Shown here piece after piece: positions 1 through 64,000 of a DNA stretch of 64,000 nucleotides (the first letter of the stretch is position 1; each line of letters opens with the position of its first letter). The notes under the pieces were generated by a model. It searched no databases, was not told where the DNA came from, and saw only the letters and a program-made list of their open reading frames with translations. This DNA is from Dechloromonas sp. TW-R-39-2 (GTDB taxonomy: Bacteria > Pseudomonadota > Gammaproteobacteria > Burkholderiales > Rhodocyclaceae), in contig NZ_CP045202.1 in the NCBI RefSeq assembly GCF_016864195.1, positions 124,001 through 188,000 of the forward strand, in the 5' to 3' direction. The translations under genes and the position numbers were made by a program.

Positions 1-1242
1 AAGGAAATCGTCGATGCCAAGTCCGGCGCCGGCTACCGGGTTATTGAAGCGATCACCCGCTACGACTGCGGCTCGCGCAATGCCAGCACAATCAAGCGCA
101 TTTACAAGAAAAACGAGTCGGAAGTCGTTCGCGAAGAAGAGATCAAGGGTGCCGAATTGCCGGTCCGTACCGGCACGCTCGACGACAAGGTCCTGCGCGA
201 AGTTTGCCGCCCGGCCAAGGAAAGCGTGACCGAGGTTGCCCAAAAAGCCAACGAGGCAACCAGCCAGTTGAAAGAAGCCAACGAAGCGATGATCAAGAAA
301 GATCTCGCCAAGTCCGGTGCAATGAAGGCATCCGACACCAGCCATGCCCCTGCCGCCAAGGCCGAGCAGGCTGCGCCGATTTCAATCAAGCCGAACCTGA
401 AACCTCCAGCAGAGGCCGCGCATGAGCCGGCGCCACCGAAAGCCGCACCGCCCAAGGCAAGCCACGTCGTGGTGCACAGCTCATCGCCGGCCAAACCTGC
501 CAAACAGGCAAAGACTGGCGGTTACATGCTGGAATTGGCACACAGCGAACCGGCACTCCAGCATGCCCACATTCACTGGTCTTATGACGGCGAAGGCGGC
601 CCCGATAACTGGGCCAAGATCGATCCGAAAAACAAGACTTGTGCCATCGGCCAGCGTCAGTCACCGATCGACATCAAGGAAGGCATCAAGGTCGATCTCG
701 AACAGATCAAGTTCAGCTACCGTCCATCAACCTTCCGCATCATTGACAATGGACACACCGTGCAGGTTGCCGTCGGCGACAGCTCGATCAGCCTGACCGG
801 GAAAACCTACGAACTGGTCCAGTTCCATTTCCATCGCCCTTCCGAAGAAAAGGTCAACGGCCAGCGCTTCGACATGGTGGTGCATCTGGTGCATAAATCG
901 GACGAAGGCCAGTTGGCCGTGGTTGCCGTGCTACTTGAGCGTGGCAGCGAAAATCCGTTCATCCAGACGCTCTGGAACAACATGCCCCTAGAGAAAAACG
1001 TCGAGGTCTCGCCGCCCGGCCCGGTCATCAACCCGGCCAACCTGCTGCCTTCCGACCAGAATTACTACACCTACATGGGCTCGCTGACGACCCCACCCTG
1101 TACCGAAGGGGTGCTCTGGCTGGTCATGAAGCAGCCGGTCCAGGTTTCGCCGGAGCAGATCAACATCTTCAGCCGGCTGTACCGCAACAACGCACGCCCC
1201 ATCCAGCCGGCCAGCAGCCGGATGATCAAGGAAGGTCGTTGA
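1..1242 (+). CDS. Alpha-class carbonic anhydrase with N-terminal adhesin-E-like domain (5' end outside window)
   Basis: The reading frame is open from base 1, so the N-terminus and start codon lie upstream of the window. About 413 residues are visible. The first 60 or so (GYRVIEAITRYDCGSR, then PVRTGTLDDKVLREVC) resemble the surface-adhesin-E type domain often found in proteobacterial exported proteins. A long Ala/Pro/Lys-rich linker follows, then a complete alpha-carbonic anhydrase domain at about residues 180-405. That domain carries QRQSPIDI, the zinc-ligand motif QFHFHRPSEE (two His), VVHLVHK (third His) and SLTTPPCTEGV. Known role: reversible hydration of CO2 in the periplasm or at the surface. 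The catalytic domain assignment is firm; the identity of the N-terminal domain is inferred. Confidence 0.88.
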   Translation, partial: KEIVDAKSGAGYRVIEAITRYDCGSRNASTIKRIYKKNESEVVREEEIKGAELPVRTGTLDDKVLREVCRPAKESVTEVAQKANEATSQLKEANEAMIKKDLAKSGAMKASDTSHAPAAKAEQAAPISIKPNLKPPAEAAHEPAPPKAAPPKASHVVVHSSSPAKPAKQAKTGGYMLELAHSEPALQHAHIHWSYDGEGGPDNWAKIDPKNKTCAIGQRQSPIDIKEGIKVDLEQIKFSYRPSTFRIIDNGHTVQVAVGDSSISLTGKTYELVQFHFHRPSEEKVNGQRFDMVVHLVHKSDEGQLAVVAVLLERGSENPFIQTLWNNMPLEKNVEVSPPGPVINPANLLPSDQNYYTYMGSLTTPPCTEGVLWLVMKQPVQVSPEQINIFSRLYRNNARPIQPASSRMIKEGR

Positions 1243-1260
1243 CCGCAGACAAGACGAAGT

Positions 1261-1294
1261 GGTAACTTAATGACCAGCGAGTCATTAAGTTACC
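1261..1294. promoter_or_regulatory. Perfect 14-bp inverted repeat, probable TetR autoregulatory operator
   Basis: GGTAACTTAATGAC and GTCATTAAGTTACC are exact inverted copies separated by 6 bases (CAGCGA). The second arm ends two bases before the ATG of the TetR-family gene. Such palindromes beside tetR-type genes are normally the binding site of the encoded repressor. No Shine-Dalgarno fits between the operator and the ATG, so the mRNA may be leaderless or nearly so. Confidence 0.75.
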
Positions 1295-1295
1295 C

Positions 1296-1928
1296 ATGTC
1301 AGCCTCCCCACCCGCCCGTAAACGTCGCAAGGAAGCCCGTCCTTCGGAGCTGACCACAGCTGCGCTCAGCCTGTTTGTCGAAAAAGGCTTCGCCGCAACG
1401 CGACTGGAAGATGTCGCCCTCAGCGCCGGCGTATCCAAAGGTACGCTCTACCTCTACTTCGACAGCAAGGAAGCGCTGTTCAAGGCGGTCATTCAGGAAG
1501 GTATCGTCCCGGTTGTAGCCGAAAACGAGGCCATTGCCGCCCAACATAGCGGCAGCAGTTTCGACCTGCTGGAAAAACTGCTCGGTAACTGGTGGAGCAA
1601 GATCGGCCAAACACGACTGGCCGGCATCCCGAAACTGATGGTTGCCGAAGCCAGAAATTTTCCCGACGTCGCACTTTTCTATTACGAAAACGTCATCAAG
1701 CGCGGGCGAGCCCTGGTCGGCGCAGCCCTTGAGCGCGGCATGGCCTCCGGCGAATTCCGGCGCATGGATGTTGAAACAACCATCGACGTGATCATCGCCC
1801 CCATCCTGATGCTGTTGATCTGGCGCTTTTCAATGGCCTGCTGCCAAAACAGCGAAGGCGATTCAGGTCTTTACCTGCAAATTCACATGGATCTCCTGCG
1901 CCAAGGCTTGCGCGGGAGTCAGGTATAA
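1296..1928 (+). CDS. TetR/AcrR-family transcriptional regulator
   Basis: 210 residues, the usual size for the family. The N-terminal helix-turn-helix runs from about residue 15 to 62 and includes ALSLFVEKGFAATRLEDVA and AGVSKGTLYLYFDSKEALF, the canonical TetR DNA-binding segment with its YxYFxSKE signature. The C-terminal two thirds is the ligand/dimer domain. The gene is followed by pcm, a rhodanese and a TolC-like outer-membrane channel on the same strand, so it may regulate that group; its inducer cannot be read from sequence. The perfect palindrome touching its start codon indicates autoregulation. The ATG at 1296 is kept because it gives the normal N-terminal length before the HTH. Confidence 0.9.
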   Translation: MSASPPARKRRKEARPSELTTAALSLFVEKGFAATRLEDVALSAGVSKGTLYLYFDSKEALFKAVIQEGIVPVVAENEAIAAQHSGSSFDLLEKLLGNWWSKIGQTRLAGIPKLMVAEARNFPDVALFYYENVIKRGRALVGAALERGMASGEFRRMDVETTIDVIIAPILMLLIWRFSMACCQNSEGDSGLYLQIHMDLLRQGLRGSQV

Positions 1929-1949
1929 TTTTGCTTTCTCGGAATCAAT

Positions 1950-1969
1950 ATATTAGCTTGTGCTAATAT
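1950..1969. promoter_or_regulatory. 8-bp inverted repeat containing an extended -10 element, upstream of pcm
   Basis: ATATTAGC-TTGT-GCTAATAT lies 20 bases before the pcm ATG. The right arm includes TGCTAATAT, which fits an extended -10 (TG then TAATAT) for pcm transcription, so a protein bound to the palindrome would block the promoter. No convincing -35 is visible. The palindrome differs from the TetR operator at 1261. Confidence 0.4.
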
Positions 1970-1988
1970 TAAGCCTGCGGAGACCCAC

Positions 1989-2642
1989 ATGAATATCGAG
2001 CAAGCACGTTTCAACATGATTGAACAACAGATCCGCCCTTGGGAGGTTCTGGATCCGCAGGTGCTTGACCTGCTTTTCGTGGTCAAGCGCGAAGATTTCG
2101 TACCGACCGCCTACCGCAACCTGGCATTTGCCGACATGGAAATCCCGCTCGGCGATGGCCAGGTCATGCTGGCACCGCGTGTCGAAGCCAAACTGCTGCA
2201 GGAACTCGGCATCAAGAAAACCGACAAGGTTCTCGAAATCGGCACCGGCAGCGGCTACATGGCGGCCTTGCTGGCAGCGCGCGCCGAACACGTTGTGACG
2301 GTCGAATCCCGCCCGGCACTGGCTGAATCCGCTCGCCAGAACCTGGAACGCGCCGGTGTCGCCAACGTCACGGTCGAAGTTGCCGATGGTGCCCAAGGCT
2401 GGAGCCAGTCCGGTCCGTACGACGCAATTGTTGTTTCCGGCTCCCTGCCCACCCTGCCCGCCGCCTTGCTCAAGCAACTGCGCGTCGGTGGCCGTCTTGC
2501 CGTCACGGTTGGCCTGGCCCCGGTCATGCAAGCCCAGTTGATCACCTGTACCGCCGATGGCATCTACAACACGGTCAACCTGTTCGAAACGGTCATTCCG
2601 GCAATCGACGGCACCACGCCCGAATCAGGCTTCTCGTTCTGA
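1989..2642 (+). CDS. pcm: Protein-L-isoaspartate O-methyltransferase
   Basis: 217 residues, close to the family length. SAM-binding motif I is clear at about residues 81-91 (VLEIGTGSGYMAALLA), followed by the acidic motif VTVESRPALAE. The N-terminal NMIEQQIRPWEVLD is typical of the beta-proteobacterial branch, which sits between a TetR gene and rhodanese/tolC. The enzyme methylates L-isoaspartyl residues in damaged cytoplasmic proteins using S-adenosylmethionine; some members of this branch are annotated only as pcm-like, so repair activity is inferred from the family. Its TGA overlaps the ATG of the rhodanese gene by one base, indicating translational coupling. Confidence 0.88.
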   Translation: MNIEQARFNMIEQQIRPWEVLDPQVLDLLFVVKREDFVPTAYRNLAFADMEIPLGDGQVMLAPRVEAKLLQELGIKKTDKVLEIGTGSGYMAALLAARAEHVVTVESRPALAESARQNLERAGVANVTVEVADGAQGWSQSGPYDAIVVSGSLPTLPAALLKQLRVGGRLAVTVGLAPVMQAQLITCTADGIYNTVNLFETVIPAIDGTTPESGFSF

Positions 2643-2965
2643 TGCAGCAGATTCGCGCACGCCAACTGGCCGAATGGCTGGCTGATGACAGCCAGCCCAA
2701 GCCGATTCTGCTCGACGTGCGCGAACCGTGGGAATTCGAACTCTGCCATTTGCCTGATTCGCTGCTCATTCCGATGCACACGGTCCCCCTGCGTTGCGAT
2801 GAGCTCGACCCGGAGCGTGAGCTTGTCGTCATTTGCCACCACGGCGGACGCAGCATGCAGGTTGCCATGTTTCTCGAACGCAAGGGTTATGCACGATTGC
2901 ACAACCTGGCTGGCGGCGTAGAAGCCTGGGCAGGAGAAGTTGACCCCACGATGCATCGATATTGA
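2642..2965 (+). CDS. Single-domain rhodanese-like sulfurtransferase
   Basis: 107 residues forming one rhodanese domain. It contains LLDVREPWEFELCHLP near the N-terminus, the active-site loop CHHGGRS with the catalytic Cys at about residue 65, and the C-terminal GGVEAWAGEVDP. The protein lacks a signal peptide and should be cytoplasmic. It is expected to carry a persulfide and move sulfur to a thiophilic acceptor; the physiological acceptor is unknown. It overlaps pcm by one base, and the tolC-like start follows 7 bases after its stop, so the three genes look like one operon. Confidence 0.88.
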   Translation: MQQIRARQLAEWLADDSQPKPILLDVREPWEFELCHLPDSLLIPMHTVPLRCDELDPERELVVICHHGGRSMQVAMFLERKGYARLHNLAGGVEAWAGEVDPTMHRY

Positions 2966-2972
2966 GGATGGC

Positions 2973-4301
2973 ATGAAAAAACTCGCCTGGCTGATTCTTT
3001 CACCCTTGCTTGCTGCACCTGTGTTTGCCGCAGACCTGATGCAGGTCTACCGCGAAGCACAGGACAACGATCCGACCTTTGCCGCAGCCCGCGCCACACT
3101 CGATGCCGGCCGCGAAAAAATGCCCCAGGGCCGGGCTAGCCTGCTGCCGAGCCTGACACTTTCCGGCAATACGGTGTGGAACGAGAATGAAGTCTCGCTC
3201 TTCAACGGTGCCACGCTTGGCAAACCGCATTTCAACAGCAACGGCTACCAGCTGACCCTGTCCCAGCCGCTTTTCCGCTGGCAGAACTGGGTCAGTTACG
3301 ACCAGTCGAAAATCCAGGTTGCCCAGGCCGAAGCCAATTTCGCGCAAGCTCGCCAGGATTTGATCCTGCGTGTTGCCCAGGCTTATTTCGATGTCAATTA
3401 CGCCATCGAAAACCTCAAAGCCGTTCGGGCCAACAAGACCGCCATCGCCCAGCAGCTCGAGTCGGCCAAAAAGAATTTCGAAGTCGGCACGGCAACCATT
3501 ACCGACACGCACGAAGCACAGGCCCGCTTCGACCTCGCCGTGGCACAGGAAATTGCGGCTGAAAGCGACTACGAAGTCAAACAGCGCAGCCTGCAAGCCA
3601 TCATTGGCAAGGAAGCGGGCGACTTGGCCACCACGCGCAAGGATGCCGAGCTGACTGCACCACAACCCAACGATATGAATCAGTGGGTTGCCGCAGCCGA
3701 AAAGGACAGCATCGCCGTCCAGGTTCAGCAAGCCAATGCCGACATCGCCGAACGGGAGGTTGGCAAGCAACGCGCGGGGCACTACCCGACCGTCGATCTG
3801 GTCGCCAACGCCGGAAATGCCAAATCCTTCGGGTCGACCGCGCTGGGCATGATCGATACCGAATACCAGAACATCGGCATCCAGCTGAACATTCCAATTT
3901 TCCAGGGCGGCCAGGTCGCATCGCGTCAGCGCGAAGCCGCAGCCAATCGCACCGCCACCCTGTCCAACCTTGAAGCAGCGCGCCGCACGGCCGCCCTTTC
4001 CGCCCGCCAGTACTACCTCGGCGTGGTCAACGGGCTGGCCCAGGTCCGCGCCCTCAAGGCAGCGCTGGTTTCGTCACAATCAGCCCTTGAGTCGAACAAG
4101 CTGGGTTACGAAGTCGGCGTACGCATCAACATCGATGTGCTCAACGCCGAAAACCAGGTCTACGTCACCCGCCGCGACTTGGCTCGGGCGACGCTGGATA
4201 CGCTACTCGCCCAACTGCGCCTGAAGGGTGCGGTCGGCGCCCTGGGCGAAGACGATATTGCCCAGATCAACGCCTTGCTTGAGCGACCTGCCGTTCAATA
4301 A
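2973..4301 (+). CDS. tolC: TolC-family outer-membrane efflux channel
   Basis: 442 residues from the ATG at 2973. That start gives a clean Sec signal peptide (MKKLAWLILSPLLAAPVFA, cleavage before AD); the frame extends further upstream, but that would bury the signal. The mature protein has the duplicated TolC/OEP architecture: LMQVYREAQDNDP at the start of repeat 1, long Ala/Gln-rich coiled-coil helices, and PIFQGGQVASRQREA in repeat 2. It forms the trimeric exit duct for type I secretion or RND/MFS efflux pumps. No pump genes adjoin it, so it probably serves several partners. Its 3' end overlaps the convergent waaA by 35 bases. Confidence 0.92.
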   Translation: MKKLAWLILSPLLAAPVFAADLMQVYREAQDNDPTFAAARATLDAGREKMPQGRASLLPSLTLSGNTVWNENEVSLFNGATLGKPHFNSNGYQLTLSQPLFRWQNWVSYDQSKIQVAQAEANFAQARQDLILRVAQAYFDVNYAIENLKAVRANKTAIAQQLESAKKNFEVGTATITDTHEAQARFDLAVAQEIAAESDYEVKQRSLQAIIGKEAGDLATTRKDAELTAPQPNDMNQWVAAAEKDSIAVQVQQANADIAEREVGKQRAGHYPTVDLVANAGNAKSFGSTALGMIDTEYQNIGIQLNIPIFQGGQVASRQREAAANRTATLSNLEAARRTAALSARQYYLGVVNGLAQVRALKAALVSSQSALESNKLGYEVGVRINIDVLNAENQVYVTRRDLARATLDTLLAQLRLKGAVGALGEDDIAQINALLERPAVQ

Positions 4302-5526
4302 AATTCAGGGTACGCTGCGCTGCGCCCTGATGGGCCAGCGCAAACCGGCTAGCCGCCTGGCGCATGTCGGCCAGTTCATCGACACTGCCCAGTAGTTGCT
4401 CGACCGCCAGTCCAAGCGCCTCGACTGAGTCAATGCGCCGCGCCGCACCAGCCGCGATGGCATCCTGCGTTGCCTGCAGGAAATTGAAGGTATGCGGACC
4501 GACCAGCACGGGACAAGCGCAAGCCGCTGCCTCGATCAGATTCTGCCCGCCAAGCGGCAACAAACTACCGCCGATGAAGGCCAGGTCGGCCATGGCGTAG
4601 TAAGCCGCCATTTCTCCCATGCTGTCGCCCAGCCAAACATCCGTCTCCGCGACAGGCATCGCCACGCTGCGCCGCTCGCAACGCAGCCCCCGGCTGGCAA
4701 TCAGGTCGGCAACCTCATTGAACCGCTGCGGATGGCGCGGCACCAGCACGAGCAAGGCATCCGGCACACGCGCTGCACGCCAGGCATCGAGAATCAACGC
4801 TTCCTCACCTTCACGCATACTCGCGGCCAACCAGACCGGGCGCGACCCGAGCCCGGCTTTCCAGTCACGCCCCAGCGCCAGTTTTTCGGGCGATGGCACC
4901 ACGTCGAATTTCAGATTGCCACAAACCTCGACCGACCCGGCACCGAATTGACCCAAGCGCAGCGCATCGCCGTCCGTCTGCGCCGAGACACCGGCGAGGA
5001 CGCCGAAGGCCGGGCGGACAAGCCGGCCAAGACGGCCATAACCGCGCGCCGAACGAACCGACAGACGGGCATTGGCCAGCATTACCGGAACACGGTTTTT
5101 CTGTGCGGAAGCGAGCAGATTCGGCCATATCTCGGTTTCCATCAGGACACCGAAAAGCGGCGAAAAACGCCTGAAAAAGCGGTCGACCGCGCCAGGGTAG
5201 TCATACGGCAGATACGCCTGGATAACCCGCTCGCCATAGACCTCACGCCCGGTTTCCCGTCCGGTCGGAGTCATGCAGGTCAGCAGGATGCGATAGCCGG
5301 GCCAACGCGCCAGCAAACCTTCGATCAACGGTTGCGCCGCGCGCGTTTCACCGACCGAGACAGCGTGCACCCAGATCAGTTTTTCGGGCACGGGCTGAGC
5401 GTAAAAACCGTATCGCTCGCCGAGATGATGCAGGTAATCGGCTTGCTTGCGGGCACGCCAGAGCAGGCGCAGCCAGATCAGCGGCGTGATCAGGTAGAGG
5501 AACAGCGAATAAAGCAGGCGCGCCAT
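4267..5526 (-). CDS. waaA: 3-deoxy-D-manno-octulosonic acid (Kdo) transferase
   Basis: 419 residues, matching WaaA/KdtA length. The N-terminus is a membrane-anchoring helix (LLYSLFLYLITPLIWLRLLW). The GT-B fold follows, with IWVHAVSVGETRAAQPLI, LLTCMTPTGRETG, the MLANARLSVRSARGY segment and the C-terminal FIGGSLLPLGGQNLIEAAA with its sugar-nucleotide site. It transfers Kdo from CMP-Kdo to lipid IVA at the inner face of the inner membrane, an essential step in LPS inner-core synthesis. Its ATG overlaps the waaC stop by one base, so waaC-waaA are coupled. Confidence 0.95.
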   Translation of the reverse strand: MARLLYSLFLYLITPLIWLRLLWRARKQADYLHHLGERYGFYAQPVPEKLIWVHAVSVGETRAAQPLIEGLLARWPGYRILLTCMTPTGRETGREVYGERVIQAYLPYDYPGAVDRFFRRFSPLFGVLMETEIWPNLLASAQKNRVPVMLANARLSVRSARGYGRLGRLVRPAFGVLAGVSAQTDGDALRLGQFGAGSVEVCGNLKFDVVPSPEKLALGRDWKAGLGSRPVWLAASMREGEEALILDAWRAARVPDALLVLVPRHPQRFNEVADLIASRGLRCERRSVAMPVAETDVWLGDSMGEMAAYYAMADLAFIGGSLLPLGGQNLIEAAACACPVLVGPHTFNFLQATQDAIAAGAARRIDSVEALGLAVEQLLGSVDELADMRQAASRFALAHQGAAQRTLNFIERQVAQARR

Positions 5527-6479
5527 CAGGAAAGCGCCGCTTGCAATTCGTCGAGCACGGCCGAAACCGTCGGGATTTGTGCCTTGCCACCCAGATTACG
5601 GAAGAAGCCACTGCCGAGTACGCCGGTCAAACCGGGGTCTGTCGCGGTGTACAAGGCAACGGTGGGCGTTTTCAAGGCCACGGCGAGGTGGCTCAACCCG
5701 GTATCCACGCCAACCGCTGCCCGGGCAGAACCGAGCAGCGCAGCCAGTTGCGGAATGTTCATCGGCGGCGCAGCGATGGCCCCCGGAATCGATACCGCAA
5801 GACGCGCCGCCCGCTCGCGCTCGGGCGCACTACCGGCCGGCAAGACAGCGGTATAGCCCAGCGCACCCAATTGGCGACCTAATTCGATCCAGTGCGTCTC
5901 GGGCCAGAGCTTGTCATCGCGACTGGTGGCCGTCAGAAAAACCACAAAAGGCCGTTCCGGCAACCAGTCGAATTGGGCGGCTGGCGGCGCAATGCCGTAA
6001 TCCGGACCACCATCGATGCTGTAACCAAGGGCCGCAGCCACCAACAGGCGATTGCGTACGACGGCATGCTCGGTCGTCGGGACGCTGAAGTGACGCTCAT
6101 AGAATCGTGCGGCAACCGGTTCGCGCGCCGAATCTGCCGCATAACCGCTGAGTGGCCCGCGCGCACGGCGGGCCAGCCAGGCACTTTTCAACAAACCTTG
6201 GGTGTCGATCACCGCATCGTAACGATGGGCCTGCATCTGGCGGCCAAAAGCGCCGAATTCACGCCAGGTCTGCGCCTGAAACAGCTTTTTACGCCAACGC
6301 CGGATCGCAACCGGGACGATTTCGCCGACGGCTGGGTGCAGACGGGGAATGGCCGCGAAACTCTCCTCGACGCACCAGTCGACCGCGGCATCGGGGAAAT
6401 GCCGGCGAATGTCGCTGACCACGGGCAAATTGTGGATCACGTCGCCGAGCGAGGAAGTTTTCACGAGCAGAATGCGCAT
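5526..6479 (-). CDS. waaC: LPS heptosyltransferase I
   Basis: 317 residues, a GT-B glycosyltransferase of family 9. It begins MRILLVKTSSLGDVIHNLPV, the hallmark N-terminus of WaaC, and has VIDTQGLLKSAWLARRARG and the C-terminal nucleotide-sugar motif AAVGVDTGLSHLAVALKTPT. It adds the first L-glycero-D-manno-heptose to Kdo2-lipid A. It is followed with a one-base overlap by waaA. The divergent glycosyltransferase gene starts 40 bases away, so a shared promoter region lies at about 6480-6518. Confidence 0.94.
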   Translation of the reverse strand: MRILLVKTSSLGDVIHNLPVVSDIRRHFPDAAVDWCVEESFAAIPRLHPAVGEIVPVAIRRWRKKLFQAQTWREFGAFGRQMQAHRYDAVIDTQGLLKSAWLARRARGPLSGYAADSAREPVAARFYERHFSVPTTEHAVVRNRLLVAAALGYSIDGGPDYGIAPPAAQFDWLPERPFVVFLTATSRDDKLWPETHWIELGRQLGALGYTAVLPAGSAPERERAARLAVSIPGAIAAPPMNIPQLAALLGSARAAVGVDTGLSHLAVALKTPTVALYTATDPGLTGVLGSGFFRNLGGKAQIPTVSAVLDELQAALS

Positions 6480-6518
6480 CGGCAGATAAAATACGTGCTT
6501 TCGAAGCCGCGATTATAA

Positions 6519-7289
6519 ATGCCTGCCACGCGCCAGCCGCTCTCCGTTGCGATCATTACGCTCAATGCCGCCTCCCAGCTCGAGGATTGCCTGAAAAGTG
6601 CGCGCTTTGCCGACGAGATCATCGTTGTCGACTCAGGCAGCACCGACGGCACGGTGGCGCTGGCCGAACGTTACGGCGCCCGCGTCATCCAGCAAGACTG
6701 GCTGGGCTTCGGGCCGCAAAAACAGTTTGCCGTCGACGCGGCAAGCCACGACTGGGTACTCTGCCTCGATGCCGACGAACGAGTCAGCCCGGCCTTGCAG
6801 ACAAGCATCGAAATTGCCCTGCAACAGCCGTCGACCGCAGCTTTCCGCTTTCCACGCTGCAATCGCTTCCTCGGCCGCTACCTAAAACACGGCGAGGGTT
6901 ATCCCGACTGGAGCCTGCGCCTGTTCGACCGCCGTCAGGCACGCTGGTCGGACGATGCCGTCCATGAAAAAGTCGAAACCCGCGCCACCATCGGCCAACT
7001 GTCGGGCGATCTGCTGCACGACTCGGCCGAATCGCTGGCCAGCTACCTGACCAAGCAAAACCGCTACACCACGCTGGCCGCCGACATGGCACTGGCGGCG
7101 GGCAAACGGGCAAGCTTCGGCCGCATTGCCTTCAGCCCGCTGGTCCGCTTCATCAAGTTCTACCTGATCCGCCAGGGTTTCCGCGACGGTTTGCCCGGCC
7201 TGATCCACATTGCCATCGGCTGTTTCAACAGCTTCATGAAATATTCCAAAATGCTGGAACGTCAAAAATCCGATGCGACGTTGCGGTAA
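6519..7289 (+). CDS. Family 2 glycosyltransferase (WaaE/KdtX-like LPS core)
   Basis: 256 residues. The N-terminal GT-A fold shows SVAIITLNAASQLEDCLKSA, EIIVVDSGSTDGT and the metal-binding LCLDADERV. The C-terminal part (HEGEGYPDWSLRLFDRR, DDAVHEKV, then LSSYLTKQNRYTTLAA-type text) is typical of the WaaE/KdtX group, which adds a glucose to the LPS inner core. The position beside waaC/waaA supports a core-LPS role. The exact acceptor and sugar are inferred. A hydrophobic C-terminal helix (FIKFYLIRQGFRDGLPGLIHI) suggests membrane association. Confidence 0.85.
   Translation: MPATRQPLSVAIITLNAASQLEDCLKSARFADEIIVVDSGSTDGTVALAERYGARVIQQDWLGFGPQKQFAVDAASHDWVLCLDADERVSPALQTSIEIALQQPSTAAFRFPRCNRFLGRYLKHGEGYPDWSLRLFDRRQARWSDDAVHEKVETRATIGQLSGDLLHDSAESLASYLTKQNRYTTLAADMALAAGKRASFGRIAFSPLVRFIKFYLIRQGFRDGLPGLIHIAIGCFNSFMKYSKMLERQKSDATLR
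6830..6841 (-). repeat. 12-mer repeat GCTGCGGTCGAC, copy 1
   Basis: Exact copy, minus orientation, inside the family 2 glycosyltransferase gene, where the coding strand reads S-T-A-A. Confidence 0.9.
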
Positions 7290-7319
7290 AATCACCTTTC
7301 CATTGCCACGGGTAAGCCC

Positions 7320-8327
7320 ATGAAAATTCTTGTGACCGGCGCAGCCGGATTTATCGGCATGACCACCTCGCTGCGCCTGCTTGCGCGCGGCGACGAAGTC
7401 GTCGGTCTGGACAACCTGAACGATTATTACGAAGTCAGCCTGAAGGAAAACCGCCTGGCCCGACTGACCAGCCACGCCAACTTCCGCTTCATCAAGCTCG
7501 ACGTTGGTGACCGGGCCGGCATGGAAGCCCTGTTCGCCAGCGAAAAGTTCGACAAGGTGATTCACCTTGCCGCTCAGGCCGGGGTTCGTTACTCGCTGCA
7601 GAATCCGCACGCTTACATCGACAGCAATCTGGTCGGCTTCACCAATATTCTCGAAGGCTGCCGCCACAACAAGGTGGCGCATCTGGTTTACGCCTCCAGC
7701 TCCAGCGTTTATGGCGGCAATACCAAGATGCCGTTCTCGGAACACGACAGCGTCGACCATCCGGTCAGTCTCTACGCCGCCAGCAAAAAGGCCAACGAGC
7801 TGATGGCCCACACCTACAGCCACCTGTTCGGCCTGCCGACGACCGGGCTGCGCTTCTTCACGGTCTACGGCCCATGGGGTCGCCCGGATATGGCGCTCTT
7901 CCTGTTCACCAAGGCCATTCTTGAAGGTCGTGCCATCGACGTCTTCAACCACGGCAACATGCAGCGCGACTTCACCTACGTCGACGACATCGTCGAGGGC
8001 GTCATCCGCGTGCTCGACAAGAATGCTGCGGTCAACGCCGAATATGATGCGATTTCCGCCGATCCGGCGACGAGCAATGCGCCTTACCGCGTGTTCAACA
8101 TCGGCAACAACAATCCGGTCCAGTTGCTCGACTTCATCGGCGCCATCGAACAGGCGCTCGGCAAGACGGCAGAGAAGCGCCTGCTGCCGCTGCAGGACGG
8201 CGACGTCCCGGCGACCTATGCCGATACTTCGCTGCTCAACGACTGGGTCGGTTTCGTCCCAGGCACGCCCATCCAGGAAGGCGTTGGCCGCTTCATCGCC
8301 TGGTATCGCGATTACTACAAGGTTTAA
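7320..8327 (+). CDS. NAD-dependent epimerase, UDP-glucuronate 4-epimerase type
   Basis: 335 residues, an extended short-chain dehydrogenase/reductase. The Rossmann motif is at residues 4-11 (VTGAAGFIG), followed by the substrate loop [17 protein letters not shown] characteristic of CapI/WbpV-like UDP-glucuronate 4-epimerases. The catalytic Ser region is SSSSVYG, YxxxK is YAASKK, and the C-terminal [19 protein letters not shown] is conserved in the group. It interconverts UDP-glucuronate and UDP-galacturonate, giving precursors for LPS or capsule. The neighbouring waa genes and glmS, 9 bases downstream, fit a cell-surface sugar operon. Confidence 0.87.
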
Positions 8328-8336
8328 GGATCAGTC

Positions 8337-10160
8337 ATGTGTGGCATCGTCGCGGCAGCAGCCGGCAACAACATCGTTCCCGTCCTCGTTGAAGGGCTGA
8401 AGAAACTCGAATACCGGGGCTATGACTCGGCCGGGATTGCCGTCATCGGCAGCGCCGAAATCGAACGTGTCCGCTCGGTCGGCCGGGTCGCCGAGCTTGA
8501 AGCCGCTTCGGCCGCGACCAGCGCCACAACCGGCATTGCCCACACCCGCTGGGCAACGCACGGCGTGCCATGCGAACGCAACGCTCACCCGCACGTTTCC
8601 GGCACGATCGCCGTCGTTCATAACGGCATCATCGAAAATTACGAAAGCCTGCGCAGCGAACTGACGGCCCAGGGTTATGTCTTCACGTCGGACACTGACA
8701 CCGAAAGCATCGCCCACCTGATCGAAGCCACGTTGAAAAGCGAGCCCGACCTGTTCAAGGCCGTGCAGATTGCCTGCCGCCGCCTGGTCGGCGCCTTCGC
8801 CATCGCCGTCATCGACCACAGCCAGCCGGGCAAAATCGTCGTCACCCGCGAAGGCTCGCCCTTGCTGCTCGGCGTTTCGGAAACCGGCAACTACGCCGCA
8901 TCCGATGCCTCGGCGCTGCTCCAGGTCACACGCAACATGGTCTATCTGGAAAATGGCGATATTGCCGAGTTGACCGCGACATCAGTCCGCATCACCCGGC
9001 TCGACGGCACGCCGGTCGAGCGTCCGGTGCATGTCTCGCAACTCTCGGCCGCCGCTGTCGAGCTGGGCAATTACCAGCACTACATGCAGAAGGAAATCTT
9101 CGAGCAGCCGGAAGCCCTGGCCAACACACTGGAAATCGTCGGCGGCAGCAAATCGATCCAGCCCGGCATTTTCGGCGCAGAAGCCGCCAATTTACTGGCC
9201 GATATCGACTCGATCCTGATTCTTGCCTGCGGCACCAGCAGCCATTCGGGCTTCACCGCCCGTTACTGGCTGGAAGCCATTGCCGGTGTGCCGTGCAATG
9301 TCGAAATCGCCAGCGAATACCGCTACCGCACTTCGGTACCGAACCCGCGCCAGCTGATCGTTGCCATTTCCCAATCCGGCGAAACAGCCGATACGCTGGC
9401 CGCCCTGCGCCATGCCAAATCGCTCGGCCAGACCAAGACGCTGGCCATCTGCAACGTGCCGGAATCGGCCATCGTTCGCGAATGCGCCCTGCGCTTCATC
9501 ACTCGCGCCGGCCCGGAAATCGGCGTTGCCTCAACCAAGGCTTTCACCACCCAGCTCGCCGCGCTCTTCCTGCTGGTACTGGTCATGGCCAAGGTGCGCC
9601 AGCAACTGAGCGCCGAACAGGAAGCCATCTATATCGAACAACTGCGCCACCTGCCTGTCGCGGTCAACAAGGTCCTCGACCTTGAATCGGATATCGAAGC
9701 CTGGGCCAAACGTTTTGCCGACAAGCACCACGCCCTTTTCCTCGGTCGCGGCCGGCACTACCCGATTGCCCTTGAAGGTGCCCTGAAGCTCAAGGAAATT
9801 TCCTACATTCACGCCGAAGCCTATCCGGCCGGCGAATTGAAACATGGCCCGCTGGCGCTGGTTGATGCCAACATGCCGGTCATTTCGGTTGCCCCGAACG
9901 ATCAGTTGCTCGACAAGCTGAAGTCGAATCTCAAGGAAGTCCAGGCACGCGGTGGCGAGCTTTATGTCTTCGCCGATGCCGACTCGGAGATTCCCGAATC
10001 GGAAGGCGTGCACATCCTGCGCCTGCCGGAACATTACGGCGAACTCTCGCCGATCCTTCACGTCATCCCGCTGCAGTTGCTGTCTTACCACGTCGCACTG
10101 GTCAAAGGCACCGATGTGGACAAGCCGCGCAACCTGGCCAAATCGGTCACCGTCGAATAA
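8337..10160 (+). CDS. glmS: Glutamine--fructose-6-phosphate aminotransferase (isomerizing)
   Basis: 607 residues, the standard GlmS length. [11 protein letters not shown] places the catalytic Cys directly after the initiator Met, as in all class II glutamine amidotransferases. The glutaminase domain (1-240) has RWATHG and [12 protein letters not shown]. Two SIS domains follow (about 285-430 and 455-600) with [31 protein letters not shown] and the C-terminal signature [12 protein letters not shown]. It makes glucosamine-6-phosphate for peptidoglycan and LPS. The stop codon overlaps the apaH start by one base. No glmS ribozyme is expected in proteobacteria, and there is no room for one upstream. 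Confidence 0.97.
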
Positions 10161-10987
10161 TGGCGAACTACGCAATCGGCGACATTCAGGGCTGCTACGA
10201 CTCCCTTTGCCGCTTGCTCGAGTTATGCGAGTTCAACGCAGCGCATGACCGCATCTGGCTGGTCGGCGATCTGGTCAACCGCGGGCCGAAATCACTGGAA
10301 ACGCTACGCCTGATCAAATCGCTCGGCCCGGCGGCCGTGACCGTGCTCGGCAACCACGATCTTTACCTGCTGATGGTGGCCGAAGGCGGGGCCAAATTTC
10401 GCGCCAAGGACGATACCTTGCAGGCCATCTTTGATGCCCCGGACTGCAGCGAATTACTCGACTGGCTTCGCCAGCAACCGCTCTGCTACACCGAAGACGA
10501 CTATTGCATGGTGCATGCCGGCCTGTTGCCACAATGGACCGCCAGCCAAGCCAGAGCACTGTCGAGCGAAGTCGAGGCTGCCCTGCGGGGCCCGGATTAT
10601 CGCCAATTCCTCAAGAATCTATGGGGCAGCGACCCAGCCGGCTGGTCTGACGAACTGAGCGGCTGGCCGCGCCTGCGCGTCATTGTCAATGCCATGACGC
10701 GCATGCGCTTCTGCACACCGGAAGGCATCATGGAATTCAAGGCCAAAGGCAAACTGAGCAACACCCCGGCCGGCCACATTCCCTGGTTTGATGCGCCCAA
10801 CCCCCGCTACGCTGACTCGGTATTGATTACCGGCCACTGGTCGGCACTCGGTCTTAAAGTGCTACCGCACTTTCTGGCGCTGGACTCCGGCTGCCTGTGG
10901 GGAGGCCACCTGACGGCGGTTCGCCTTGAAGATCGTTCGGTATTTCAGGTGAACTGCTCGGCAGAGGAAGCCCAGCCGCTCGACTGA
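10160..10987 (+). CDS. apaH: Symmetrical bis(5'-nucleosyl)-tetraphosphatase
   Basis: 275 residues, standard for ApaH. The metallophosphoesterase motifs are in order: GDIQGCYDSL near residue 7, WLVGDLVNRGP near 34-44, VTVLGNHDLYLL near 65-76, MVHAGLLPQW, and GHWSALGLKV with GCLWGGHLTAVRL at the C-terminus. It hydrolyses Ap4A symmetrically to two ADP in the cytoplasm, limiting alarmone/cap nucleotides. Translation is coupled to glmS (TAATG overlap). Its last 134 bases overlap the 3' end of the convergent acyltransferase gene, an unusually long convergent overlap. Confidence 0.95.
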   Translation: MANYAIGDIQGCYDSLCRLLELCEFNAAHDRIWLVGDLVNRGPKSLETLRLIKSLGPAAVTVLGNHDLYLLMVAEGGAKFRAKDDTLQAIFDAPDCSELLDWLRQQPLCYTEDDYCMVHAGLLPQWTASQARALSSEVEAALRGPDYRQFLKNLWGSDPAGWSDELSGWPRLRVIVNAMTRMRFCTPEGIMEFKAKGKLSNTPAGHIPWFDAPNPRYADSVLITGHWSALGLKVLPHFLALDSGCLWGGHLTAVRLEDRSVFQVNCSAEEAQPLD

Positions 10988-11687
10988 TCGCCTCGCGTGC
11001 CTCAGCGGCGACCTGCTTGCGGTCCTCGCCATTCAGGCCCAGCAACGGCGTCGTTACAAGACGGGCAATCAAACGCTTGCGACCGAGAATGGCCCGCGTA
11101 CATTCGCCAAGAGAAATATCCCCGTCGTAACGCGGCGCCAGACTACGCTGGCCATCGGCTTCCCAGTAGGAGAGCGCCACCGGCAAGACCGGGTAGCCAC
11201 CGACCAGTGCCGGTTGCAGCAATGCGGCATGAAAATGCAGCAAACTGCGGCCATCGGTTGTCGTTCCCTCCGGAAAAACCGCGACATGGCGCCCACGAGC
11301 CAGCAAGTCACCAATTTCCTGATTGATGATTTTGGCGTGACCCCGACTGCCTCGGCGCAGGAAAATCGTATCGTTCTTTGCGGCCAGCCAACCTATCACC
11401 GGCCAATGCCGTACCTCTTCCTTCGAAACAAAGGCCGAGGGCAGCGCGGCATTGATTACGTAGATATCGATCCACGAGATATGGTTGGCAACGAGCAGCG
11501 CCCCAGGCGCGGCATGTGCCAGATCGGCATCGACCTCGACACCCAGCGCATCAAGCAGGGCAATCGCCCAGCTTGACTTGAGTCGGAGCCGGGCTGCATC
11601 GCTGCAAACGGGAAACACGAGCAGCGTAACGATCAAGCCGAATACAACCAGCAGAGCCAGTCGAAAAATACGGAAGCTGCGAATCAA
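10854..11687 (-). CDS. olsA: PlsC-type lysophospholipid acyltransferase, probable OlsA (ornithine-lipid second acylation)
   Basis: 277 residues with an N-terminal transmembrane helix (LALLVVFGLIVTLLVF) and the PlsC acyltransferase motifs: NHISWIDIYV (catalytic His/Asp), FLRRGSRGHAK, and FPEGTTTDG. It lies 23 bases downstream of the OlsB-like gene, so it most likely acylates lyso-ornithine lipid; a general 1-acylglycerol-3-phosphate acyltransferase role is the alternative. The frame has no ATG near its N-terminus, and the only fitting initiator is TTG at 11687, with no clear ribosome site. The C-terminus (Pro/Ser-rich, about 44 residues) is encoded antisense to apaH and may be dispensable. Confidence 0.82.
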   Translation of the reverse strand: MIRSFRIFRLALLVVFGLIVTLLVFPVCSDAARLRLKSSWAIALLDALGVEVDADLAHAAPGALLVANHISWIDIYVINAALPSAFVSKEEVRHWPVIGWLAAKNDTIFLRRGSRGHAKIINQEIGDLLARGRHVAVFPEGTTTDGRSLLHFHAALLQPALVGGYPVLPVALSYWEADGQRSLAPRYDGDISLGECTRAILGRKRLIARLVTTPLLGLNGEDRKQVAAEAREAISRAAGLPLPSSSPEIPNDLQGEPPSGGLPTGSRSPAPESAVAL

Positions 11688-11710
11688 AAAATTGGTCTGG
11701 CTCAGACGAT

Positions 11711-12463
11711 TTATCCCAAATAGTGCTTGGCGTAGCGACTGGAAACCTTGGCCATCGGCATCAGGATGGGCAGGTCAGCCGTGTTGAAATCGGGATCCCA
11801 TGCCGGTTCGCCGCAAATCCATGCCCCGGCCCGCAAATAGCCCTTGATCAAGGGCGGCGTCTCAGCCGGACGATCCTGTTGCAAGGCCGCCAGCGGCAAT
11901 GGACAACGCGGGAAAACACGGTACTCCTGCGGTCCCAGATGTTCCTCCGAGAGGCGATTATACAAGCTGGCCGCAGCATGGCCGCCGTCAGCCATGCTGA
12001 TCGACGCGCAGCCCATCAGGTAATCGTAGCCACGCTCGGTCATGTACTGGGCCAAACCGGACCAGAGCAGCGTGATCGTCGCGCCGGTACGGTAATCCGG
12101 ATGAACGCAGGAACGACCGATTTCTACCAGCCGCGAGCGCAGATGCTGCAGACGGGTCAGATCGAACTCGTTTTCCGAGTAATAGCCGATCTGGCGGGCA
12201 TTTTCCGGTGAAAGAATGCGATAGGTGCCGACCACTTCGCCACTTTGCGTGTCGCGTACGACCAGATGGTCGCAATACGGGTCGTAGATGTCGTGATCCA
12301 CCCCGGGGGTCCGGGAGGGCAAATTGGCGCCCATCTCACCGGCAAAAACACGGTAGCGCAGACGCTGGGCATCAAGAATTTCACTCGGGCTACGCGCCAG
12401 CCCGACATCGAGCGTATGGCGCTTGGGACGCACACGCCCCGCATCTTTTTGGATATTTTCCAT
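11711..12463 (-). CDS. olsB: GNAT-fold N-acyltransferase, probable L-ornithine N-acyltransferase OlsB
   Basis: 250 residues of the OlsB/hemolysin-like acetyltransferase family (Acetyltransf_5). Diagnostic segments are SEILDAQRLRYRVFAGEMGA, DPYCDHLVVRD, VVGTYRILSPENA, EIGRSCVHPDYR (acyl donor site) and YLMGCASISM, with the C-terminal LIKGYLRAGAWICGEPAWD. OlsB attaches a 3-hydroxyacyl chain from acyl carrier protein to ornithine; OlsA adds the second chain. A strong Shine-Dalgarno (AAGGAG, 6 bases before ATG) supports the start. The pairing with a PlsC homologue immediately downstream supports the ornithine-lipid assignment. Confidence 0.85.
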   Translation of the reverse strand: MENIQKDAGRVRPKRHTLDVGLARSPSEILDAQRLRYRVFAGEMGANLPSRTPGVDHDIYDPYCDHLVVRDTQSGEVVGTYRILSPENARQIGYYSENEFDLTRLQHLRSRLVEIGRSCVHPDYRTGATITLLWSGLAQYMTERGYDYLMGCASISMADGGHAAASLYNRLSEEHLGPQEYRVFPRCPLPLAALQQDRPAETPPLIKGYLRAGAWICGEPAWDPDFNTADLPILMPMAKVSSRYAKHYLG

Positions 12464-12544
12464 GTTGTTCTCCTTGTATGTCTGTGGAGAACAGTCTGGA
12501 TGACGCGTGTTACATGCGCGTTGCCCGAAAATGACAGCGATGTT

Positions 12545-12994
12545 TCAGTGCGTGATGCGCGTCTCGCCAGTTCCGGAAACGACCCGCACACGCTCGCCCG
12601 GACGGAACTCACCCGGCGCGGCTTCCTGAACAACGACGATCATCCGGTCATTATCCAGTTTGACGGTAATCTCCAGCGCATCCTTGCGTGTCACGCCTTC
12701 CTCGACGGCGCTACCCGCCAGACCACCGACGACAGCACCAAGCACAGCCCCGACGATCTGACCTTTACCGCCGCCCAGCCCGCTGCCGGCCACGCCGCCA
12801 ACGGCAGCACCGGCAACGGTACCGACGCCGGACTTGGTGCCTTCAAGCGCCACGGTACGCACCGACTCAACCGTTCCCATGCGCACATTCATTTCGCGGC
12901 GCGCCTGGTCACGACTGTAAACATCGCCGGACTTGCTGGTTGCACAACCGGCCAGCAAGGCCAGTGAAATGAAAAGCAGGGAAATGGTTTTCAT
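12545..12994 (-). CDS. Glycine-zipper 2TM outer-membrane lipoprotein (SlyB/Pcp-like)
   Basis: 149 residues from the ATG at 12994. The N-terminus is a lipoprotein signal with lipobox LLAGC (Cys 16). The middle (about 55-100) is a glycine zipper: VGTVAGAAVGGVAGSGLGGG and GQIVGAVLGAVVGGLAGSAV, the Rick_17kDa/2TM pattern of SlyB-type envelope lipoproteins. The C-terminal part (ITVKLDNDRMIVVVQEA, FRPGERVRVVSG) is the usual SlyB tail. It is thought to stabilise the outer membrane. The gene begins 5 bases after the PfkB-kinase stop, so the two are probably cotranscribed. Confidence 0.88.
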   Translation of the reverse strand: MKTISLLFISLALLAGCATSKSGDVYSRDQARREMNVRMGTVESVRTVALEGTKSGVGTVAGAAVGGVAGSGLGGGKGQIVGAVLGAVVGGLAGSAVEEGVTRKDALEITVKLDNDRMIVVVQEAAPGEFRPGERVRVVSGTGETRITH

Positions 12995-12999
12995 GGATT

Positions 13000-13935
13000 T
13001 CACCAAGGCTGGGTGCCAAAGGCACGTTGATAACGCGCCGCAATTTCTTCGCGGCTCGGTTGATGATTCTGGCCACCGCGCGAAGCAATCTTGATGGCTC
13101 CCATGACCGATGCCAGGCGTCCCGTTGTCAGCCAGTCGAAGCCATTGGTAATACCGTAAAGCAGACCGGCGCGATAAGCGTCGCCACAGCCGGTCGGGTC
13201 GAGCAGTTGATCGGCCTCGACACAAGGAATGTCGTAGCGTTGACCTGCGGCGTAAATTTCGGAACCTTCACCGCCACGCGTCACGATCAGCGCCTTGACC
13301 TCGCCGGCCAGCTGTTCGAGGCTGCGTCCGGTGCGGTCGCAAAGCAGCTTGGCTTCGTAATCGTTGAAACAGGCATACTCGGCGAGGCGCATGAAATCGA
13401 GCAATTCGTCGCCGCTGAACATCGGCATGCCCTGACCCGGATCGAAGATGAAGGGCAAGCCTGCTGCCGCAAAATCACGGGCGTGCTGCATCATGCCTTC
13501 GCGGCCATCCGGCCCGACGATCCCCAAAGTGGCTGTCTTGGCCTGCTCAACCTTGTTGAGGTGCGAGAAGCTCATCGCGCCCGGGTGGAAGGCCGTGATC
13601 TGGTTGTCGTCGAGATCGGTCGTGATGAAAGCCTGAGCGGTGAAACTGCCCGGCACCTGACGCACATGCGTACGCGGCAAACCGAGTTTGTCCAGGCGAT
13701 CAAGGTAGACCGCAGCATCGTCACCAACCGTCGCCATGATCAACGGCTCGCCGCCAAGCAGCATCAGGTTGTAGGCAATATTGCCGGCGCAACCGCCAAA
13801 TTCACGACGCAGTTCGGGCACCAGAAACGCCACGTTCAGGATATGAATCTGTTCGGGCAGGATGTGGTTCTTGAAACGGTCGGGAAAGACCATGATGTTG
13901 TCGAAAGCCAGCGAACCGCAGATCAGGGTGCTCAT
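13000..13935 (-). CDS. PfkB-family carbohydrate kinase (adenosine-kinase-like)
   Basis: 311 residues from the ATG at 13935 (MSTLICGSLAFDNIMVFP); the frame continues upstream but the family N-terminus is here. PfkB signature 1 region is GGCAGNIAYNLMLLG and signature 2 is DPTGCGDAYRAGLLYG, with the catalytic Asp in GCGD. This beta-proteobacterial subfamily is usually annotated as carbohydrate or adenosine kinase, so the true substrate (adenosine, ribose or another sugar) is uncertain. It starts 13 bases after the DUF3426 gene and is followed closely by the lipoprotein gene. Confidence 0.85.
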   Translation of the reverse strand: MSTLICGSLAFDNIMVFPDRFKNHILPEQIHILNVAFLVPELRREFGGCAGNIAYNLMLLGGEPLIMATVGDDAAVYLDRLDKLGLPRTHVRQVPGSFTAQAFITTDLDDNQITAFHPGAMSFSHLNKVEQAKTATLGIVGPDGREGMMQHARDFAAAGLPFIFDPGQGMPMFSGDELLDFMRLAEYACFNDYEAKLLCDRTGRSLEQLAGEVKALIVTRGGEGSEIYAAGQRYDIPCVEADQLLDPTGCGDAYRAGLLYGITNGFDWLTTGRLASVMGAIKIASRGGQNHQPSREEIAARYQRAFGTQPW

Positions 13936-13948
13936 GGGGAATGAATTC

Positions 13949-15040
13949 TCAAGGGTAAAAAACGTAAAGACGATAACCGGCAGCACCGATGTCCTTGGCT
14001 TCGACCCACAGACGAATGGCGAGTTCGCCATTGGCCGGGAAGGAAACCGGACTGATGCCCGGCGGCAGGTAGTCAGGCGCCAGCAGGACACGACGTGAAA
14101 CGACCATGTCATGCACGTCGGTCAGCGTCAGTTCGAGCGCCGGCCACGCCTGGGCATGTGCCGCACGGTTGCGCAGCGCTGCCTGCAGGACGAACAGGCC
14201 GCGCGCATTGTCGGACTGCAAATCGGAGGATTCGATGGCCACCAGATCGGAATCCTGCGGCAAAGGCACGTCGACCGCAGCAAGGGCGTACAAGCCCGCC
14301 AGATCGGGTATGCGACGCACCAGATCGGTCCGGAAGTGGAACAGCAACTGGCAGGACAAGGCGATGCCGAGGACAATGGAAACGAGCACGAAGGGCCAGG
14401 TCGCCGCATGCTCGGTTTCATGGCTGAATCCGCCCATGCCGTTGCCGGCCAGCGCACCCGCAGCCCAGCGGTTGTAAGCCGGGGTATCGCTCAACTCGCG
14501 CGCGGCAACCAAGCCTGCTTCGCGCGCAGCGAGTGTCGACTCTTCCGTTGTTTCGATTTTCTCGACTGACTGCGCTGTCGGCTCGTTCAAAGGCTCGACC
14601 AGCGGCGGCAACTCGGGTGGAGCCGAAGAAGCTTCGGGCTCGAAAACCTCTTCCGGCTCATCAGGCACGACAACCGGTGCCGGGACATCGACCGTTTGAA
14701 TTTCAAGCGCAAGTGGAACTTCCGGCTCCGCCGGGAGTTCGATTTGCTGAACGGGCTCGACAGGCTGAACCGACGGTTCGTCGAACGACGGGCAGACTGG
14801 CTCGGGCGGCCTGGTGGCAGCAACGACGGGCGGCGGCACCGGGGCCTGCCGAACCGCTGGCGGGATTGCCGCCGGCGGTTCCGGCACAACGGGGACAGCC
14901 GGTGGCTCATCTTCGAGCAAGGCCTCGAAAGCATTGAAAATTGAGTCGCAATGGCCGCAACGGACCTTGCCCGCCCGAAGGCGCAACTGCTCGGAGGTAA
15001 CACGAAAAATCGTGCTGCAAACCGGGCAGCGTGTCCGCAT
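13949..15040 (-). CDS. MJ0042-type zinc-ribbon and DUF3426 membrane protein
   Basis: 363 residues from the ATG at 15040, which overlaps the prmA stop by one base. The N-terminus is a zinc ribbon with two CxxC pairs (RCPVCSTIFRV and VRCGHCDSIF). A long Pro/Glu/Val-rich low-complexity region runs from about 45 to 200. One transmembrane helix (WPFVLVSIVLGIALSCQLLF, about 225-244) precedes a C-terminal DUF3426 domain (RNRAAHAQAWPALELTLTDV, ELAIRLWVEAKDIGAAGYR). The topology suggests a cytoplasmic zinc ribbon and a periplasmic C-terminal domain. The pairing with prmA is common in beta-proteobacteria. The function is unknown. Confidence 0.85.
   Translation of the reverse strand: MRTRCPVCSTIFRVTSEQLRLRAGKVRCGHCDSIFNAFEALLEDEPPAVPVVPEPPAAIPPAVRQAPVPPPVVAATRPPEPVCPSFDEPSVQPVEPVQQIELPAEPEVPLALEIQTVDVPAPVVVPDEPEEVFEPEASSAPPELPPLVEPLNEPTAQSVEKIETTEESTLAAREAGLVAARELSDTPAYNRWAAGALAGNGMGGFSHETEHAATWPFVLVSIVLGIALSCQLLFHFRTDLVRRIPDLAGLYALAAVDVPLPQDSDLVAIESSDLQSDNARGLFVLQAALRNRAAHAQAWPALELTLTDVHDMVVSRRVLLAPDYLPPGISPVSFPANGELAIRLWVEAKDIGAAGYRLYVFYP
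14270..14281 (-). repeat. 12-mer repeat GCTGCGGTCGAC, copy 2
   Basis: Exact copy preceded by T, minus orientation, inside the DUF3426 gene; read as A-A-V-D. Confidence 0.9.
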
Positions 15041-15930
15041 CAGGGCATGACTCCGCTCAGGCAAACCCAATCTTCGCGGGTGTCAGCCACTTGCATGGGC
15101 AGCCACTGAGCGTAGATGCCGATGATTTCCTCGGCCTGTTCGCGCAGGATGCCGGAAAGGGCCAGTTGTCCGCCGGAACGGACATGGGCACAGATTGCCG
15201 GCGCCAAAACACGCAGGGGATTCGACAGAATGTTGGCGACAACGAGATCGTATTGCCCTGCAACCGGGGCGGCGGAGTCGGCGAAAAGCGCCGTTACACC
15301 GTTACGTTCGGCATTGGCCCGCGCCGCTTGAACGGCATGCGGATCAATGTCCACACCGGCAACACGACCCGCTCCAAGGCGGGCGGCAGCAATCGCCAGA
15401 ATGCCTGAGCCACAACCGTAATCCAGCACGGAAATCTGGTCGGTAACGACACGCTCAAGCCACTCCAGGCAAAGCCGGGTGGTTGGATGGGAACCCGTGC
15501 CAAACGCCATTCCGGGGTCCAGAATGAGGTTGACCGCAGCAGGGTCGGGCGACTCGTGCCACGACGGGACAATCCACAAGCGCTCGGAAACACGGATCGG
15601 ATCGAATTGCGCCTGGGTCAGCTGGACCCAATTCTGTTCTTCGATGATCTCAACCGTGAAGGCCGGTACCTCGGTCAGACCGATTTGTGCACCGGCTGCA
15701 GCGAGCAGGGCCGCCACATCGGTGTCCGGCTCAAGCAAGGCAACGACGCGGGAGCGATCCCAGCCCGGAGAGTTGACCGAGCCCGGTTCGCCAAATTGCG
15801 GCTTTTCATCCGGCGTACCGGCATCCGCATCCTCGATCGAGGCCGACAGCGCGCCGACCTCCAGAAGCGCATCGCACAGCGGTTCGGCGTGCGATGCAAC
15901 AGTCAGGAAACTGACGCTTTGCCAGGCCAT
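15040..15930 (-). CDS. prmA: Ribosomal protein L11 methyltransferase
   Basis: 296 residues, the standard PrmA length. The N-terminal L11-recognition domain has ALSASIEDAD. The catalytic domain has DPGMAFGTGSHPTTRLCLEW, SAM motif I VLDYGCGSGILAIAAARLGA, the acidic VDIDPHAVQAA and the NPPY-equivalent VVANILSNPL. It trimethylates several amino groups of ribosomal protein L11 using S-adenosylmethionine. The stop codon overlaps the DUF3426 start, and the gene follows accC by 3 bases, so it is probably in the accBC transcript. Confidence 0.96.
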   Translation of the reverse strand: MAWQSVSFLTVASHAEPLCDALLEVGALSASIEDADAGTPDEKPQFGEPGSVNSPGWDRSRVVALLEPDTDVAALLAAAGAQIGLTEVPAFTVEIIEEQNWVQLTQAQFDPIRVSERLWIVPSWHESPDPAAVNLILDPGMAFGTGSHPTTRLCLEWLERVVTDQISVLDYGCGSGILAIAAARLGAGRVAGVDIDPHAVQAARANAERNGVTALFADSAAPVAGQYDLVVANILSNPLRVLAPAICAHVRSGGQLALSGILREQAEEIIGIYAQWLPMQVADTREDWVCLSGVMP

Positions 15931-15933
15931 GAT

Positions 15934-17292
15934 CTACTTCTTCACTTCGCCCTTGTCGGCGAGTTTCTGTTCGAGGTAATGAATACTGGTGCCGCCCTCG
16001 ACGAAACGGGCATCCTGCATCAGCTCCTGGTGCAACGGGATATTGGTCTTGATGCCCTGAATACTCATCTCGGACAGCGCAATGCGCATGCGACGAATCG
16101 CCTGCTCGCGCGTATCGCCGTAGGAAATCACCTTGGCCACCATGGAGTCGTAATGCGACGGCACGGTGTAGCCTTGGTAAATGTGCGAATCGACACGGAT
16201 ACCGGGGCCGCCAGGCGGGTGATAAAAGGCAATCTTGCCGGGAGATGGCACGAACGTGAAGGGATCTTCGGCGTTAATGCGGCATTCGATCGAATGACCA
16301 CGGAACACGACATCCTTCTGCTTGTAGCGCAGCTTCTCGCCGGCAGCAACCCTGATCTGTTCCTGAACGATATCGACACCGGTAATCATTTCGGTCACCG
16401 GATGCTCGACCTGAACGCGGGTGTTCATTTCGATGAAGTAGAACTCACCGTTTTCGTACAGGAACTCGAACGTGCCAGCACCACGGTAACCGATCTTGCG
16501 GCAGGCTTCGGCACAACGCTCGCCGATACGGCTGATCAGACGTGCCGGAATATGCGGCGCCGGCGCTTCTTCGATCACCTTCTGGTGACGACGCTGCATC
16601 GAGCAATCGCGCTCGCCAAGATAAATGGCGCTCTTGTATTCGTCGGCCAGCACCTGAATTTCCACGTGACGCGGGTTTTCCAGGTATTTTTCCATGTAGA
16701 CCGCAGGATTGCCGAAGAACGTGCCGGCTTCCTGACGGGTCATCGCCACGGCATTGACCAGCGCAGCTTCGGTATGCACGACGCGCATGCCGCGACCACC
16801 GCCGCCACCAGCCGCCTTGATGATCACCGGATAACCGACCGCCCGAGCAATCTTGACGATTTCCTTCGGATCTTCCGGCAACGCGCCGTCCGAACCCGGC
16901 ACGCAGGGCACGCCGGCTTCCTTCATCGCATTCTTGGCCGACACCTTGTCGCCCATCAGGCGAATGGTTTCAGCCCGCGGACCGATAAAGACGAAACCAG
17001 AGGTTTCGACGCGCTCGGCAAAATCGGCATTTTCGGAAAGGAAGCCGTAACCCGGGTGAATAGCCTGGGCATCGGTCACTTCGGCAGCCGAAATGATTGC
17101 CGGCACATTCAGGTAGCTCAGCGTGGACGAGGCCGGACCGATACACACCGACTCATCGGCCAGCTTGACGTACTTGGCTTCGCGGTCGGCTTCGGAATAG
17201 ACGACGACCGTCTTGATGCCGAGTTCGCGACAGGCGCGCTGAATGCGCAGCGCAATTTCGCCACGATTGGCGATCAGAACTTTCTCGAACAT
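15934..17292 (-). CDS. accC: Acetyl-CoA carboxylase, biotin carboxylase subunit
   Basis: 452 residues from [20 protein letters not shown], the conserved AccC start. The frame would allow a start 15 bases earlier, inside the end of accB, but the conserved N-terminus favours 17292. It contains the ATP-grasp glycine-rich loop [51 protein letters not shown] and the catalytic ECRINAEDP. It carboxylates the biotin of AccB with bicarbonate and ATP as the first step of malonyl-CoA synthesis. It lies 7 bases downstream of accB. Confidence 0.97.
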
Positions 17293-17299
17293 GGCCATA

Positions 17300-17749
17300 T
17301 CAGCCAATCACGAACAGCGGTTCGCCGAATTCAACCGGTTCGCCGTTGTCGAGCAGGATGGCCTTGACCACGCCGGAAGCATCCGCTTCGATCTCGTTGA
17401 GCAATTTCATGGCTTCGATGATGCACAGGGTCTCGCCCTGCTTGACCGTCTGACCGATCTGGACGAATGCATCGGCACCCGGCGACGGCGAACGGTAGAA
17501 GGTACCGACCATCGGCGACTTGACGACGTGGCCTTCCGGCAATTCGTCTTCATCATCGAGGTTGACCGCGGAAACGGCCGGCGCACCCGCTGCAACCGGC
17601 GGCGGAGCGGCATAGTATTGCTGGGGTGCGGCAACGGCGCCGTAATGCTTGGCAATACGCACCTTTTCTTCGCCTTCGGTCACTTCCAACTCCGAAATAC
17701 CGGATTCCTGAACGAGGTCGATGAGTTTTTTGAGTTTACGCAGATCCAT
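17300..17749 (-). CDS. accB: Biotin carboxyl carrier protein of acetyl-CoA carboxylase
   Basis: 149 residues. The N-terminal [20 protein letters not shown] is the classical BCCP start, then an Ala/Pro-rich linker (about 40-70). The C-terminal biotinyl domain carries [16 protein letters not shown] and the biotinylation motif [11 protein letters not shown], with Lys near residue 115. The protein shuttles carboxybiotin between AccC and the AccAD transcarboxylase. It is the first gene of an accB-accC-prmA group and follows aroQ, a widely conserved order (aroQ-accB-accC). Confidence 0.97.
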
Positions 17750-17804
17750 GGAGACTCCCTTCTAGTTCGCATCGTGTTCGACGCAAATGCCGGCCAAAGC
17801 CGGA

Positions 17805-18284
17805 CTATTCAATGTTGATCTTGTTAAGCAGGTATTCGAGGGCCAACTGGTAGCCCTGATGACCCAGGCCGCAAATGACGCCGACAGCCAGATCGGAGAA
17901 ATATGAGTGATGCCGGAAAGACTCCCGGGCATGCACATTCGAAAGATGCACTTCGACGAATGGAATCGCCACCGCTGCCAGCGCATCGCGCAGAGCCACG
18001 CTGGTGTGCGTGTAAGCCGCCGGATTGATGATGATGGCTCGCACCCCCTGATCACGTGCCGCATGGATGCGTTCGATCAAAGCCCCCTCGTGGTTGCTTT
18101 GAAAGGCTTCGAGATCGACACCAACGGCTTCCGCCATGCGCGACAAGGCGAGATTGATGTCAGACAGGGTCACCCGGCCATAATGCTCGGGCTCACGAGT
18201 ACCAAGCAGGTTCAGATTCGGGCCGTGCACCACCAGGATGCGGGCCTTTTCGACCGACTTGGAAGCGGTTTTTTGCTTCTTCAT
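17805..18284 (-). CDS. aroQ: 3-dehydroquinate dehydratase, type II
   Basis: 159 residues, slightly longer than the usual 145-150 because of a Lys-rich N-terminal extension ([14 protein letters not shown]). The family motifs are [21 protein letters not shown] (catalytic Tyr), [33 protein letters not shown] and [18 protein letters not shown] (catalytic His). It dehydrates 3-dehydroquinate to 3-dehydroshikimate in the shikimate pathway. It sits upstream of accB with 55 bases between them. Confidence 0.96.
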
Positions 18285-18323
18285 AGCTGCAAGTTTGCCG
18301 TAAATCGCTGCATTTTGTCCAGC

Positions 18324-18917
18324 CTATTCCGAAAGTAAGGCACGCAAGGCATCGGCCTTGATACGTTCACGCGAGCGCCCATCGCGGTGTTTCAGCGTGA
18401 CTCGCTCGTACTTTGGCGGAAGAACGATCAAATTCACGTCCGCCACATCTGTTTCGAGCACCAGCACGGCTTCGACACGTTCGTTGCGTGGCTCGACATG
18501 TTCGAAGTCAATTCCGCGATTAAGCAGAAAAATCTCGACCTCCTTGGCGCTGTCGGCAAACAACAGGATATCGATGGTCGAATGCTCACCGGCCGTTCCG
18601 TCGAGAACAGAGCCTGTCAGGTACGGGCAAAAATCGGCAAACAGCAGGAGAATTTCTAGCGCAACCCGACGCTGTGCACGCAGCAACTCGGCATCGGCTG
18701 CATCGCCGTAAAGGCTGCGATAAGCGCGCAGCTCAAGCTCGACTTCGGCATTATCGGGGAAGGTCGTGTGCTCCGGCAGTCCGAGCTGACGGGCGGCTTT
18801 GCGTTTGGCGAGGTAAAAATCGGCAATGCCGTCCTCGACCATCAGACGGGCAGCAAGACTGGCAATACTGGCCCGTGTATGGCTACTGCTCGGGCGGGGC
18901 CTTTCATGACGGGGCAT
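18324..18917 (-). CDS. Nucleotidyltransferase-like protein of unknown function
   Basis: 197 residues. It starts MPRHERPRPSSSHTRASIAS and includes VEDGIADFYLAKRKAARQLG and RRVALEILLLFADFCPYLTG. It then has GSVLDGTAGEHSTIDILLFAD, where the G-S and acidic D-x-L-L pattern resembles a minimal nucleotidyltransferase active site, and a C-terminal basic stretch. It is recognisable as a conserved beta-proteobacterial protein usually annotated as a nucleotidyltransferase; substrate and partner are unknown. It is transcribed divergently from mpl, with 50 bases between the starts. Confidence 0.65.
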   Translation of the reverse strand: MPRHERPRPSSSHTRASIASLAARLMVEDGIADFYLAKRKAARQLGLPEHTTFPDNAEVELELRAYRSLYGDAADAELLRAQRRVALEILLLFADFCPYLTGSVLDGTAGEHSTIDILLFADSAKEVEIFLLNRGIDFEHVEPRNERVEAVLVLETDVADVNLIVLPPKYERVTLKHRDGRSRERIKADALRALLSE

Positions 18918-18967
18918 GGGAGCTCGATCAGGGTAAAATCGCCCTCATTCTAACGGGTCTATGTGAC

Positions 18968-20314
18968 ATGCACATTCATATTCTGGGTATTTGTGGCACC
19001 TTCATGGGGGGCGTCGCCCAACTTGCAGTGGCTGCCGGCCACCGTGTAACGGGCTGCGACAGCAACGTCTATCCGCCGATGAGCGACCAATTGCGTGGCG
19101 CCGGCATCGAACTGACCGAAGGCTTCGGATTGGAACAACTGGCGCTGGTGCCCGATGTTTTTGTCGTCGGCAATGCCATCTCGCGCGGCAATCCCTTGCT
19201 GGAAGCGGTACTCGACAAAGGCCTGCCCTATGTTTCCGGCCCACAGTGGCTGGCCGAGAACGTCCTTCAGGGGCGTTGGGTGCTTGGCGTTGCCGGCACG
19301 CACGGCAAGACGACGACCAGTTCGATGCTCGCCTGGATCCTCGAAGATGCCCACATGGCGCCAGGTTTCCTGATTGGCGGTGTCCCGCTCAATTTTGGCG
19401 TATCAGCCCGCCTCGGCGATACACCCTTCTTTGTCATCGAAGCCGACGAATACGACACGGCCTTCTGCGACAAACGTTCAAAGTTCGTGCATTACAAGCC
19501 GCGCACCGTCGTCCTGAACAATCTGGAATTCGATCACGCAGACATTTTCGCTGATCTGGCTGCGATTGAAACGCAATTCCACCACCTTGTCCGCACCCTG
19601 CCGGCCTCCGGACTGATTGTCTCGAATGCTGCCGAGACCAGCCTGGAACGTGTACTGGCACGCGGTTGCTGGAGCGACATCGAGCGTTTCAACGATCCGG
19701 CCGGCTACCGCGTCAGTGGTGACGACGCCAGTGGCGAGCTGGTTTTGCATGGCCCGCAAGGCGAAATCGGACGAACGCACTGGGCATTGTCCGGCGAACA
19801 CAACCGGGCCAACGCCTGCGCCGCACTGCTCGCCGCGCGTCACGTCGGCGTCCCGCTCGACAAGGGGCTGGAGGCGCTGTCGCGCTTCGTCAACGTCAAG
19901 CGACGCATGGAAGTACGCGGTGAAGTACGCGGCGTCACGGTCTACGACGATTTTGCCCACCATCCCACGGCCATCGCCACGACGGTCGCCGGTCTGCGCC
20001 GCAAGGTCGGCAATGCCCGTATTCTGGCCGTACTCGAACCTCGCTCCAACACGATGAAGCTGGGTACGATGAAAAGCCAGTTGCCGGCCAGCCTGAGCGA
20101 GGTGGATGCGGCATTCTGCTACGCCGCCAATCTGGGCTGGGATGCTCGTGAAGCACTCGCCCCGATGGGCGAGAAGGCCATCGTCGAAGACAATATCGAC
20201 GAACTTGTCGCCAAAATCGTTGCTACCGCCCGCTCCGGCGACCATATTCTGGTCATGAGCAATGGCGGCTTCGGCGGCATTCACGGCAAGTTGCTCGCCG
20301 CACTCGAAAAATGA
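18968..20314 (+). CDS. mpl: UDP-N-acetylmuramate:L-alanyl-gamma-D-glutamyl-meso-diaminopimelate ligase
   Basis: 448 residues from the ATG at 18968 (MHIHILGICGTFMGG), the conserved Mpl start; the frame is open further upstream, but that extension is antisense to the neighbouring gene. Mur-ligase motifs: VAGTHGKTTTSSMLAWI (ATP P-loop), FVIEADEYDTAFCDKRSKF, LSGEHNRANACAAL, and VYDDFAHHPTAIATTV with LEPRSNTMKLG. It recycles the murein tripeptide by joining it to UDP-MurNAc. The stop is followed immediately by a copy of the 12-mer repeat and a strong terminator. Confidence 0.96.
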   Translation: MHIHILGICGTFMGGVAQLAVAAGHRVTGCDSNVYPPMSDQLRGAGIELTEGFGLEQLALVPDVFVVGNAISRGNPLLEAVLDKGLPYVSGPQWLAENVLQGRWVLGVAGTHGKTTTSSMLAWILEDAHMAPGFLIGGVPLNFGVSARLGDTPFFVIEADEYDTAFCDKRSKFVHYKPRTVVLNNLEFDHADIFADLAAIETQFHHLVRTLPASGLIVSNAAETSLERVLARGCWSDIERFNDPAGYRVSGDDASGELVLHGPQGEIGRTHWALSGEHNRANACAALLAARHVGVPLDKGLEALSRFVNVKRRMEVRGEVRGVTVYDDFAHHPTAIATTVAGLRRKVGNARILAVLEPRSNTMKLGTMKSQLPASLSEVDAAFCYAANLGWDAREALAPMGEKAIVEDNIDELVAKIVATARSGDHILVMSNGGFGGIHGKLLAALEK

Positions 20315-20316
20315 CT

Positions 20317-20328
20317 GCTGCGGTCGAC
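20317..20328 (+). repeat. 12-mer repeat GCTGCGGTCGAC, copy 3 (intergenic)
   Basis: Exact copy preceded by T, two bases after the mpl stop codon and 21 bases before the bidirectional terminator. It is non-coding, so protein conservation cannot explain it. Confidence 0.9.
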
Positions 20329-20348
20329 TGACCGCACGAGCCAAAAAC

Positions 20349-20388
20349 AAAAAGGGCGCAGCTGGATTTCCCCAGCTGCGCCCTTTTT
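20349..20388. terminator. Bidirectional intrinsic terminator between mpl and maeB
   Basis: A perfect 17-bp inverted repeat (AAAAAGGGCGCAGCTGG, 6-base loop, CCAGCTGCGCCCTTTTT). The stem is GC-rich with A tracts on one side and T tracts on the other, so it can end transcription from both convergent genes. It lies 34 bases after the mpl stop and 12 bases after the maeB stop. Confidence 0.95.
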
Positions 20389-20400
20389 AATTGCGCTGAA

Positions 20401-22677
20401 TCAGCGTTCCATCGACTCGACAACGGCCAGAGCCGTCATGTTGACCAGGCGACGAACCGTTGCCGTGGCGGTCAGCACATGCACCGGACGCGCCGCACCG
20501 AGCAGCACTGGGCCAATCGTCACGCCTTCACCACCGGTCATCTTGAGCAGATTGTAGGTAATGTTGGCAGCGTCGATATTCGGCATGACCATCAGGTTGG
20601 CTTCGCCCTTGAGCGTTGAATCCGGATGCGCTGCACGGCGAATTTCTTCGGAAAGTGCCGAATCGCCATGCATTTCACCGTCAACTTCAAGATCGCCACC
20701 GGACATCTGATTGACCAGCGCAGCGGCGCGGCTCATCTTGCGGGCCGACTCCGAATTGCCCGAACCGAAGTTCGAATGCGACAGCAGGGCCACTTTCGGC
20801 TGCACACCGAAACGTTTGACCTGCTCGGCCGCCATCAGCGTCATTTCGGCAACTTCTTCCGCTGTCGGATTTTCGTTGATATGGGTGTCGCAGATGAACA
20901 ACGAACGGCTCGGCAGCATCAGGTAGTTCATCGCGGCCAGCGTATTGACGCCTTCGCGTTTGCCGATCACCTGGCTGATCACGCCGAGATGATGGCTGTA
21001 CTGGCCGGTCATGCCGCAAATCAGGCCATCGGCGTAACCGAGCTTGAGCAGCATGGCGCCGATCAGCGTCGGCTTGCGACGCAGCGACTCCTTGGCGATG
21101 GCCGGGGTCACGCCGTGACGCACCATCAGCTGATGATAGGCGGTCCAGCATTCGCGGTAACGCTCGTCGGATTCCGGATTGACGATATCGAAATCGACAC
21201 CCGGCTTGATGCGCAGCTTGGCTTTTTCCAGACGATGCTCGATGACAGCCTGGCGCCCCACCAGAATCGGACGGGCAAACTTCTCTTCGATCACCACTTG
21301 GGCAGCACGCAGCACGCGCTCGTCCTCACCTTCGGCAAAAATGATGCGCTTGCCCTGGGCCTGACGAGCGGCCTGGAAGATGGCCCGCATGCCAACGCCG
21401 GTGTGATAGACAAATTCCGACAGCTTGGCGCGATAGGCATCCCAATCGGTGATCGGACGGGTGGCTACGCCGGAATCGATTGCAGCCTGGGCAACGGCCG
21501 GTGCAATCTTGACGATCAGGCGCGGGTCGAACGGCTTCGGAATCAGATATTCCGGCCCGAAGGACAGTTCATGCCCCGGATAAGCCATGGCCACTTCGTC
21601 AGTCACTTCGGCTTCGGCCAGTTCGGCAATGGCACGCACGGAAGCCATCTTCATTTCTTCGGTGATGCGCGTTGCGCCGACATCGAGTGCGCCGCGGAAG
21701 ATGAAGGGGAAGCAGAGAACGTTATTGACCTGGTTCACGTAGTCGGAACGGCCGGTCGCGATGATCGCGTCCGGACGGACTTCCTTGACCAGTTCCGGCA
21801 TGATTTCCGGGGTCGGATTGGCCAGCGCAAAAACCATCGGCTTGTCAGCCATGTTCTTGACCATGTCCTGCTTGACGACGCCAGCTGCGGAAAGACCGAG
21901 GAAAACGTCGGCGCCGATCATGGCATCGGCCAGCGTACGGGCTTCGGTATTCTGGGCGTAGCGCGCCTTGGTTTCATCCATGTGACCCGGACGGCCAACG
22001 TAGATGACGCCCTTGGAGTCGCAAACCATGATGTTCTCGCGCTTGACGCCGAGCTGGCACCACAGGTTGAGACAAGAAATGGCAGCAGCACCGGCACCGG
22101 AGCAGACGACCTTGATTTCTTCGATCTTCTTGCCGACCACTTTCAGGCCGTTCAGCATTGCAGCGGCAGAAATGATTGCCGTACCGTGTTGATCGTCGTG
22201 GAACACGGGGATATTCATCCGCTCCTTGAGCTTTTCTTCAATGTAGAAGCACTCAGGGGCCTTGATGTCTTCGAGATTGACCCCACCGAGCGTCGGCTCC
22301 ATGGCGGCGATCATGTCGATCAGCTTGTCCGGGTCGTTCTCGGCCAGCTCGATGTCGAACACGTCGATCCCGGCGAATTTCTTGAACAGACAGCCCTTGC
22401 CTTCCATCACCGGCTTGGCGGCGAGCGGGCCGATATCGCCCAGACCCAGCACGGCCGTACCGTTGGTGATCACGCCGACCAGGTTGGCGCGCGAGGTGTA
22501 CCAGGCGGCCGTGGCCGGATCTTCGACAATGGCATCACAGGCGGCAGCAACGCCCGGCGAATAAGCCAGGGCGAGATCGCGTTGGTTGGTCAGCCCTTTG
22601 GTCGGGCGAACGGAAATCTTGCCCGGCGTGGGCCAGCGATGATATTCAAGTGCGGCTTCGCGCAAATCCTTTTCCAC
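20401..22677 (-). CDS. maeB: NADP-dependent malic enzyme with phosphotransacetylase-like C-terminal domain
   Basis: 758 residues, the MaeB length. The start is GTG at 22677, preceded by GAGGAGAG at good spacing, giving the family N-terminus [20 protein letters not shown]. Residues 1-425 are the malic enzyme: [49 protein letters not shown] and the NADP region [14 protein letters not shown]. Residues 430-758 form a phosphotransacetylase-like domain ([51 protein letters not shown]). It oxidatively decarboxylates malate to pyruvate, making NADPH; the C-terminal domain is regulatory in characterised homologues. Confidence 0.95.
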
Positions 22678-22769
22678 GGACTCTCCTCGGAATTCGGCAA
22701 TTAGGGAAAACCCAGTAGGTTACTCCAAAGGTTCATCCCGGGCAAAGGTGGAAAGCACGTAATTTCGCC

Positions 22770-24833
22770 TCAAAATCGATACAAAATGCTCGCCCGCAGG
22801 CTGCGCGGCTCGGCCGGATGTAGGTGACGATCGAATACCGGACCGGCTTCACCGGCCAGTCGGGACTCATACCAATATTCGATGTCATTTAGTTTGCGCG
22901 CGAAGAGGTTGTACACGTCGAGCGTCAACTGCGTCCGGCGATCGTACTTGTACCCGATCCGCAAGTTGGTCAAGGCGGATGGCGCAGCCCGTACCGAGTT
23001 GTCTTCGACCAACGGCCGCGAACCGAAGTAGCGCAAACGTAGCGCACCGAACCAGGCCCCAAGGTGATCCAGCGTCACGCCCAGATTCGCCGTTCGCGAG
23101 ACCGCCCCCGGAATGTCGTTACCCAGCACGCCGGGATCGATGAAGCGGGCTTGCGACCAGGAAAAATCAGCATCGAAGGCAAGCCAGTCGGCGGGTCGGT
23201 AAAAATTGGTCCACTCCACGCCGCGTCGACGGGAAGGGCGCGATGCTTCGGTCGTGCCGGCATCGCCGACAAAAACCAATTCGGATGCCGCCTCCAGTTG
23301 CCAGAGTGCCACGGTCGACTGCCAGCCTGAGACGATTTCAGAACGCACACCGGCCTCGTAACCTTTGGCACGCACCATGGGTTTGACTTTATCGACCGCA
23401 TCGCCACTCGCCGGATCACGCGAAATCGTCGTTCCGCGAGCATCGTTCGAATGGAAGCCATGACCATAATTGGCGTACAGCTCGGTCTTTTTCCACGGGC
23501 CGAACACCAGTGCCAGCTTGGGCGTCAGCATCTGATCGCCGGCCTTGCCCGAATTGGCGGCCTGATTGGCGTCGACCACAAAATCGTAGGCATTGGCCCG
23601 CAAACCCTGCACCGAACGAAACCATGATGTCCAGCGGACTTCATTTTGAGCCCAGAACGCCAGGCTGCGCTGGGTTACACGATCCTCGCGCACGGTATTC
23701 CAGACCTCGCGCTGGCGGGTGTTATATAGCCCGACCGGACTTAGACGGTCGATCCGCCCCTGCCAGCCGACGGCATTACTGACATCAAAATCACCCCAGC
23801 GATCAAAAACTGTCTGCGTCAGGGCAAAACCGCCCGCCTGACGCCGCTCGCTTTGCTTGAACTGGTCACCACCGGCGCAACCTCCCGTGGCGGCGATATC
23901 GTTCAGGCAATACTGAAAATTGGACCATAAATCGAGACCTGATTTCAGCCACCAGACATTGGCCTTGCGCTGGCTGTTTTCCCCGCGTGCCGCCCAATCG
24001 CCGGACAGGCTGTAGCGGAATGTCCGCCCGCCCGTCGTCGAATCGAGCGTCCCGAAGCGGTCGACCGTGCCACGATCAATTGCACGCTGGGCAATCTGGT
24101 CGGTCGAGGTCCACTGGCCCTGATAAGCCATGCCGGTCAGCGACCAGCCGTCGTGACGCGTTCCCTGGCTGTAACGCAACACGCCGTTGAGTTTCCGGTA
24201 ATGCTCACCAACCTGCCACGGGCCGTCATTGTGAAAAACCTCGAGGCCGTACAACAAGCGCCCAGCCAACGAGTCGGGCGATCCGGCCAGCAATGTCCGG
24301 GCGTATCCATTCGGCCCTAGCGTCACCTGGGCCAGAGAACTGTCCAGGCGGCGAAAATAGTCGATATGCGCCGCACCGGCCGATGAAAAATCCCCTTCAT
24401 CGGCGTAATACGGGCCTTTTCTGAAAATGATGCGGTCGACCAGCTCAGGAATCAGAAAATTGAGATCGGTGTAACCCTGGCCGTGCGCGTGAGCAGGCAT
24501 ATTGACCGGCACACCGGCAACCGTCGTCGCAAAATCGGTTCCGTGATCAAGATTGAAACCCCGCAAGAAATACTGATTGGCCTTGCCGTCACCTGCATGC
24601 TGGGTAACGATCAGGCCGGGCACCATTTCAAGCACCTCACCGGGACGCAAGATCGGTGTAGCCGCCAGGCGCTGGCTCGAAACCACACCTTCACTGCCGG
24701 CCAGGGCAATTCCCTGCAAATTTTCAGCCTGAGCACGCACTTCAACTGCCGAAAGCTCCGTTGCCTCATGCCCGTGGGCCGCCCCCAGCGCACCCCACAA
24801 ATAGGAATAAATTATTTTTTGTCTTATTTTCAT
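22770..24833 (-). CDS. TonB-dependent outer-membrane receptor, probable nickel (or nickel-chelate) receptor
   Basis: 687 residues. A short signal peptide (WGALGAAHG region) is followed by a plug domain: SAVEVRAQAENLQGIALAGS, SSQRLAATPILRPGEVLEMV, GLIVTQHAGDGKANQYFLRGF and NLDHGTDFATTVAGVPVNMP. The 22-strand barrel ends in an aromatic residue (SLRASILYRF). The plug contains the His-rich HAHGQGYTDLN. It is immediately downstream of a NiCoT nickel permease and near nikR, so nickel uptake is the best inference; the ligand is not proven. A terminator-like hairpin ends 4 bases before the ATG, and no Shine-Dalgarno is present at normal spacing. Confidence 0.85.
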   Translation of the reverse strand: MKIRQKIIYSYLWGALGAAHGHEATELSAVEVRAQAENLQGIALAGSEGVVSSQRLAATPILRPGEVLEMVPGLIVTQHAGDGKANQYFLRGFNLDHGTDFATTVAGVPVNMPAHAHGQGYTDLNFLIPELVDRIIFRKGPYYADEGDFSSAGAAHIDYFRRLDSSLAQVTLGPNGYARTLLAGSPDSLAGRLLYGLEVFHNDGPWQVGEHYRKLNGVLRYSQGTRHDGWSLTGMAYQGQWTSTDQIAQRAIDRGTVDRFGTLDSTTGGRTFRYSLSGDWAARGENSQRKANVWWLKSGLDLWSNFQYCLNDIAATGGCAGGDQFKQSERRQAGGFALTQTVFDRWGDFDVSNAVGWQGRIDRLSPVGLYNTRQREVWNTVREDRVTQRSLAFWAQNEVRWTSWFRSVQGLRANAYDFVVDANQAANSGKAGDQMLTPKLALVFGPWKKTELYANYGHGFHSNDARGTTISRDPASGDAVDKVKPMVRAKGYEAGVRSEIVSGWQSTVALWQLEAASELVFVGDAGTTEASRPSRRRGVEWTNFYRPADWLAFDADFSWSQARFIDPGVLGNDIPGAVSRTANLGVTLDHLGAWFGALRLRYFGSRPLVEDNSVRAAPSALTNLRIGYKYDRRTQLTLDVYNLFARKLNDIEYWYESRLAGEAGPVFDRHLHPAEPRSLRASILYRF

Positions 24834-24836
24834 CGA

Positions 24837-24858
24837 TCAAAAAAGCCGGCGCACCGGC
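24837..24858 (-). terminator. Intrinsic-terminator-like hairpin between nickel permease and TonB receptor
   Basis: On the minus strand GCCGG-TGCG-CCGGC is followed directly by six T residues, the form of a short intrinsic terminator. The T run ends 4 bases before the receptor ATG. An AGGAGG (24862-24867) followed by a five-codon frame GTG CGC CGG CTT TTT TGA spans the hairpin, so translation of this mini-frame might melt it. The hairpin is seen in the sequence; its attenuator role is inferred. Confidence 0.55.
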
Positions 24859-24880
24859 CAGCCTCCTCTCGACAGCAATA

Positions 24881-25690
24881 TCAGGTCGCCGCCGGACGCC
24901 GCGTCAGCCGCAACGCAGCAATGAAACTGAGGACAATGAGGGCAACGAGAGAGAATCCGAAAACCAGCTCCCTCCCCTCGCTCCAGGCGTCGATCGCCGG
25001 CGACAGCATCTTTGCCGCCCCGAAGGCAGCCACCAGCAGGCTGATCCCGGAAACGACCAAGCCCATCACGCGCGACGCAACCAGCGCCACCTGATCGGCC
25101 CGGGCGATCAGGCGGGCGATCCACAAGCCATTGATCCCGTCTGTGAGCAGCATGCCGAGCATGAACAGCACCGCAAGCAACAAGGCGTGCTCCCAGCCGC
25201 CGAAGCGGGTTGCCGTCAAGGCGAAAAAAGCGGCCTGGGACAGCGTATCGAACGACAAGGCAAAGAGCGCACCGACCAGCGCCACCAGAACGGGGTGCGA
25301 TGCATGTCGCAAATTACCGAGCAGGCGCCCTTTGAGGCCGACGGGCTGGACGATTTCATCCGGCCCCGCGCGCAGCACCGCAGCCAGGTTGAGGCTGCCA
25401 AGCGCGACAAGAAACGCGATGGAGATGAGCGAACCCAGCGTACCGAACCAGTCCGGAACATCCCACTGCCCGGCAACCGCCGAAACACCGAGCGCAATCG
25501 CGATGACCACCGCCCCGTGCCCGAGTGAAAACAGGGTTCCGCAGTAACGCGCCATGGCCGGCTGGCTGCGCAGGTTGTAGCGGGTCAGGCCATCGATCGT
25601 CGCCAGATGATCGGCATCAAAGCCATGCTTCATGCCCAGCACAAAGGTGAGGATCAGCAGGGACAGCCAGTCGGAGGGAAAGTTTTCCAT
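24881..25690 (-). CDS. NiCoT-family nickel/cobalt permease (HoxN/NixA type, short form)
   Basis: 269 residues, shorter than HoxN/NixA (about 330-350). The family signature with metal-binding His/Asp is at about residues 19-31 (GMKHGFDADHLATIDGLTRY), followed by LFSLGHGAVVIAIAL, the second family motif. Six to seven hydrophobic helices follow, including LISIAFLVALGSLNLAAVL and GALFALSFDTLSQAAFFAL. It should import Ni(II) across the inner membrane for the hydrogenase encoded downstream. A NikR-like operator begins 9 bases before the ATG, predicting nickel-dependent repression. The TonB receptor gene follows after 47 bases. Confidence 0.88.
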   Translation of the reverse strand: MENFPSDWLSLLILTFVLGMKHGFDADHLATIDGLTRYNLRSQPAMARYCGTLFSLGHGAVVIAIALGVSAVAGQWDVPDWFGTLGSLISIAFLVALGSLNLAAVLRAGPDEIVQPVGLKGRLLGNLRHASHPVLVALVGALFALSFDTLSQAAFFALTATRFGGWEHALLLAVLFMLGMLLTDGINGLWIARLIARADQVALVASRVMGLVVSGISLLVAAFGAAKMLSPAIDAWSEGRELVFGFSLVALIVLSFIAALRLTRRPAAT

Positions 25691-25699
25691 GGCGCACAG

Positions 25700-25726
25700 G
25701 TATGAAGGATTTTGAAATCCTCATAC
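25700..25726. promoter_or_regulatory. Candidate NikR operator upstream of the nickel permease
   Basis: GTATGA and TCATAC flank 15 bases containing the inner palindrome GGATTT-TG-AAATCC. The outer half-sites are identical to the enterobacterial NikR consensus GTATGA-N16-TCATAC, but the spacer is one base shorter. It lies 9-36 bases upstream of the permease ATG, where bound repressor would block transcription start. A nikR gene lies 1.4 kb upstream on the same strand. Confidence 0.75.
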
Positions 25727-25805
25727 AAATACCATGCCAATTCAGTAACTCGTTGTTCGCATTGTTTTATTCAAGCCGGGTGGACTGAGCAAAACCGTCA
25801 AGTGA

Positions 25806-27143
25806 TCAGTTGCTTTCCACCGGCAGTGCAAGAATGAATTCCGCTCCGCCTTCCGGGCGGTTGGCCGCACTCAGTTTGCCGCGATGCCGCTCGACGATGC
25901 CGTAGCTGATCGACAAACCCAGCCCGGTTCCCTGGCCAACCGGTTTGGTCGTAAAAAACGGTTCGAACAGGCGTCCCAGATTCTCGGCCGGGATACCCGG
26001 TCCGTTGTCACTGAATATCAAGCTGAGTTGGCCCGAAGCAACCGAGCCGCGAATAACCAGACGGGCATCGCCGACATGGAGTGTCGCGTCGCAGGCGTTC
26101 TGTACCAGATTCATCACCACCTGCTGCAACTGACCAGAGGAGCCGGAACAGCGCAAATCGGGCGGCAAATCGACGTCGACCGCGAAACGGGCCGACGCAC
26201 TTTGTACAACCCAGCGCACAGAACGCTCGATCACATCATTAAGACAAACCAGCTCCGGGAGCGTCTTGTCGACCGCAGAAAAGCGCTTCAGGGCATCGAC
26301 AATGTCGCGCGTCCGTTCCGCGCCTTCGATCATCCCGTCGATCAACAACGGCATGTCGGCCAGAATGCGATCGATGCGCAGGGACTGGCGCAATTCGATC
26401 AGTGCGGCATCGTCCGCCACGCTGGTGGCATGAACCGCCCCCAGGTAGCTTTCGAGACGGCTGGCGTAACGCTGCAATGACAGCACGTTGCCCAGGACAA
26501 AGCTGATCGGATTATTCAATTCGTGCGCCACCCCGGCCACCAGGCGCCCCAGCGACACCATTTTCTCGGCGTGCAACAACTGGCCCTGGGTTCGCTTCAG
26601 GTCGTCATGCGCTTGTCGCAAAGCCTGATAAGCCCGGCGCAATTCACCGACCGGCCGACCGGTCACCACCATCCCCATCAGCTTGCCCGTCTGCGAAACG
26701 CGCGGCGTGCAATTCATCGAGACCGGCACGGTCGACCCATCGCCGGCCCGCAAAAAGAATTCGCAGTCATGCACGCCTTCGCGGCCAAAACGGGCAAATA
26801 CTTCGCGCGCCCTGGCACGTTCGATTTCATCGGCAAAAAGATCGAATACCGGCGTTTTTTCAAGTTCCTGCGCACTTTTCCCGGAGAAGTGCAGCAACGA
26901 GGAATTGACCTCGATGATGCTGCCCTGACGGTCGCAGACGATCAGAATGTCGGATATCGACGTCAGTACGCTTTCGATGAACTGGTGAGACTCCTCCAGC
27001 GCAGCATTTTTTTCTTCAAGGGCGACTTCGTACTGGAGCAGGTCGTTGTAGACCTCGTCCATCTTCTGGATAACCTCGATCCAGGCCTGCTCGCCCAGCC
27101 CTTCGCCGGTAGCCGGATCAGCGGACGGGACGGTAATGGACAT
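25806..27143 (-). CDS. hoxJ: PAS-domain sensor histidine kinase of the H2-sensing system (HupT/HoxJ type)
   Basis: About 445 residues from the ATG at 27143, chosen because AGGG lies 9 bases upstream; the frame stays open to 27194. A short coiled coil (EVALEEKNAALEESHQF) precedes a PAS domain (about 50-165: ILIVCDRQGSIIEVNSSLL, FFLRAGDGSTVPVSM). The phospho-acceptor His lies in GVAHELNNPISFVLGN (about residue 207), wording typical of HupT/HoxJ. The HATPase domain has NLVQNACDAT, FSDNGPGIPAE and GTGLGLSISYG. No transmembrane helix is seen. It should act with the HoxBC sensor and HoxA, whose genes lie 7-13 kb away. It overlaps nikR by 26 bases. Confidence 0.82.
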   Translation of the reverse strand: MSITVPSADPATGEGLGEQAWIEVIQKMDEVYNDLLQYEVALEEKNAALEESHQFIESVLTSISDILIVCDRQGSIIEVNSSLLHFSGKSAQELEKTPVFDLFADEIERARAREVFARFGREGVHDCEFFLRAGDGSTVPVSMNCTPRVSQTGKLMGMVVTGRPVGELRRAYQALRQAHDDLKRTQGQLLHAEKMVSLGRLVAGVAHELNNPISFVLGNVLSLQRYASRLESYLGAVHATSVADDAALIELRQSLRIDRILADMPLLIDGMIEGAERTRDIVDALKRFSAVDKTLPELVCLNDVIERSVRWVVQSASARFAVDVDLPPDLRCSGSSGQLQQVVMNLVQNACDATLHVGDARLVIRGSVASGQLSLIFSDNGPGIPAENLGRLFEPFFTTKPVGQGTGLGLSISYGIVERHRGKLSAANRPEGGAEFILALPVESN

Positions 27144-27582
27144 GGGCATCACCCTGCTCATCGTGGGCATGGTGATGCTCCGCTTCCAGCGCAATCACGT
27201 TCAGCTTGCCGTGCCGCACACCACGCTCGGCCATCAGGGCATCGGCAAAATGCCGTACTTCCACGGTCAACCCTTTGAGAATGACCGATTCCAGGCAGTG
27301 ATCGTGATCCAGATGACTATGCATCGCCGCCACCGTCAGGTCATGGTAATCATGCTGCAAACCGGTCAGCCGCTCGGCCAGCTCACGTTCATGGTGGTTA
27401 TAGACGTAAGACAGATTGGCCACACAATGCCCGGCCGGCGCATCGCGCTGCCTGTCCCCTTCGATCGCCCCGCGAATCAGGTCACGCACCGCCTCGGAAC
27501 GGTTTTTATAGCCGCGCGCCGAAATCAACTCGTCAAACTGGCTGGCCAGCGACTCGTCTAGGGAGATGGTGAAGCGTTCCAA
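27118..27582 (-). CDS. nikR: Nickel-responsive ribbon-helix-helix regulator NikR
   Basis: 154 residues. The N-terminal ribbon-helix-helix is RFTISLDESLASQFDELI followed by KNRSEAVRDLIRGA. The high-affinity nickel ligands are all present at H77, H88, H90 and C96 (AMHSHLDHDHCLES), matching E. coli H76/H87/H89/C95. The C-terminal tail is His-rich (EAEHHHAHDEQGDAHVHYR), longer than in E. coli. An in-frame TAA two codons upstream leaves TTG at 27582 as the only reasonable initiator. This TTG lies three bases after the pilin stop, so translation probably depends on coupling to the pilin gene. Confidence 0.93.
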   Translation of the reverse strand: MERFTISLDESLASQFDELISARGYKNRSEAVRDLIRGAIEGDRQRDAPAGHCVANLSYVYNHHERELAERLTGLQHDYHDLTVAAMHSHLDHDHCLESVILKGLTVEVRHFADALMAERGVRHGKLNVIALEAEHHHAHDEQGDAHVHYRPVR

Positions 27583-27585
27583 AAA

Positions 27586-27996
27586 TTAGAATTTCCATGT
27601 TCCGGTCTTCACACCGGTATTGGTCAATGTCATATTTCCATCATTGGCCTGAGCAGTGCCGGTGGTCGGAGTCGCTGTAATGGTGAAGGTCGAGTCGCTG
27701 GCTGTTGCGCAGGTAATGGCGTAAAGACTAACGCTCGATGGCGCCGTGCCACCACAGGTATTGTTGCCGGTTGTTCCCTTGGTTGCTGTGTAAAACCCAT
27801 TGGCAGTGAAATAGCGCTCCATGCTTTGGGCGTACTCAACCATGGCACGCTGGGCATCCGTGCGCTTCGACTTGACCACATAGCTGCTGTATGAAGGGTA
27901 AGCAATTGCCGACAAAAAACCGACGATAGCCACCACGATCATCACCTCAATCAAGCTAAACCCTTGTTGCTGGCGGCCGATAAATATTTTATTCAT
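27586..27996 (-). CDS. pilE: Type IV minor pilin, PilE-like
   Basis: 136 residues with a class III signal peptide: MNKIFIGRQQQG, cleavage, FSLIEVMIVVAIVGFLSAIA, with Glu at mature position 5. The globular part has two Cys (NTCGG and ITCATAS) placed as in the disulfide-bounded region of type IVa pilins. It is the last pilin gene of the cluster and follows pilX by 24 bases. AAGGAAG lies upstream of the ATG at normal spacing. Small pilins of this kind prime pilus assembly and, in some species, bind DNA. Confidence 0.9.
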   Translation of the reverse strand: MNKIFIGRQQQGFSLIEVMIVVAIVGFLSAIAYPSYSSYVVKSKRTDAQRAMVEYAQSMERYFTANGFYTATKGTTGNNTCGGTAPSSVSLYAITCATASDSTFTITATPTTGTAQANDGNMTLTNTGVKTGTWKF

Positions 27997-28020
27997 TCAA
28001 ATGCTTCCTTTTCCCGAGAA

Positions 28021-28524
28021 TCAGATTGGACACATAAATGCAACGGTTTGCAAGACAACTGCCGTCCGGGTATCAATCCCTTTCCCTTCACCCATGATGC
28101 TATAAGCCTTGCATCCTGATTTGCCGGAAGGTACGTGCGCATCGCTCAATTGCCGGATCTTGAAAGAACTATCCGTTCCACCGGTTGTTGCAGTGATCGA
28201 CACTTTTGTACCAGCATCGGAAGCTGTAAACGATGGAGGCAAGTCGACGGCTCCATTGGTATTTGCCGTCGGTGTCCCCGTACTCACCACCAGGCATCCT
28301 GTTAAACAAAGATCCGCATGAGTGGACAACAACGCCTCACCCTGCCGAAGGGCCAATTCTGCCGCCTGATAAGCACGGTTTCGATCCATATAGCTACCGG
28401 CCATCTGCTCGTTCATTGTCGTCGTTCGCACTGAATTCACCACTATGATGGTCAGCAAAAGCAGGGTCAGCATCGAGAAGATCAATGCAAAACCTTGTTC
28501 GCGATTATGTCCTGGCCTGTTCAT
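28021..28524 (-). CDS. pilX: Type IV pilus minor pilin, PilX-like
   Basis: 167 residues from the ATG at 28524, 10 bases after the pilW stop. The prepilin segment is NREQG, cleavage, FALIFSMLTLLLLTIIVV, followed by NSVRTTTMNEQMAGSYMDRN and RAYQAAELALRQGE, which are typical of PilX. Position +5 is Phe rather than Glu, as in GspK-like tip pilins that are processed but do not need Glu5. It belongs to the tip/priming complex with PilV, PilW, FimT and PilY1. Confidence 0.9.
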   Translation of the reverse strand: MNRPGHNREQGFALIFSMLTLLLLTIIVVNSVRTTTMNEQMAGSYMDRNRAYQAAELALRQGEALLSTHADLCLTGCLVVSTGTPTANTNGAVDLPPSFTASDAGTKVSITATTGGTDSSFKIRQLSDAHVPSGKSGCKAYSIMGEGKGIDTRTAVVLQTVAFMCPI

Positions 28525-28534
28525 GGCTGTATTC

Positions 28535-29347
28535 CTAGCGATTACGCAACAAGATGGTGGTGCGGAAAGTTCGATAGAGTTTTTTGTCAGTCTGCGAATT
28601 CGCCACACTGCCGCCCGAACAATTCGTAACTGCCGCCGACTTGGTGATCGCTCCATCGACCGCCTCTGCCCTCAAGACCAGGCAAGCCTTGACCGCGATA
28701 ATATTGGCCGGATTGGCTATGGCAATCGCTTCATCATAGGTATCGGCAACGCAGTCACGTGCCAGCCCGGACCCCATGGCAGCGCCGCATCCGATGGCAG
28801 TGGAAACAGCGACACCATTGCCTAGAGGCCCCCAGCGATCCGTACCATATTCCAACTTGAAATCGACCAGTTCCGTCGCACCGCCGGTACCAGACGCCGA
28901 GGCAGCAATCCAGTTGGTTGCCGTATTCGCTGCGTTGGTACAGCTCAACGTCCCGCCAGTGCCGGAGATAGTCAACACCTGAGCACCGCTCACCAAAGCT
29001 CCGGCACAGTCAATGCTTGACACATTCGCTGTATCACCGGTAAACCGAACCTGCGCTTTGGTTGCTGCAGTCGTTGCATCTGGCGTCAAGTAATTGGAGA
29101 TCAGAGGCTGGATAACTTTAGCGCCATCAGGTGGACGATAGCCGGCCTGACCGATAATCCGTTGCAGCATGAAAATGGCAAACCGGCCGTCCTCGGCCAG
29201 TCTTGCCTGAGAGGCCTGGACACGACTGGTCTGGCGGGTCGCCGCATACATGCTGGTCGCTGCGGCGACGGCAACCAGTGCAATGGTCATGCCCACCATC
29301 AATTCAACCAGGGAAAGCCCGCGCTGCGAACGAGAGAACATGGTCAT
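28535..29347 (-). CDS. pilW: Type IV pilus minor pilin, PilW-like
   Basis: 270 residues. Prepilin motif SQRG, cleavage, LSLVELMVGMTIALVAVAAA with Glu5. The helix continues into RQTSRVQASQARLAEDGRFA and IFMLQRIIGQAGYRP, diagnostic for PilW. The C-terminal domain contains four Cys in two close pairs (IDCAGA/LSCTNA and later CVADT/ACLVLR). Its ATG overlaps the pilV TGA (ATGA), so translation is coupled. It is part of the minor-pilin priming complex. Confidence 0.91.
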   Translation of the reverse strand: MTMFSRSQRGLSLVELMVGMTIALVAVAAATSMYAATRQTSRVQASQARLAEDGRFAIFMLQRIIGQAGYRPPDGAKVIQPLISNYLTPDATTAATKAQVRFTGDTANVSSIDCAGALVSGAQVLTISGTGGTLSCTNAANTATNWIAASASGTGGATELVDFKLEYGTDRWGPLGNGVAVSTAIGCGAAMGSGLARDCVADTYDEAIAIANPANIIAVKACLVLRAEAVDGAITKSAAVTNCSGGSVANSQTDKKLYRTFRTTILLRNR

Positions 29348-29874
29348 TCGATCACCGTCGTGTAGCTGAAGGTACTGTTATTGGTACGGTCATCGGCCCA
29401 GGTAATGACCAGAGTGTAACGATAGAAGCCCGATGCCGGATTTGTCGCAACCGCCGCCGCAGCCGCAGCATTAAGCGTGTATTGGCCATTAGGTAACTGG
29501 GCACGCAAGGCGCTGTTCCATTCGCTCATTTCGGTCGCTACCAGATACGCTTGATGCCCGGACGGTTGCCCAGAGCAACTCGGCGCAGTATCCGGCGTAG
29601 AGGTATTTTGCGGACAATTGGCAAAATTGGGCGGCAGATTGGTCAGCATGTCAGCATGCAACGCCGAATTTTCCATCGTGAAGAATGGCGTACGATTGGC
29701 CCGGATTCGGTCAGCCAGATCAGCCGCCAGATCAGCCGCCACGCCGCGATAATGCGAGCTTTGCGTCATCGCCACGGAACGCCCCTGCAAGGCAGCCAGG
29801 CCGAGTATCCCTGAACCAAGAATCACGACAGCAACCATTACCTCGACCAGCGACATCCCTCTTTGCGTTTTCAT
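29344..29874 (-). CDS. pilV: Type IV pilus minor pilin/modification protein, PilV
   Basis: 176 residues from the ATG at 29874, which has GGAG 6 bases upstream; a GTG 15 bases earlier is in frame but has no such site. Prepilin motif KTQRG, cleavage, MSLVEVMVAVVILGSGILGL with Glu5. Then LAALQGRSVAMTQSSHYRG and ADLADRIRANR, typical of PilV. The C-terminus ends YRYTLVITWADDRTNN. It lies 19 bases after fimT and overlaps pilW by 4 bases. Confidence 0.91.
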   Translation of the reverse strand: MKTQRGMSLVEVMVAVVILGSGILGLAALQGRSVAMTQSSHYRGVAADLAADLADRIRANRTPFFTMENSALHADMLTNLPPNFANCPQNTSTPDTAPSCSGQPSGHQAYLVATEMSEWNSALRAQLPNGQYTLNAAAAAAVATNPASGFYRYTLVITWADDRTNNSTFSYTTVIE

Positions 29875-29893
29875 CTCATCTCCAAACACACGA

Positions 29894-30391
29894 CTACGGA
29901 CATACGGTCGCCGTATTGATCCGCTTCATGACATGGCCGGATAGCGTCACATCCACCTGCTGCTGCTTCCGTCCACTGGCACAAATCGTGAAACTGGCTG
30001 CCGCCGTGGCACTCCCCAGCGTTCCGCGAAACATCACCTCTGTTGCGGCCGAGGCAATCGTCGTGCTATCGGCTATCGGTACCACCTTGAATATTGCCGC
30101 ACCATCCCATATCAACAAGCCTTTGCCCCAATCCGAAGCACTTGTCGAGCAAGCCGTTGCACCGCTATTCGACGGACATACCTTAAAGTCCTTGCGCTGC
30201 TTGATCGCCTCGATCCGTGCCGTACTCAATGCGGTACTGAACAGATCAGCCTGCGCCGAAAGACGTGCATCGCGTATCAGATTCAACAGACTGGGCACCC
30301 CCAGCATAGCCAGCATGATCAGCACGGTAATACTGATGATCAGTTCGATCAGCGTAAATCCGACCTCTCCGGAACGATAGACCGGCTTCAC
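29894..30391 (-). CDS. fimT: GspH/FimT-family minor pseudopilin
   Basis: 165 residues from a GTG start at 30391 that overlaps the pilY1 TGA (GTGA). GGGAG sits five bases before it, supporting this start over the longer open frame. Prepilin motif YRSGEVG, cleavage, FTLIELIISITVLIMLAMLG with Glu5. The C-terminal domain holds SARTARIEAIKQRKDFKVC-type text and FTICASGRKQQQVDV, the GspH/FimT fold. FimT homologues in gamma-proteobacteria bind DNA during transformation; whether this one does is unknown. Confidence 0.87.
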   Translation of the reverse strand: MKPVYRSGEVGFTLIELIISITVLIMLAMLGVPSLLNLIRDARLSAQADLFSTALSTARIEAIKQRKDFKVCPSNSGATACSTSASDWGKGLLIWDGAAIFKVVPIADSTTIASAATEVMFRGTLGSATAAASFTICASGRKQQQVDVTLSGHVMKRINTATVCP

Positions 30392-33300
30392 TTGATCTCC
30401 CGCCAGATGGTCGTTTCCATTTTCACACCACCAGGAATAACGCGCTTTTTCGTTGTGCAACCTGGCTGCCCTTCGATACAGTTGATCAATTCACCCTTGC
30501 CACCGCCTGTTGGACGCCCCATGGGCTTCCCGGTCGAGGCCGTGCCATTGCCGGTAAAGACAGCCGACATATTGGCATCCTGCAGGGCAATCACCGCACC
30601 GACGCTACCCAAACCGCCATCGGTACCATCCGGCGTGGTAATCCGGGTGCCTGAATTGATGTAAGTCAGTTCGGTCGGAATACCTTCCGTAGCATAGCCA
30701 CTGATAAATGCCTTTCCGTTTGCAAAATTTAGCTTGTCATTCGCATCCGAGGCATTGTTAAGCACGACGTCAACGAAACTGTACTCTTGTCCTGCTGTAG
30801 TCTTGGTCACTCCACCGGTGACCACATTCAGCCCCATGACCCACCCTTTGCCGCCCGGCACACAGGCCTCTGCTGCCTTGGGAATACCGGTACCGAAGAG
30901 GATTTCATTGTCCAGCAAGATGGGCGACGTCATCAGGCGTTCGGTTTCATCAGGGAAGTCGAGATACCAGCCACGATAGGTGTTATTTGTAGAAGCCATG
31001 TCGATTGCCGGCGTGGTCGAAATTTTCCGGTATGTTCCTGCCGCAACAGCCACAGCAGGCGATCCACCATCATTTGTGCGGGTTTCGACATAAGGCGCGC
31101 CGTCAATCGTGCGCTGCCCCATCTGACTACGCTCAACGGTACTACTATTATCCTGAGTGTCCATCTTGTCTTCAACGGCATAGAAGCTCTGCACCTTGGT
31201 ATCGGAGCGATCCGCATCGACCTGCAGCTTCCCGGTGCCGAACAGGATCAGATTGCTAGTCTTACCCAGCGCTTTGATGGCCGGCCGGATAACAATGGGC
31301 TGACGATTGCCGAGGCTGTCCATCGCAACGAAGATCGGGGCAGAACGAACCGAGAAAGTACTCGGCCCGTCACCTGTCAGATCGAAACGCCACAGATTGC
31401 CGTTGATATCACCCGCATAGACATAGTCAAGCACGCCATCTTGGCCAATATCCAAGCCCGCCGGCGAAGACAGGCCACCGCTGGTATTCGGCAACGTAAT
31501 CTTTTTGAGCAAGGCACCGGTTGCTGCGTTCAGGATGTACAGCGCGGAGCTGTTGGCCGTGGTTTTCTGGCCGCCAACAGCCGTATCGTCCTGCTTGTTT
31601 TCATAACCATTCGAAACAATTACCGCCGGCACCACGGTTGTAGCCGACATACGAACGTTATAAATCAAAGGCGCCGGAAAGCTGTAGCCCATTTCACTAT
31701 CGCTGACATCGGTCCATTCCCATTTGACAGCCGAGTTCGTTTGCAATACTGGCTCGCTGGTCGCATCAATCGCGTAATAGCCTTGCCCGCCTTGTGCCAG
31801 ACCACCGACGGCTAGTGTCATCCAGTTGCCACCCACCTTGATGTCCGACTGGCGCATCCAGCCATTGACGTAGTAGTTGTGCAAAGTTCCGGCTGATTGG
31901 CCATAGTCAGTTTCCTTCAGTGCTTTCAGACGCGGATAAACCGGCGAAGGTATATAGCCCATGATTTCTGTCATATCAGACATGCGGAAGGCGTGCATCA
32001 TCCCGTCATTGGCCCCAATCAGCACATGGCCACGGTTCGCGTTATTGGTCGCAAAGGTTGAGTAGTCAGAATCTGAGGTCTGTCCGTTCGGTGCAGAAAT
32101 TGCCAGAGGCTGGCTGTCAATGATGTCACCCAGCAAACCATTTGGACGAGTGCGATAGCCGGTAATCGCATTGCCACGCAAGAAATTGATCACGTTCTTG
32201 CGCTCTTCGTTGCTATTCGCCGAACTTCCCAGGGCTGCCTGCTGGTAGGTCGTCATCGTGGAAAGTTCTGTCGTCTTGAAATCAAATGCCGTAGTTGTCG
32301 AACCGACCACCTTGCTGGAATAAATCCTGCGATTGGTCAGGCTGGGCACATCGGTCGGAATCACCGCCTTGGCATTCGGGGAGCACGCCGCGCCGAGCGA
32401 GGTTGCCGAGGTTGCCGTGCTGCGATCAAAACAGCGCAATTCACCAAACCAGCCATTGGGGTTGAATACCGGCTGGAAGACTTGCTTGGCTGTCGAGATC
32501 GTATCGCCCTTGGTGGCCACACCGCCGGCGTTGGAAACCAGGTCGGCAATACTGGCCACAGCATTGTTCAAGGCTGTGCTTAACTCTGTCTCGTTCGAGG
32601 CCGAATAGTACTTTCCACCGCCAACTTTTGCAGCCGAAGGCAAGACTGGGTTCAAGGTAGAAAAACCGACCGTGTAGGTGATCATGTTTTGTAACGCAAA
32701 CCTGCCGTTATCACCTACACCATCGAAATCTTTCCCATTAGTAATAGGCTCGACTCCTCCTACGCGCAGATCACCACGGAAACCCAGCATCGCCACATCA
32801 CGTACCGCACTTGGCCGGTTAGCGTCGTTGCCAAAGGCTCTGGTGGTCGTCTCACCATCATAGGTAGATGGGCAGGTAACGTTATAGCCATCATCGGCCG
32901 TAGAGCTTGAGGATCTACAGACAGAGAAAGTCTTGCTGACTGCAGCACCATTTGAATCTCGCGCGGTGTAAGACTGCTCACCGATAGAGGAATTGCCATC
33001 TTCACCCTTTTGTCCTGTGCCCGGCAAATTTTGGTCGTTACTCGCTTCGCCATCAGTAATCAGGATGGTGAAATTTTTCTGGCAACGATATTGAATCGGG
33101 CTAGTGTAGCTCCCCCTCCCGTACAGCGATGACGCCCCCTTGTAGTACTGAATGATATCCAGCAAACCCTCGGCCAGCGGCGTGGCTGTCCGGCCATTCA
33201 TCGCATTGATCGCAGTCAGCAGATTGTTGCAGTTGGTGTTCGACTCGCAAGTACCTGTACCGGAGATATCGGCAATACCGCGCCGCAGGATACCGGCCTG

Positions 33301-33726
33301 ATTCCGCTCATTGTTGCCGATCTCTTGAGTACGGCCCGGCTTATCGTTGTAGAAAGAGAACAAGCCGAAGCGCAACCCCCGATTGTTCCTGATCAGATTT
33401 CTCGCCACCCGCTTGGCGATGTTCATTTTCGTATTGGGCGAAGTTTGCTCGCTATCGATTGCATTGCGATAGCTGGCGTTGTTATTCACGCAACCAACCC
33501 AATCGTCATCGGAGTCACACAACCCCGTCAGCATCCAAGCATTGTTACCATCCTGCAACATGCTCGCCGACGTATCGATGTACAGCATCACGTTCGGTGC
33601 CACAGAAGTCGATAGCGTCGGTGGCAATGCCGGGTAAGGCTCGGCGGCGATGGCCGGCAGGGCGAACATCGGGAAGGCAATGCACAACGCCTGGCTGATG
33701 GTCTTGAGTCTGAAGCCTGTTTCCAT
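30388..33726 (-). CDS. pilY1: Type IV pilus tip-associated adhesin PilY1
   Basis: 1112 residues from the ATG at 33726, with AGGGG upstream and a Sec signal peptide (cleavage near AIAA-EPY). The N-terminal half has a von Willebrand factor A-like domain whose MIDAS starts at D51 (YIDTSASML), with ITDGEASND further on. The C-terminal half is the PilY1 beta-propeller (GHVLIGANDGMMHAFRMSD, LDIGQDGVLDYVYAGDINGN with Asp-rich Ca-binding loop, LWRFDLTG). PilY1 caps the pilus tip and controls extension/retraction and adhesion. It leads the minor-pilin operon. Base composition is visibly less GC-biased at third positions than in neighbouring genes. Confidence 0.93.
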   Translation of the reverse strand: METGFRLKTISQALCIAFPMFALPAIAAEPYPALPPTLSTSVAPNVMLYIDTSASMLQDGNNAWMLTGLCDSDDDWVGCVNNNASYRNAIDSEQTSPNTKMNIAKRVARNLIRNNRGLRFGLFSFYNDKPGRTQEIGNNERNQAGILRRGIADISGTGTCESNTNCNNLLTAINAMNGRTATPLAEGLLDIIQYYKGASSLYGRGSYTSPIQYRCQKNFTILITDGEASNDQNLPGTGQKGEDGNSSIGEQSYTARDSNGAAVSKTFSVCRSSSSTADDGYNVTCPSTYDGETTTRAFGNDANRPSAVRDVAMLGFRGDLRVGGVEPITNGKDFDGVGDNGRFALQNMITYTVGFSTLNPVLPSAAKVGGGKYYSASNETELSTALNNAVASIADLVSNAGGVATKGDTISTAKQVFQPVFNPNGWFGELRCFDRSTATSATSLGAACSPNAKAVIPTDVPSLTNRRIYSSKVVGSTTTAFDFKTTELSTMTTYQQAALGSSANSNEERKNVINFLRGNAITGYRTRPNGLLGDIIDSQPLAISAPNGQTSDSDYSTFATNNANRGHVLIGANDGMMHAFRMSDMTEIMGYIPSPVYPRLKALKETDYGQSAGTLHNYYVNGWMRQSDIKVGGNWMTLAVGGLAQGGQGYYAIDATSEPVLQTNSAVKWEWTDVSDSEMGYSFPAPLIYNVRMSATTVVPAVIVSNGYENKQDDTAVGGQKTTANSSALYILNAATGALLKKITLPNTSGGLSSPAGLDIGQDGVLDYVYAGDINGNLWRFDLTGDGPSTFSVRSAPIFVAMDSLGNRQPIVIRPAIKALGKTSNLILFGTGKLQVDADRSDTKVQSFYAVEDKMDTQDNSSTVERSQMGQRTIDGAPYVETRTNDGGSPAVAVAAGTYRKISTTPAIDMASTNNTYRGWYLDFPDETERLMTSPILLDNEILFGTGIPKAAEACVPGGKGWVMGLNVVTGGVTKTTAGQEYSFVDVVLNNASDANDKLNFANGKAFISGYATEGIPTELTYINSGTRITTPDGTDGGLGSVGAVIALQDANMSAVFTGNGTASTGKPMGRPTGGGKGELINCIEGQPGCTTKKRVIPGGVKMETTIWREIK

Positions 33727-33912
33727 GATGACACCCCTGTAAGACTGGTTTTGCCGGCCGAGACGCCGGAATGACAACCGCGGATGGACAAATCGCCTGG
33801 GCGGTTTTTCGATGCTTAATTTAGTCCACACCTGGCGCAAGGAAAACAACGGAGCGACGAGCGGCAGCATTTCGGGCACAGAAGGGACGTCGACCGCGCC
33901 ATTCGATGGAAC

Positions 33913-34752
33913 TCAGACGCGCAAGGCTGCCGCCAGAGAAGCGACTTCTTCTGCCGACGCCGCCAGGACGCTACTGAGCGTTGCGTCGTCGATCAGCAAA
34001 TCGAGATCAACCGCGATGTCTTTATGGCTCATGCCCAGCAACTCGGCGAGAGGCGATTCAACAGGAGAAAGCTGATCGGCGAGGAGCAAGGTGTCGCCCA
34101 GGGATTCGGGTGGCATAGTCAGGTAGCCGGCCCACAGGGTTTCAAGAGCCGGATTGAGATTGGCCGGCACACCCAGCGCCTTGCTGACCGCACGCCCCAA
34201 TCGGGCCTCGCCTTGCTCAAACCAGTTTTCGAGATGGTTTTCAAGCAGCCCGGGATAATGGCTGGCCCGGGCGAGCAGATAGAACGCCCCCAGTTCATGG
34301 ACAATACCGGCGAAAAAAGCTGCTTCCGGGTCCTGTTTCGTCACCCGCTTAGCAATCACACGGGCCAATGCGGCGACATGGGCTGAATGTTCCCACAGAC
34401 GGGCGGCCAGTGCACGATGCTCGGGCAGGGGTGACATTTCCTGCATCTGGCGCACGATCAACGCGGTCACAAGTGTGTACAGGGTCTTGAAACCCAATCG
34501 GGAAATTGCGCTGTTAACATCGCCAATAGCCCGGCCGGATGGGTTATAGCTGACTGAATTGGCCATGCCGACCACTCTTGCGGCAAGCATCGGTTCCGCC
34601 GAGATCAACTTGGCAAGTTGCTCAACCGAACAATCGGGGTCATCGAGCGCCTGCTGGACGCGCAGAGCGACCTCGGCATGCGTCGGAAAAACCATGTCGC
34701 CACGTTCGGCATCTGCCACAACGGCATCCAGCATTGCTTGAATATCCATCAT
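33913..34752 (-). CDS. HDOD-domain signalling protein
   Basis: 279 residues from the ATG at 34752, preceded by GAGGAAGGGA. The HDOD core runs from about residue 20 to 215: FPTHAEVALRVQQALDDPDC, LAKLISAEPMLAARVVGMANS, AISRLGFKTLYTLVTALIV, LWEHSAHVAALARVIAKR and FFAGIVHELGAFYLLA. HDOD proteins are HD-superfamily relatives that usually lack catalytic activity and act in signalling. It follows hoxC by 101 bases on the same strand; cotranscription is possible. No output domain is attached, and its target is unknown. Confidence 0.85.
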   Translation of the reverse strand: MMDIQAMLDAVVADAERGDMVFPTHAEVALRVQQALDDPDCSVEQLAKLISAEPMLAARVVGMANSVSYNPSGRAIGDVNSAISRLGFKTLYTLVTALIVRQMQEMSPLPEHRALAARLWEHSAHVAALARVIAKRVTKQDPEAAFFAGIVHELGAFYLLARASHYPGLLENHLENWFEQGEARLGRAVSKALGVPANLNPALETLWAGYLTMPPESLGDTLLLADQLSPVESPLAELLGMSHKDIAVDLDLLIDDATLSSVLAASAEEVASLAAALRV

Positions 34753-34829
34753 TCCCTTCCTCACGGCCGCCAGAATTTGATTCGAACGCACTTTGCCACT
34801 GATTATTGCCACCCGTCCAGCAACAATCG

Positions 34830-34854
34830 GACAAGCCTGTGCCGCTGGCTTGTC
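34830..34854 (-). other. Stable hairpin at the hoxC stop codon
   Basis: An exact 8-bp inverted repeat (GACAAGCC, 9-base loop, GGCTTGTC) starts at the last base of the hoxC stop codon. No T tract follows on the minus strand, so it is not a canonical intrinsic terminator. It could protect the 3' end of the hox mRNA or weaken read-through into the HDOD gene. Confidence 0.5.
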
Positions 34855-36287
34855 TAATGCACCGTACACACCATGCACGGATCAAACGAACGTACAACGT
34901 GCTGGATTGTAGGCGCGGCCTCTTCCCCGGCGGGCAGGCCGATCAGTGCCTGTTCGAGCGGGCCGGGCTGGCCGCTGCCGTCGCGCGGCGAGAAATTCCA
35001 GGTGGTCGGCGCGATGATCTGGTAGCGATCTATCCGGCCGCGCCTGAACGACAACCAGTGTCCGAGGCTGCCACGGGCCGCCTCGACCAGCCCGACACCC
35101 TCGCCGGAATCCGGCAAGACGAGTTGATTGCAAAACGGCTCACCGGGCACGATGGCTTTCACCCAATGTTCCATTGCCGGGACGACCGTCGCCAGCTCGA
35201 TCATCCGCGCAACGACTCGAGCGGTGACGCTGGCGCCATGCCGGCAGACCAGATCGCGGGCCAATGGCTGCCCGGCCACAACCTGACGAGCCAGCGCGCC
35301 TGTTTCGGCGACCTGGCCGGCATAGCGCGGCGCCTTGCACCAGGTATATGCCGCAGCCTTGTTGGCATCGACCACGGTTTCACCCAAGGCCGGCGGCAAA
35401 GGCTCGCCCTGAGCCAGCCACGCATGGCTGACATCTTCCGCAATTTTGGCCGGATCAAGGCGGTCGACCGCAGCAGTCTCGCCGTATTCCGGTGACCAGG
35501 CGCCGCCGGCAAACAAGTCGTAGGCCCCGTAGGACAAAAACAGGTCCTTCGCCCGCCCCACGCTTTCCAGCCGAAGATCGTAAGCCGCATTCAGGAAAGC
35601 GGGAAAATCGCCCGCCCGGCCGGCAGCCCAGTCGCGCAATGCCGACTCGGAAGCCAAGGCACTGAATTGCTCAAGGCTGTCGCCCAGCAAGGTCGTTTCA
35701 AGAAAGCCCCGAAACTCGCGCAATAGCGCCAGCACGCGGATGCGCTCTGCGGCGGTCATCCCCTTGGTGCTGCCGCCAGGCTGCAATGCAAGCGAATGCG
35801 GCCAGCGCCCGGCAAGAAAACCGATCAGTTTGAAGAACCCGGCGCGCGCACCCAGTGCAGCCGGTGCCGCGCTCCCCTTGATGGCAGCAAAACGGCTGGC
35901 CACATCGGGGTACCAGCTGCGGTCGACATAGCTGGAACGGGCAAAATCCGGCATGAAAAAAAGATAAAAATGCGTCAGATGATCGGCCAGATTCTCGGTC
36001 GCCAGGATCAGGCTTTGCGCCAGCTTTCCGTTGGTCGGCATCTGAACGCCACTGGCGCTGGCCAGCGCGGCAGCTGCGGCAGCCGACTGGGCGATCGAAC
36101 AGATGCCACAGATGCGCGGCACGATGGCCAAAGCATCGTGTGCAACCCGGCCGACCAGCAATTGCTCGAAGCCGCGGAACAGCGGCGAATTAACGCGCGC
36201 CGCAACAACCTGGCCGGCATCAACATCAAGACTGACCTCAAGATCGCCTTCGACGCGATTGAACGGCCCCACCAGAACACGCTTCAT
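34854..36287 (-). CDS. hoxC: Regulatory (H2-sensing) [NiFe]-hydrogenase large subunit
   Basis: 477 residues. The N-terminal Ni ligands are in PRICGICSIAQS and the C-terminal ligands in SFDPCMVCTVH. The protein stops exactly at that final His, so it lacks the cleavable C-terminal extension of catalytic large subunits; this is the defining mark of HoxC/HupV sensor hydrogenases. FNRVEGDLEVSLD and the GHWLSFRRGRIDRYQIIAPT segment also fit. With HoxB it senses H2 and signals through the HoxJ kinase to HoxA. Its ATG overlaps the hoxB TGA. Confidence 0.95.
   Translation of the reverse strand: MKRVLVGPFNRVEGDLEVSLDVDAGQVVAARVNSPLFRGFEQLLVGRVAHDALAIVPRICGICSIAQSAAAAAALASASGVQMPTNGKLAQSLILATENLADHLTHFYLFFMPDFARSSYVDRSWYPDVASRFAAIKGSAAPAALGARAGFFKLIGFLAGRWPHSLALQPGGSTKGMTAAERIRVLALLREFRGFLETTLLGDSLEQFSALASESALRDWAAGRAGDFPAFLNAAYDLRLESVGRAKDLFLSYGAYDLFAGGAWSPEYGETAAVDRLDPAKIAEDVSHAWLAQGEPLPPALGETVVDANKAAAYTWCKAPRYAGQVAETGALARQVVAGQPLARDLVCRHGASVTARVVARMIELATVVPAMEHWVKAIVPGEPFCNQLVLPDSGEGVGLVEAARGSLGHWLSFRRGRIDRYQIIAPTTWNFSPRDGSGQPGPLEQALIGLPAGEEAAPTIQHVVRSFDPCMVCTVH
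35463..35474 (-). repeat. 12-mer repeat GCTGCGGTCGAC, copy 4
   Basis: Exact copy preceded by T, minus orientation, inside hoxC; read as A-A-V-D. Confidence 0.9.
35916..35927 (+). repeat. 12-mer repeat GCTGCGGTCGAC, copy 5
   Basis: Exact copy (preceded by A), plus orientation, antisense to hoxC, whose codons there read V-D-R-S. It is the second copy in the same gene, in the opposite orientation to copy 4. Confidence 0.9.
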
Positions 36288-37279
36288 TTTCCTGCCTTTT
36301 TGACGGCCGGACGAATCACCGGATGATCGGCCACGGCATTCTCCCGCACCCGTTTCGGGGTCGCCGATTTGGACAATGCGGCCAGCGCAACGAACCAGGC
36401 TTTCGGCATGTCGGTCGGCAAACCGATCGGAATCCCGGCCAGCTTGGGCGTTTCCTGGAAAGGATGGCCCGGCGCTTCAAACCCCGGTTCGGTACAGGCA
36501 ATACAGGCAAAACCGCCGCGCAGGCAGGAACCACTGCCGTTCCAGGTGCGGACATTGCAATCGGCATGAGCCTGCGTCCCTTTACACCCCAGGTTCTCCA
36601 TCAGGCAGCCCAGGTCGGACTGTTTTTCGGCACTCGCCTTGAATTCGTAGAATTCATTGCGCGAACAACCATGATGAACCAGTTGATCGGCATAGAGCAG
36701 CGGACGCCCGTATGCATCGAGATCGCTCGCCGCCAGCCCTTCGAATGCCAGCTTCTCCAGCGTATCGACGACCCAGCCAGGATGTACCGGACACCCGGCA
36801 ATATTGACCACCGGCAAACCGCCACTTGACTGAAAGCCCTTGCCGAGCAAGCCGCCCGGCTCATCGGTATCAAACTGCAGGCCGCAGGCTTCAAGGGGAT
36901 TCCCCGGCGTACTGGCCGAAAATCCGCCGTAGGCCGTGCACGAACCAATGGCAAAAACCCAGCGGGCGTGGCGCGCCAGGCGCTCGACCCATTCGGTCAT
37001 CGGCCGGCCGCTGCCGGCCATCAGATGAAATTTTCCACTCCCGTTCGGGCCGCGCAACATCGCCCCTTCAATGCACAGGACATCGAAGGGCAAGCGCCCT
37101 TCTGCGCAGTCTTCGAGGATCTGCAAGGCCGCATCGCCGCTTTCCAGCGACAAAGCCGGATGCCAGACAAACTCGATGCCGGCGTCGCGCAACTCATCGA
37201 ACAACGGTCGCGGCTCGGCGCACAGCAGCGACTGCGTACAACCGCCACAGCCGCCGCTTTGCAACCAGAGCAGCTTCAT
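36284..37279 (-). CDS. hoxB: Regulatory (H2-sensing) [NiFe]-hydrogenase small subunit
   Basis: 331 residues. It begins [20 protein letters not shown] with no Tat signal peptide, so it is cytoplasmic, as expected for HoxB/HupU. Fe-S ligands appear in AIGSCTAYGGFSAS, NIAGCPVHPGW, HHGCSRNEFYEF, CLMENLGCKGTQAHADCN and SCLRGGFACIACTEPGF. It carries electrons between the HoxC active site and the sensory output. Both ends overlap neighbours by ATGA junctions (hoxA upstream, hoxC downstream), giving tight translational coupling. Confidence 0.95.
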   Translation of the reverse strand: MKLLWLQSGGCGGCTQSLLCAEPRPLFDELRDAGIEFVWHPALSLESGDAALQILEDCAEGRLPFDVLCIEGAMLRGPNGSGKFHLMAGSGRPMTEWVERLARHARWVFAIGSCTAYGGFSASTPGNPLEACGLQFDTDEPGGLLGKGFQSSGGLPVVNIAGCPVHPGWVVDTLEKLAFEGLAASDLDAYGRPLLYADQLVHHGCSRNEFYEFKASAEKQSDLGCLMENLGCKGTQAHADCNVRTWNGSGSCLRGGFACIACTEPGFEAPGHPFQETPKLAGIPIGLPTDMPKAWFVALAALSKSATPKRVRENAVADHPVIRPAVKKAGK

Positions 37280-38754
37280 TCGCCCTGCTCCAGCCCGTAG
37301 CGCACCAGCTTGGCGCGCAAGCCGACGCGCGACAGGCCCAGTTCGCGCGCAGCACGCGACTTGTTGCCGTGATGGCGCAGCATAGCCTGGCGCAAGACCC
37401 GTACTTCAAGCTGTTCCATGCGTTCCTTCAACCCGCCGCTCAATCCGTCAGCCAGGTCTTCCTGCCGCTCCCGGCCCCGCTCAAGCGCCGGTTCGCGCAA
37501 GACCCGCGGCGAAAGGAGTGCCGCAGACAGGCTGGGCGATTCGCTCAACGCCACCATGCGCAGAATTTCATTTTGCAGTTCACGCACATTGCCCGGCCAG
37601 CGATAGGCGGCCATGCGCTCAAGCACCTCGGGCATGAAGCCCTGCACCGCACAGCCGAGGTGACGGTTGCTGCTGTCGAGCAGATGCTGGGCAAGCAACG
37701 GCAGGTCCATCGGTCGGTCGCGCAAGGGCGGCACATGCAGGGCAATCGTTGCCAGGCGGTAGTAAAGATCCTCGCGGAAGCGCCCGGTCCGGACGTCTTC
37801 TTCAAGATCGCGATTGGTTGCGGCAATGACCCGGACATCGACGTTGACCGAGCGATTGCTGCCGAGCGGACGGAACTCGCCTTCCTGCAGAACGCGCAGC
37901 AGCTTGACCTGGAAAGCCGGGCTGGTTTCACCGATTTCGTCGAGAAACAGCGTACCGCCATCGGCTTGCTGGAACAGGCCGACCCTATCTTCGACCGCGC
38001 CGGTAAAGGCGCCGCGCTTGTAGCCGAAGAGTTCGGACTCAAGCAGCGTATCCGGCAATGCACCGCAATTTTCAGTAATGAACGGACGCTCGGCCCGCCG
38101 GCTCTCGTAGTGGATGGCCCGGGCGACCATTTCCTTGCCGGTGCCCGATTCCCCGGTAACCAGCACGGCCAGGTCGAAGGGGGCGACACGCTCGATCATT
38201 TCGCAGATATCGTTGAGCGGACTGCCGCGCTGGCGAATGAAACTGCTCAGCCCGAATGCGTGCCTTGCCTTGTCGAACTTGCTCTGGACACGCTTCTTGA
38301 GGACCGGCTCAGCGGTGCGCAGATCGAGGGAAAGACGCTGGTTTTCCTGCTGCAGACGCCACACCTCGGCGGCCCGTTGCAAGGTCAGCAGCAGTTGTTC
38401 AGGCTGCCAGGGCTTGAGCAGATATTGCCAGATGCCGGCTTCGTTGACCCCGGTGATGATGTCCTCGGCGTCGGTATAACCGGACAGGATGATACGCACG
38501 ACATCCGGCCAGCGATGGCGCACTTCCTTGAGAAACTGGACGCCGGTCATGCCCGGCATGCGCTGGTCGCACAGAACGATGCGGACTGCTGCGGTCGACA
38601 TCTCGCGTTCGAGGATTTCCATGCCTTCAGCGGCGCTCGACGCACAAAGCACATCGAAATCCTCTTCCAGCGTACGCCGCAAGGCTTCCTGCGAACGCAC
38701 CTCGTCATCGACAACCAGCACGGCGGGCAGTTTTCGCAGACTGGGCGGGCTCAT
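37276..38754 (-). CDS. hoxA: Sigma-54-dependent response regulator of hydrogenase genes (HoxA/HupR)
   Basis: 492 residues. Receiver domain 1-125 ([18 protein letters not shown], phosphorylatable Asp in [12 protein letters not shown], Lys in LLKPWQPEQ). The AAA+ sigma-54 interaction domain is at about 165-400 with Walker [11 protein letters not shown], the sigma-54 contact loop [10 protein letters not shown], Walker [12 protein letters not shown] and [13 protein letters not shown]. The Fis-type helix-turn-helix ([20 protein letters not shown]) is at the C-terminus. It should activate the -24/-12 promoter in front of hupS. In characterised homologues the unphosphorylated form is the activator. 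It overlaps hoxX and hoxB by four bases each. Confidence 0.94.
38588..38599 (+). repeat. 12-mer repeat GCTGCGGTCGAC, copy 6
   Basis: Exact copy preceded by T, plus orientation, in the receiver-domain region of hoxA; the coding strand reads S-T-A-A. Confidence 0.9.
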
Positions 38755-40427
38755 TCGGGAATTATCCAGTTCAGGTCTCGATGCTTGGCTAAATGGCGCG
38801 GCGTCCAGGAATGCGGCGAACGCTCGACAAAATGATAGCGCGCCACATGGTAGGACGGATCGAATCCATAGAAATTGCGCTGCATTTCGTGCAACTCGGC
38901 CGCCCGGTAATCGGCCAGCGGTCGTATCGCTTCATCGGCCCGACGTTTGGCCTGCTTGGCCGCCACGCGTTCTGAAAAATCACCGGCCGCCGCCAATTCT
39001 GCAGCTCGCCGGGCGACATCAACAGCAAAACCCGGGGCCGGCAAACAAGCATCGTAGAAGCCCAGGCGAACTGACTCGGCCGCCGTCATCGGCAAGCGGT
39101 GGCGCATGATCGCACGGGCACCGTCTTCGCCGACGCGCGGCGGCAACAGGTAAGTCCAGAACTCGGAGCCGAACAGGTTGCCCATGTTCTTGTAATGCGG
39201 GTTGAGCATCACCCCGTCACGGACCCAGACAAAATCGGTGGCGCGCGCCAGAAAGCAACCGCCCGCCCCGCTGTTGGCGCCGACAGCTGCCACGGTCAAC
39301 TGTGTTTCGCAGCGCAAAATGGCTTCGGCCAGATCGTCGATCGCATTGATGTTGGCCCAGGACTCATCGGCCGGGCTGGCCGCCGCTTCGATGGTGTTGA
39401 GGTGAATGCCGTTCGACCAGAAATCGCTACCGCCACGCAGGACGATAACCCGCGTCGGCTGCGCAGCCGCCCAGTTAAAGGCTTCGGTCAGACGCCGGCA
39501 TTGTCCGCTGCTCATTGCGCCGTTGTAGAACTCGAAACTGAGGAAACCAACGCCACCGGCGGCTTCGTAGCTGATGTCCTGCCAGGTGGGCTGCGCCGAT
39601 TTCAAATAGCCAGCCAACGGCACCTCGGGCAATTCAGCCGCCTCGGGGAAAGCCTGTGTTGCCGGCAACTTGATGCCGCCCTGGCGTTTGACATGGCCGA
39701 TCCACACCGCACCATCCTGCGTTGCACGGCAGATGGCCGTTTCACGCCGGGCAATCAGACTACCCGGCGCACCGCGCAAGACCGCTTCCGGCCAGACATC
39801 AAACAGATGGCAGGGCTGGCCGAACAACAGATCGGCCACACCGGGGAAACCATCGGCTGCGTTGATCCGGGCCAGCACGGCGGCACTGCCCTGGCTTGCC
39901 CAGTCGATCGTCCGGTCAGCCTGACGCAGGGTTGAATGCGCCTGCCCGGCCATGCGCTGCGGCTTGAAATCGGGCTGCTGGCAACGGTCGACCGCAGCAA
40001 GGACGGCGCGCACCGCCGCTTCGGTCACTTCATTACGGTAGATCGACGATTTCTTGGCCCGGCGCATCGGGAACTCAGCCGAGGCCCAGACCGGACCGGC
40101 ATCCATTTCGGCCTCAGCCTGCAGCACCGTCACGCCCCAGGTCGGCAGATCCTTCTGGATCGCCCAATCGAGCGCCGACGGACCACGGTCGCCCGGTACG
40201 CCGGGGTGAACGACGAGGCAGCGATGCCGGGACCAGATCGATGCCGGAATCGCCCGTTTGAGAAAGGGTGCCAGGATCAGATCGGGACGGAACAGACGCA
40301 CCGCTTCTTCGCTGACCGAATCGGCAATATCGAACTCAATGCTGATTTCATGGCCGATTTGACTCAATTCGCAAAAAAGCCGTTGAGCGAGACTGTTGAA
40401 GCTATGGGTCAGGAAGAGAATTCGCAT
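38751..40427 (-). CDS. hoxX: HypX/HoxX, CO-forming maturation enzyme for the hydrogenase active site
   Basis: 558 residues from the ATG at 40427 (MRILFLTHSFNSLAQRLF). The N-terminal half is formyltransferase-like (LVVHPGVPGDRGPSALDW-type motif, WGVTVLQAEAEMDAGPVW, HSTLRQADRTIDW). The C-terminal half is enoyl-CoA hydratase-like (FLSFEFYNGAMSSGQCRRL, VIVLRGGSDFWSNGIHLN, AAVGANSGAGGCFLARATD). HypX makes the CO ligand of the Ni-Fe centre from formyl-tetrahydrofolate under oxic conditions, so its presence agrees with the oxygen-tolerant HupS. It is first of a hoxX-A-B-C series with ATGA overlaps. Confidence 0.92.
   Translation of the reverse strand: MRILFLTHSFNSLAQRLFCELSQIGHEISIEFDIADSVSEEAVRLFRPDLILAPFLKRAIPASIWSRHRCLVVHPGVPGDRGPSALDWAIQKDLPTWGVTVLQAEAEMDAGPVWASAEFPMRRAKKSSIYRNEVTEAAVRAVLAAVDRCQQPDFKPQRMAGQAHSTLRQADRTIDWASQGSAAVLARINAADGFPGVADLLFGQPCHLFDVWPEAVLRGAPGSLIARRETAICRATQDGAVWIGHVKRQGGIKLPATQAFPEAAELPEVPLAGYLKSAQPTWQDISYEAAGGVGFLSFEFYNGAMSSGQCRRLTEAFNWAAAQPTRVIVLRGGSDFWSNGIHLNTIEAAASPADESWANINAIDDLAEAILRCETQLTVAAVGANSGAGGCFLARATDFVWVRDGVMLNPHYKNMGNLFGSEFWTYLLPPRVGEDGARAIMRHRLPMTAAESVRLGFYDACLPAPGFAVDVARRAAELAAAGDFSERVAAKQAKRRADEAIRPLADYRAAELHEMQRNFYGFDPSYHVARYHFVERSPHSWTPRHLAKHRDLNWIIPE
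39987..39998 (-). repeat. 12-mer repeat GCTGCGGTCGAC, copy 7
   Basis: Exact copy preceded by T, minus orientation, in hoxX; read as A-A-V-D. Confidence 0.9.
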
Positions 40428-40596
40428 ACCGTCCGGATATTTACAAGAAATTACATGCACATAAAGCGCGGCGCGACGCTGGCTGGCAGACCGCCAGTTT
40501 TACATGCGCATATCTCTATGACTTTCGCGCTATTTTTCAATCACTTGGCTTTCTTTACGATGCATTCCAACAAGAAAACAGTCGGGGGAAAAGACA

Positions 40597-40809
40597 ATGC
40601 AGGCACAACGAAAGCGCAACACATCACGCAGCACGACAATTCACTCGGCACCGAACCCACGCCCGGAGTACACCGCCGCAGTCCGCTACCTGGACGGCCG
40701 TCGCGACATTTTCCATGTCCGCTACGCCGACAATATGGCTGACGCACGGGCCGTCGTCCTGGCCGAACTCGACGATGTCCAATCGCTGCTGATTGCACTG
40801 CGCCACTGA
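40597..40809 (+). CDS. Small hypothetical protein
   Basis: A 70-residue frame in the otherwise empty 389-base gap between hoxX and hypE, on the opposite strand to both. GGGGGAAAAG lies 5-14 bases before its ATG. The sequence is basic at the N-terminus (QAQRKRNTSRS), then PRPEYTAAVRYLDGRRDIFH and a predicted helix ADARAVVLAELDDVQSLLIA. No family is recognised. The rest of the gap (40428-40596) is AT-rich and holds the hoxX upstream region, with a weak hairpin at 40483-40497 and no recognised promoter. Confidence 0.5.
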   Translation: MQAQRKRNTSRSTTIHSAPNPRPEYTAAVRYLDGRRDIFHVRYADNMADARAVVLAELDDVQSLLIALRH

Positions 40810-40815
40810 GCTCTC

Positions 40816-41880
40816 CTAGCAGATTCGCGGCAACTGCTCGCCGGACAACCAGTCCACAATCCGCTTGCCGCCAAAAGCCGTCGTCATCTGGACAAAATGG
40901 TGCGCATCTTCATGCACCGTACCAATGATCGCGGATTGGCCGCCGAGCGGATGGGCACGCATCGCCGTTAATAGCTTTTCGGCATCATTTTCAGCGCAGA
41001 TCGCGACCAATTTGCCTTCATTGGCGACATAAAGCGGGTCAAGCCCAAGAAATTCACAGGCTGCGTTGACCGCCGGATTCACCGGCAAAGCCTTTTCCTG
41101 CAGCATCATGCCGACCCCCGACTGACGGGCGATTTCATTCAATGTCGTGGCCAGGCCACCGCGGGTCGGATCGCGCAGCACATGAATATCGGCACCGCTC
41201 GCCCGCATCGCGGCAATCAGGCCGTGTAGCGCGGCGGTATCGGAAACAATCGGCGACTCGAAGCCCAGGCTTTCGCGCTCGGCCATGATCGCCATGCCGT
41301 GATCACCGAGCGTGCCGGATATCAGAATGACGTCGCCGGGCCGCGCGCTGCGCCCGGACAATGCCTGACCCGGCGCAACCACCCCGACGCCGGTTGTCGT
41401 GATGAACACACCATCCCCCTTGCCGCGCTCGACCACCTTCGTATCGCCGGTCACCACCGGCACACCAGCCTCCTTGGCCGCCGCCGCCATGCTTTGCACG
41501 ATGCGCGCCAGATCGGCGAGCTTAAACCCTTCTTCAAGGATGAAGCCGGCCGATAACCACAAAGGCTTCGCGCCCATCATGGCCACATCGTTGATCGTGC
41601 CATGCACCGACAAACAGCCGATATCGCCACCGGGGAAAAACAGCGGCGAAACAACATGCGAATCGGTCGCCATGACCAGCCGGCCTTCGCCTTGCGCCGG
41701 TAGCAACGCTCCATCGTCACCCTGCGCCAAGTATTCGTTGCCAAGATGACGGGCAAACAACTCTTCGATCAGTTGCGCCATCGCCCGGCCGCCGGCGCCA
41801 TGCGCCATGTCGACCTGGCCGTGCTTGATGTCGAGCGGTCGAACGTAGTTCTTGCGAGGCGTTGCGGAAGACTCAGACAT
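40816..41880 (-). CDS. hypE: Hydrogenase maturation protein HypE (carbamoyl dehydratase)
   Basis: 354 residues from the ATG at 41880. It has the PurM-like fold: DMAHGAGGRAMAQLIEELFA, QGDDGALLPAQ, ATDSHVVSPLFFPGGDIG, SVHGTINDVAMMGA, VVTGDTKVVERGKGDG and LRDPTRGGLATTLNEIA. The last residues are LPRIC; the terminal Cys receives the carbamoyl group from HypF and is dehydrated to thiocyanate, the source of active-site CN ligands. The start lies 8 bases inside the end of hypD. It is the last gene of the hydrogenase operon. Confidence 0.96.
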   Translation of the reverse strand: MSESSATPRKNYVRPLDIKHGQVDMAHGAGGRAMAQLIEELFARHLGNEYLAQGDDGALLPAQGEGRLVMATDSHVVSPLFFPGGDIGCLSVHGTINDVAMMGAKPLWLSAGFILEEGFKLADLARIVQSMAAAAKEAGVPVVTGDTKVVERGKGDGVFITTTGVGVVAPGQALSGRSARPGDVILISGTLGDHGMAIMAERESLGFESPIVSDTAALHGLIAAMRASGADIHVLRDPTRGGLATTLNEIARQSGVGMMLQEKALPVNPAVNAACEFLGLDPLYVANEGKLVAICAENDAEKLLTAMRAHPLGGQSAIIGTVHEDAHHFVQMTTAFGGKRIVDWLSGEQLPRIC

Positions 41881-42997
41881 CCTTGTAGCGTCCATAGGTG
41901 TAGTGGGCGGCGCAAGCGCCTTCGGAGGAAACCATGCACGAGCCGACCGGATTTTCCGGCGTGCACACCGTGCCGAAAATCTTGCAGTCCTGCGGCCGCT
42001 TGACGCCGCGCAGGATGGCGCCGCACTCGCAGGCCTTGTGATCGGGCACCGAGGCATAGCCGAGCGGAAAGCGTTTTTCGGCATCAAATTCGGCGAACTG
42101 GCTGCGAATGCGCAAGGCTGAATACGGCAGCACGTTCAGACCACGCCATTCGAAGTGCTTGCGCATCTCGAAGACATCGGCGACCAGTTGCTGGGCTTTC
42201 TTGTTGCCGTCGCGGTCGACGGCCCGCGAGAACTCGTTTTCAACTTCGGCCCGACCTTCATTGACCTGACGGATCAGCATCTTGATCGCCTGCATCACGT
42301 CCAGCGGCTCGAAGCCGGCAATGACCACCGGCTTGCGGTATTCCTCGGCGAAAAATTCGTACGGTCGACTGCCGATAATGGTCGAAACGTGGGCCGGGCC
42401 GATAAAACCGTCGAGCGGCACGGTGCCCCACTGACGAACTTCCGGCGATTCGAGAATGCTCGAAATGGCCGATGGCGTCAGTACGTGGCAACACAGTACG
42501 GAAAAATTCTTGAGGCCGAGTGCCGCCGCCTGCTTAATCGCCACCGCAGTCGGCGGCGTCGTCGTTTCGAAGCCGATGGCGAAGAACACCACCTGCTTGT
42601 CCGGATTTTTTTGCGCCAGCAGCACCGCATCGGCGCTCGAATACACCATGCGGATGTCGCCGCCGCGCGCCTTGGCCTTCATCAGCGACAGGCCGTCGGA
42701 GGCCGGCACGCGCAGGCAGTCGCCATAAGTGCACAGCATCACGCCCTGCTCGACGGCCAGCCGGATCGCCTGATCGACGCGACCGATCGGCAGCACGCAG
42801 ACCGGGCAACCCGGACCGTGGATCATCTTGACGTTGGCCGGCAACAAGTCGGATACGCCGTAACGCGAAATGGCATGGGTGTGGCCGCCGCAGAACTCCA
42901 TGAAATGGTAGTTGCGCGCCGGGTTGGCTTCGCGGCGAATGGCCTCGGCCAGCCCTTTGGCGACCTCGCCATCGCGGAATTCGTCGATGTATTTCAT
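41873..42997 (-). CDS. hypD: Hydrogenase maturation protein HypD
   Basis: 374 residues, family length. Conserved segments: MEFCGGHTHAISRYGVSDLL-like (CGGHTH), IHGPGCPVCVLPIGRVDQAI (redox Cys pair), CTYGDCLRVPASDGLSL, FFAIGFETTTPPTAVAI, and the C-terminal [4Fe-4S] ligands in EFDAEKRFPLG, CECGAILRGVKRPQDC and GTVCTPENPVGSCMVSSEG. With HypC it carries the Fe atom while CO and CN ligands are added. It overlaps hypC by four bases and hypE by eight. Confidence 0.97.
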   Translation of the reverse strand: MKYIDEFRDGEVAKGLAEAIRREANPARNYHFMEFCGGHTHAISRYGVSDLLPANVKMIHGPGCPVCVLPIGRVDQAIRLAVEQGVMLCTYGDCLRVPASDGLSLMKAKARGGDIRMVYSSADAVLLAQKNPDKQVVFFAIGFETTTPPTAVAIKQAAALGLKNFSVLCCHVLTPSAISSILESPEVRQWGTVPLDGFIGPAHVSTIIGSRPYEFFAEEYRKPVVIAGFEPLDVMQAIKMLIRQVNEGRAEVENEFSRAVDRDGNKKAQQLVADVFEMRKHFEWRGLNVLPYSALRIRSQFAEFDAEKRFPLGYASVPDHKACECGAILRGVKRPQDCKIFGTVCTPENPVGSCMVSSEGACAAHYTYGRYKDV

Positions 42998-43245
42998 CAG
43001 TGCACGGTCGGATCGTCGGCGGAGAAAGCTGCATCGCCAAGTTCGGCGAACAGCTTGAGGGTTTTGGCCGCTTCGTCGGGGTCAAGCTTGTTCAGCGCGT
43101 AGCCGACATGCACGATGACGTAATCACCAACCGCGACGTTTTCGACCAGCGCGAGCGAAATCTCCTTGCGCACGCCGGCCAGATCGACCAGCGCATTGTC
43201 GCCGTCGCGCAACTCAACCACCTGGGCGGGGATTGCCAGACACAT
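42997..43245 (-). CDS. hypC: Hydrogenase maturation chaperone HypC
   Basis: 82 residues. It starts MCLAIPAQVVELRDGDNALV; Cys2 is the essential residue that binds the Fe(CN)2CO moiety with HypD. VDLAGVRKEISLALVENVAV and GDYVIVHVGYALNKLDPDEA complete the HypC/HupF OB-like fold. It precedes hypD with an ATGA overlap. HupF at 50421 is a paralogue specialised for the hup operon. Confidence 0.96.
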   Translation of the reverse strand: MCLAIPAQVVELRDGDNALVDLAGVRKEISLALVENVAVGDYVIVHVGYALNKLDPDEAAKTLKLFAELGDAAFSADDPTVH

Positions 43246-43264
43246 CAGTCATTCTCCTTGGGCA

Positions 43265-43762
43265 TCATGGGCGCTTGCCAGCCAGGCGCCGGAAAAACCC
43301 GCGCCGCGTCACTTCGGGAGCGGCTTCGGCAGGCGCCACCGGCAACTGCTCGGGCAGCCGCCCGGTAGCCAGACGCAGCCCGTCCAGCGCCAGCAGGCGG
43401 GCGCTCGTCATGTCGGGCAGCGCAGCCGCGGAATCGACCAGCGCGGCCCATTGATATGGGCCGATCGCCGCTGATTCCTCGGCAAAAAAGGTGTGGGTGC
43501 CGCCGGCCAGTTCGAGATAACGCCGCTGACCGGCCGGAATGTCGCCCCACAGGGAACCGCCGCCTGGCAAAAGCAGCAGGCGGACAAAATCGGGCGTCAC
43601 GACAACCCCCAGCCAGTCGCCCAGATACCGCGAAAAGCCGATGGCTTCGACTTGAAGGCGCGGATTGAGCGGCCCGTTTTGTCCGGCCGTCTGCCGAAAA
43701 TGCTCTTCCAGCAAAAGCGCGGGATCCTGCGCGTGAATCGGGGTCATTTGTTGCTCAACCAT
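43265..43762 (-). CDS. HybE-family [NiFe]-hydrogenase assembly chaperone (second copy)
   Basis: 165 residues from the ATG at 43762, the first Met after the hypF stop. It has the HybE pattern NPRLQVEAIGFSRYLGDWLG, VVVTPDFVRLLLLPGGGSLW, ELAGGTHTFFAEESAAIGPY and a Ser/Ala-rich helix. It is a paralogue of HupJ at 48426, sharing the E-A-(L/I)-G-F core and a C-terminal twin-Arg motif (TRRGFFRR here). HybE-type proteins escort the small subunit before Tat export. Its insertion between hypF and hypC is unusual, and the two copies may serve different clients (HupSL and HoxBC). Confidence 0.78.
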   Translation of the reverse strand: MVEQQMTPIHAQDPALLLEEHFRQTAGQNGPLNPRLQVEAIGFSRYLGDWLGVVVTPDFVRLLLLPGGGSLWGDIPAGQRRYLELAGGTHTFFAEESAAIGPYQWAALVDSAAALPDMTSARLLALDGLRLATGRLPEQLPVAPAEAAPEVTRRGFFRRLAGKRP

Positions 43763-43778
43763 GGGCCTGTCATTCCAC

Positions 43779-46112
43779 TCAACATTGCTTTTCCTTGAAC
43801 ATGCGCCGTCCCACCCAGGCCTGACCGAGCGCCAGACCACCGTCGTTCGGCGGTGCCTGACGGGCTTCAAGCAAGTCCAATCCAACCGCCGCCAGTTGCC
43901 GACGCAAGGCATCGATCAACACTGCGTTCATCGCACAGCCACCGGCAACCGCGATTTTCCCTGATTTTTCGCGGTCGACCGCAGCAAACGCGGCATTTCC
44001 GATGATCACCCATTGTGCCAGCCCGGCTGCCAGCGTGGCGTGGAACAGCGCGGCACCGTAGGCCGGATCATGGCAATCGAGCAAAGTGCTCAGTAGCGGC
44101 GTCAAATCGAGCACGCCATCGGCAATCACAAATCCTTCCGGCAAAGGGGCGACCGGACCATGCCCGGCGGCCAGCCCTTCCAGCTGCATCGCGGCCTGCC
44201 CTTCGTAGCGCACTTCACCGCACAGGCCGAGCAGGGCAGCGGCGGCATCGAACCAGCGCCCGAGACTACTGGTCGGCGGGCAGCGCAACTGACGGTCGAG
44301 CATGGTCAACAACGGCCCGGCATCGCGCCCCGGATGGCAACGCGCCAGCCAGTCGGGAATGCGCTCAGCGAGCCCCGCGCCGTGCAGGAAGGAAACCGCC
44401 ATCCGCCACGGCTCGCGCGCCGCGCGATCGCCGCCCGGCAAACACAGCGTTTTGAGGTGGCCAAGGCGGTGAGCGGAAATGCCATCCAGACGCAGCAACT
44501 CGCCGCCCCACAAGCCACCCTCCGGTCCCAGCCCGACACCATCGATGGCAATACCGGTTATCGGCTTATTAACGCCATGTTCGGCACAAATCGCCGCCAG
44601 ATGTGCCTGATGATGCCCAACAGCCAGCGCCGGAACGCCGAACTCGTCAGCCAAGGCCTGAGCCAGTCGGGTCGAGGCGAAATCGGGGTGCAAATCGTGG
44701 GCGATCAGTTCGGGACGCACATCGAGTATGGCCAGTAGATGCCTGACCGTTTCTTCCAGGAAACCGATGGCCGCGACATTGTCGAGGCTGCCGACATGCT
44801 GCGACAGGTAGGCTTCGCCGCCTTTCATGACACAGACCGTATTTTTCAGGTAGCCGCCCAGTGCCAGCACCGTCGGGCCGCTCTCGGCGAGAGGTATCGG
44901 CTGCGGTACATAGCCGCGCGCCCGGCGGATGAAGTGCGTCCCCTGGTGCCCGGTGCGCAGCACCGAGTCATCGCAGCGCATGACGATTGCCCGGTCATGG
45001 ACCAGAAAGGCATCGGCAATCCCGGCCAGACGCTCGACGGCTTCGGCGTTATCGATAACCAGCGGCTCGCCGTGCGGGTTGGCGCTGGTCATGACTAGCA
45101 GCATTTCGGCCGGCTCATCCAGCCACGCCGTGCCAGCCGGCCGACCGGCCGCTTCGTGCCAGAGCAGCAGATGCAATGGCGTGAACGGCAACATCACGCC
45201 AAGCCAGGCCAGATCCGGCGCAATGCCGGGCAATTCATCAGCCGCCTTGGGACAAAGCACGATCGGCGCCGCCGGCGAGCGCAGCAAATCCAGCTCGGCC
45301 GAACCGATCCGGGCATGGGCAGCGAGCGCCGCCGGATTCAGGCCCATCACGGCGAAGGGTTTGGCCTCGCGCTGTTTGCGCCGGCGCAGCTCGATCACCG
45401 CCGCCGCATTGTGCGCATCGCAGGCCAGATGAAAACCACCCAGTCCCTTGAGCGCAACAATCTTTCCGGCTTGCAGCAAGGCCAGGGTTGCAGCCAGCGG
45501 ATCGCCGGTCTGTACCTTGCCCATTGCATCGAGCAAGGCGAGTTGCGGCCCGCAGGCCGGGCAGCAGGTGGTTTCGGCATGAAAACGGCGGTCGACCGTG
45601 AAATCCGCCGCATCCGTCGCCGGCAGTTCGCCATATTCCTCGGCGCAGGCAGCGCACAACGGAAACGCCGCCAGACTGGTCTGCGCCCGGTCGTAGGGAA
45701 GCGCCCGGCTGACCGTGAAGCGCGGCCCGCAGTGCGTGCAGGTCGTGAAGGCATAGCGCCAGCGCCGACTTTGCGGATTGCAGATATCGGCGATGCAGGC
45801 CGGGCAGATGGCCGCATCCGGCCCAATGGCCGTGCGAATCTCGCCGGGTGCGCTATCCAGAATGCTGAAACCTTCGCCGCTGACTTCCATCGGTTCGATG
45901 GCTATCCCGTCGATGCGCGCCAGCGGCGGCTTGTCGCACTGCAGCCGGGCGACGAATTCGGCCACGCCGGCACCGTCGACCGCGACACTGATACCACCGC
46001 CATCGTTGCGCACCCAGCCGCGCAAACCCAGTTCTCTGGCCAGCCGCCAGACGCAGGGACGAAACCCGACGCCTTGAACGAGACCGCGAATGCGGATCAG
46101 CTGGCCGCTCAT
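43779..46112 (-). CDS. hypF: Hydrogenase maturation carbamoyltransferase HypF
   Basis: 777 residues. Domain order is complete. Acylphosphatase-like 1-90 (IRGLVQGVGFRPCVWRLARE). Zinc fingers at about 105-180 with CPACIADI, CTHCGPRFT, CAACAEEY and CCPACGPQ. YrdC-like nucleotide domain at about 200-385 (IVALKGLGGFHLACDAHN, KQREAKPFAVMG). Kae1-like domain to the end (VLALGGYLKNTVCV, VGHHQAHLAAICAEHG, IDGVGLGPEGGLWGGELL, VAGGCAMNAVLIDAL). It transfers carbamoyl from carbamoyl phosphate to the HypE Cys. It follows hypB by 7 bases. Confidence 0.97.
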   Translation of the reverse strand: MSGQLIRIRGLVQGVGFRPCVWRLARELGLRGWVRNDGGGISVAVDGAGVAEFVARLQCDKPPLARIDGIAIEPMEVSGEGFSILDSAPGEIRTAIGPDAAICPACIADICNPQSRRWRYAFTTCTHCGPRFTVSRALPYDRAQTSLAAFPLCAACAEEYGELPATDAADFTVDRRFHAETTCCPACGPQLALLDAMGKVQTGDPLAATLALLQAGKIVALKGLGGFHLACDAHNAAAVIELRRRKQREAKPFAVMGLNPAALAAHARIGSAELDLLRSPAAPIVLCPKAADELPGIAPDLAWLGVMLPFTPLHLLLWHEAAGRPAGTAWLDEPAEMLLVMTSANPHGEPLVIDNAEAVERLAGIADAFLVHDRAIVMRCDDSVLRTGHQGTHFIRRARGYVPQPIPLAESGPTVLALGGYLKNTVCVMKGGEAYLSQHVGSLDNVAAIGFLEETVRHLLAILDVRPELIAHDLHPDFASTRLAQALADEFGVPALAVGHHQAHLAAICAEHGVNKPITGIAIDGVGLGPEGGLWGGELLRLDGISAHRLGHLKTLCLPGGDRAAREPWRMAVSFLHGAGLAERIPDWLARCHPGRDAGPLLTMLDRQLRCPPTSSLGRWFDAAAALLGLCGEVRYEGQAAMQLEGLAAGHGPVAPLPEGFVIADGVLDLTPLLSTLLDCHDPAYGAALFHATLAAGLAQWVIIGNAAFAAVDREKSGKIAVAGGCAMNAVLIDALRRQLAAVGLDLLEARQAPPNDGGLALGQAWVGRRMFKEKQC
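43974..43985 (-). repeat. 12-mer repeat GCTGCGGTCGAC, copy 8
   Basis: Exact copy preceded by T, minus orientation, near the 3' end of hypF; read as A-A-V-D. Confidence 0.9.
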
Positions 46113-46119
46113 CGATCCG

Positions 46120-47184
46120 TCAGCGCGCCGCCAACTGGCGCTCCAACTCGGCGACCCGCGCCTTCAGCGCATCCACGCTGGCGCTCCGCTTGCCGCGCTG
46201 GGCGGTCAGCCCGGCCCGAATCCAGTCCAGCCAGGCGGCCATGCCCTCGCCGCTCTTGGCCGAAACGCGGAAGATGACCAGCGCGGGGTTGACCCGGCGG
46301 GCATTGGCCTCAGCCAGATCGGCATCGAAATCGAGGTGCGGCAACAGATCGCACTTGTTGAGCAACATCACATCGGCGGCGCGGAACATGTCCGGGTATT
46401 TCAGCGGTTTGTCCTCGCCTTCGGTCACCGAAAGAATCGCCACCTTGTGGTGTTCGCCGAGATCGAAAGCTGCCGGGCAGACCAGATTGCCGACGTTTTC
46501 GATCAGGAACAGCGATTCATCGGCCGGCTTCATCCGCTGCACGGCGTGGCCCACCATGTGACCATCGAGATGACAGCCCTTGCCGGTGTTGATCTGCAGC
46601 GCCGCGACGCCGGTGGCGCGAATCCGCTCGGCATCGTTCGAGGTTTGCTGGTCGCCTTCGACGACGCTGATCGTCACGCTGTTCTTGAGCAATTCGATGC
46701 TCTTGACGAGCAAGGTCGTCTTGCCGGAACCGGGGCTGGAGACGAGATTGAGCGCAAAAATACCGCGCTCATCGAACCAGCTGCGATTGGCCGTCGCGTA
46801 GGTATTGTTCTTCGACAGGATGTCCTGCTCGATCTGCACCATGCGCGACTGGCTCAACCCCGGCACGTGGGCACGGGCCGGGCCGGTGCCGTAATCGAGA
46901 TCGCCGGACACCGGGTGTTCGTGGTGATGATGGCTGTGTTCATGGCCATGATCGTGCGCGTGCTCGCCGGCATGCACGTGTTCATGAACATGCGTGCTGC
47001 CATCGGCGTGGACATGGCTGTGACTGTGCGTCCCGGCCGGTTCAGCCCCGTGCTCGTGGGCGTGATCATGATGATGCTCGTGACCATGGCTGTGAACCGT
47101 GCCGTCGGCATGAACATGGGTATGTTCGTGACCATCGCCTTCCATGCGGGTCTCGCCCGCCGCGCATCCGCAAACTGTGCACAT
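46120..47184 (-). CDS. hypB: Nickel-incorporation GTPase HypB with long His-rich region
   Basis: 354 residues from MCTVCGCA at 47184 (the N-terminal CxxCGC nickel site). Residues 18-95 are an expanded His-rich stretch ([20 protein letters not shown] and more), useful for nickel storage. The G domain has Walker [60 protein letters not shown] and [12 protein letters not shown]. It delivers nickel with HypA to the large subunit. hypA ends 11 bases upstream. The His repeat makes the DNA at 46920-47130 look repetitive, but it is coding. Confidence 0.96.
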
Positions 47185-47195
47185 GATCTTGTCTC

Positions 47196-47537
47196 CTAGT
47201 CGATTTCGATTTCTTTGACGCGCATTTCGGTGCCGCTGGTCGGCTGCACCTGATGGCTGCCACACGTCGGGCAGGCACCGAAAAGTTCTTCCATCGGCAC
47301 GGTCGCGGCACAGACCATGCACCACCCCGCCCCCGGTACGCTGACGATTTCCAGCGCCGCACCTTCAGCCAGGCTGCCGTGCGTCACCGCTTCAAAACAG
47401 AATTTCAAGGCCTCCGGCTCGACCGAGGACATCCGGCCAATTTCCAGCACGACGGTCGTGACCCGCTTGGCACCTTCGCGCCGGGCGGTATCTTCGACCA
47501 GTTGCAACACACCTTCGGCCAGCGACATTTCATGCAT
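47196..47537 (-). CDS. hypA: Hydrogenase nickel-incorporation protein HypA
   Basis: 113 residues. It begins [20 protein letters not shown], where His2 is the nickel ligand. The zinc site is formed by [13 protein letters not shown] and [14 protein letters not shown]. It transfers nickel with HypB. Its start overlaps the end of hupK by 8 bases, showing that hup and hyp genes are one transcript. Confidence 0.96.
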
Positions 47538-48429
47538 GATTCAATTCCACGCTATACGGCACACAGGGATCGAGCGCCAGAATGGCCTGATCGAGCGCCA
47601 GACGCGCCTCGGCTGCATGAGCAAAGGTCCGCCCGGCCAGTAACGCGGTCAACGCGCCGGCATCGGCAAAAAGCGCATCGGTCGGCGCATCGACACGGTA
47701 ATTGAGCACCCGTCCATCGACAAGGTGCACCGCATGGGTCAGCACACCGCGCGCCGTCAGCGTCTGCCCGACGCCCCAAGCCGCCTGAGCGGCAGCCGCA
47801 ATCGGAAAGGGGGCACCGGCAGCCAGCGCCTGCCCGGCCCGTTCAACCTCAGCCAGACGGGCACGATATGCGGCGACGACCGTTGCCGGACGATGTACGG
47901 CCGGCGGCGATGCGGCATTGCCCTGCCAGAAAGCCAGCCAGTCCTCGGCATTCAGCAAGGGGCTGGAGCAATCCGCCGGCGCGTCGCGGTCGACCAGCTT
48001 TTCAAGGCATTTTTCACTGACATCGAGCAAGGCCGTATCGAGCAAATGCCGGGTCGTGCTGATGCACTCACTGCCCTGTCGCCCGGCCCGCCAGGCGACA
48101 AAAGCTTCCTTGGCCGGCGCCAGGCCGAGGGCCAGCGGCCAGTCGAGCAACAGACGCCAGAGATTCTCGTGCAGTACCTCGATCCACAACTCGGCATCAT
48201 CGACCGGCCGGCGCGACTCGCCCTGTGCTGCGGCCAGCGCTGCCTGCGCCGCCGCGCGCTGGGCATGGGCACACAAGGTATAAAGATAGGGAACCGTCTT
48301 GACCACCGCCTCGGGAATCTGGTCGATGAACAAGCGGGTCACGGCCGGTCGCCGGAGCTCGACGTCAATCGCGGCCAGATGCGCGCCCTGCAGCTGCGCC
48401 CGAACGGTCAGCAAACCGGTTGAGGTCAC
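47530..48429 (-). CDS. hupK: Hydrogenase expression/formation protein HupK (HoxV-like)
   Basis: 299 residues from a GTG at 48429 overlapping the hupJ TGA (GTGA). The sequence looks like a degenerate hydrogenase large subunit: PYLYTLCAHAQRAAAQAAL in place of the N-terminal CxxC and ALDPCVPYSVELN near the C-terminus in place of DPCxxCxxH. That is the known character of HupK/HoxV, proposed to act as a scaffold for the Fe(CN)2CO unit. It bridges the hup and hyp parts of the operon. Confidence 0.85.
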   Translation of the reverse strand: MTSTGLLTVRAQLQGAHLAAIDVELRRPAVTRLFIDQIPEAVVKTVPYLYTLCAHAQRAAAQAALAAAQGESRRPVDDAELWIEVLHENLWRLLLDWPLALGLAPAKEAFVAWRAGRQGSECISTTRHLLDTALLDVSEKCLEKLVDRDAPADCSSPLLNAEDWLAFWQGNAASPPAVHRPATVVAAYRARLAEVERAGQALAAGAPFPIAAAAQAAWGVGQTLTARGVLTHAVHLVDGRVLNYRVDAPTDALFADAGALTALLAGRTFAHAAEARLALDQAILALDPCVPYSVELNHA

Positions 48430-48899
48430 CCGCGCAATCCCAGAAAAGCGCGCCGTGTCGGGGCCGGTGCCGCACCCTCCGTCGGTACAGCGATCGGCCC
48501 GGAAAACAGGGCCTGGGCCGCAGCCAGCGCCGTCAGGCGCGCGGCTTCGTGGCTCTCGAATTCGAGGGCCGGCGAAAACAGTGAACAGAGGTGGTAGTTA
48601 CCCAGACGATCTTCCTGCGCCACGGTGAATTCGTAATTGCCGGATGGAAACTGCCAATCATACTTGCTGCATGCCGCCAACTGGGGCCAGCCTTCGGCCT
48701 GACCGGGCAGGCACAGCAGATTGATCGCCCAGGGCGTCACCATGGCGCCGGCCCAATGCCCGGAAGCCGTCTGCCGGAAGCCGAGCGCCTCGACTTCCAG
48801 CCGGGCATTGCAGATCGGCAAGCCGGCCATGCGCGTCCGGGCAATTTCGCTGAATACCTCGACCAGCTCGGACGACGGGTCGGTCGCCCGGACTTTCAT
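48426..48899 (-). CDS. hupJ: HybE-family hydrogenase assembly chaperone HupJ
   Basis: 157 residues from the ATG at 48899, overlapping the hupI TGA. HybE-family features: ARLEVEALGFRQTASGHWAG, AMVTPWAINLLCLPGQAEGW, KYDWQFPSGNYEFTVAQED and SLFSPALEFESHEAARLTA. In characterised systems these chaperones bind the pre-small subunit during Fe-S assembly and Tat proofreading. The C-terminus ends APAPTRRAFLGLRG, a Tat-like twin-Arg motif placed at the wrong end of the protein and also seen in the paralogue at 43265. Confidence 0.88.
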   Translation of the reverse strand: MKVRATDPSSELVEVFSEIARTRMAGLPICNARLEVEALGFRQTASGHWAGAMVTPWAINLLCLPGQAEGWPQLAACSKYDWQFPSGNYEFTVAQEDRLGNYHLCSLFSPALEFESHEAARLTALAAAQALFSGPIAVPTEGAAPAPTRRAFLGLRG

Positions 48900-49105
48900 T
48901 CGCCGAGCACCATGAATTTGTGCGGCGGCGCATCGCAGCCGGGGCAACACCAATCATCCGGCAAAGCGGCGAACGGCGTGCCGGGGGGAATGCCACGCAC
49001 GTCGTCACCTTCGGACGGGTCGTACACCCACCAGCAAATGCCGCACTCCAGCTTGTCTTCCGGCTTGACGCCGAGAAATGAACCTTCGAATCGCATGATC
49101 GACAT
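48896..49105 (-). CDS. hupI: Rubredoxin HupI
   Basis: 69 residues. Two CxxC knuckles bind one Fe: ECGICWWVYDPSEGD and DDWCCPGCDAPPHKF, with the usual PPGTPFAALP loop. A short N-terminal extension precedes the fold. Hydrogenase-linked rubredoxins (HupI/HoxR) help protect or mature the small subunit under oxygen. It starts right after the hupH stop (TAAATG) and overlaps hupJ by four bases. Confidence 0.96.
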   Translation of the reverse strand: MSIMRFEGSFLGVKPEDKLECGICWWVYDPSEGDDVRGIPPGTPFAALPDDWCCPGCDAPPHKFMVLGE

Positions 49106-49969
49106 TTAAAGCGGGTCGGCCATCATGGCCAGATATTCGCGCAAGCGCTCGATCGAATCGCTGAAATCCTCGTCAGAAGCCAGCGCCACTTCAGGCATGC
49201 CGATCACTTCGATCGAGTTGAGGATCAGCGTATCCATGCTGTTGAAATACTGGACCCACCAGACATTTTTCAGCCGCGTGCTGGTAATCCGGCAATTGCC
49301 GTAACCGCGCGACAGGATGGAAACCTCACGATGCCCCAGCCAGTTGTACAGGGTGTCGAGATCGGCATCGCTGACCGGCAGCAGCGTCAGGTTGATGATG
49401 TGCGCCGCGCTCCCCGGCTGCCAGGCGGCAGCCTGCAGGCGCAGCTCCTCGACCAGAGCCGGTGCATTCATCGTGCCGGCCGGATAGTCCGGGGCCGGCA
49501 GATCATCCGTCGTCGTGGCCAGCATGGCATCGATCAGAACGGCCGGCACGACACCGGTTTCCAGGCGGTCGACCAGCATTGCACCATCATCGGCCACTTT
49601 CAGGACGCGCCACAGCCCGGCGAAGGCCGTTTCCTGGACACGCCAGTGTTCCGGCGCCGCGGTAAAGGCGCTGACTTCGCCAAAGCCCATCGACTGGTTG
49701 ATGACTTCACGCACCGGTGCATCCAGACCGAGCAAATCGAGCTTGGCGCCGCCGGCAAAGCCGACTTCGGCGGCTCCATCGACGAAAAAACGGAGCAGGC
49801 GTTCGGCCCGGACAACGATGTCGGGCGGCGCATCGTAGGGCAGGCTGGGGGCTGAAAATGTTTCCATGCCTTTCGGCATCGGCAGGTAATCCGGCGCTTC
49901 GTCGCCTTGCGAGCCAGGGCCCATGGCAACGACCGAAATAGGGAAAGGACGCATCGTGGACGGGTTCAT
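49106..49969 (-). CDS. hupH: Hydrogenase maturation protein HupH (HoxQ-like)
   Basis: 287 residues of the HupH/HyaF family. Recognised by the N-terminal RPFPISVVAMGPGSQ, YLPMPKGMETFSAPSLP, the central WRVQETAFAGLWRVLKV, and the C-terminal YGNCRITSTRLKNVWWVQYF with NSMDTLILNSIEVIGMPEVA. The protein assists small-subunit assembly in aerobic hydrogenase systems (HyaF/HoxQ). It overlaps hupG by an ATGA junction. Confidence 0.92.
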   Translation of the reverse strand: MNPSTMRPFPISVVAMGPGSQGDEAPDYLPMPKGMETFSAPSLPYDAPPDIVVRAERLLRFFVDGAAEVGFAGGAKLDLLGLDAPVREVINQSMGFGEVSAFTAAPEHWRVQETAFAGLWRVLKVADDGAMLVDRLETGVVPAVLIDAMLATTTDDLPAPDYPAGTMNAPALVEELRLQAAAWQPGSAAHIINLTLLPVSDADLDTLYNWLGHREVSILSRGYGNCRITSTRLKNVWWVQYFNSMDTLILNSIEVIGMPEVALASDEDFSDSIERLREYLAMMADPL

Positions 49970-50424
49970 GCGCAGGCTCCTGGCTGATCGGCCGAACGAA
50001 CGGGAATGCCGATGGGTTTGGGTTGAGCCGGCCCGGTCAGCAGGCGGGTCACTTCATTCTGGTATTCGAACCAGTCACGGATGCCGTTGAGCATGCCGAC
50101 AAACTGGCCGTCGCGCAGGAAGACAACGGCAGGCGCACGAGCCACACCGTATTGCTTCATCAACCCGGCGCTGACCAGATGATCGGCGACCCGGCGGGAA
50201 ATCTGTTCGCCCAGCGGCTTGAGGGCTTCCGGCAGGATGACGCAGGCGTCGAGTACTTCCAGGTTGCGCTGCGGATCATCGGTCAGCAGCAAGGCGGTCA
50301 GCCCGGCGGGAAAATCGGGATTGCTGCGGTCGACACGTTGAAAACCGTGTTTCTGGACCATCCGGCTGATTGAAGTATCAAGTCGGTCGAGCGAAGTCAG
50401 CCCGGGGGCAAGTTGCAGCGTCAT
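49966..50424 (-). CDS. hupG: Hydrogenase accessory thioredoxin-like protein HupG (HyaE/HoxO)
   Basis: 152 residues with the HyaE/HupG fold: HGFQRVDRSNPDFPAGLTAL, LTDDPQRNLEVLDACVILPE, SRRVADHLVSAGLMKQYGVA and PAVVFLRDGQFVGMLNGIRD. It is thioredoxin-like but lacks the redox CxxC, as usual. It is thought to chaperone the Tat-targeted small subunit. It overlaps hupF and hupH by four bases each. A copy of the 12-mer repeat lies inside it (50323-50334). Confidence 0.9.
   Translation of the reverse strand: MTLQLAPGLTSLDRLDTSISRMVQKHGFQRVDRSNPDFPAGLTALLLTDDPQRNLEVLDACVILPEALKPLGEQISRRVADHLVSAGLMKQYGVARAPAVVFLRDGQFVGMLNGIRDWFEYQNEVTRLLTGPAQPKPIGIPVRSADQPGACA
50323..50334 (+). repeat. 12-mer repeat GCTGCGGTCGAC, copy 9
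   Basis: Exact copy preceded by T, plus orientation, antisense within hupG, whose codons there read V-D-R-S. Confidence 0.9.
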
Positions 50425-50726
50425 GATTTGTTCGTCCTCAGGAATTCGGGGAGTTGGGGTTCGCGATTCAGATCAGCGAAAAAAGCATCGAAATTGGTTT
50501 CTCCGGTGCCGACGGCTTCCAGCGCGGCAAGTGCCGCACAGATCGATGCGGCCCGCTCGGCCGGAATCACTTCGCGTGCGGCGTCGAGAAAGCAGAGCAG
50601 CCAGGTGCCCGGTGCCTGCTGGCCGACCAGGCTGAGGTCGATCCTCAGCTCGTCGCCATGCCGCCCCTGGCAGCGGGCGAAGTGTTCGCCGCACTCGATG
50701 ACTTGAACCGGAATGCCGAGGCACAT
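50421..50726 (-). CDS. hupF: HupF, HypC-type chaperone of the uptake hydrogenase
   Basis: 101 residues from the ATG at 50726 (MCLGIPVQVIECGEHFARCQ). Cys2 is the HypC-family Fe-binding residue. WLLCFLDAAREVIPAERAAS follows. The C-terminal extension NFDAFFADLNREPQLPEFLR is the mark of HupF rather than HypC. HupF stabilises the large subunit when oxygen is present. The start is 1 base after the hupD stop. Confidence 0.94.
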   Translation of the reverse strand: MCLGIPVQVIECGEHFARCQGRHGDELRIDLSLVGQQAPGTWLLCFLDAAREVIPAERAASICAALAALEAVGTGETNFDAFFADLNREPQLPEFLRTNKS

Positions 50727-50727
50727 C

Positions 50728-51342
50728 TCAGGAGGCTTCCATGTTGAGGAAACGCGCGTCGCCGAGCCGATAAGCCTGATCAGCCGGTGGCCGCTCGCCT
50801 TCATACAGGTCGATGGCCAGCGCCGGGTTGTTGATCCGCTCGGCCAGGCCGGTTCGCGCGTCGGGCGTGGCGCCCCAATGCGCCAGCCATTTGAAAGCGA
50901 TCTCCAGCGCGGCCGGCATCTGTGCCTTGACCGCATCGCGCAGGCTGCCGCCGTAATCCTCAAGCTCGACCGGCTGAACGCCGACCAGCACCAACTCGGC
51001 CGGCAGTTTGCCGGTCAGTTCGGCGGCCATCAGGACTTCCTGGAAACCGGTCTGGTGCAGGCTCATTTTCTTGACGCCCATGAAACGCGGCACTTGATCG
51101 CCGACCACTTCACGCAGCATTCCCGGCTCATCGCCATAGTCGACCGCGTCAAAGACGAGCAGACAGTCGGCTTCTTGAACATAGGGCAGCAAGTAGAGGC
51201 CCTGCGTTCCGCCATCCATCAGCTCGACCTGCGGCGGGAATACCCAGCCGGCGTTGAGCGCCTCGACACAGCGCACGCCAAAACCTTCATCGGCCCATAG
51301 CAGGTTGCCGATACCAAGGACCAGAATGCGTTTGGAATTCAT
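50728..51342 (-). CDS. hupD: Hydrogenase maturation endopeptidase HupD
   Basis: 204 residues from the ATG at 51342, with AGGGG at 7 bases; the next upstream ATG would abut the Shine-Dalgarno. Protease motifs: ILVLGIGNLLWADEGFGVRC with nickel-binding Glu, DGGTQGLYLLPYVQ, LLVFDAVDYGDEPG (second Asp ligand) and KKMSLHQTGFQEVL (His ligand). It removes the C-terminal extension of HupL after the Ni-Fe centre is built. It lies 66 bases after hupC. Confidence 0.95.
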   Translation of the reverse strand: MNSKRILVLGIGNLLWADEGFGVRCVEALNAGWVFPPQVELMDGGTQGLYLLPYVQEADCLLVFDAVDYGDEPGMLREVVGDQVPRFMGVKKMSLHQTGFQEVLMAAELTGKLPAELVLVGVQPVELEDYGGSLRDAVKAQMPAALEIAFKWLAHWGATPDARTGLAERINNPALAIDLYEGERPPADQAYRLGDARFLNMEAS

Positions 51343-51408
51343 TGCCATCCCCTGAAAAAAATGCCCCGGGCGCACTCGCATGCCCCGGGGCCAACGCAAG
51401 GTAAATCG

Positions 51409-52113
51409 TCAGTCCTTGAACATCCGCCAGCCGGAAATCATCGTCGAAATCAGACTCTGGCGGCTCATGATGTCTTCGCGGATCGCGGCGTAGATGTGGA
51501 TGACGGCAAAACTCATCATGATCCACATCCCCAGACGGTGCAGGTTATGCACCTGCATCGAACCGCCGAGCATCGGCAATACCCAGCCGAAGACACGGTC
51601 ACTCCAGCTGCCCAGGCCGGCGCCTTCGCCATACAACGCAAAACCGGTGAACACCATGCCAACGGCCAGTACGGTGAAAAAGAAGAACATCATCAACTGC
51701 GCCATCGGATTGTGACCGACATATTTTTTCGGCGTCTTTTCGAGGAAAAGATACCAGCGCAATTCGAAGAACACTTCACTCCACCAATGCTTGTTACTGA
51801 GCGGCAGCATGAAAATCTGCCGGGCATGGTGATTGCCGACGAAGGCCCAGTAAATGCGCGCCGCCAGCCCGATGGCAAAAATATAGGCGGCCGCAAAATG
51901 GGCAAAGCGGATGTAACCCATCAGAAAATGGGTCGCCGCCTCGCCTGGCTGGGTTGGCAACGGCGTGCCGATGAAATAGCCGGTCACCGCCAGCACCACC
52001 ATGGCCAGCGCATTGAGCCAGTGCCACAGGCGGACCGGCGCTTCGTAGACATAGATCGAACGGACTTGTTTACCGTGCCGTTCGGCCTCGAGCATGTCCT
52101 GTTGAGAGAGCAT
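51409..52113 (-). CDS. hupC: Ni/Fe-hydrogenase b-type cytochrome subunit HupC
   Basis: 234 residues with four hydrophobic helices: LWHWLNALAMVVLAVTGYFI (His heme ligand in RLWHW), FAHFAAAYIFAIGLAARIYW, LMMFFFFTVLAVGMVFTGFA and MWIMMSFAVIHIYAAIREDI (His ligands). This is the di-heme cytochrome b that anchors HupSL to the periplasmic face of the inner membrane and passes electrons to quinone. It lies 22 bases after hupL. Confidence 0.95.
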   Translation of the reverse strand: MLSQQDMLEAERHGKQVRSIYVYEAPVRLWHWLNALAMVVLAVTGYFIGTPLPTQPGEAATHFLMGYIRFAHFAAAYIFAIGLAARIYWAFVGNHHARQIFMLPLSNKHWWSEVFFELRWYLFLEKTPKKYVGHNPMAQLMMFFFFTVLAVGMVFTGFALYGEGAGLGSWSDRVFGWVLPMLGGSMQVHNLHRLGMWIMMSFAVIHIYAAIREDIMSRQSLISTMISGWRMFKD

Positions 52114-52135
52114 GATTGCCTCCTTTCCGGACCGC

Positions 52136-53932
52136 TCAGCGGACCTTGACCGTCGTCATTTCCTGTCCATCCGGGCTCATCACGTGCGTCGAGCAGGCCA
52201 GGCAGGGATCGAAGGAATGCAGCGTACGCAGGATTTCCAGCGGCTCGTCGGCCTTGGCAACCGGCGTGTTCATCAGCGCTGCCTCGAAGGCACCGATCTG
52301 GCCCTTGTGGTCGCGCGGACCGCCGTTCCAGGTGGTCGGCACAACACACTGGTAGTTGTCGATCTTGGTGTCCTTGATGCGGATCCAGTGACCCAGCGCA
52401 CCGCGCGGGGCTTCGGTGAAACCTGCGCCCATGGCTTCCTTCGGCCAGGTGCTCGGTTCCCACTTCTCGATATTCGCCGTGTTCAGATCGCCGGCCTTGA
52501 GATTGGCCATCAGCTTGTCGAATTGCTGGCTCTGCAGCTTGACGCAGTACGCCGTTTCCAGACCGCGTGCCGCCGTACGACCCAGTGTCGAGAACAGTGC
52601 GGTGACCGGGATGTCGAGTTTTTTCAGGGCGCCTTCGACCAGGCCGTGGATTTCCGGATACTGCTTCGGTTGCAGATAGCCGAGCACCATGCGCGGCAGG
52701 CAGCCGACTTCCATGGCATGACCACGCCAGCGCGGCGCCTTGATCCACGAATACTTGCCGCCTTCGTCGAGCTCCTTGATGTTGGTCTTGGTGCCCTTGG
52801 TGTTCGGGCCGAGCACGAAGCTCGGTTCGGTGACACCATCGAACGGGTGCAGGCCCTTGGTTTCGTCCGGGTATTTGTACCAGGAGTGGGCGACGAATTC
52901 CTGCACCTGCTCCGGGTCTTTCAGGTCGACCGGGTGAATCTCGTCGAGCTTGCCGTTGATGATCGCGCCGCGCGGCAACAGCAGGTTACCGGATGAATAG
53001 TCATTGGCGATCTGCGGAATATCACCGTAGGACAGCATGTTCTTGGACGACAGGCCGCCGCCGTAGCCCCAGCCCTTGTAGAAGGAACCGATGGCCAGCA
53101 GATCCGGCACATAGACCTGTTCAACGAACTCGGTACAGCGGTCGATGATGCTCTTGACCAGGTTCAGGCGCTCCATGTTGATCGCCCCGACGGCACCGAC
53201 GCCTTCGAGGTTGATCGCGCAGGGTACGCCGCCGACCAGCCAGTTCGGATGCGGGTTCTTGCCGCCGAAAATGGTGTGCACCTTGACGATTTCCTTCTGG
53301 AAATCGAGCGCTTCGAGGTAATGCGCCACGGCCATCAGATTGGCTTCCGGCGGCAACTTGTAGGCCGGATTGCCCCAATAACCGTTCATGAACGGGCCGA
53401 GCTGGCCGGATTCGACGAATTTCTTCAGGCGGTTCTGGATGTCGCGAAAATAGCCCGGTGACGACAGCGGCCAGCTGGAAATGCTCTGGGCCAGCGCCGA
53501 AGTTGCCTTCGGATCAGCTTTCAATGCCGAGACGACATCGACCCAGTCGAGCGCATGCAGATGGTAGAAATGCACCAGATGGTCATGAATATAAAGATTC
53601 AGCTGCATCAGGTTACGGATGGTGTTGGCGTTTTCCGGAATCTTGATCGACAACGCATCTTCCACCGCACGCACCGAGGTCAGCGCGTGGGTACCGGTGC
53701 ACACGCCGCAGATGCGCTCGGTGAACGCCCAGGCATCGCGCGGATCGCGGCCCTTGAGGATGACTTCCAGACCGCGCCACATGGTACCGGTCGAGACGGC
53801 GTTACGAATCACGTTGTCGCTGTCGAGATTGACCTCGACACGCATGTGACCTTCGATGCGGCAGACCGGATCGACAACGACGCGTTTGCCGGAGTTATCG
53901 ACCTTGAAGCCTTGGGTTTCGTAGGCGCTCAT
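52136..53932 (-). CDS. hupL: Uptake [NiFe]-hydrogenase large subunit HupL
   Basis: 598 residues from [20 protein letters not shown] at 53932. N-terminal Ni ligands: [20 protein letters not shown]-terminal ligands: [11 protein letters not shown], followed by a 15-residue extension ([15 protein letters not shown]) to be cleaved by Hup[14 protein letters not shown] and [20 protein letters not shown] complete the group 1 signature. It holds the H2-oxidising centre in the periplasm and is exported piggy-back on HupS. Only one base separates it from the hupS stop. Confidence 0.97.
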
Positions 53933-53933
53933 C

Positions 53934-55025
53934 TTATTTTTCTCCCTTTTGTTCTTCAGTCTCGCCCGCCTTCTGACGAGCACGAGCCAGCGCCGTCACG
54001 GCGGCGTGGGCAGCAATCGCCGCACCCACGGTGCCGGCAGCTGCCTTGCCAATCGAATCGGCATTGGCTTCAACCCCAAAAGCCTTGATGTCGGTAACGC
54101 GGTCGTAGAACGACCCCTTGTCCCAGAAACCATCTTCCGAACAACCGATACAGCCGTGGCCGGACTGCACCGGCCAGCTGACGCCGCCATTCCAGCGCAT
54201 CGACGAGCAGGCGTTGTAGGTGGTCGGACCCTTGCAACCCATTTTGTACAGGCAGTAGCCCTTGCGCGAACCTTCGTCATCCCAGGCTTCGGCGAACTGG
54301 CCGGCATCGAAGTGGCCGCGGCGATAACACTTATCGTGGATACGTTGACCGTAGAACATCTTCGGCCGGCCCTGGCGATCCAGCTCGGGAATGCGGTCGA
54401 AGGTCAGCATGTAGGTGACGACGCCGGTCATCACCTCGGCAATCGGCGGGCAGCCCGGCACGTTGATGATTGGCTTGCCGGTGATCACCTTGTGCACCGG
54501 CGTGGCGCGTGTCGGGTTCGGCTTGGCAGCCTGGACACAGCCGTAGGAAGCGCAAGCGCCCCAACTGATGATGGCCTTGGCATCGGCGCAGGTTTCGCGC
54601 AGCTTCTCGATGAAGGGGCGACCGCCCTGGATGCAGAACATGCCGTCTTCGTTCAAGGGCGGATTACCTTCGACGGCAACGATGTAATTACCCTTGTACT
54701 TCTTCTTGACCTCGTCGAGGATCGCCTCGGCCTGGTGGCCGGCGGCGGCCATCAGCGTGTCGTCGTAATCGAGCGACAGCATCGAGAGCACGACATCCTT
54801 GGTCAGCGGATGCGCCGAGCGGATGAAGGATTCGGAGCAGCAGGTGCATTCCAGGCCGTGCAGCCACAACACCGGCGTGCGCGGCTTGGTTTCCAGCGCA
54901 TGGGCGATGGTTGGCGCGGCGGCACTACCCAGCCCCAGCGAGGTGGCAGTCAGGCTGCAGAATTTGAGAAAACTGCGACGGGTAATCCCCTGGCGACGCA
55001 GCACTTCGTAGAATGTCTCGCTCAC
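53934..55025 (-). CDS. hupS: Uptake [NiFe]-hydrogenase small subunit HupS, oxygen-tolerant type
   Basis: 363 residues from a GTG at 55025. GGGGGAG lies six bases before that GTG, whereas the upstream ATG (55040) has no ribosome site and the family normally begins [20 protein letters not shown]. The Tat motif TRRSFLK is at 15-21, with cleavage after AHA (43). In mature numbering, LECTCCSES gives C17, C19 and C20, and ASYGCVQAA provides the sixth cysteine (C120-type); these six ligands define the [4Fe-3S] cluster of oxygen-tolerant group 1d enzymes. A C-terminal hydrophobic helix ([19 protein letters not shown]) anchors it to HupC. Confidence 0.96.
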
Positions 55026-55069
55026 TTGTGACTCCCCCATTTTTGTGTAGCGTGAAGTGGACAACACGG

Positions 55070-55085
55070 TGCAAGGCCTGTGCCA
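55070..55085 (-). promoter_or_regulatory. Sigma-54 (-24/-12) promoter for the hup operon
   Basis: On the minus strand TGGCAC-AGGCC-TTGCA reproduces the RpoN consensus (TGGCACG-N4-TTGCW) with exact spacing between the GG and GC elements. Transcription would start near 55059, 34 bases before the hupS GTG. HoxA, encoded at 37276, carries the sigma-54 contact motif GAFTGA, so it is the likely activator. Confidence 0.88.
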
Positions 55086-55140
55086 GCTTCATCAGATGCA
55101 CAACTAAACGAAACAAATCAAGGCTCTTGTTGTCTTTGGA

Positions 55141-55154
55141 CTGACGGCCGGCAG
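55141..55154. promoter_or_regulatory. Candidate upstream activator (HoxA) site
   Basis: CTGACGGCCGGCAG is a 14-base palindrome with one mismatched pair, centred about 88 bases upstream of the predicted hupS start, the usual distance for an NtrC-type activator site. An IHF-like AATCAA-N5-TTG lies between it and the promoter (55116-55129), one base off the consensus spacing. No second copy was found, so this is suggestive only. Confidence 0.35.
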
Positions 55155-55304
55155 GATCTGGAGAGACAGCAAACGAACACAGAGCATCCACCTGTGAAAA
55201 GAAAGCTTCCATAGCGACTGTCGACACATTCTGATGACGTATTGACTTCAATCAGCGCCAAGGCATCATCCAGCCTTAAAATTGGCCGAGCCAAGGAAAA
55301 ACAG

Positions 55305-58300
55305 ATGCCCCGAATAGTCGACCTGATCACCCCGCACACAGCCCAGGTGGCCCTGCACGCCAGCCTTGGCGAGGCGGCTGCGCTGATGGTCGAGTTACGT
55401 ATTTCATCGGTCATCGTGGTCGATGCCGAAGGGGTACACGGCATCGTCACCGAAGGCGACATGATGCAGGCCATGCGCCAGCATCGCACGCTTGACCAGG
55501 CGGTGCAGGAAGTCATGACCGCGCCCGTACACACTGTTCCGGCTGAGATGGATTTTCGTCACGCATATCGCGAAGCGAGCCAGCTCGGCATCCGCCACCT
55601 GGTCGTCATCGACAAGGACGGAAAGCCGCTTGGCGTCGCGTCTGAAACCGATTTCCGCCATCACCTGGGGCCCGACTTCTTTCGCCATCTGAACGATGTC
55701 GACACATTGATGGAGCGGACCTTCCCGCGCCTGCCAGCCACCACCCGCCTCGACGACGCCATTTCCGCCATGGCCGCCGTCCGCGCCACCTGCGTGGTCG
55801 TGGTCGATGGACGCAAGCCGCTCGGCATCGTCACCGAGCGCGACGTCGTCCGGCTTTTTCTGGGTGCCAACTTCAATCCCGAACTGGGCAGCGTGATGAC
55901 CCAGCCGGTCGTCACGGTCGAAGAAACCTCTTCGCTGGCCGATGCCGCCGAACGCATGGTCGAACACAGAATTCGGCATCTGGTGGTCGTCGACCGCGGC
56001 GGCCAGGTATCCGGGCTGTTGTCCGAACACACCTTGATGCGCCCGCTCGAACTTGACCTGCTCGACGATGCCATGGCCGAACGCATGGCCTTGATGCGTT
56101 CGCGGGATGCTGCCGTCGAACAGTCGCTGCGCAATGAACGCTACCAGCGCGCCCTGCTCGACAACTTTCCCTTCCTGGTCTGGCTGAAAGACACGGAATC
56201 ACGCTTCCTGACCGCCAATCGCGCTTTGGCCGAGGCCCTCGAACTCGACTCGGTCAATGCACTGATCGGCAAGCGCGACACTGATTTTTCGCCTATAGAG
56301 CTGGCTGATCGCTACCGTGCCGACGATGCGGAAGTGATGCAAACCCGGCAGCAAAAAACCGTGCTCGAACCCGTCATCAAGCATGGTTTGCAGATCTGGC
56401 ACGAGACATTCAAGGCGCCGGTATTCGGCGACAACGGCACGCTGCTCGGCACGGTCGGCTTCGCCCAGGACATTTCTGCCCGCAAGCGCAGCGATGAAGC
56501 CATGCTGCTGCGCAATGCAACGCTCGCCGGCCTGATTCGCGGCGAACCGCTGATTGGCATTCTCGAATTGCTGATTCTTTCGATCGAAGCTGAGAACCCA
56601 GCCTGGATGTGCTCGATTCTGCTGGCCGAAAAAGATGGCCAGCATCTTTTTCACGGCGCCTCGCCTCGCCTGCCGGACGACTACATTGCCGCCACCGGAC
56701 GCATTCCCGTTGCCGAAGGCGTCGGCTCCTGCGGCACGGCAGCCTACCGGCGCCAACAAACCATCGTCAGCAACGTACACAACGATCCGCTGTGGCAACC
56801 CTGCCTTCACCTGGCACAACTCGGTGACTTCTCCGCCTGCTGGTCAGACCCGATCATCGGACCGCAAGGCGAATTGCTCGGCACTTTTGCCTGTTATCAG
56901 AAAAATCCCGCCACACCGAGCGAACAGGACCTGAATCAGCTCAACCAGGCCAGCCAGTTGGCGGCGCTGGTCCTGACCAATCAGCGCAACACCGACAATC
57001 TGCAGGAAAGCCTGGAAACTTTCCGGGGAATTTTCGACAGCATCAGTGAAGCCATTTTCATCCAGTCCGAAGATGGCTGCTTTCTTGACGCCAACCTCGG
57101 TGCCGAACGCCTCTCGGGCCACACCCGGGACTATCTGCACGGCAAGCACTACAGCGAATTCGGCGCCACCGGCCTGAATAATCCGGAGGTCATGAAAGCA
57201 CAAGTCAGCGAAGCTTTTTCCGGCCGGCCCCGGTTGCTCGAATTCTGGGGGCAGAACGCTGCCGGCAAAATATTTCCGGTCGAAGCCCACCTGCATGCCG
57301 GCACCTATTTCGGTCGTAAGGCACTGATCATCTCGATTCAGGACATCAGCGAGCGCAAAAACGCCAAATTGCGCCTCGATATCGAACATGATCTGGCCTT
57401 GGCCCTGGCTGCCGGCATGGCGCGAGAAGAAGTCCTGGCCACCATCCTGCATGCGGCCCTGCGTTTTCCTGAGCTCGATTCGGGCGGGATTTACTGGCGC
57501 CAGCCGGATGGCCGCTACCATCTTGTGGCTCACGAAGGGCTATCGCCCGAGTTCATTGCCCAGGTCGGCGAAATTGCTGGCGACTCACCGCAAGCCGGTA
57601 TCGTCCAGGATGGCAAACCGGTCTGCAACTGCACCCCCGCCTGCGAGCACTGCAACAACACCGAACTGATCAATAGCCCGCTAATGCAGGGCGAAGGACT
57701 GCGCTGCCTGGTCATCCTGCCCATCGCCGTTGCCGGCCAGCCGGTTGCCTGCCTGAATCTGGCCGGGCACCGGACACGACAAATCACCCATGCAACCTTG
57801 CTGGCCCTGGAAACCCTGGCCGGCAACTTCAGCCAGACGCTTTCCCGCCTGCAAGCCCAGGAAGAAGCCCAACGCCTCCAGCAGAATCTGAATGGCCTGT
57901 TCGACACCCTGGCCGACTATATTTTGATTTTCGACATGCAGGGCCGCATCCTGCACTACAACCGCTCGGTGGCAGAAAACCTGGGCTACGGCCCGGATGC
58001 CTTGCGTGGTCAACCGGTTACCGCGGTCCACCCGGCCGAAGCACATGAAATGGCCGGAAAAATGGTCGAGGACATGATCAGCGGCACGCGTTCGACCTGC
58101 ACCTTGCCGATTCTGCACGTCGACGGGCATGAAATCATCGTCGAAACCCGGATTACGCAGGGCTACTGGAATAGCCAGCCGGCGTTGTTCGGCATTTCCC
58201 AGAACATCAGCGAGCGTCTGGCGGCAGAAGAGCGTCAGAAACTGGCCGCCAGTGTTTTCGACAACGCCCACGAAGGCATCATGATCACCGATGCTCATGG

Positions 58301-60311
58301 GCAGATCATCGAAGTTAATGCGACTTTCAGCGAGCTGACCGGCTATGCGCGTGACGAAGCAATCGGCCAGACAGCCGATCTGCTCAAATCCGGCCACCAC
58401 GATCCGGTGTTTTATCAGGAAATGTGGCAGACCATTCGCCAGGAAGGCTTCTGGCGCGGCGAGGTCTGGAATCGCAAGAAAACCGGTGAGATTTTCGTCG
58501 AACAATTGACCATTTCGACCGTTCGCAACCGAAATGGCGAAATATCGCAATTTGTCGGCATTTTCTCCGACATCACGCTGATCAAGGAGCATCAGCGCCG
58601 TCTCGAACACCAAGCCCACTTCGATGCCCTGACCCAGCTCCCCAACCGGATGCTGCTCGGCGACCGCATGCAACTGGCGATGGCCCAGACCGAGCGCAGC
58701 GGCAAGACGCTGGCCGTCTGCTATCTCGACCTCGACAATTTCAAACCGGTCAACGACGCCTACGGCCACGCCACCGGCGACCGTCTGCTGATCGAGGTGG
58801 CGCAACGCCTGAAAATCTGCGTCCGGGCCGGTGATACGGTGTCCCGACTGGGTGGCGACGAATTTGTCCTGCTCCTGGCTGGCCTCGAAGACGTGCATGA
58901 ATGCGACCACGCAATCGCCCGGATCATTGCCGCACTGACCCAGCCGTTCATCATCAGCAATCATGCCGTGACGATATCGGCCAGTATCGGCGTCACGCTC
59001 TACCCGGAAGATGGCGCCGATTCGGACACGCTGCTGCGCCACGCCGACCAGGCGATGTACGCCGCCAAGCAGGCCGGCCGCAATCGCTACCACTTGTTCG
59101 ACCCGGAAAACGACCGGCGTGCCCGCGTGCGGCGTGACGAAATCGCTGCCATTTGCCAGGGCATGGTCAATAACGAATTCGTGCTGCACTACCAGCCCAA
59201 GGTAAACATGCGCGAAGGGCGTGTCGTCGGCGTCGAGGCCCTGATTCGCTGGCAGCATCCCGAACGCGGCCTGCTCGCACCCGGCCAGTTCCTCCCCGCC
59301 ATCGAAGGCAGCGAACTGGCCATCGAGCTCGGCGACTGGGTGATCCAGGAAGCCTTGCGCCAGCTTGAGCGCTGGCGCAAGCAATCGCTCGACATCAAAG
59401 TCAGCGTCAACATTGCCGGCAACCATTTGCAAAGCCCGAGCTTTGCCCGCCGCCTGAGCGAATTGCTCGCCGCACACCCCAACATTCAGCCGCATCGGCT
59501 GGAACTTGAAGTCCTCGAAACGGCTGCGCTTGAAGACATCGGGCATGCCGCCGAGCTGTTCGCCACCTGCCGACGCCTCGGCGTCAGTTTCTCGCTGGAC
59601 GACTTTGGCACCGGCTATTCATCACTGACCTACTTCCGGCGCCTGCCGGCCGATGTTCTCAAGATCGACCAGTCCTTCGTCCGCGACATGCTGGATGACC
59701 CCGACGACCTGGCCATCGTCGAAGGCGTCATCGGACTGACCAAGGCCTTTCAGCGCGAAGTGATCGCCGAAGGGGTGGAAACGGTAGAACATGGTTTGGT
59801 TCTGCTGCTGCTCGGTTGCGATCTGGCGCAAGGTTTCGGCATCGCCCGCCCGATGCCCGCCGAGCAACTCCCCGACTGGGTGCGTCACTTCCAGCCGGAT
59901 GCCCTGTGGAGTTCCGCCACGGCGTTTCGCTGGTCGCGCGACGACTTGCCGCTGCTGATCGCCGAAGTCGACCACAAGCGCTGGAAGCGCTCGCTCTACA
60001 CTTACCTCAGCACACCGAACGATGCCGCCAGGATGCCCCCAAAAGATACGCATCAGTGTCGTTTGGGGCGCTGGTTCTACAGCGAGGAAAGCAAACGCTA
60101 TGCTGCGGTCGACTGCTTTTCTTCGATCGAAAACATTCATACGCGAATCCATCAACTCGGCCAGGAATTAATTGCGCTGCATGACGCAGGATCGAGCGAA
60201 GGTAGCGAAAAACTCCTGCTAGAGCTCGAAGCAGCCAGCGCGCGATTTGTCGAACATATCGAACAAATCCAGGCCGAGGTACTGATCGCCGATCAGACCA
60301 GTAGACGATAG
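55305..60311 (+). CDS. Giant CBS-PAS-GAF-GGDEF-EAL-CZB sensor for cyclic di-GMP turnover
   Basis: 1668 residues from the ATG at 55305 (AAGGA 8 bases upstream). Order of domains by my reading: four CBS motifs (1-265), PAS (276-395), GAF (400-565), PAS (568-688), GAF (690-850, with the Cys cluster CNCTPACEHC), two PAS (855-1095), GGDEF (1100-1262, intact RLGGDEFVLL near 1182), EAL (1275-1525, intact VEALIRWQHP and DDFGTGYSSLTYF), and a C-terminal CZB zinc-binding domain (about 1550-1660, DHKRWKRSLY, HQCRLGRWFY, NIHTRIHQLG). No membrane helix is visible. Both synthase and phosphodiesterase motifs look functional. It diverges from hupS. Confidence 0.9.
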   Translation: MPRIVDLITPHTAQVALHASLGEAAALMVELRISSVIVVDAEGVHGIVTEGDMMQAMRQHRTLDQAVQEVMTAPVHTVPAEMDFRHAYREASQLGIRHLVVIDKDGKPLGVASETDFRHHLGPDFFRHLNDVDTLMERTFPRLPATTRLDDAISAMAAVRATCVVVVDGRKPLGIVTERDVVRLFLGANFNPELGSVMTQPVVTVEETSSLADAAERMVEHRIRHLVVVDRGGQVSGLLSEHTLMRPLELDLLDDAMAERMALMRSRDAAVEQSLRNERYQRALLDNFPFLVWLKDTESRFLTANRALAEALELDSVNALIGKRDTDFSPIELADRYRADDAEVMQTRQQKTVLEPVIKHGLQIWHETFKAPVFGDNGTLLGTVGFAQDISARKRSDEAMLLRNATLAGLIRGEPLIGILELLILSIEAENPAWMCSILLAEKDGQHLFHGASPRLPDDYIAATGRIPVAEGVGSCGTAAYRRQQTIVSNVHNDPLWQPCLHLAQLGDFSACWSDPIIGPQGELLGTFACYQKNPATPSEQDLNQLNQASQLAALVLTNQRNTDNLQESLETFRGIFDSISEAIFIQSEDGCFLDANLGAERLSGHTRDYLHGKHYSEFGATGLNNPEVMKAQVSEAFSGRPRLLEFWGQNAAGKIFPVEAHLHAGTYFGRKALIISIQDISERKNAKLRLDIEHDLALALAAGMAREEVLATILHAALRFPELDSGGIYWRQPDGRYHLVAHEGLSPEFIAQVGEIAGDSPQAGIVQDGKPVCNCTPACEHCNNTELINSPLMQGEGLRCLVILPIAVAGQPVACLNLAGHRTRQITHATLLALETLAGNFSQTLSRLQAQEEAQRLQQNLNGLFDTLADYILIFDMQGRILHYNRSVAENLGYGPDALRGQPVTAVHPAEAHEMAGKMVEDMISGTRSTCTLPILHVDGHEIIVETRITQGYWNSQPALFGISQNISERLAAEERQKLAASVFDNAHEGIMITDAHGQIIEVNATFSELTGYARDEAIGQTADLLKSGHHDPVFYQEMWQTIRQEGFWRGEVWNRKKTGEIFVEQLTISTVRNRNGEISQFVGIFSDITLIKEHQRRLEHQAHFDALTQLPNRMLLGDRMQLAMAQTERSGKTLAVCYLDLDNFKPVNDAYGHATGDRLLIEVAQRLKICVRAGDTVSRLGGDEFVLLLAGLEDVHECDHAIARIIAALTQPFIISNHAVTISASIGVTLYPEDGADSDTLLRHADQAMYAAKQAGRNRYHLFDPENDRRARVRRDEIAAICQGMVNNEFVLHYQPKVNMREGRVVGVEALIRWQHPERGLLAPGQFLPAIEGSELAIELGDWVIQEALRQLERWRKQSLDIKVSVNIAGNHLQSPSFARRLSELLAAHPNIQPHRLELEVLETAALEDIGHAAELFATCRRLGVSFSLDDFGTGYSSLTYFRRLPADVLKIDQSFVRDMLDDPDDLAIVEGVIGLTKAFQREVIAEGVETVEHGLVLLLLGCDLAQGFGIARPMPAEQLPDWVRHFQPDALWSSATAFRWSRDDLPLLIAEVDHKRWKRSLYTYLSTPNDAARMPPKDTHQCRLGRWFYSEESKRYAAVDCFSSIENIHTRIHQLGQELIALHDAGSSEGSEKLLLELEAASARFVEHIEQIQAEVLIADQTSRR
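60102..60113 (+). repeat. 12-mer repeat GCTGCGGTCGAC, copy 10
   Basis: Exact copy preceded by T, plus orientation, in the CZB-domain region of the GGDEF-EAL gene; read as A-A-V-D. Confidence 0.9.
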
Positions 60312-61198
60312 GCTGGGGTATTCAGTGCGGCCACGGCCGAAAGCAAAGCATCAATCGCCTTCGGCCGGACAAATCCGACCCGCCAGGCCAATGCGATGCG
60401 ACGCGATGGCGCCGGTTCCTTGAATGGAATGACTGAAATCATGTCATTACTGTAGGGATTAAGCAGTGCACCATCGGGCAGCACCGACACCCCCAGCCCG
60501 GAAGCCACCATGCAGCGGATAGTGCCGATGGAATGGCCGAGCCGGATATCGGTTTCCGGACTGCTCACCTGCGGACAACTGTCGAGCACTTGATCGCGGA
60601 AACAATTGCCTGCCTTGAGCAATAAAACCTCGTCTCCCGCCACCTCCTCCGGACTGATGCACTGCTTGCTTTCCCAGGCATGACCACGAGGCACAATGAC
60701 CTTGAACGCTTCATCGTAAATCGGCCGGGTCAATATCCCTGAAACATCGAACGGCAAGGCGATGATCACGACATCCAGCTCGTTGTCACGCAACATCTCG
60801 GCCAGCGTCGCAGTCATGTTTTCCTCGATCGCCAGCGGCATATCCGGTGCCACTGTTTTGAGCGAATGAATCAATTGCGGCAACAGGTAAGGACCAATCG
60901 TATGAATCACGCCCAGGCGCAAGGCACCTTCCAGTTGATTGCGTCCATGCGTTGCAATCTGGCGCACCTTTTCTGCCTCGGCGAGGGCTCTCTGGGCTTG
61001 CTCGATCACTTTCAGGCCAACCACACTCGGGCTGACGAATCCCTTGCCACGCTCAAAGAGCTGAACGCCCAATTCATCCTCGAGGCGGGCGATGGCCACA
61101 CTGAGTGTGGGCTGGCTCACCGAACAACGTTCGGCTGCCCGGCTGAAATTGCTCTCCTGTGCCAGCGCGACGATGTATCGCAACTCGGTCAGTGTCAT
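60293..61198 (-). CDS. oxyR: LysR-family peroxide sensor OxyR
   Basis: 301 residues. The N-terminal winged HTH is LTELRYIVALAQESNFSRAA with SVSQPTLSVAIARLEDELGV. The redox-active cysteines are in LKAGNCFRDQVLDSCP, nine residues apart as C199/C208 in E. coli OxyR. Peroxide oxidation forms the disulfide and switches on antioxidant genes. It is divergent from the cytochrome c peroxidase, with an OxyR-like site in the 169-base gap. Its 3' end overlaps the end of the GGDEF-EAL gene by 19 bases. Confidence 0.95.
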   Translation of the reverse strand: MTLTELRYIVALAQESNFSRAAERCSVSQPTLSVAIARLEDELGVQLFERGKGFVSPSVVGLKVIEQAQRALAEAEKVRQIATHGRNQLEGALRLGVIHTIGPYLLPQLIHSLKTVAPDMPLAIEENMTATLAEMLRDNELDVVIIALPFDVSGILTRPIYDEAFKVIVPRGHAWESKQCISPEEVAGDEVLLLKAGNCFRDQVLDSCPQVSSPETDIRLGHSIGTIRCMVASGLGVSVLPDGALLNPYSNDMISVIPFKEPAPSRRIALAWRVGFVRPKAIDALLSAVAALNTPAYRLLV

Positions 61199-61246
61199 TA
61201 ACTGCTCTCCAAAAATATTCGCCGGGAGCTAAAACCCCTTCTTACT

Positions 61247-61270
61247 ATAGGGAATACCTATAGGCACTAT
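61247..61270. promoter_or_regulatory. oxyR: OxyR-type operator between oxyR and ccp
   Basis: ATAG-N7-CTAT (61247-61261) fits the OxyR half-site pair exactly and is followed at once by ATAG-GCA-CTAT (61260-61270), giving overlapping ATAG/CTAT elements. It lies about 50 bases upstream of the oxyR start and about 100 upstream of the peroxidase start, so OxyR could control both directions. Confidence 0.7.
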
Positions 61271-61291
61271 AACAAAAATCCATAAAAATCA

Positions 61292-61305
61292 TTGACTTGG
61301 ATCAA
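61292..61305. promoter_or_regulatory. FNR/ANR-type site upstream of cytochrome c peroxidase
   Basis: TTGAC-TTGG-ATCAA matches the FNR consensus TTGAT-N4-ATCAA with one change. If class II (-41.5), transcription starts near 61340, and GAGAAT (61327-61332) is at the -10 position. Diheme cytochrome c peroxidases are commonly FNR-controlled in proteobacteria. Confidence 0.7.
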
Positions 61306-61367
61306 TATTAACACAGGCACAAAGGTGAGAATGCGCGGACCGGTTTATTTCACTCAGGGAGAAAAAC

Positions 61368-62375
61368 ATGAAACGCACACTGCTTGCTGCCACTATTGCC
61401 ATGCTGTTGGGAGCTGTCACCAGTCATGGCGCTCTAGCGGCCAATCAGGAACCCATCCAGCCGATTAACCCTGCCAAGATCAGCAACCCGGCACTTGTCG
61501 AACTGGGCAAAAAGCTCTATTTCGATCCGCGACTGTCGAAATCCGGCTTCATTTCCTGCAATTCCTGTCACAACCTGTCGATGGGCGGCACCGACAATAT
61601 CAAGACCTCGATCGGCCACAACTGGCAGGAGGGTCCGATCAATGCACCCACCGTCCTCAACTCCAGCCTGAATGTTGCTCAGTTCTGGGATGGCCGCGCC
61701 GCCGACCTCAAGGCACAAGCCGGTGGGCCGATCGCCAATCCAGGCGAAATGGCATTCACCCACACGCTGGCGATCAACGTCCTGCAGTCGATCCCTGGCT
61801 ACGTTGCCGAATTCAAGAAAGCATTTGGCAATGATGCGGTCGACATCGAAAAAGTGACCAAAGCCATCGCCGCCTTCGAGGAAACCCTGGTCACCCCGAA
61901 TTCACGCTTCGACAAATGGCTGAAAGGCGACAAGAAAGCCCTGAGCAAGAATGAACAGGAAGGCTACAAGCTGTTCAAGGATAGCGGCTGTATCGCCTGC
62001 CACAATGGTCCGGCCGTTGGCGGCAACTCATTCCAGAAAATGGGCGTGGTCGAAGCCTACAAGGCTTCCAGCCCGGCCGAAGGTCGCTCTGCCGTGACCG
62101 GCAAGGATGCCGACCGGTTCAACTTCAAGGTTCCCACCTTGCGCAACGTCGAAATGACCTATCCGTACTTCCACGACGGTGCGGCCAATACCCTGCCAGA
62201 AGCCGTCGATACGATGGCTCGCCTGCAGCTTGGCAAAAAATTCACCGCCGAAGAAAACGCCAAGGTCGTGGCCTTCCTCAAGACACTGACCGGTGATCAG
62301 CCAAGTTTCAAGATGCCGATCCTGCCACCATCGTCGGACACCACCCCGCGTCCGACGCCGTTTGAAAAAAAATAA
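61368..62375 (+). CDS. ccpA: Periplasmic diheme cytochrome c peroxidase
   Basis: 335 residues with a Sec signal peptide (cleavage after SHGALA). Two heme c motifs: CNSCHN at about 64-69 (peroxidatic, N-terminal) and CIACHN at about 208-213 (electron-transfer, C-terminal). FDPRLSKSGFISCNSC, WDGRAADLKAQAGGPI, FKVPTLRNVEMTYPYFHDGA and the distal Met region are typical of the family. It reduces H2O2 with electrons from cytochrome c in the periplasm. It is preceded by OxyR and FNR sites and CAGGGAG as ribosome site, and followed by a terminator. Confidence 0.95.
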   Translation: MKRTLLAATIAMLLGAVTSHGALAANQEPIQPINPAKISNPALVELGKKLYFDPRLSKSGFISCNSCHNLSMGGTDNIKTSIGHNWQEGPINAPTVLNSSLNVAQFWDGRAADLKAQAGGPIANPGEMAFTHTLAINVLQSIPGYVAEFKKAFGNDAVDIEKVTKAIAAFEETLVTPNSRFDKWLKGDKKALSKNEQEGYKLFKDSGCIACHNGPAVGGNSFQKMGVVEAYKASSPAEGRSAVTGKDADRFNFKVPTLRNVEMTYPYFHDGAANTLPEAVDTMARLQLGKKFTAEENAKVVAFLKTLTGDQPSFKMPILPPSSDTTPRPTPFEKK

Positions 62376-62393
62376 AACGCCAACAGAGAAACA

Positions 62394-62417
62394 ACGGGGG
62401 CTACGGCCCCCGTTTTT
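62394..62417 (+). terminator. Intrinsic terminator of ccpA
   Basis: ACGGGGGC-TACG-GCCCCCGT is a perfect 8-bp stem with a 4-base loop, followed by a run of T. It ends the peroxidase transcript 19 bases after the stop codon. Confidence 0.93.
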
Positions 62418-62431
62418 CTTGCCCTTTTTGT

Positions 62432-62473
62432 TTGATGATCATCAATCTGTCGGTACACTGGCGCGTTCATAAT
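62432..62473 (+). promoter_or_regulatory. Perfect FNR box and -10 element for the ccm operon
   Basis: TTGAT-GATC-ATCAA (62432-62445) is an exact FNR consensus palindrome. CATAAT at 62468-62473 is a good -10; the predicted start near 62480 is 41.5 bases from the box centre, the class II activation geometry. It predicts oxygen-limited induction of cytochrome c maturation. Confidence 0.82.
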
Positions 62474-62505
62474 TTGCGCCTGAATTCTTTCGGTTTTTTC
62501 CCTTG

Positions 62506-63114
62506 ATGCTTGAAGCAGACAACCTCGAATGCGTACGTGGCGAACGCCGCCTGTTTTCAGGCGTCGGGTTTCGCCTGGAGGCCGGCGAACTGCTTTATCT
62601 GCAAGGCAAAAACGGGGCCGGCAAGACCAGTCTGTTGCGCATGCTGATCGGCCTGCTGCCACCGGAAGCCGGGGAAATCCGCTGGCAGGGCAAGCCGATC
62701 GGCAGTGACGATTTTCGTGCCGATCTCTGCTACCTCGGCCATCTGAACGCCATCAAGGAAGAATTGACGCCGCTTGAAAACCTGCTCGCGGCAGCGAGCC
62801 TGGCCGACACAACGCTGTCCGAAGACGATGCTCTCGACGCACTGGAGCAAGTCGGGCTGGCCGGACGCGAAGACCTTGCCTGCAAATATCTTTCGCAAGG
62901 CCAGAAACGCCGGGTCGCACTGGCTCGCCTGGTCACCGAAAAACGCCCCCTGTGGATTCTCGACGAGCCGTTTGTGGCGCTCGATGTTGCTGCGGTCGAC
63001 TGGCTGGCCGGCATCATTTCCGGCCACCTCCAGCGCGGCGGGCTGGCGGTCATGACAACGCACCAGCTGGTCAGCATTCCGGCCGGGCAGGTTCGCGAAT
63101 TGCGCCTCGGTTAA
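62506..63114 (+). CDS. ccmA: Heme exporter ATP-binding protein CcmA
   Basis: 202 residues from the ATG at 62506. ABC motifs: Walker A LQGKNGAGKTSLLRMLIGLL, signature KYLSQGQKRRVALARL, Walker B WILDEPFVALD and the switch His TTHQLV. With CcmB it forms the ATPase that releases holo-CcmE during cytochrome c biogenesis. It is the first gene after a perfect FNR box; ccmB follows by 10 bases. A copy of the 12-mer repeat lies in the segment coding AAVD after Walker B. Confidence 0.95.
   Translation: MLEADNLECVRGERRLFSGVGFRLEAGELLYLQGKNGAGKTSLLRMLIGLLPPEAGEIRWQGKPIGSDDFRADLCYLGHLNAIKEELTPLENLLAAASLADTTLSEDDALDALEQVGLAGREDLACKYLSQGQKRRVALARLVTEKRPLWILDEPFVALDVAAVDWLAGIISGHLQRGGLAVMTTHQLVSIPAGQVRELRLG
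62989..63000 (+). repeat. 12-mer repeat GCTGCGGTCGAC, copy 11
   Basis: Exact copy preceded by T, plus orientation, in ccmA just after Walker B; read as A-A-V-D. Confidence 0.9.
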
Positions 63115-63124
63115 TGGATTGCTG

Positions 63125-63793
63125 ATGCTGAAGATCGTTACTGCGGTGATTGGCCGCGATCTCAAACTGGCCATGCGGCGACAGGCGGACATCGTTTCAG
63201 CGTTGTTCTTCTTCGTCATCGTCGTCAGCCTGTTCCCACTCGGAGTTGGCCCCGAACCCGATCTGTTGCGCAAACTCGCCCCAGGCGTGCTGTGGGTCGC
63301 TGCGTTGCTCGCTACGATGCTGTCGCTGCCGCGCCTGTTCGCCGACGACCACCGCGATGGCACGCTTGAACAACTGGCGCTGGCCCCACACCCGCTCGGG
63401 CTAGTCGTGACCGGCAAAGTGATCGCTCACTGGCTGGTTTCCGGCCTGCCGCTGGCGCTGATCGCCCCCGTCCTCGGTATCCAGTTTGACCTCTCCGGCG
63501 ATGCGCTCATCGTCCTGACCGGCGCCATCCTGCTCGGCACCCCGGCGCTCTCCGGCATCGGCGCCATCGGCGCGGCGCTGACCCTCGGTTTGCGCGGTGG
63601 TGGCGTACTGCTTTCCCTGCTTGTCCTCCCGCTCTACATTCCAGTGCTAATATTCGGCGCGGGCGCAGTGGACGCTACGGTGACCGGACTCGGGGGAGAA
63701 GGTCACCTGTCCCTGCTCGCCGCCCTTACTTTTGCGTCACTCGGCTTCGCCCCCTGGGCGACGGCCGCTGCCTTGAAGATCGCCCTCGAATGA
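63125..63793 (+). CDS. ccmB: Heme exporter membrane subunit CcmB
   Basis: 222 residues from the ATG at 63125 (MLKIVTAVIGRDLKLAMRRQ), the family start; a TTG two codons earlier is less likely. About six membrane helices, including IVSALFFFVIVVSLFPLGVG, PGVLWVAALLATMLSLPRLF (then DDHRDGTLEQL, the conserved cytoplasmic loop) and GLPLALIAPVLGI. It is the membrane partner of CcmA. Its stop overlaps the ccmC start (ATGA). Confidence 0.95.
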   Translation: MLKIVTAVIGRDLKLAMRRQADIVSALFFFVIVVSLFPLGVGPEPDLLRKLAPGVLWVAALLATMLSLPRLFADDHRDGTLEQLALAPHPLGLVVTGKVIAHWLVSGLPLALIAPVLGIQFDLSGDALIVLTGAILLGTPALSGIGAIGAALTLGLRGGGVLLSLLVLPLYIPVLIFGAGAVDATVTGLGGEGHLSLLAALTFASLGFAPWATAAALKIALE

Positions 63794-64000
63794 AAGATCG
63801 CTTCAATCTCTATCGCTTTGCCTCACCGGCCACCTTTTATCCGCTGGCCGGGGCACTGATTCCCTGGTTCATCGCCATTTCAGTCGTCTTCGGGCTGGCC
63901 GGGCTATGGCTCGGCATGCTCGTCGCACCGACCGACTTCCAGCAAGGCGAAGGCTACCGGATCATTTTCATCCACGTCCCGGCGTCCTGGATGTCGATGT
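63790..64000 (+). CDS. ccmC: Heme transporter CcmC (3' end outside window)
   Basis: The first 70 residues are visible: MKDRFNLYRFASPATFYPLA, a first helix (LIPWFIAISVVFGLAGLWLG) and QGEGYRIIFIHVPASWMSM, the conserved CcmC segment containing the first heme-ligand His (IHVPAxW). CcmC delivers heme to CcmE in the periplasm. The ATG overlaps the ccmB stop by four bases. The gene is cut by the end of the window. Confidence 0.93.
   Translation, partial: MKDRFNLYRFASPATFYPLAGALIPWFIAISVVFGLAGLWLGMLVAPTDFQQGEGYRIIFIHVPASWMSM

Follow-up and report, generated by a model that had tools for sequence, protein, structure and literature searches.

According to the papers cited here, uptake sequences have so far been described in two bacterial families (PMC12616744, PMC7811141, PMC1626085, PMC3630211). 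The USS of the Pasteurellaceae has a 9-nt core containing GCGG, two discontinuous A/T regions on its 3' side and 5' letters that vary between dialects, and it originates by point mutation (PMC12616744, PMC1626085); its copy number in H. influenzae is given as 1,465-2,206 (PMC12616744, PMC7811141, PMC1626085, PMC3630211). The DUS of the Neisseriaceae, GCCGTCTGAA, is described there as continuous, with another core and no A/T segments (PMC1626085), and its minor-pilin receptor, ComP, requires two disulfides.

The DNA considered here, which we call the window, is the whole stretch of 64,000 nucleotides that was analysed, corresponding to positions 124001-188000 of a genome that forms a single contig of 3,462,267 bases (3.46 Mb). 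The initial annotation reported 11 exact copies of a 12-mer, GCTGCGGTCGAC, six on the plus strand and five on the minus strand, and all 11 were found where it had placed them. The six sites with one mismatch that it listed were also recovered (with exact starts that include 13705, 15529, 26268 and 61833), and two others, at 8025 and 55989, raise the number of one-mismatch sites to eight; the window thus has 19 copies at 0-1 mismatch, against a mean of 0.63 in dinucleotide shuffles. A third-order Markov model expects 0.07 exact copies in the window, where 11 exist. The T said to precede the 12-mer does so in nine of these 11 and in 58 of 67 copies in 864 kb of the genome, the copies do fall in proteins unrelated to one another and in various reading frames, and the copy at 20317 is indeed intergenic and adjoins an inverted repeat (20349-20388) with T's at its end. 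Confinement of the excess to the window is ruled out by the genome-wide count of 121+121 exact copies in the two orientations, compared with 0+1 for the reversed word.

One simple explanation would be that the repeat is a by-product of base composition, of codon usage or of a frequent peptide, AAVD, and 29 of the 57 exact copies within genes do lie in the frame that reads AAVD. The controls were based on a sample of 40 evenly spaced 20-kb stretches plus the window, making 864 kb in total (5 kb of it masked), equal to a quarter of the genome, with genes called by a simple codon model made for the analysis. In 60 within-gene synonymous codon shuffles, the genes contained on average 1.7 exact copies (maximum 6) rather than 57 and, over 743 predicted coding stretches, 123 rather than 520 copies of the core CGGTCRAC. 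The count is therefore far above the codon-shuffle expectation, and these shuffles and the Markov models rule out an artefact of composition or codons. Moreover, 11 of the 68 exact copies in the sample are intergenic, A/T tracts beyond the word co-occur with it, and two relatives of similar G+C (G034 and G060) lack the motif, so that there is practically no chance that the by-product explanation is right.

The excess attributed to the 12-mer proved to be larger than had been noted, but the 12-mer did not hold up as the unit: it is the most frequent spelling of an asymmetric, discontinuous motif of about 33 nt in total, in which T-G-Y-Y-G-CGGTC(G/A)AC precedes two A/T tracts that lie 10-11 bases from each other, and for which the consensus in this genome is TGCTGCGGTCGAC. 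That the unit exceeds the 12-mer in length, is spelled more loosely and has A/T tracts 3' had escaped the initial annotation. A flank profile was made from 67 of the 68 exact copies in the sample (the remaining one lay too close to an end and was left out). At positions +27 to +30 from the first G, A/T reaches 78, 96, 94 and 88% compared with a background of 42%, and a weaker A/T block is present at +18 to +20; from -50 to +61 around these copies, no other comparable conservation was found except for a fading edge at +31/+32. When all CGGTCRAC cores are taken and positions are numbered from the C of CGGTC, an A/T triplet stands at +24 in 62% of them, against 7% in the background, and a second peak of 24% occurs at +14, which indicates two tracts some 10-11 bases apart.

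In a one-mismatch table of TGCTGCGGTCGAC, substitutions at positions 5-10, 12 and 13 are represented by 0-2 copies each, and noticeable variation is limited to positions 1-4 and to the G at position 11, where a change to A gives 26 copies, 21 of them with the A/T triplet; the core is, apart from R, near-invariant, and the flank is loose. Genome-wide, core and A/T triplet occur together 774+778 = 1,552 times, against 27+30 = 57 for the control, and, in 74% of 372 such sites from this genome, a G precedes CGG. The window contains 52 CGGTCRAC cores, of which 32 have the A/T triplet (shuffle mean 0.47), and 10 of the 11 exact 12-mers carry it. These sites are as follows.

5163..5189, minus strand: core CGGTCGAC with A/T triplet at +24
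6811..6841, minus strand: exact 12-mer (6830-6841) with 3' A/T tract
8025..8055, plus strand: GCTGCGGTCAAC variant with A/T tract
8950..8976, minus strand: core CGGTCAAC with A/T triplet
9661..9687, plus strand: core CGGTCAAC with A/T triplet
14251..14281, minus strand: exact 12-mer (14270-14281) with A/T tract
17542..17568, minus strand: core CGGTCAAC with A/T triplet
20317..20347, plus strand: exact 12-mer (20317-20328) with A/T tract, the intergenic copy beside the inverted repeat
23312..23338, plus strand: core CGGTCGAC with A/T triplet
24041..24067, minus strand: core CGGTCGAC with A/T triplet
24433..24459, plus strand: core CGGTCGAC with A/T triplet; one-mismatch 12-mer at 24429
26156..26182, minus strand: core CGGTCGAC with A/T triplet
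26729..26755, plus strand: core CGGTCGAC with A/T triplet
27264..27290, plus strand: core CGGTCAAC with A/T triplet
33870..33896, minus strand: core CGGTCGAC with A/T triplet, the core being directly upstream of the listed start of the PilY1 ORF
35444..35474, minus strand: exact 12-mer (35463-35474) with A/T tract, double-headed with the opposite core at 35461
35461..35487, plus strand: core CGGTCGAC with A/T triplet, double-headed with the minus-strand copy at 35463
35916..35946, plus strand: exact 12-mer (35916-35927) with A/T tract
38588..38618, plus strand: exact 12-mer (38588-38599) with A/T tract
39293..39319, plus strand: core CGGTCAAC with A/T triplet
39968..39998, minus strand: exact 12-mer (39987-39998) with A/T tract, overlapped by an opposite core at 39985
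42213..42239, plus strand: core CGGTCGAC with A/T triplet
43955..43985, minus strand: exact 12-mer (43974-43985) with A/T tract, double-headed with the plus-strand core at 43972
43972..43998, plus strand: core CGGTCGAC with A/T triplet, double-headed with the minus-strand copy at 43974
45572..45598, minus strand: core CGGTCGAC with A/T triplet
45956..45982, minus strand: core CGGTCGAC with A/T triplet
47646..47672, plus strand: core CGGTCAAC with A/T triplet
47987..48013, plus strand: core CGGTCGAC with A/T triplet
50323..50334, plus strand: exact 12-mer without A/T triplet at +24, the sole case among the 11
54325..54351, minus strand: core CGGTCAAC with A/T triplet
55970..55996, minus strand: core CGGTCGAC with A/T triplet; one-mismatch 12-mer at 55989
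60102..60132, plus strand: exact 12-mer (60102-60113) with A/T tract
62989..63019, plus strand: exact 12-mer (62989-63000) with A/T tract

The core contains GTCRAC, which resembles a modification site, and the repeat might accordingly be a recognition motif in restriction, methylation or phage defence. Restriction, however, usually depletes its own sites, and the excess here depends on the non-palindromic CGG side and on the distant A/T tract, which makes such a motif very improbable.

The sites were also compared with those of G030, a largely collinear relative of which 320 kb were aligned at 94.9% identity. Here, 233 of 260 cores are intact, compared with 67-69% of random 8-mers, as are 29 of 35 exact 12-mers, compared with 57%. 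Cores that have the A/T triplet are intact in 153 of 161 cases (8 substitutions in 1,288 core bases, against some 5% overall) and those that do not in 80 of 99, while the triplet itself is still A/T in 158 of 162 sites, compared with 2,498 of 3,000 random triplets; since core and triplet are both preserved, the core and the distant tract are maintained jointly. Sites change by substitution, and orthologous sites occur with altered 5' letters. Two features to be expected of an uptake sequence did not appear in this alignment: identity is not higher near the sites, and DNA unmatched in G030 showed no clear depletion of sites (4.6 versus 5.1 per 10 kb), although some of it may lack a match only because the comparison covered part of G030. 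A small mobile repeat of the MITE or REP type, spreading by copying, could account for a high copy number, but the eight tract-bearing cores that changed relative to G030 did so by single substitutions, comparable conservation begins with the T that precedes the 12-mer and ends at around +32, and the orientations are balanced (121+121); spread of this kind is extremely improbable.

The cores lie on both strands of genes (285 on the same strand, 234 on the opposite one), and 79 of 600 (13.2%) are intergenic in DNA that is 13.0% noncoding (reversed control 12/192); this lack of an intergenic preference excludes a regulatory site. With an origin at about 0.38 Mb and a terminus at about 2.16 Mb, both set by eye from the GC skew, no replichore or strand bias was found among the 600 cores (302 leading, 298 lagging), and this balance excludes a polar chromosome motif of the Chi or KOPS type. 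Nor is their spacing more even than random: the counts in forty 20-kb bins have a mean of 13.7 and a variance of 20.9. There are also 50 overlapping pairs of cores on opposite strands, which form the palindrome CGGTCGACCG; their single offset is due to GTCGAC being self-complementary, which favours overlap. Eighteen of these 50 double sites are intergenic (36%; p 3e-5 versus 13%), so they might, by analogy with USS pairs, act in termination.

The motif is real and genome-wide, and it occurs in varied spellings across about half of the genomes searched in the genus. In 100-kb samples from twelve relatives, it was present in eight and absent from four (G060, G034, G089 and G018). The nine rich genomes sampled, including the present one, all have CGGTCRAC and between them at least five different 5' dialects: TGTTG or TGCTG precedes the core in G008, G020 and G024, a looser TG in G087, TGCTG in G098, AG-type letters in G063, TGCCA in G085 and TTTCA in G061, with CAAC favoured in G098 and G085 and A commoner than G before CGG in G061 and G085. 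In the eight motif-bearing relatives, the A/T tracts are at an equal offset to within about 1 base, the first tract being weaker in some. In orthologous DNA, these eight retain 48 of 104 core positions of the present genome (plain identity would lead about 12 of their own sites to be shared), and the four poor relatives retain 5 of 41 (p 1e-4); the 5' letters differ in many of the shared sites and are often those of the relative's own dialect.

Core and triplet were counted over 76 genomes of the genus, probably Azonexus/Dechloromonas: 40 genomes have 429-2,410 copies, eight have 141-210 and 28 have fewer than 100. The maximum is 56 in 373 genomes from 67 other genera, sampled from a larger group, in the family, and, for the form GCGGTCRAC, 25 in a sample of 368 other genomes of the class, compared with 1,070 in the present genome. 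Fifteen named genomes were counted as well: 14 of them have 9-46 copies, and the single rich one is Dechloromonas sp. H13, with 1,181 against 33 for the control. The motif is thus restricted to one genus among those scanned.

These results also bear on the possibility that a chromosomal or nucleoid protein binds the repeated sites, for structuring, segregation or as a recombination hot-spot, with no role in uptake. A strict core with bend-prone A/T tracts does resemble a protein site, and the sites are maintained against mutation. Yet neither a strand or replichore bias (302/298) nor an intergenic preference (79/600) exists, spellings differ and many members of the genus lack the motif; an essential chromosome function is hardly compatible with such variation and absence, and we regard this possibility as unlikely. 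The genome-wide excess, the strand symmetry, the change by substitution, the strict core and the dialects within one genus all fit an uptake sequence, the first of the two readings (uptake sequence or iterated protein-binding site) that the initial annotation had offered. We therefore put at roughly 0.85 the probability that the repeat acts in DNA uptake and represents a third lineage of uptake sequences.

The genome encodes components of a competence machinery (ComEC, ComEA and type IV pilins), and the window contains a minor-pilin operon with pilins of the FimT type and of the ComP_DUS family.

27586..27996, minus strand: PilE-type minor pilin, receptor candidate 2 (PF16732 ComP_DUS, E 3.9e-20)
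28021..28656, minus strand: PilX-like minor pilin (PF14341)
28535..29347, minus strand: PilW-like minor pilin (PF16074)
29344..29889, minus strand: PilV minor pilin (TIGR02523, above cut-off)
29894..30460, minus strand: FimT/GspH minor pilin, receptor candidate 1 (the database protein, P0001, begins 23 residues later than the listed ORF)
30388..33879, minus strand: PilY1/PilC tip adhesin (PF05567)

As an uptake sequence, the motif would be a self-label read while free DNA is taken up. The strict core G-CGGTC-R-AC would be bound by one of the minor pilins of the type IV pilus tip, the most likely reader being either the FimT/ComN-like pilin of the window, which has the FimT/GspH fold with DNA-binding relatives, or its ComP_DUS-family pilin. 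The two 3' A/T tracts, on the same face of the helix, may make it easier for the DNA to bend or kink while pilus retraction draws it across the outer membrane; ComEA and ComEC would then import the DNA and RecA would recombine it. Because labelled DNA from kin would enter more often, uptake and recombination would add and repair copies, and sites would therefore accumulate by point mutation wherever the protein tolerates them. Drift of the receptor would give each group of species its own 5' dialect. The FimT and PilE of the window are, however, only 55% and 47% identical to their counterparts in G030, which has the same dialect, and this argues against a simple lock between receptor and dialect for these two proteins. 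The pilins are highly divergent, and the dialects sampled were few.

Genes for ComEC, ComEA, FimT and ComP_DUS are also found in motif-poor members of the genus; they therefore do not by themselves explain why genomes are rich or poor, and their presence or absence was rejected as the cause. In 51 high-quality genomes of the genus, FimT is missing or carries a stop in 3 of 20 that are not rich and in 0 of 31 that are rich (p 0.055; G008, with a partial profile match, counted as present), a weak association. In some rich genomes, comEC is fragmented, as in G002, and in G019 and G008, where the pieces are on different contigs. Within a literature coverage that excludes most subscription journals, none of the matches listed describes competence in this genus, and nothing on uptake sequences in Rhodocyclales, Rhodocyclaceae or Dechloromonas was found.

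Few bacteria choose loose DNA by such a label, a trait so far described in only two other families. If this is a third lineage, then rich, poor and differently spelled species within one genus would constitute a comparative system for why uptake sequences evolve, and the same system would serve the questions of dialect shifts and of the USS receptor. The dialect would also channel gene flow in Azonexus/Dechloromonas, which are perchlorate reducers and polyphosphate accumulators.

How, then, does the motif compare with the systems already described? Its likeness to the Pasteurellaceae USS (Hin-USS AAGTGCGGT, Apl-USS ACAAGCGGT) consists of a copy number of the same order, an inner GCGG with T after it (and, in the Apl 10-mer, also C), a pair of A/T-rich segments on the 3' side approximately one helical turn apart, and 5' dialect letters and an origin by point mutation. 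It differs in that its consensus is TGCTGCGGTCGAC and not the USS 9-mer AAGTGCGGT or ACAAGCGGT, its strict part is longer (CGGTCRAC, 12-13 nt with the flank), its A/T segments are more distant (+12 to +16 and +23 to +27 from the core C), its 5' letters are different, with A commoner before CGG in two relatives, and its host is betaproteobacterial, at about 60% G+C. With the Neisseriaceae DUS it shares copy number and the existence of dialects within one taxon, and, as ComP is the DUS receptor, the PF16732 ComP_DUS-family pilin encoded here is a candidate for the same role. Members of PF16732 are, however, widespread PilE-type pilins, the PilE of the window matches the domain but has two cysteines, too few for two disulfides, and the motif is discontinuous with A/T segments rather than continuous like GCCGTCTGAA.

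It might be that the FimT/ComN pilin fold which reads the USS of Pasteurellaceae also reads a GCGGT(C) core with twin A/T tracts here, in a third uptake-sequence family belonging to free-living betaproteobacteria. Beta- and gammaproteobacteria would then share one recognition code, whether conserved or evolved anew, and a single genus would have more dialects than the two USS types known; this combination we find rather doubtful. The traits general to USS and DUS, namely copies in the hundreds to thousands in both orientations, point change in place, dialects around a shared core and competence genes, are all present, and we call the motif USS-like without counting it as a Pasteurellaceae USS.

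The core site CGGTCRAC, the strict part of the putative DNA uptake sequence, is scarce in four stretches of the strain's own genome (L044, L057, L070, and L075), which hold 4, 6, 7, and 6 copies, respectively, against a mean of 13.7 per 20 kb. These stretches have a G+C content of 54.5–56.3%, and they may be recently acquired DNA. Across the window, core sites are spaced at about one per 1.2 kb, and none lies in the 6.6 kb minor-pilin operon (27272–33888), which encodes the receptor candidates FimT and PilE. The pilins of this operon are 47–70% identical to their counterparts in the largely collinear relative G030, whose DNA shows 95% identity to the strain's own where the two genomes align.

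The FimT relatives found outside the genus include two Undibacterium proteins, P0023 and P0024 (53% and 50% identity); a 21.8 kb locus (L233) from another Undibacterium species contains no core site, hinting that the pilin genes could have been transferred without the motif.

The palindromic double site CGGTCGACCG occurs 50 times in 864 kb of the strain's genome (40 sampled stretches plus the window), and 18 of these copies are intergenic; such sites may serve as terminators. In the motif-rich genome G061 (L150–L154), a high-copy word around GGGGCTTCCG / TCCGGGGCTT, present in 20–22 copies in 100 kb, exists separately from and beside the dialect (the species-group 5' spelling), and is perhaps a local repeat.

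In the motif-poor G089 and the motif-rich G002, comEC is broken at an identical profile position, with about 33 kb separating the pieces; G019, where the pieces lie across contigs, perhaps has the same split.

Stretches and contigs that hold the comEC pieces
G089: C1:2216501-2221500 (L335) and C1:2247501-2251900 (L336)
G002: contig C33
G019: contigs C39 and C72

Directly after the first piece in G089 comes a 597-aa ORF that, from its sequence, reads like a large serine recombinase, so comEC seems to be the target of an integrative element.
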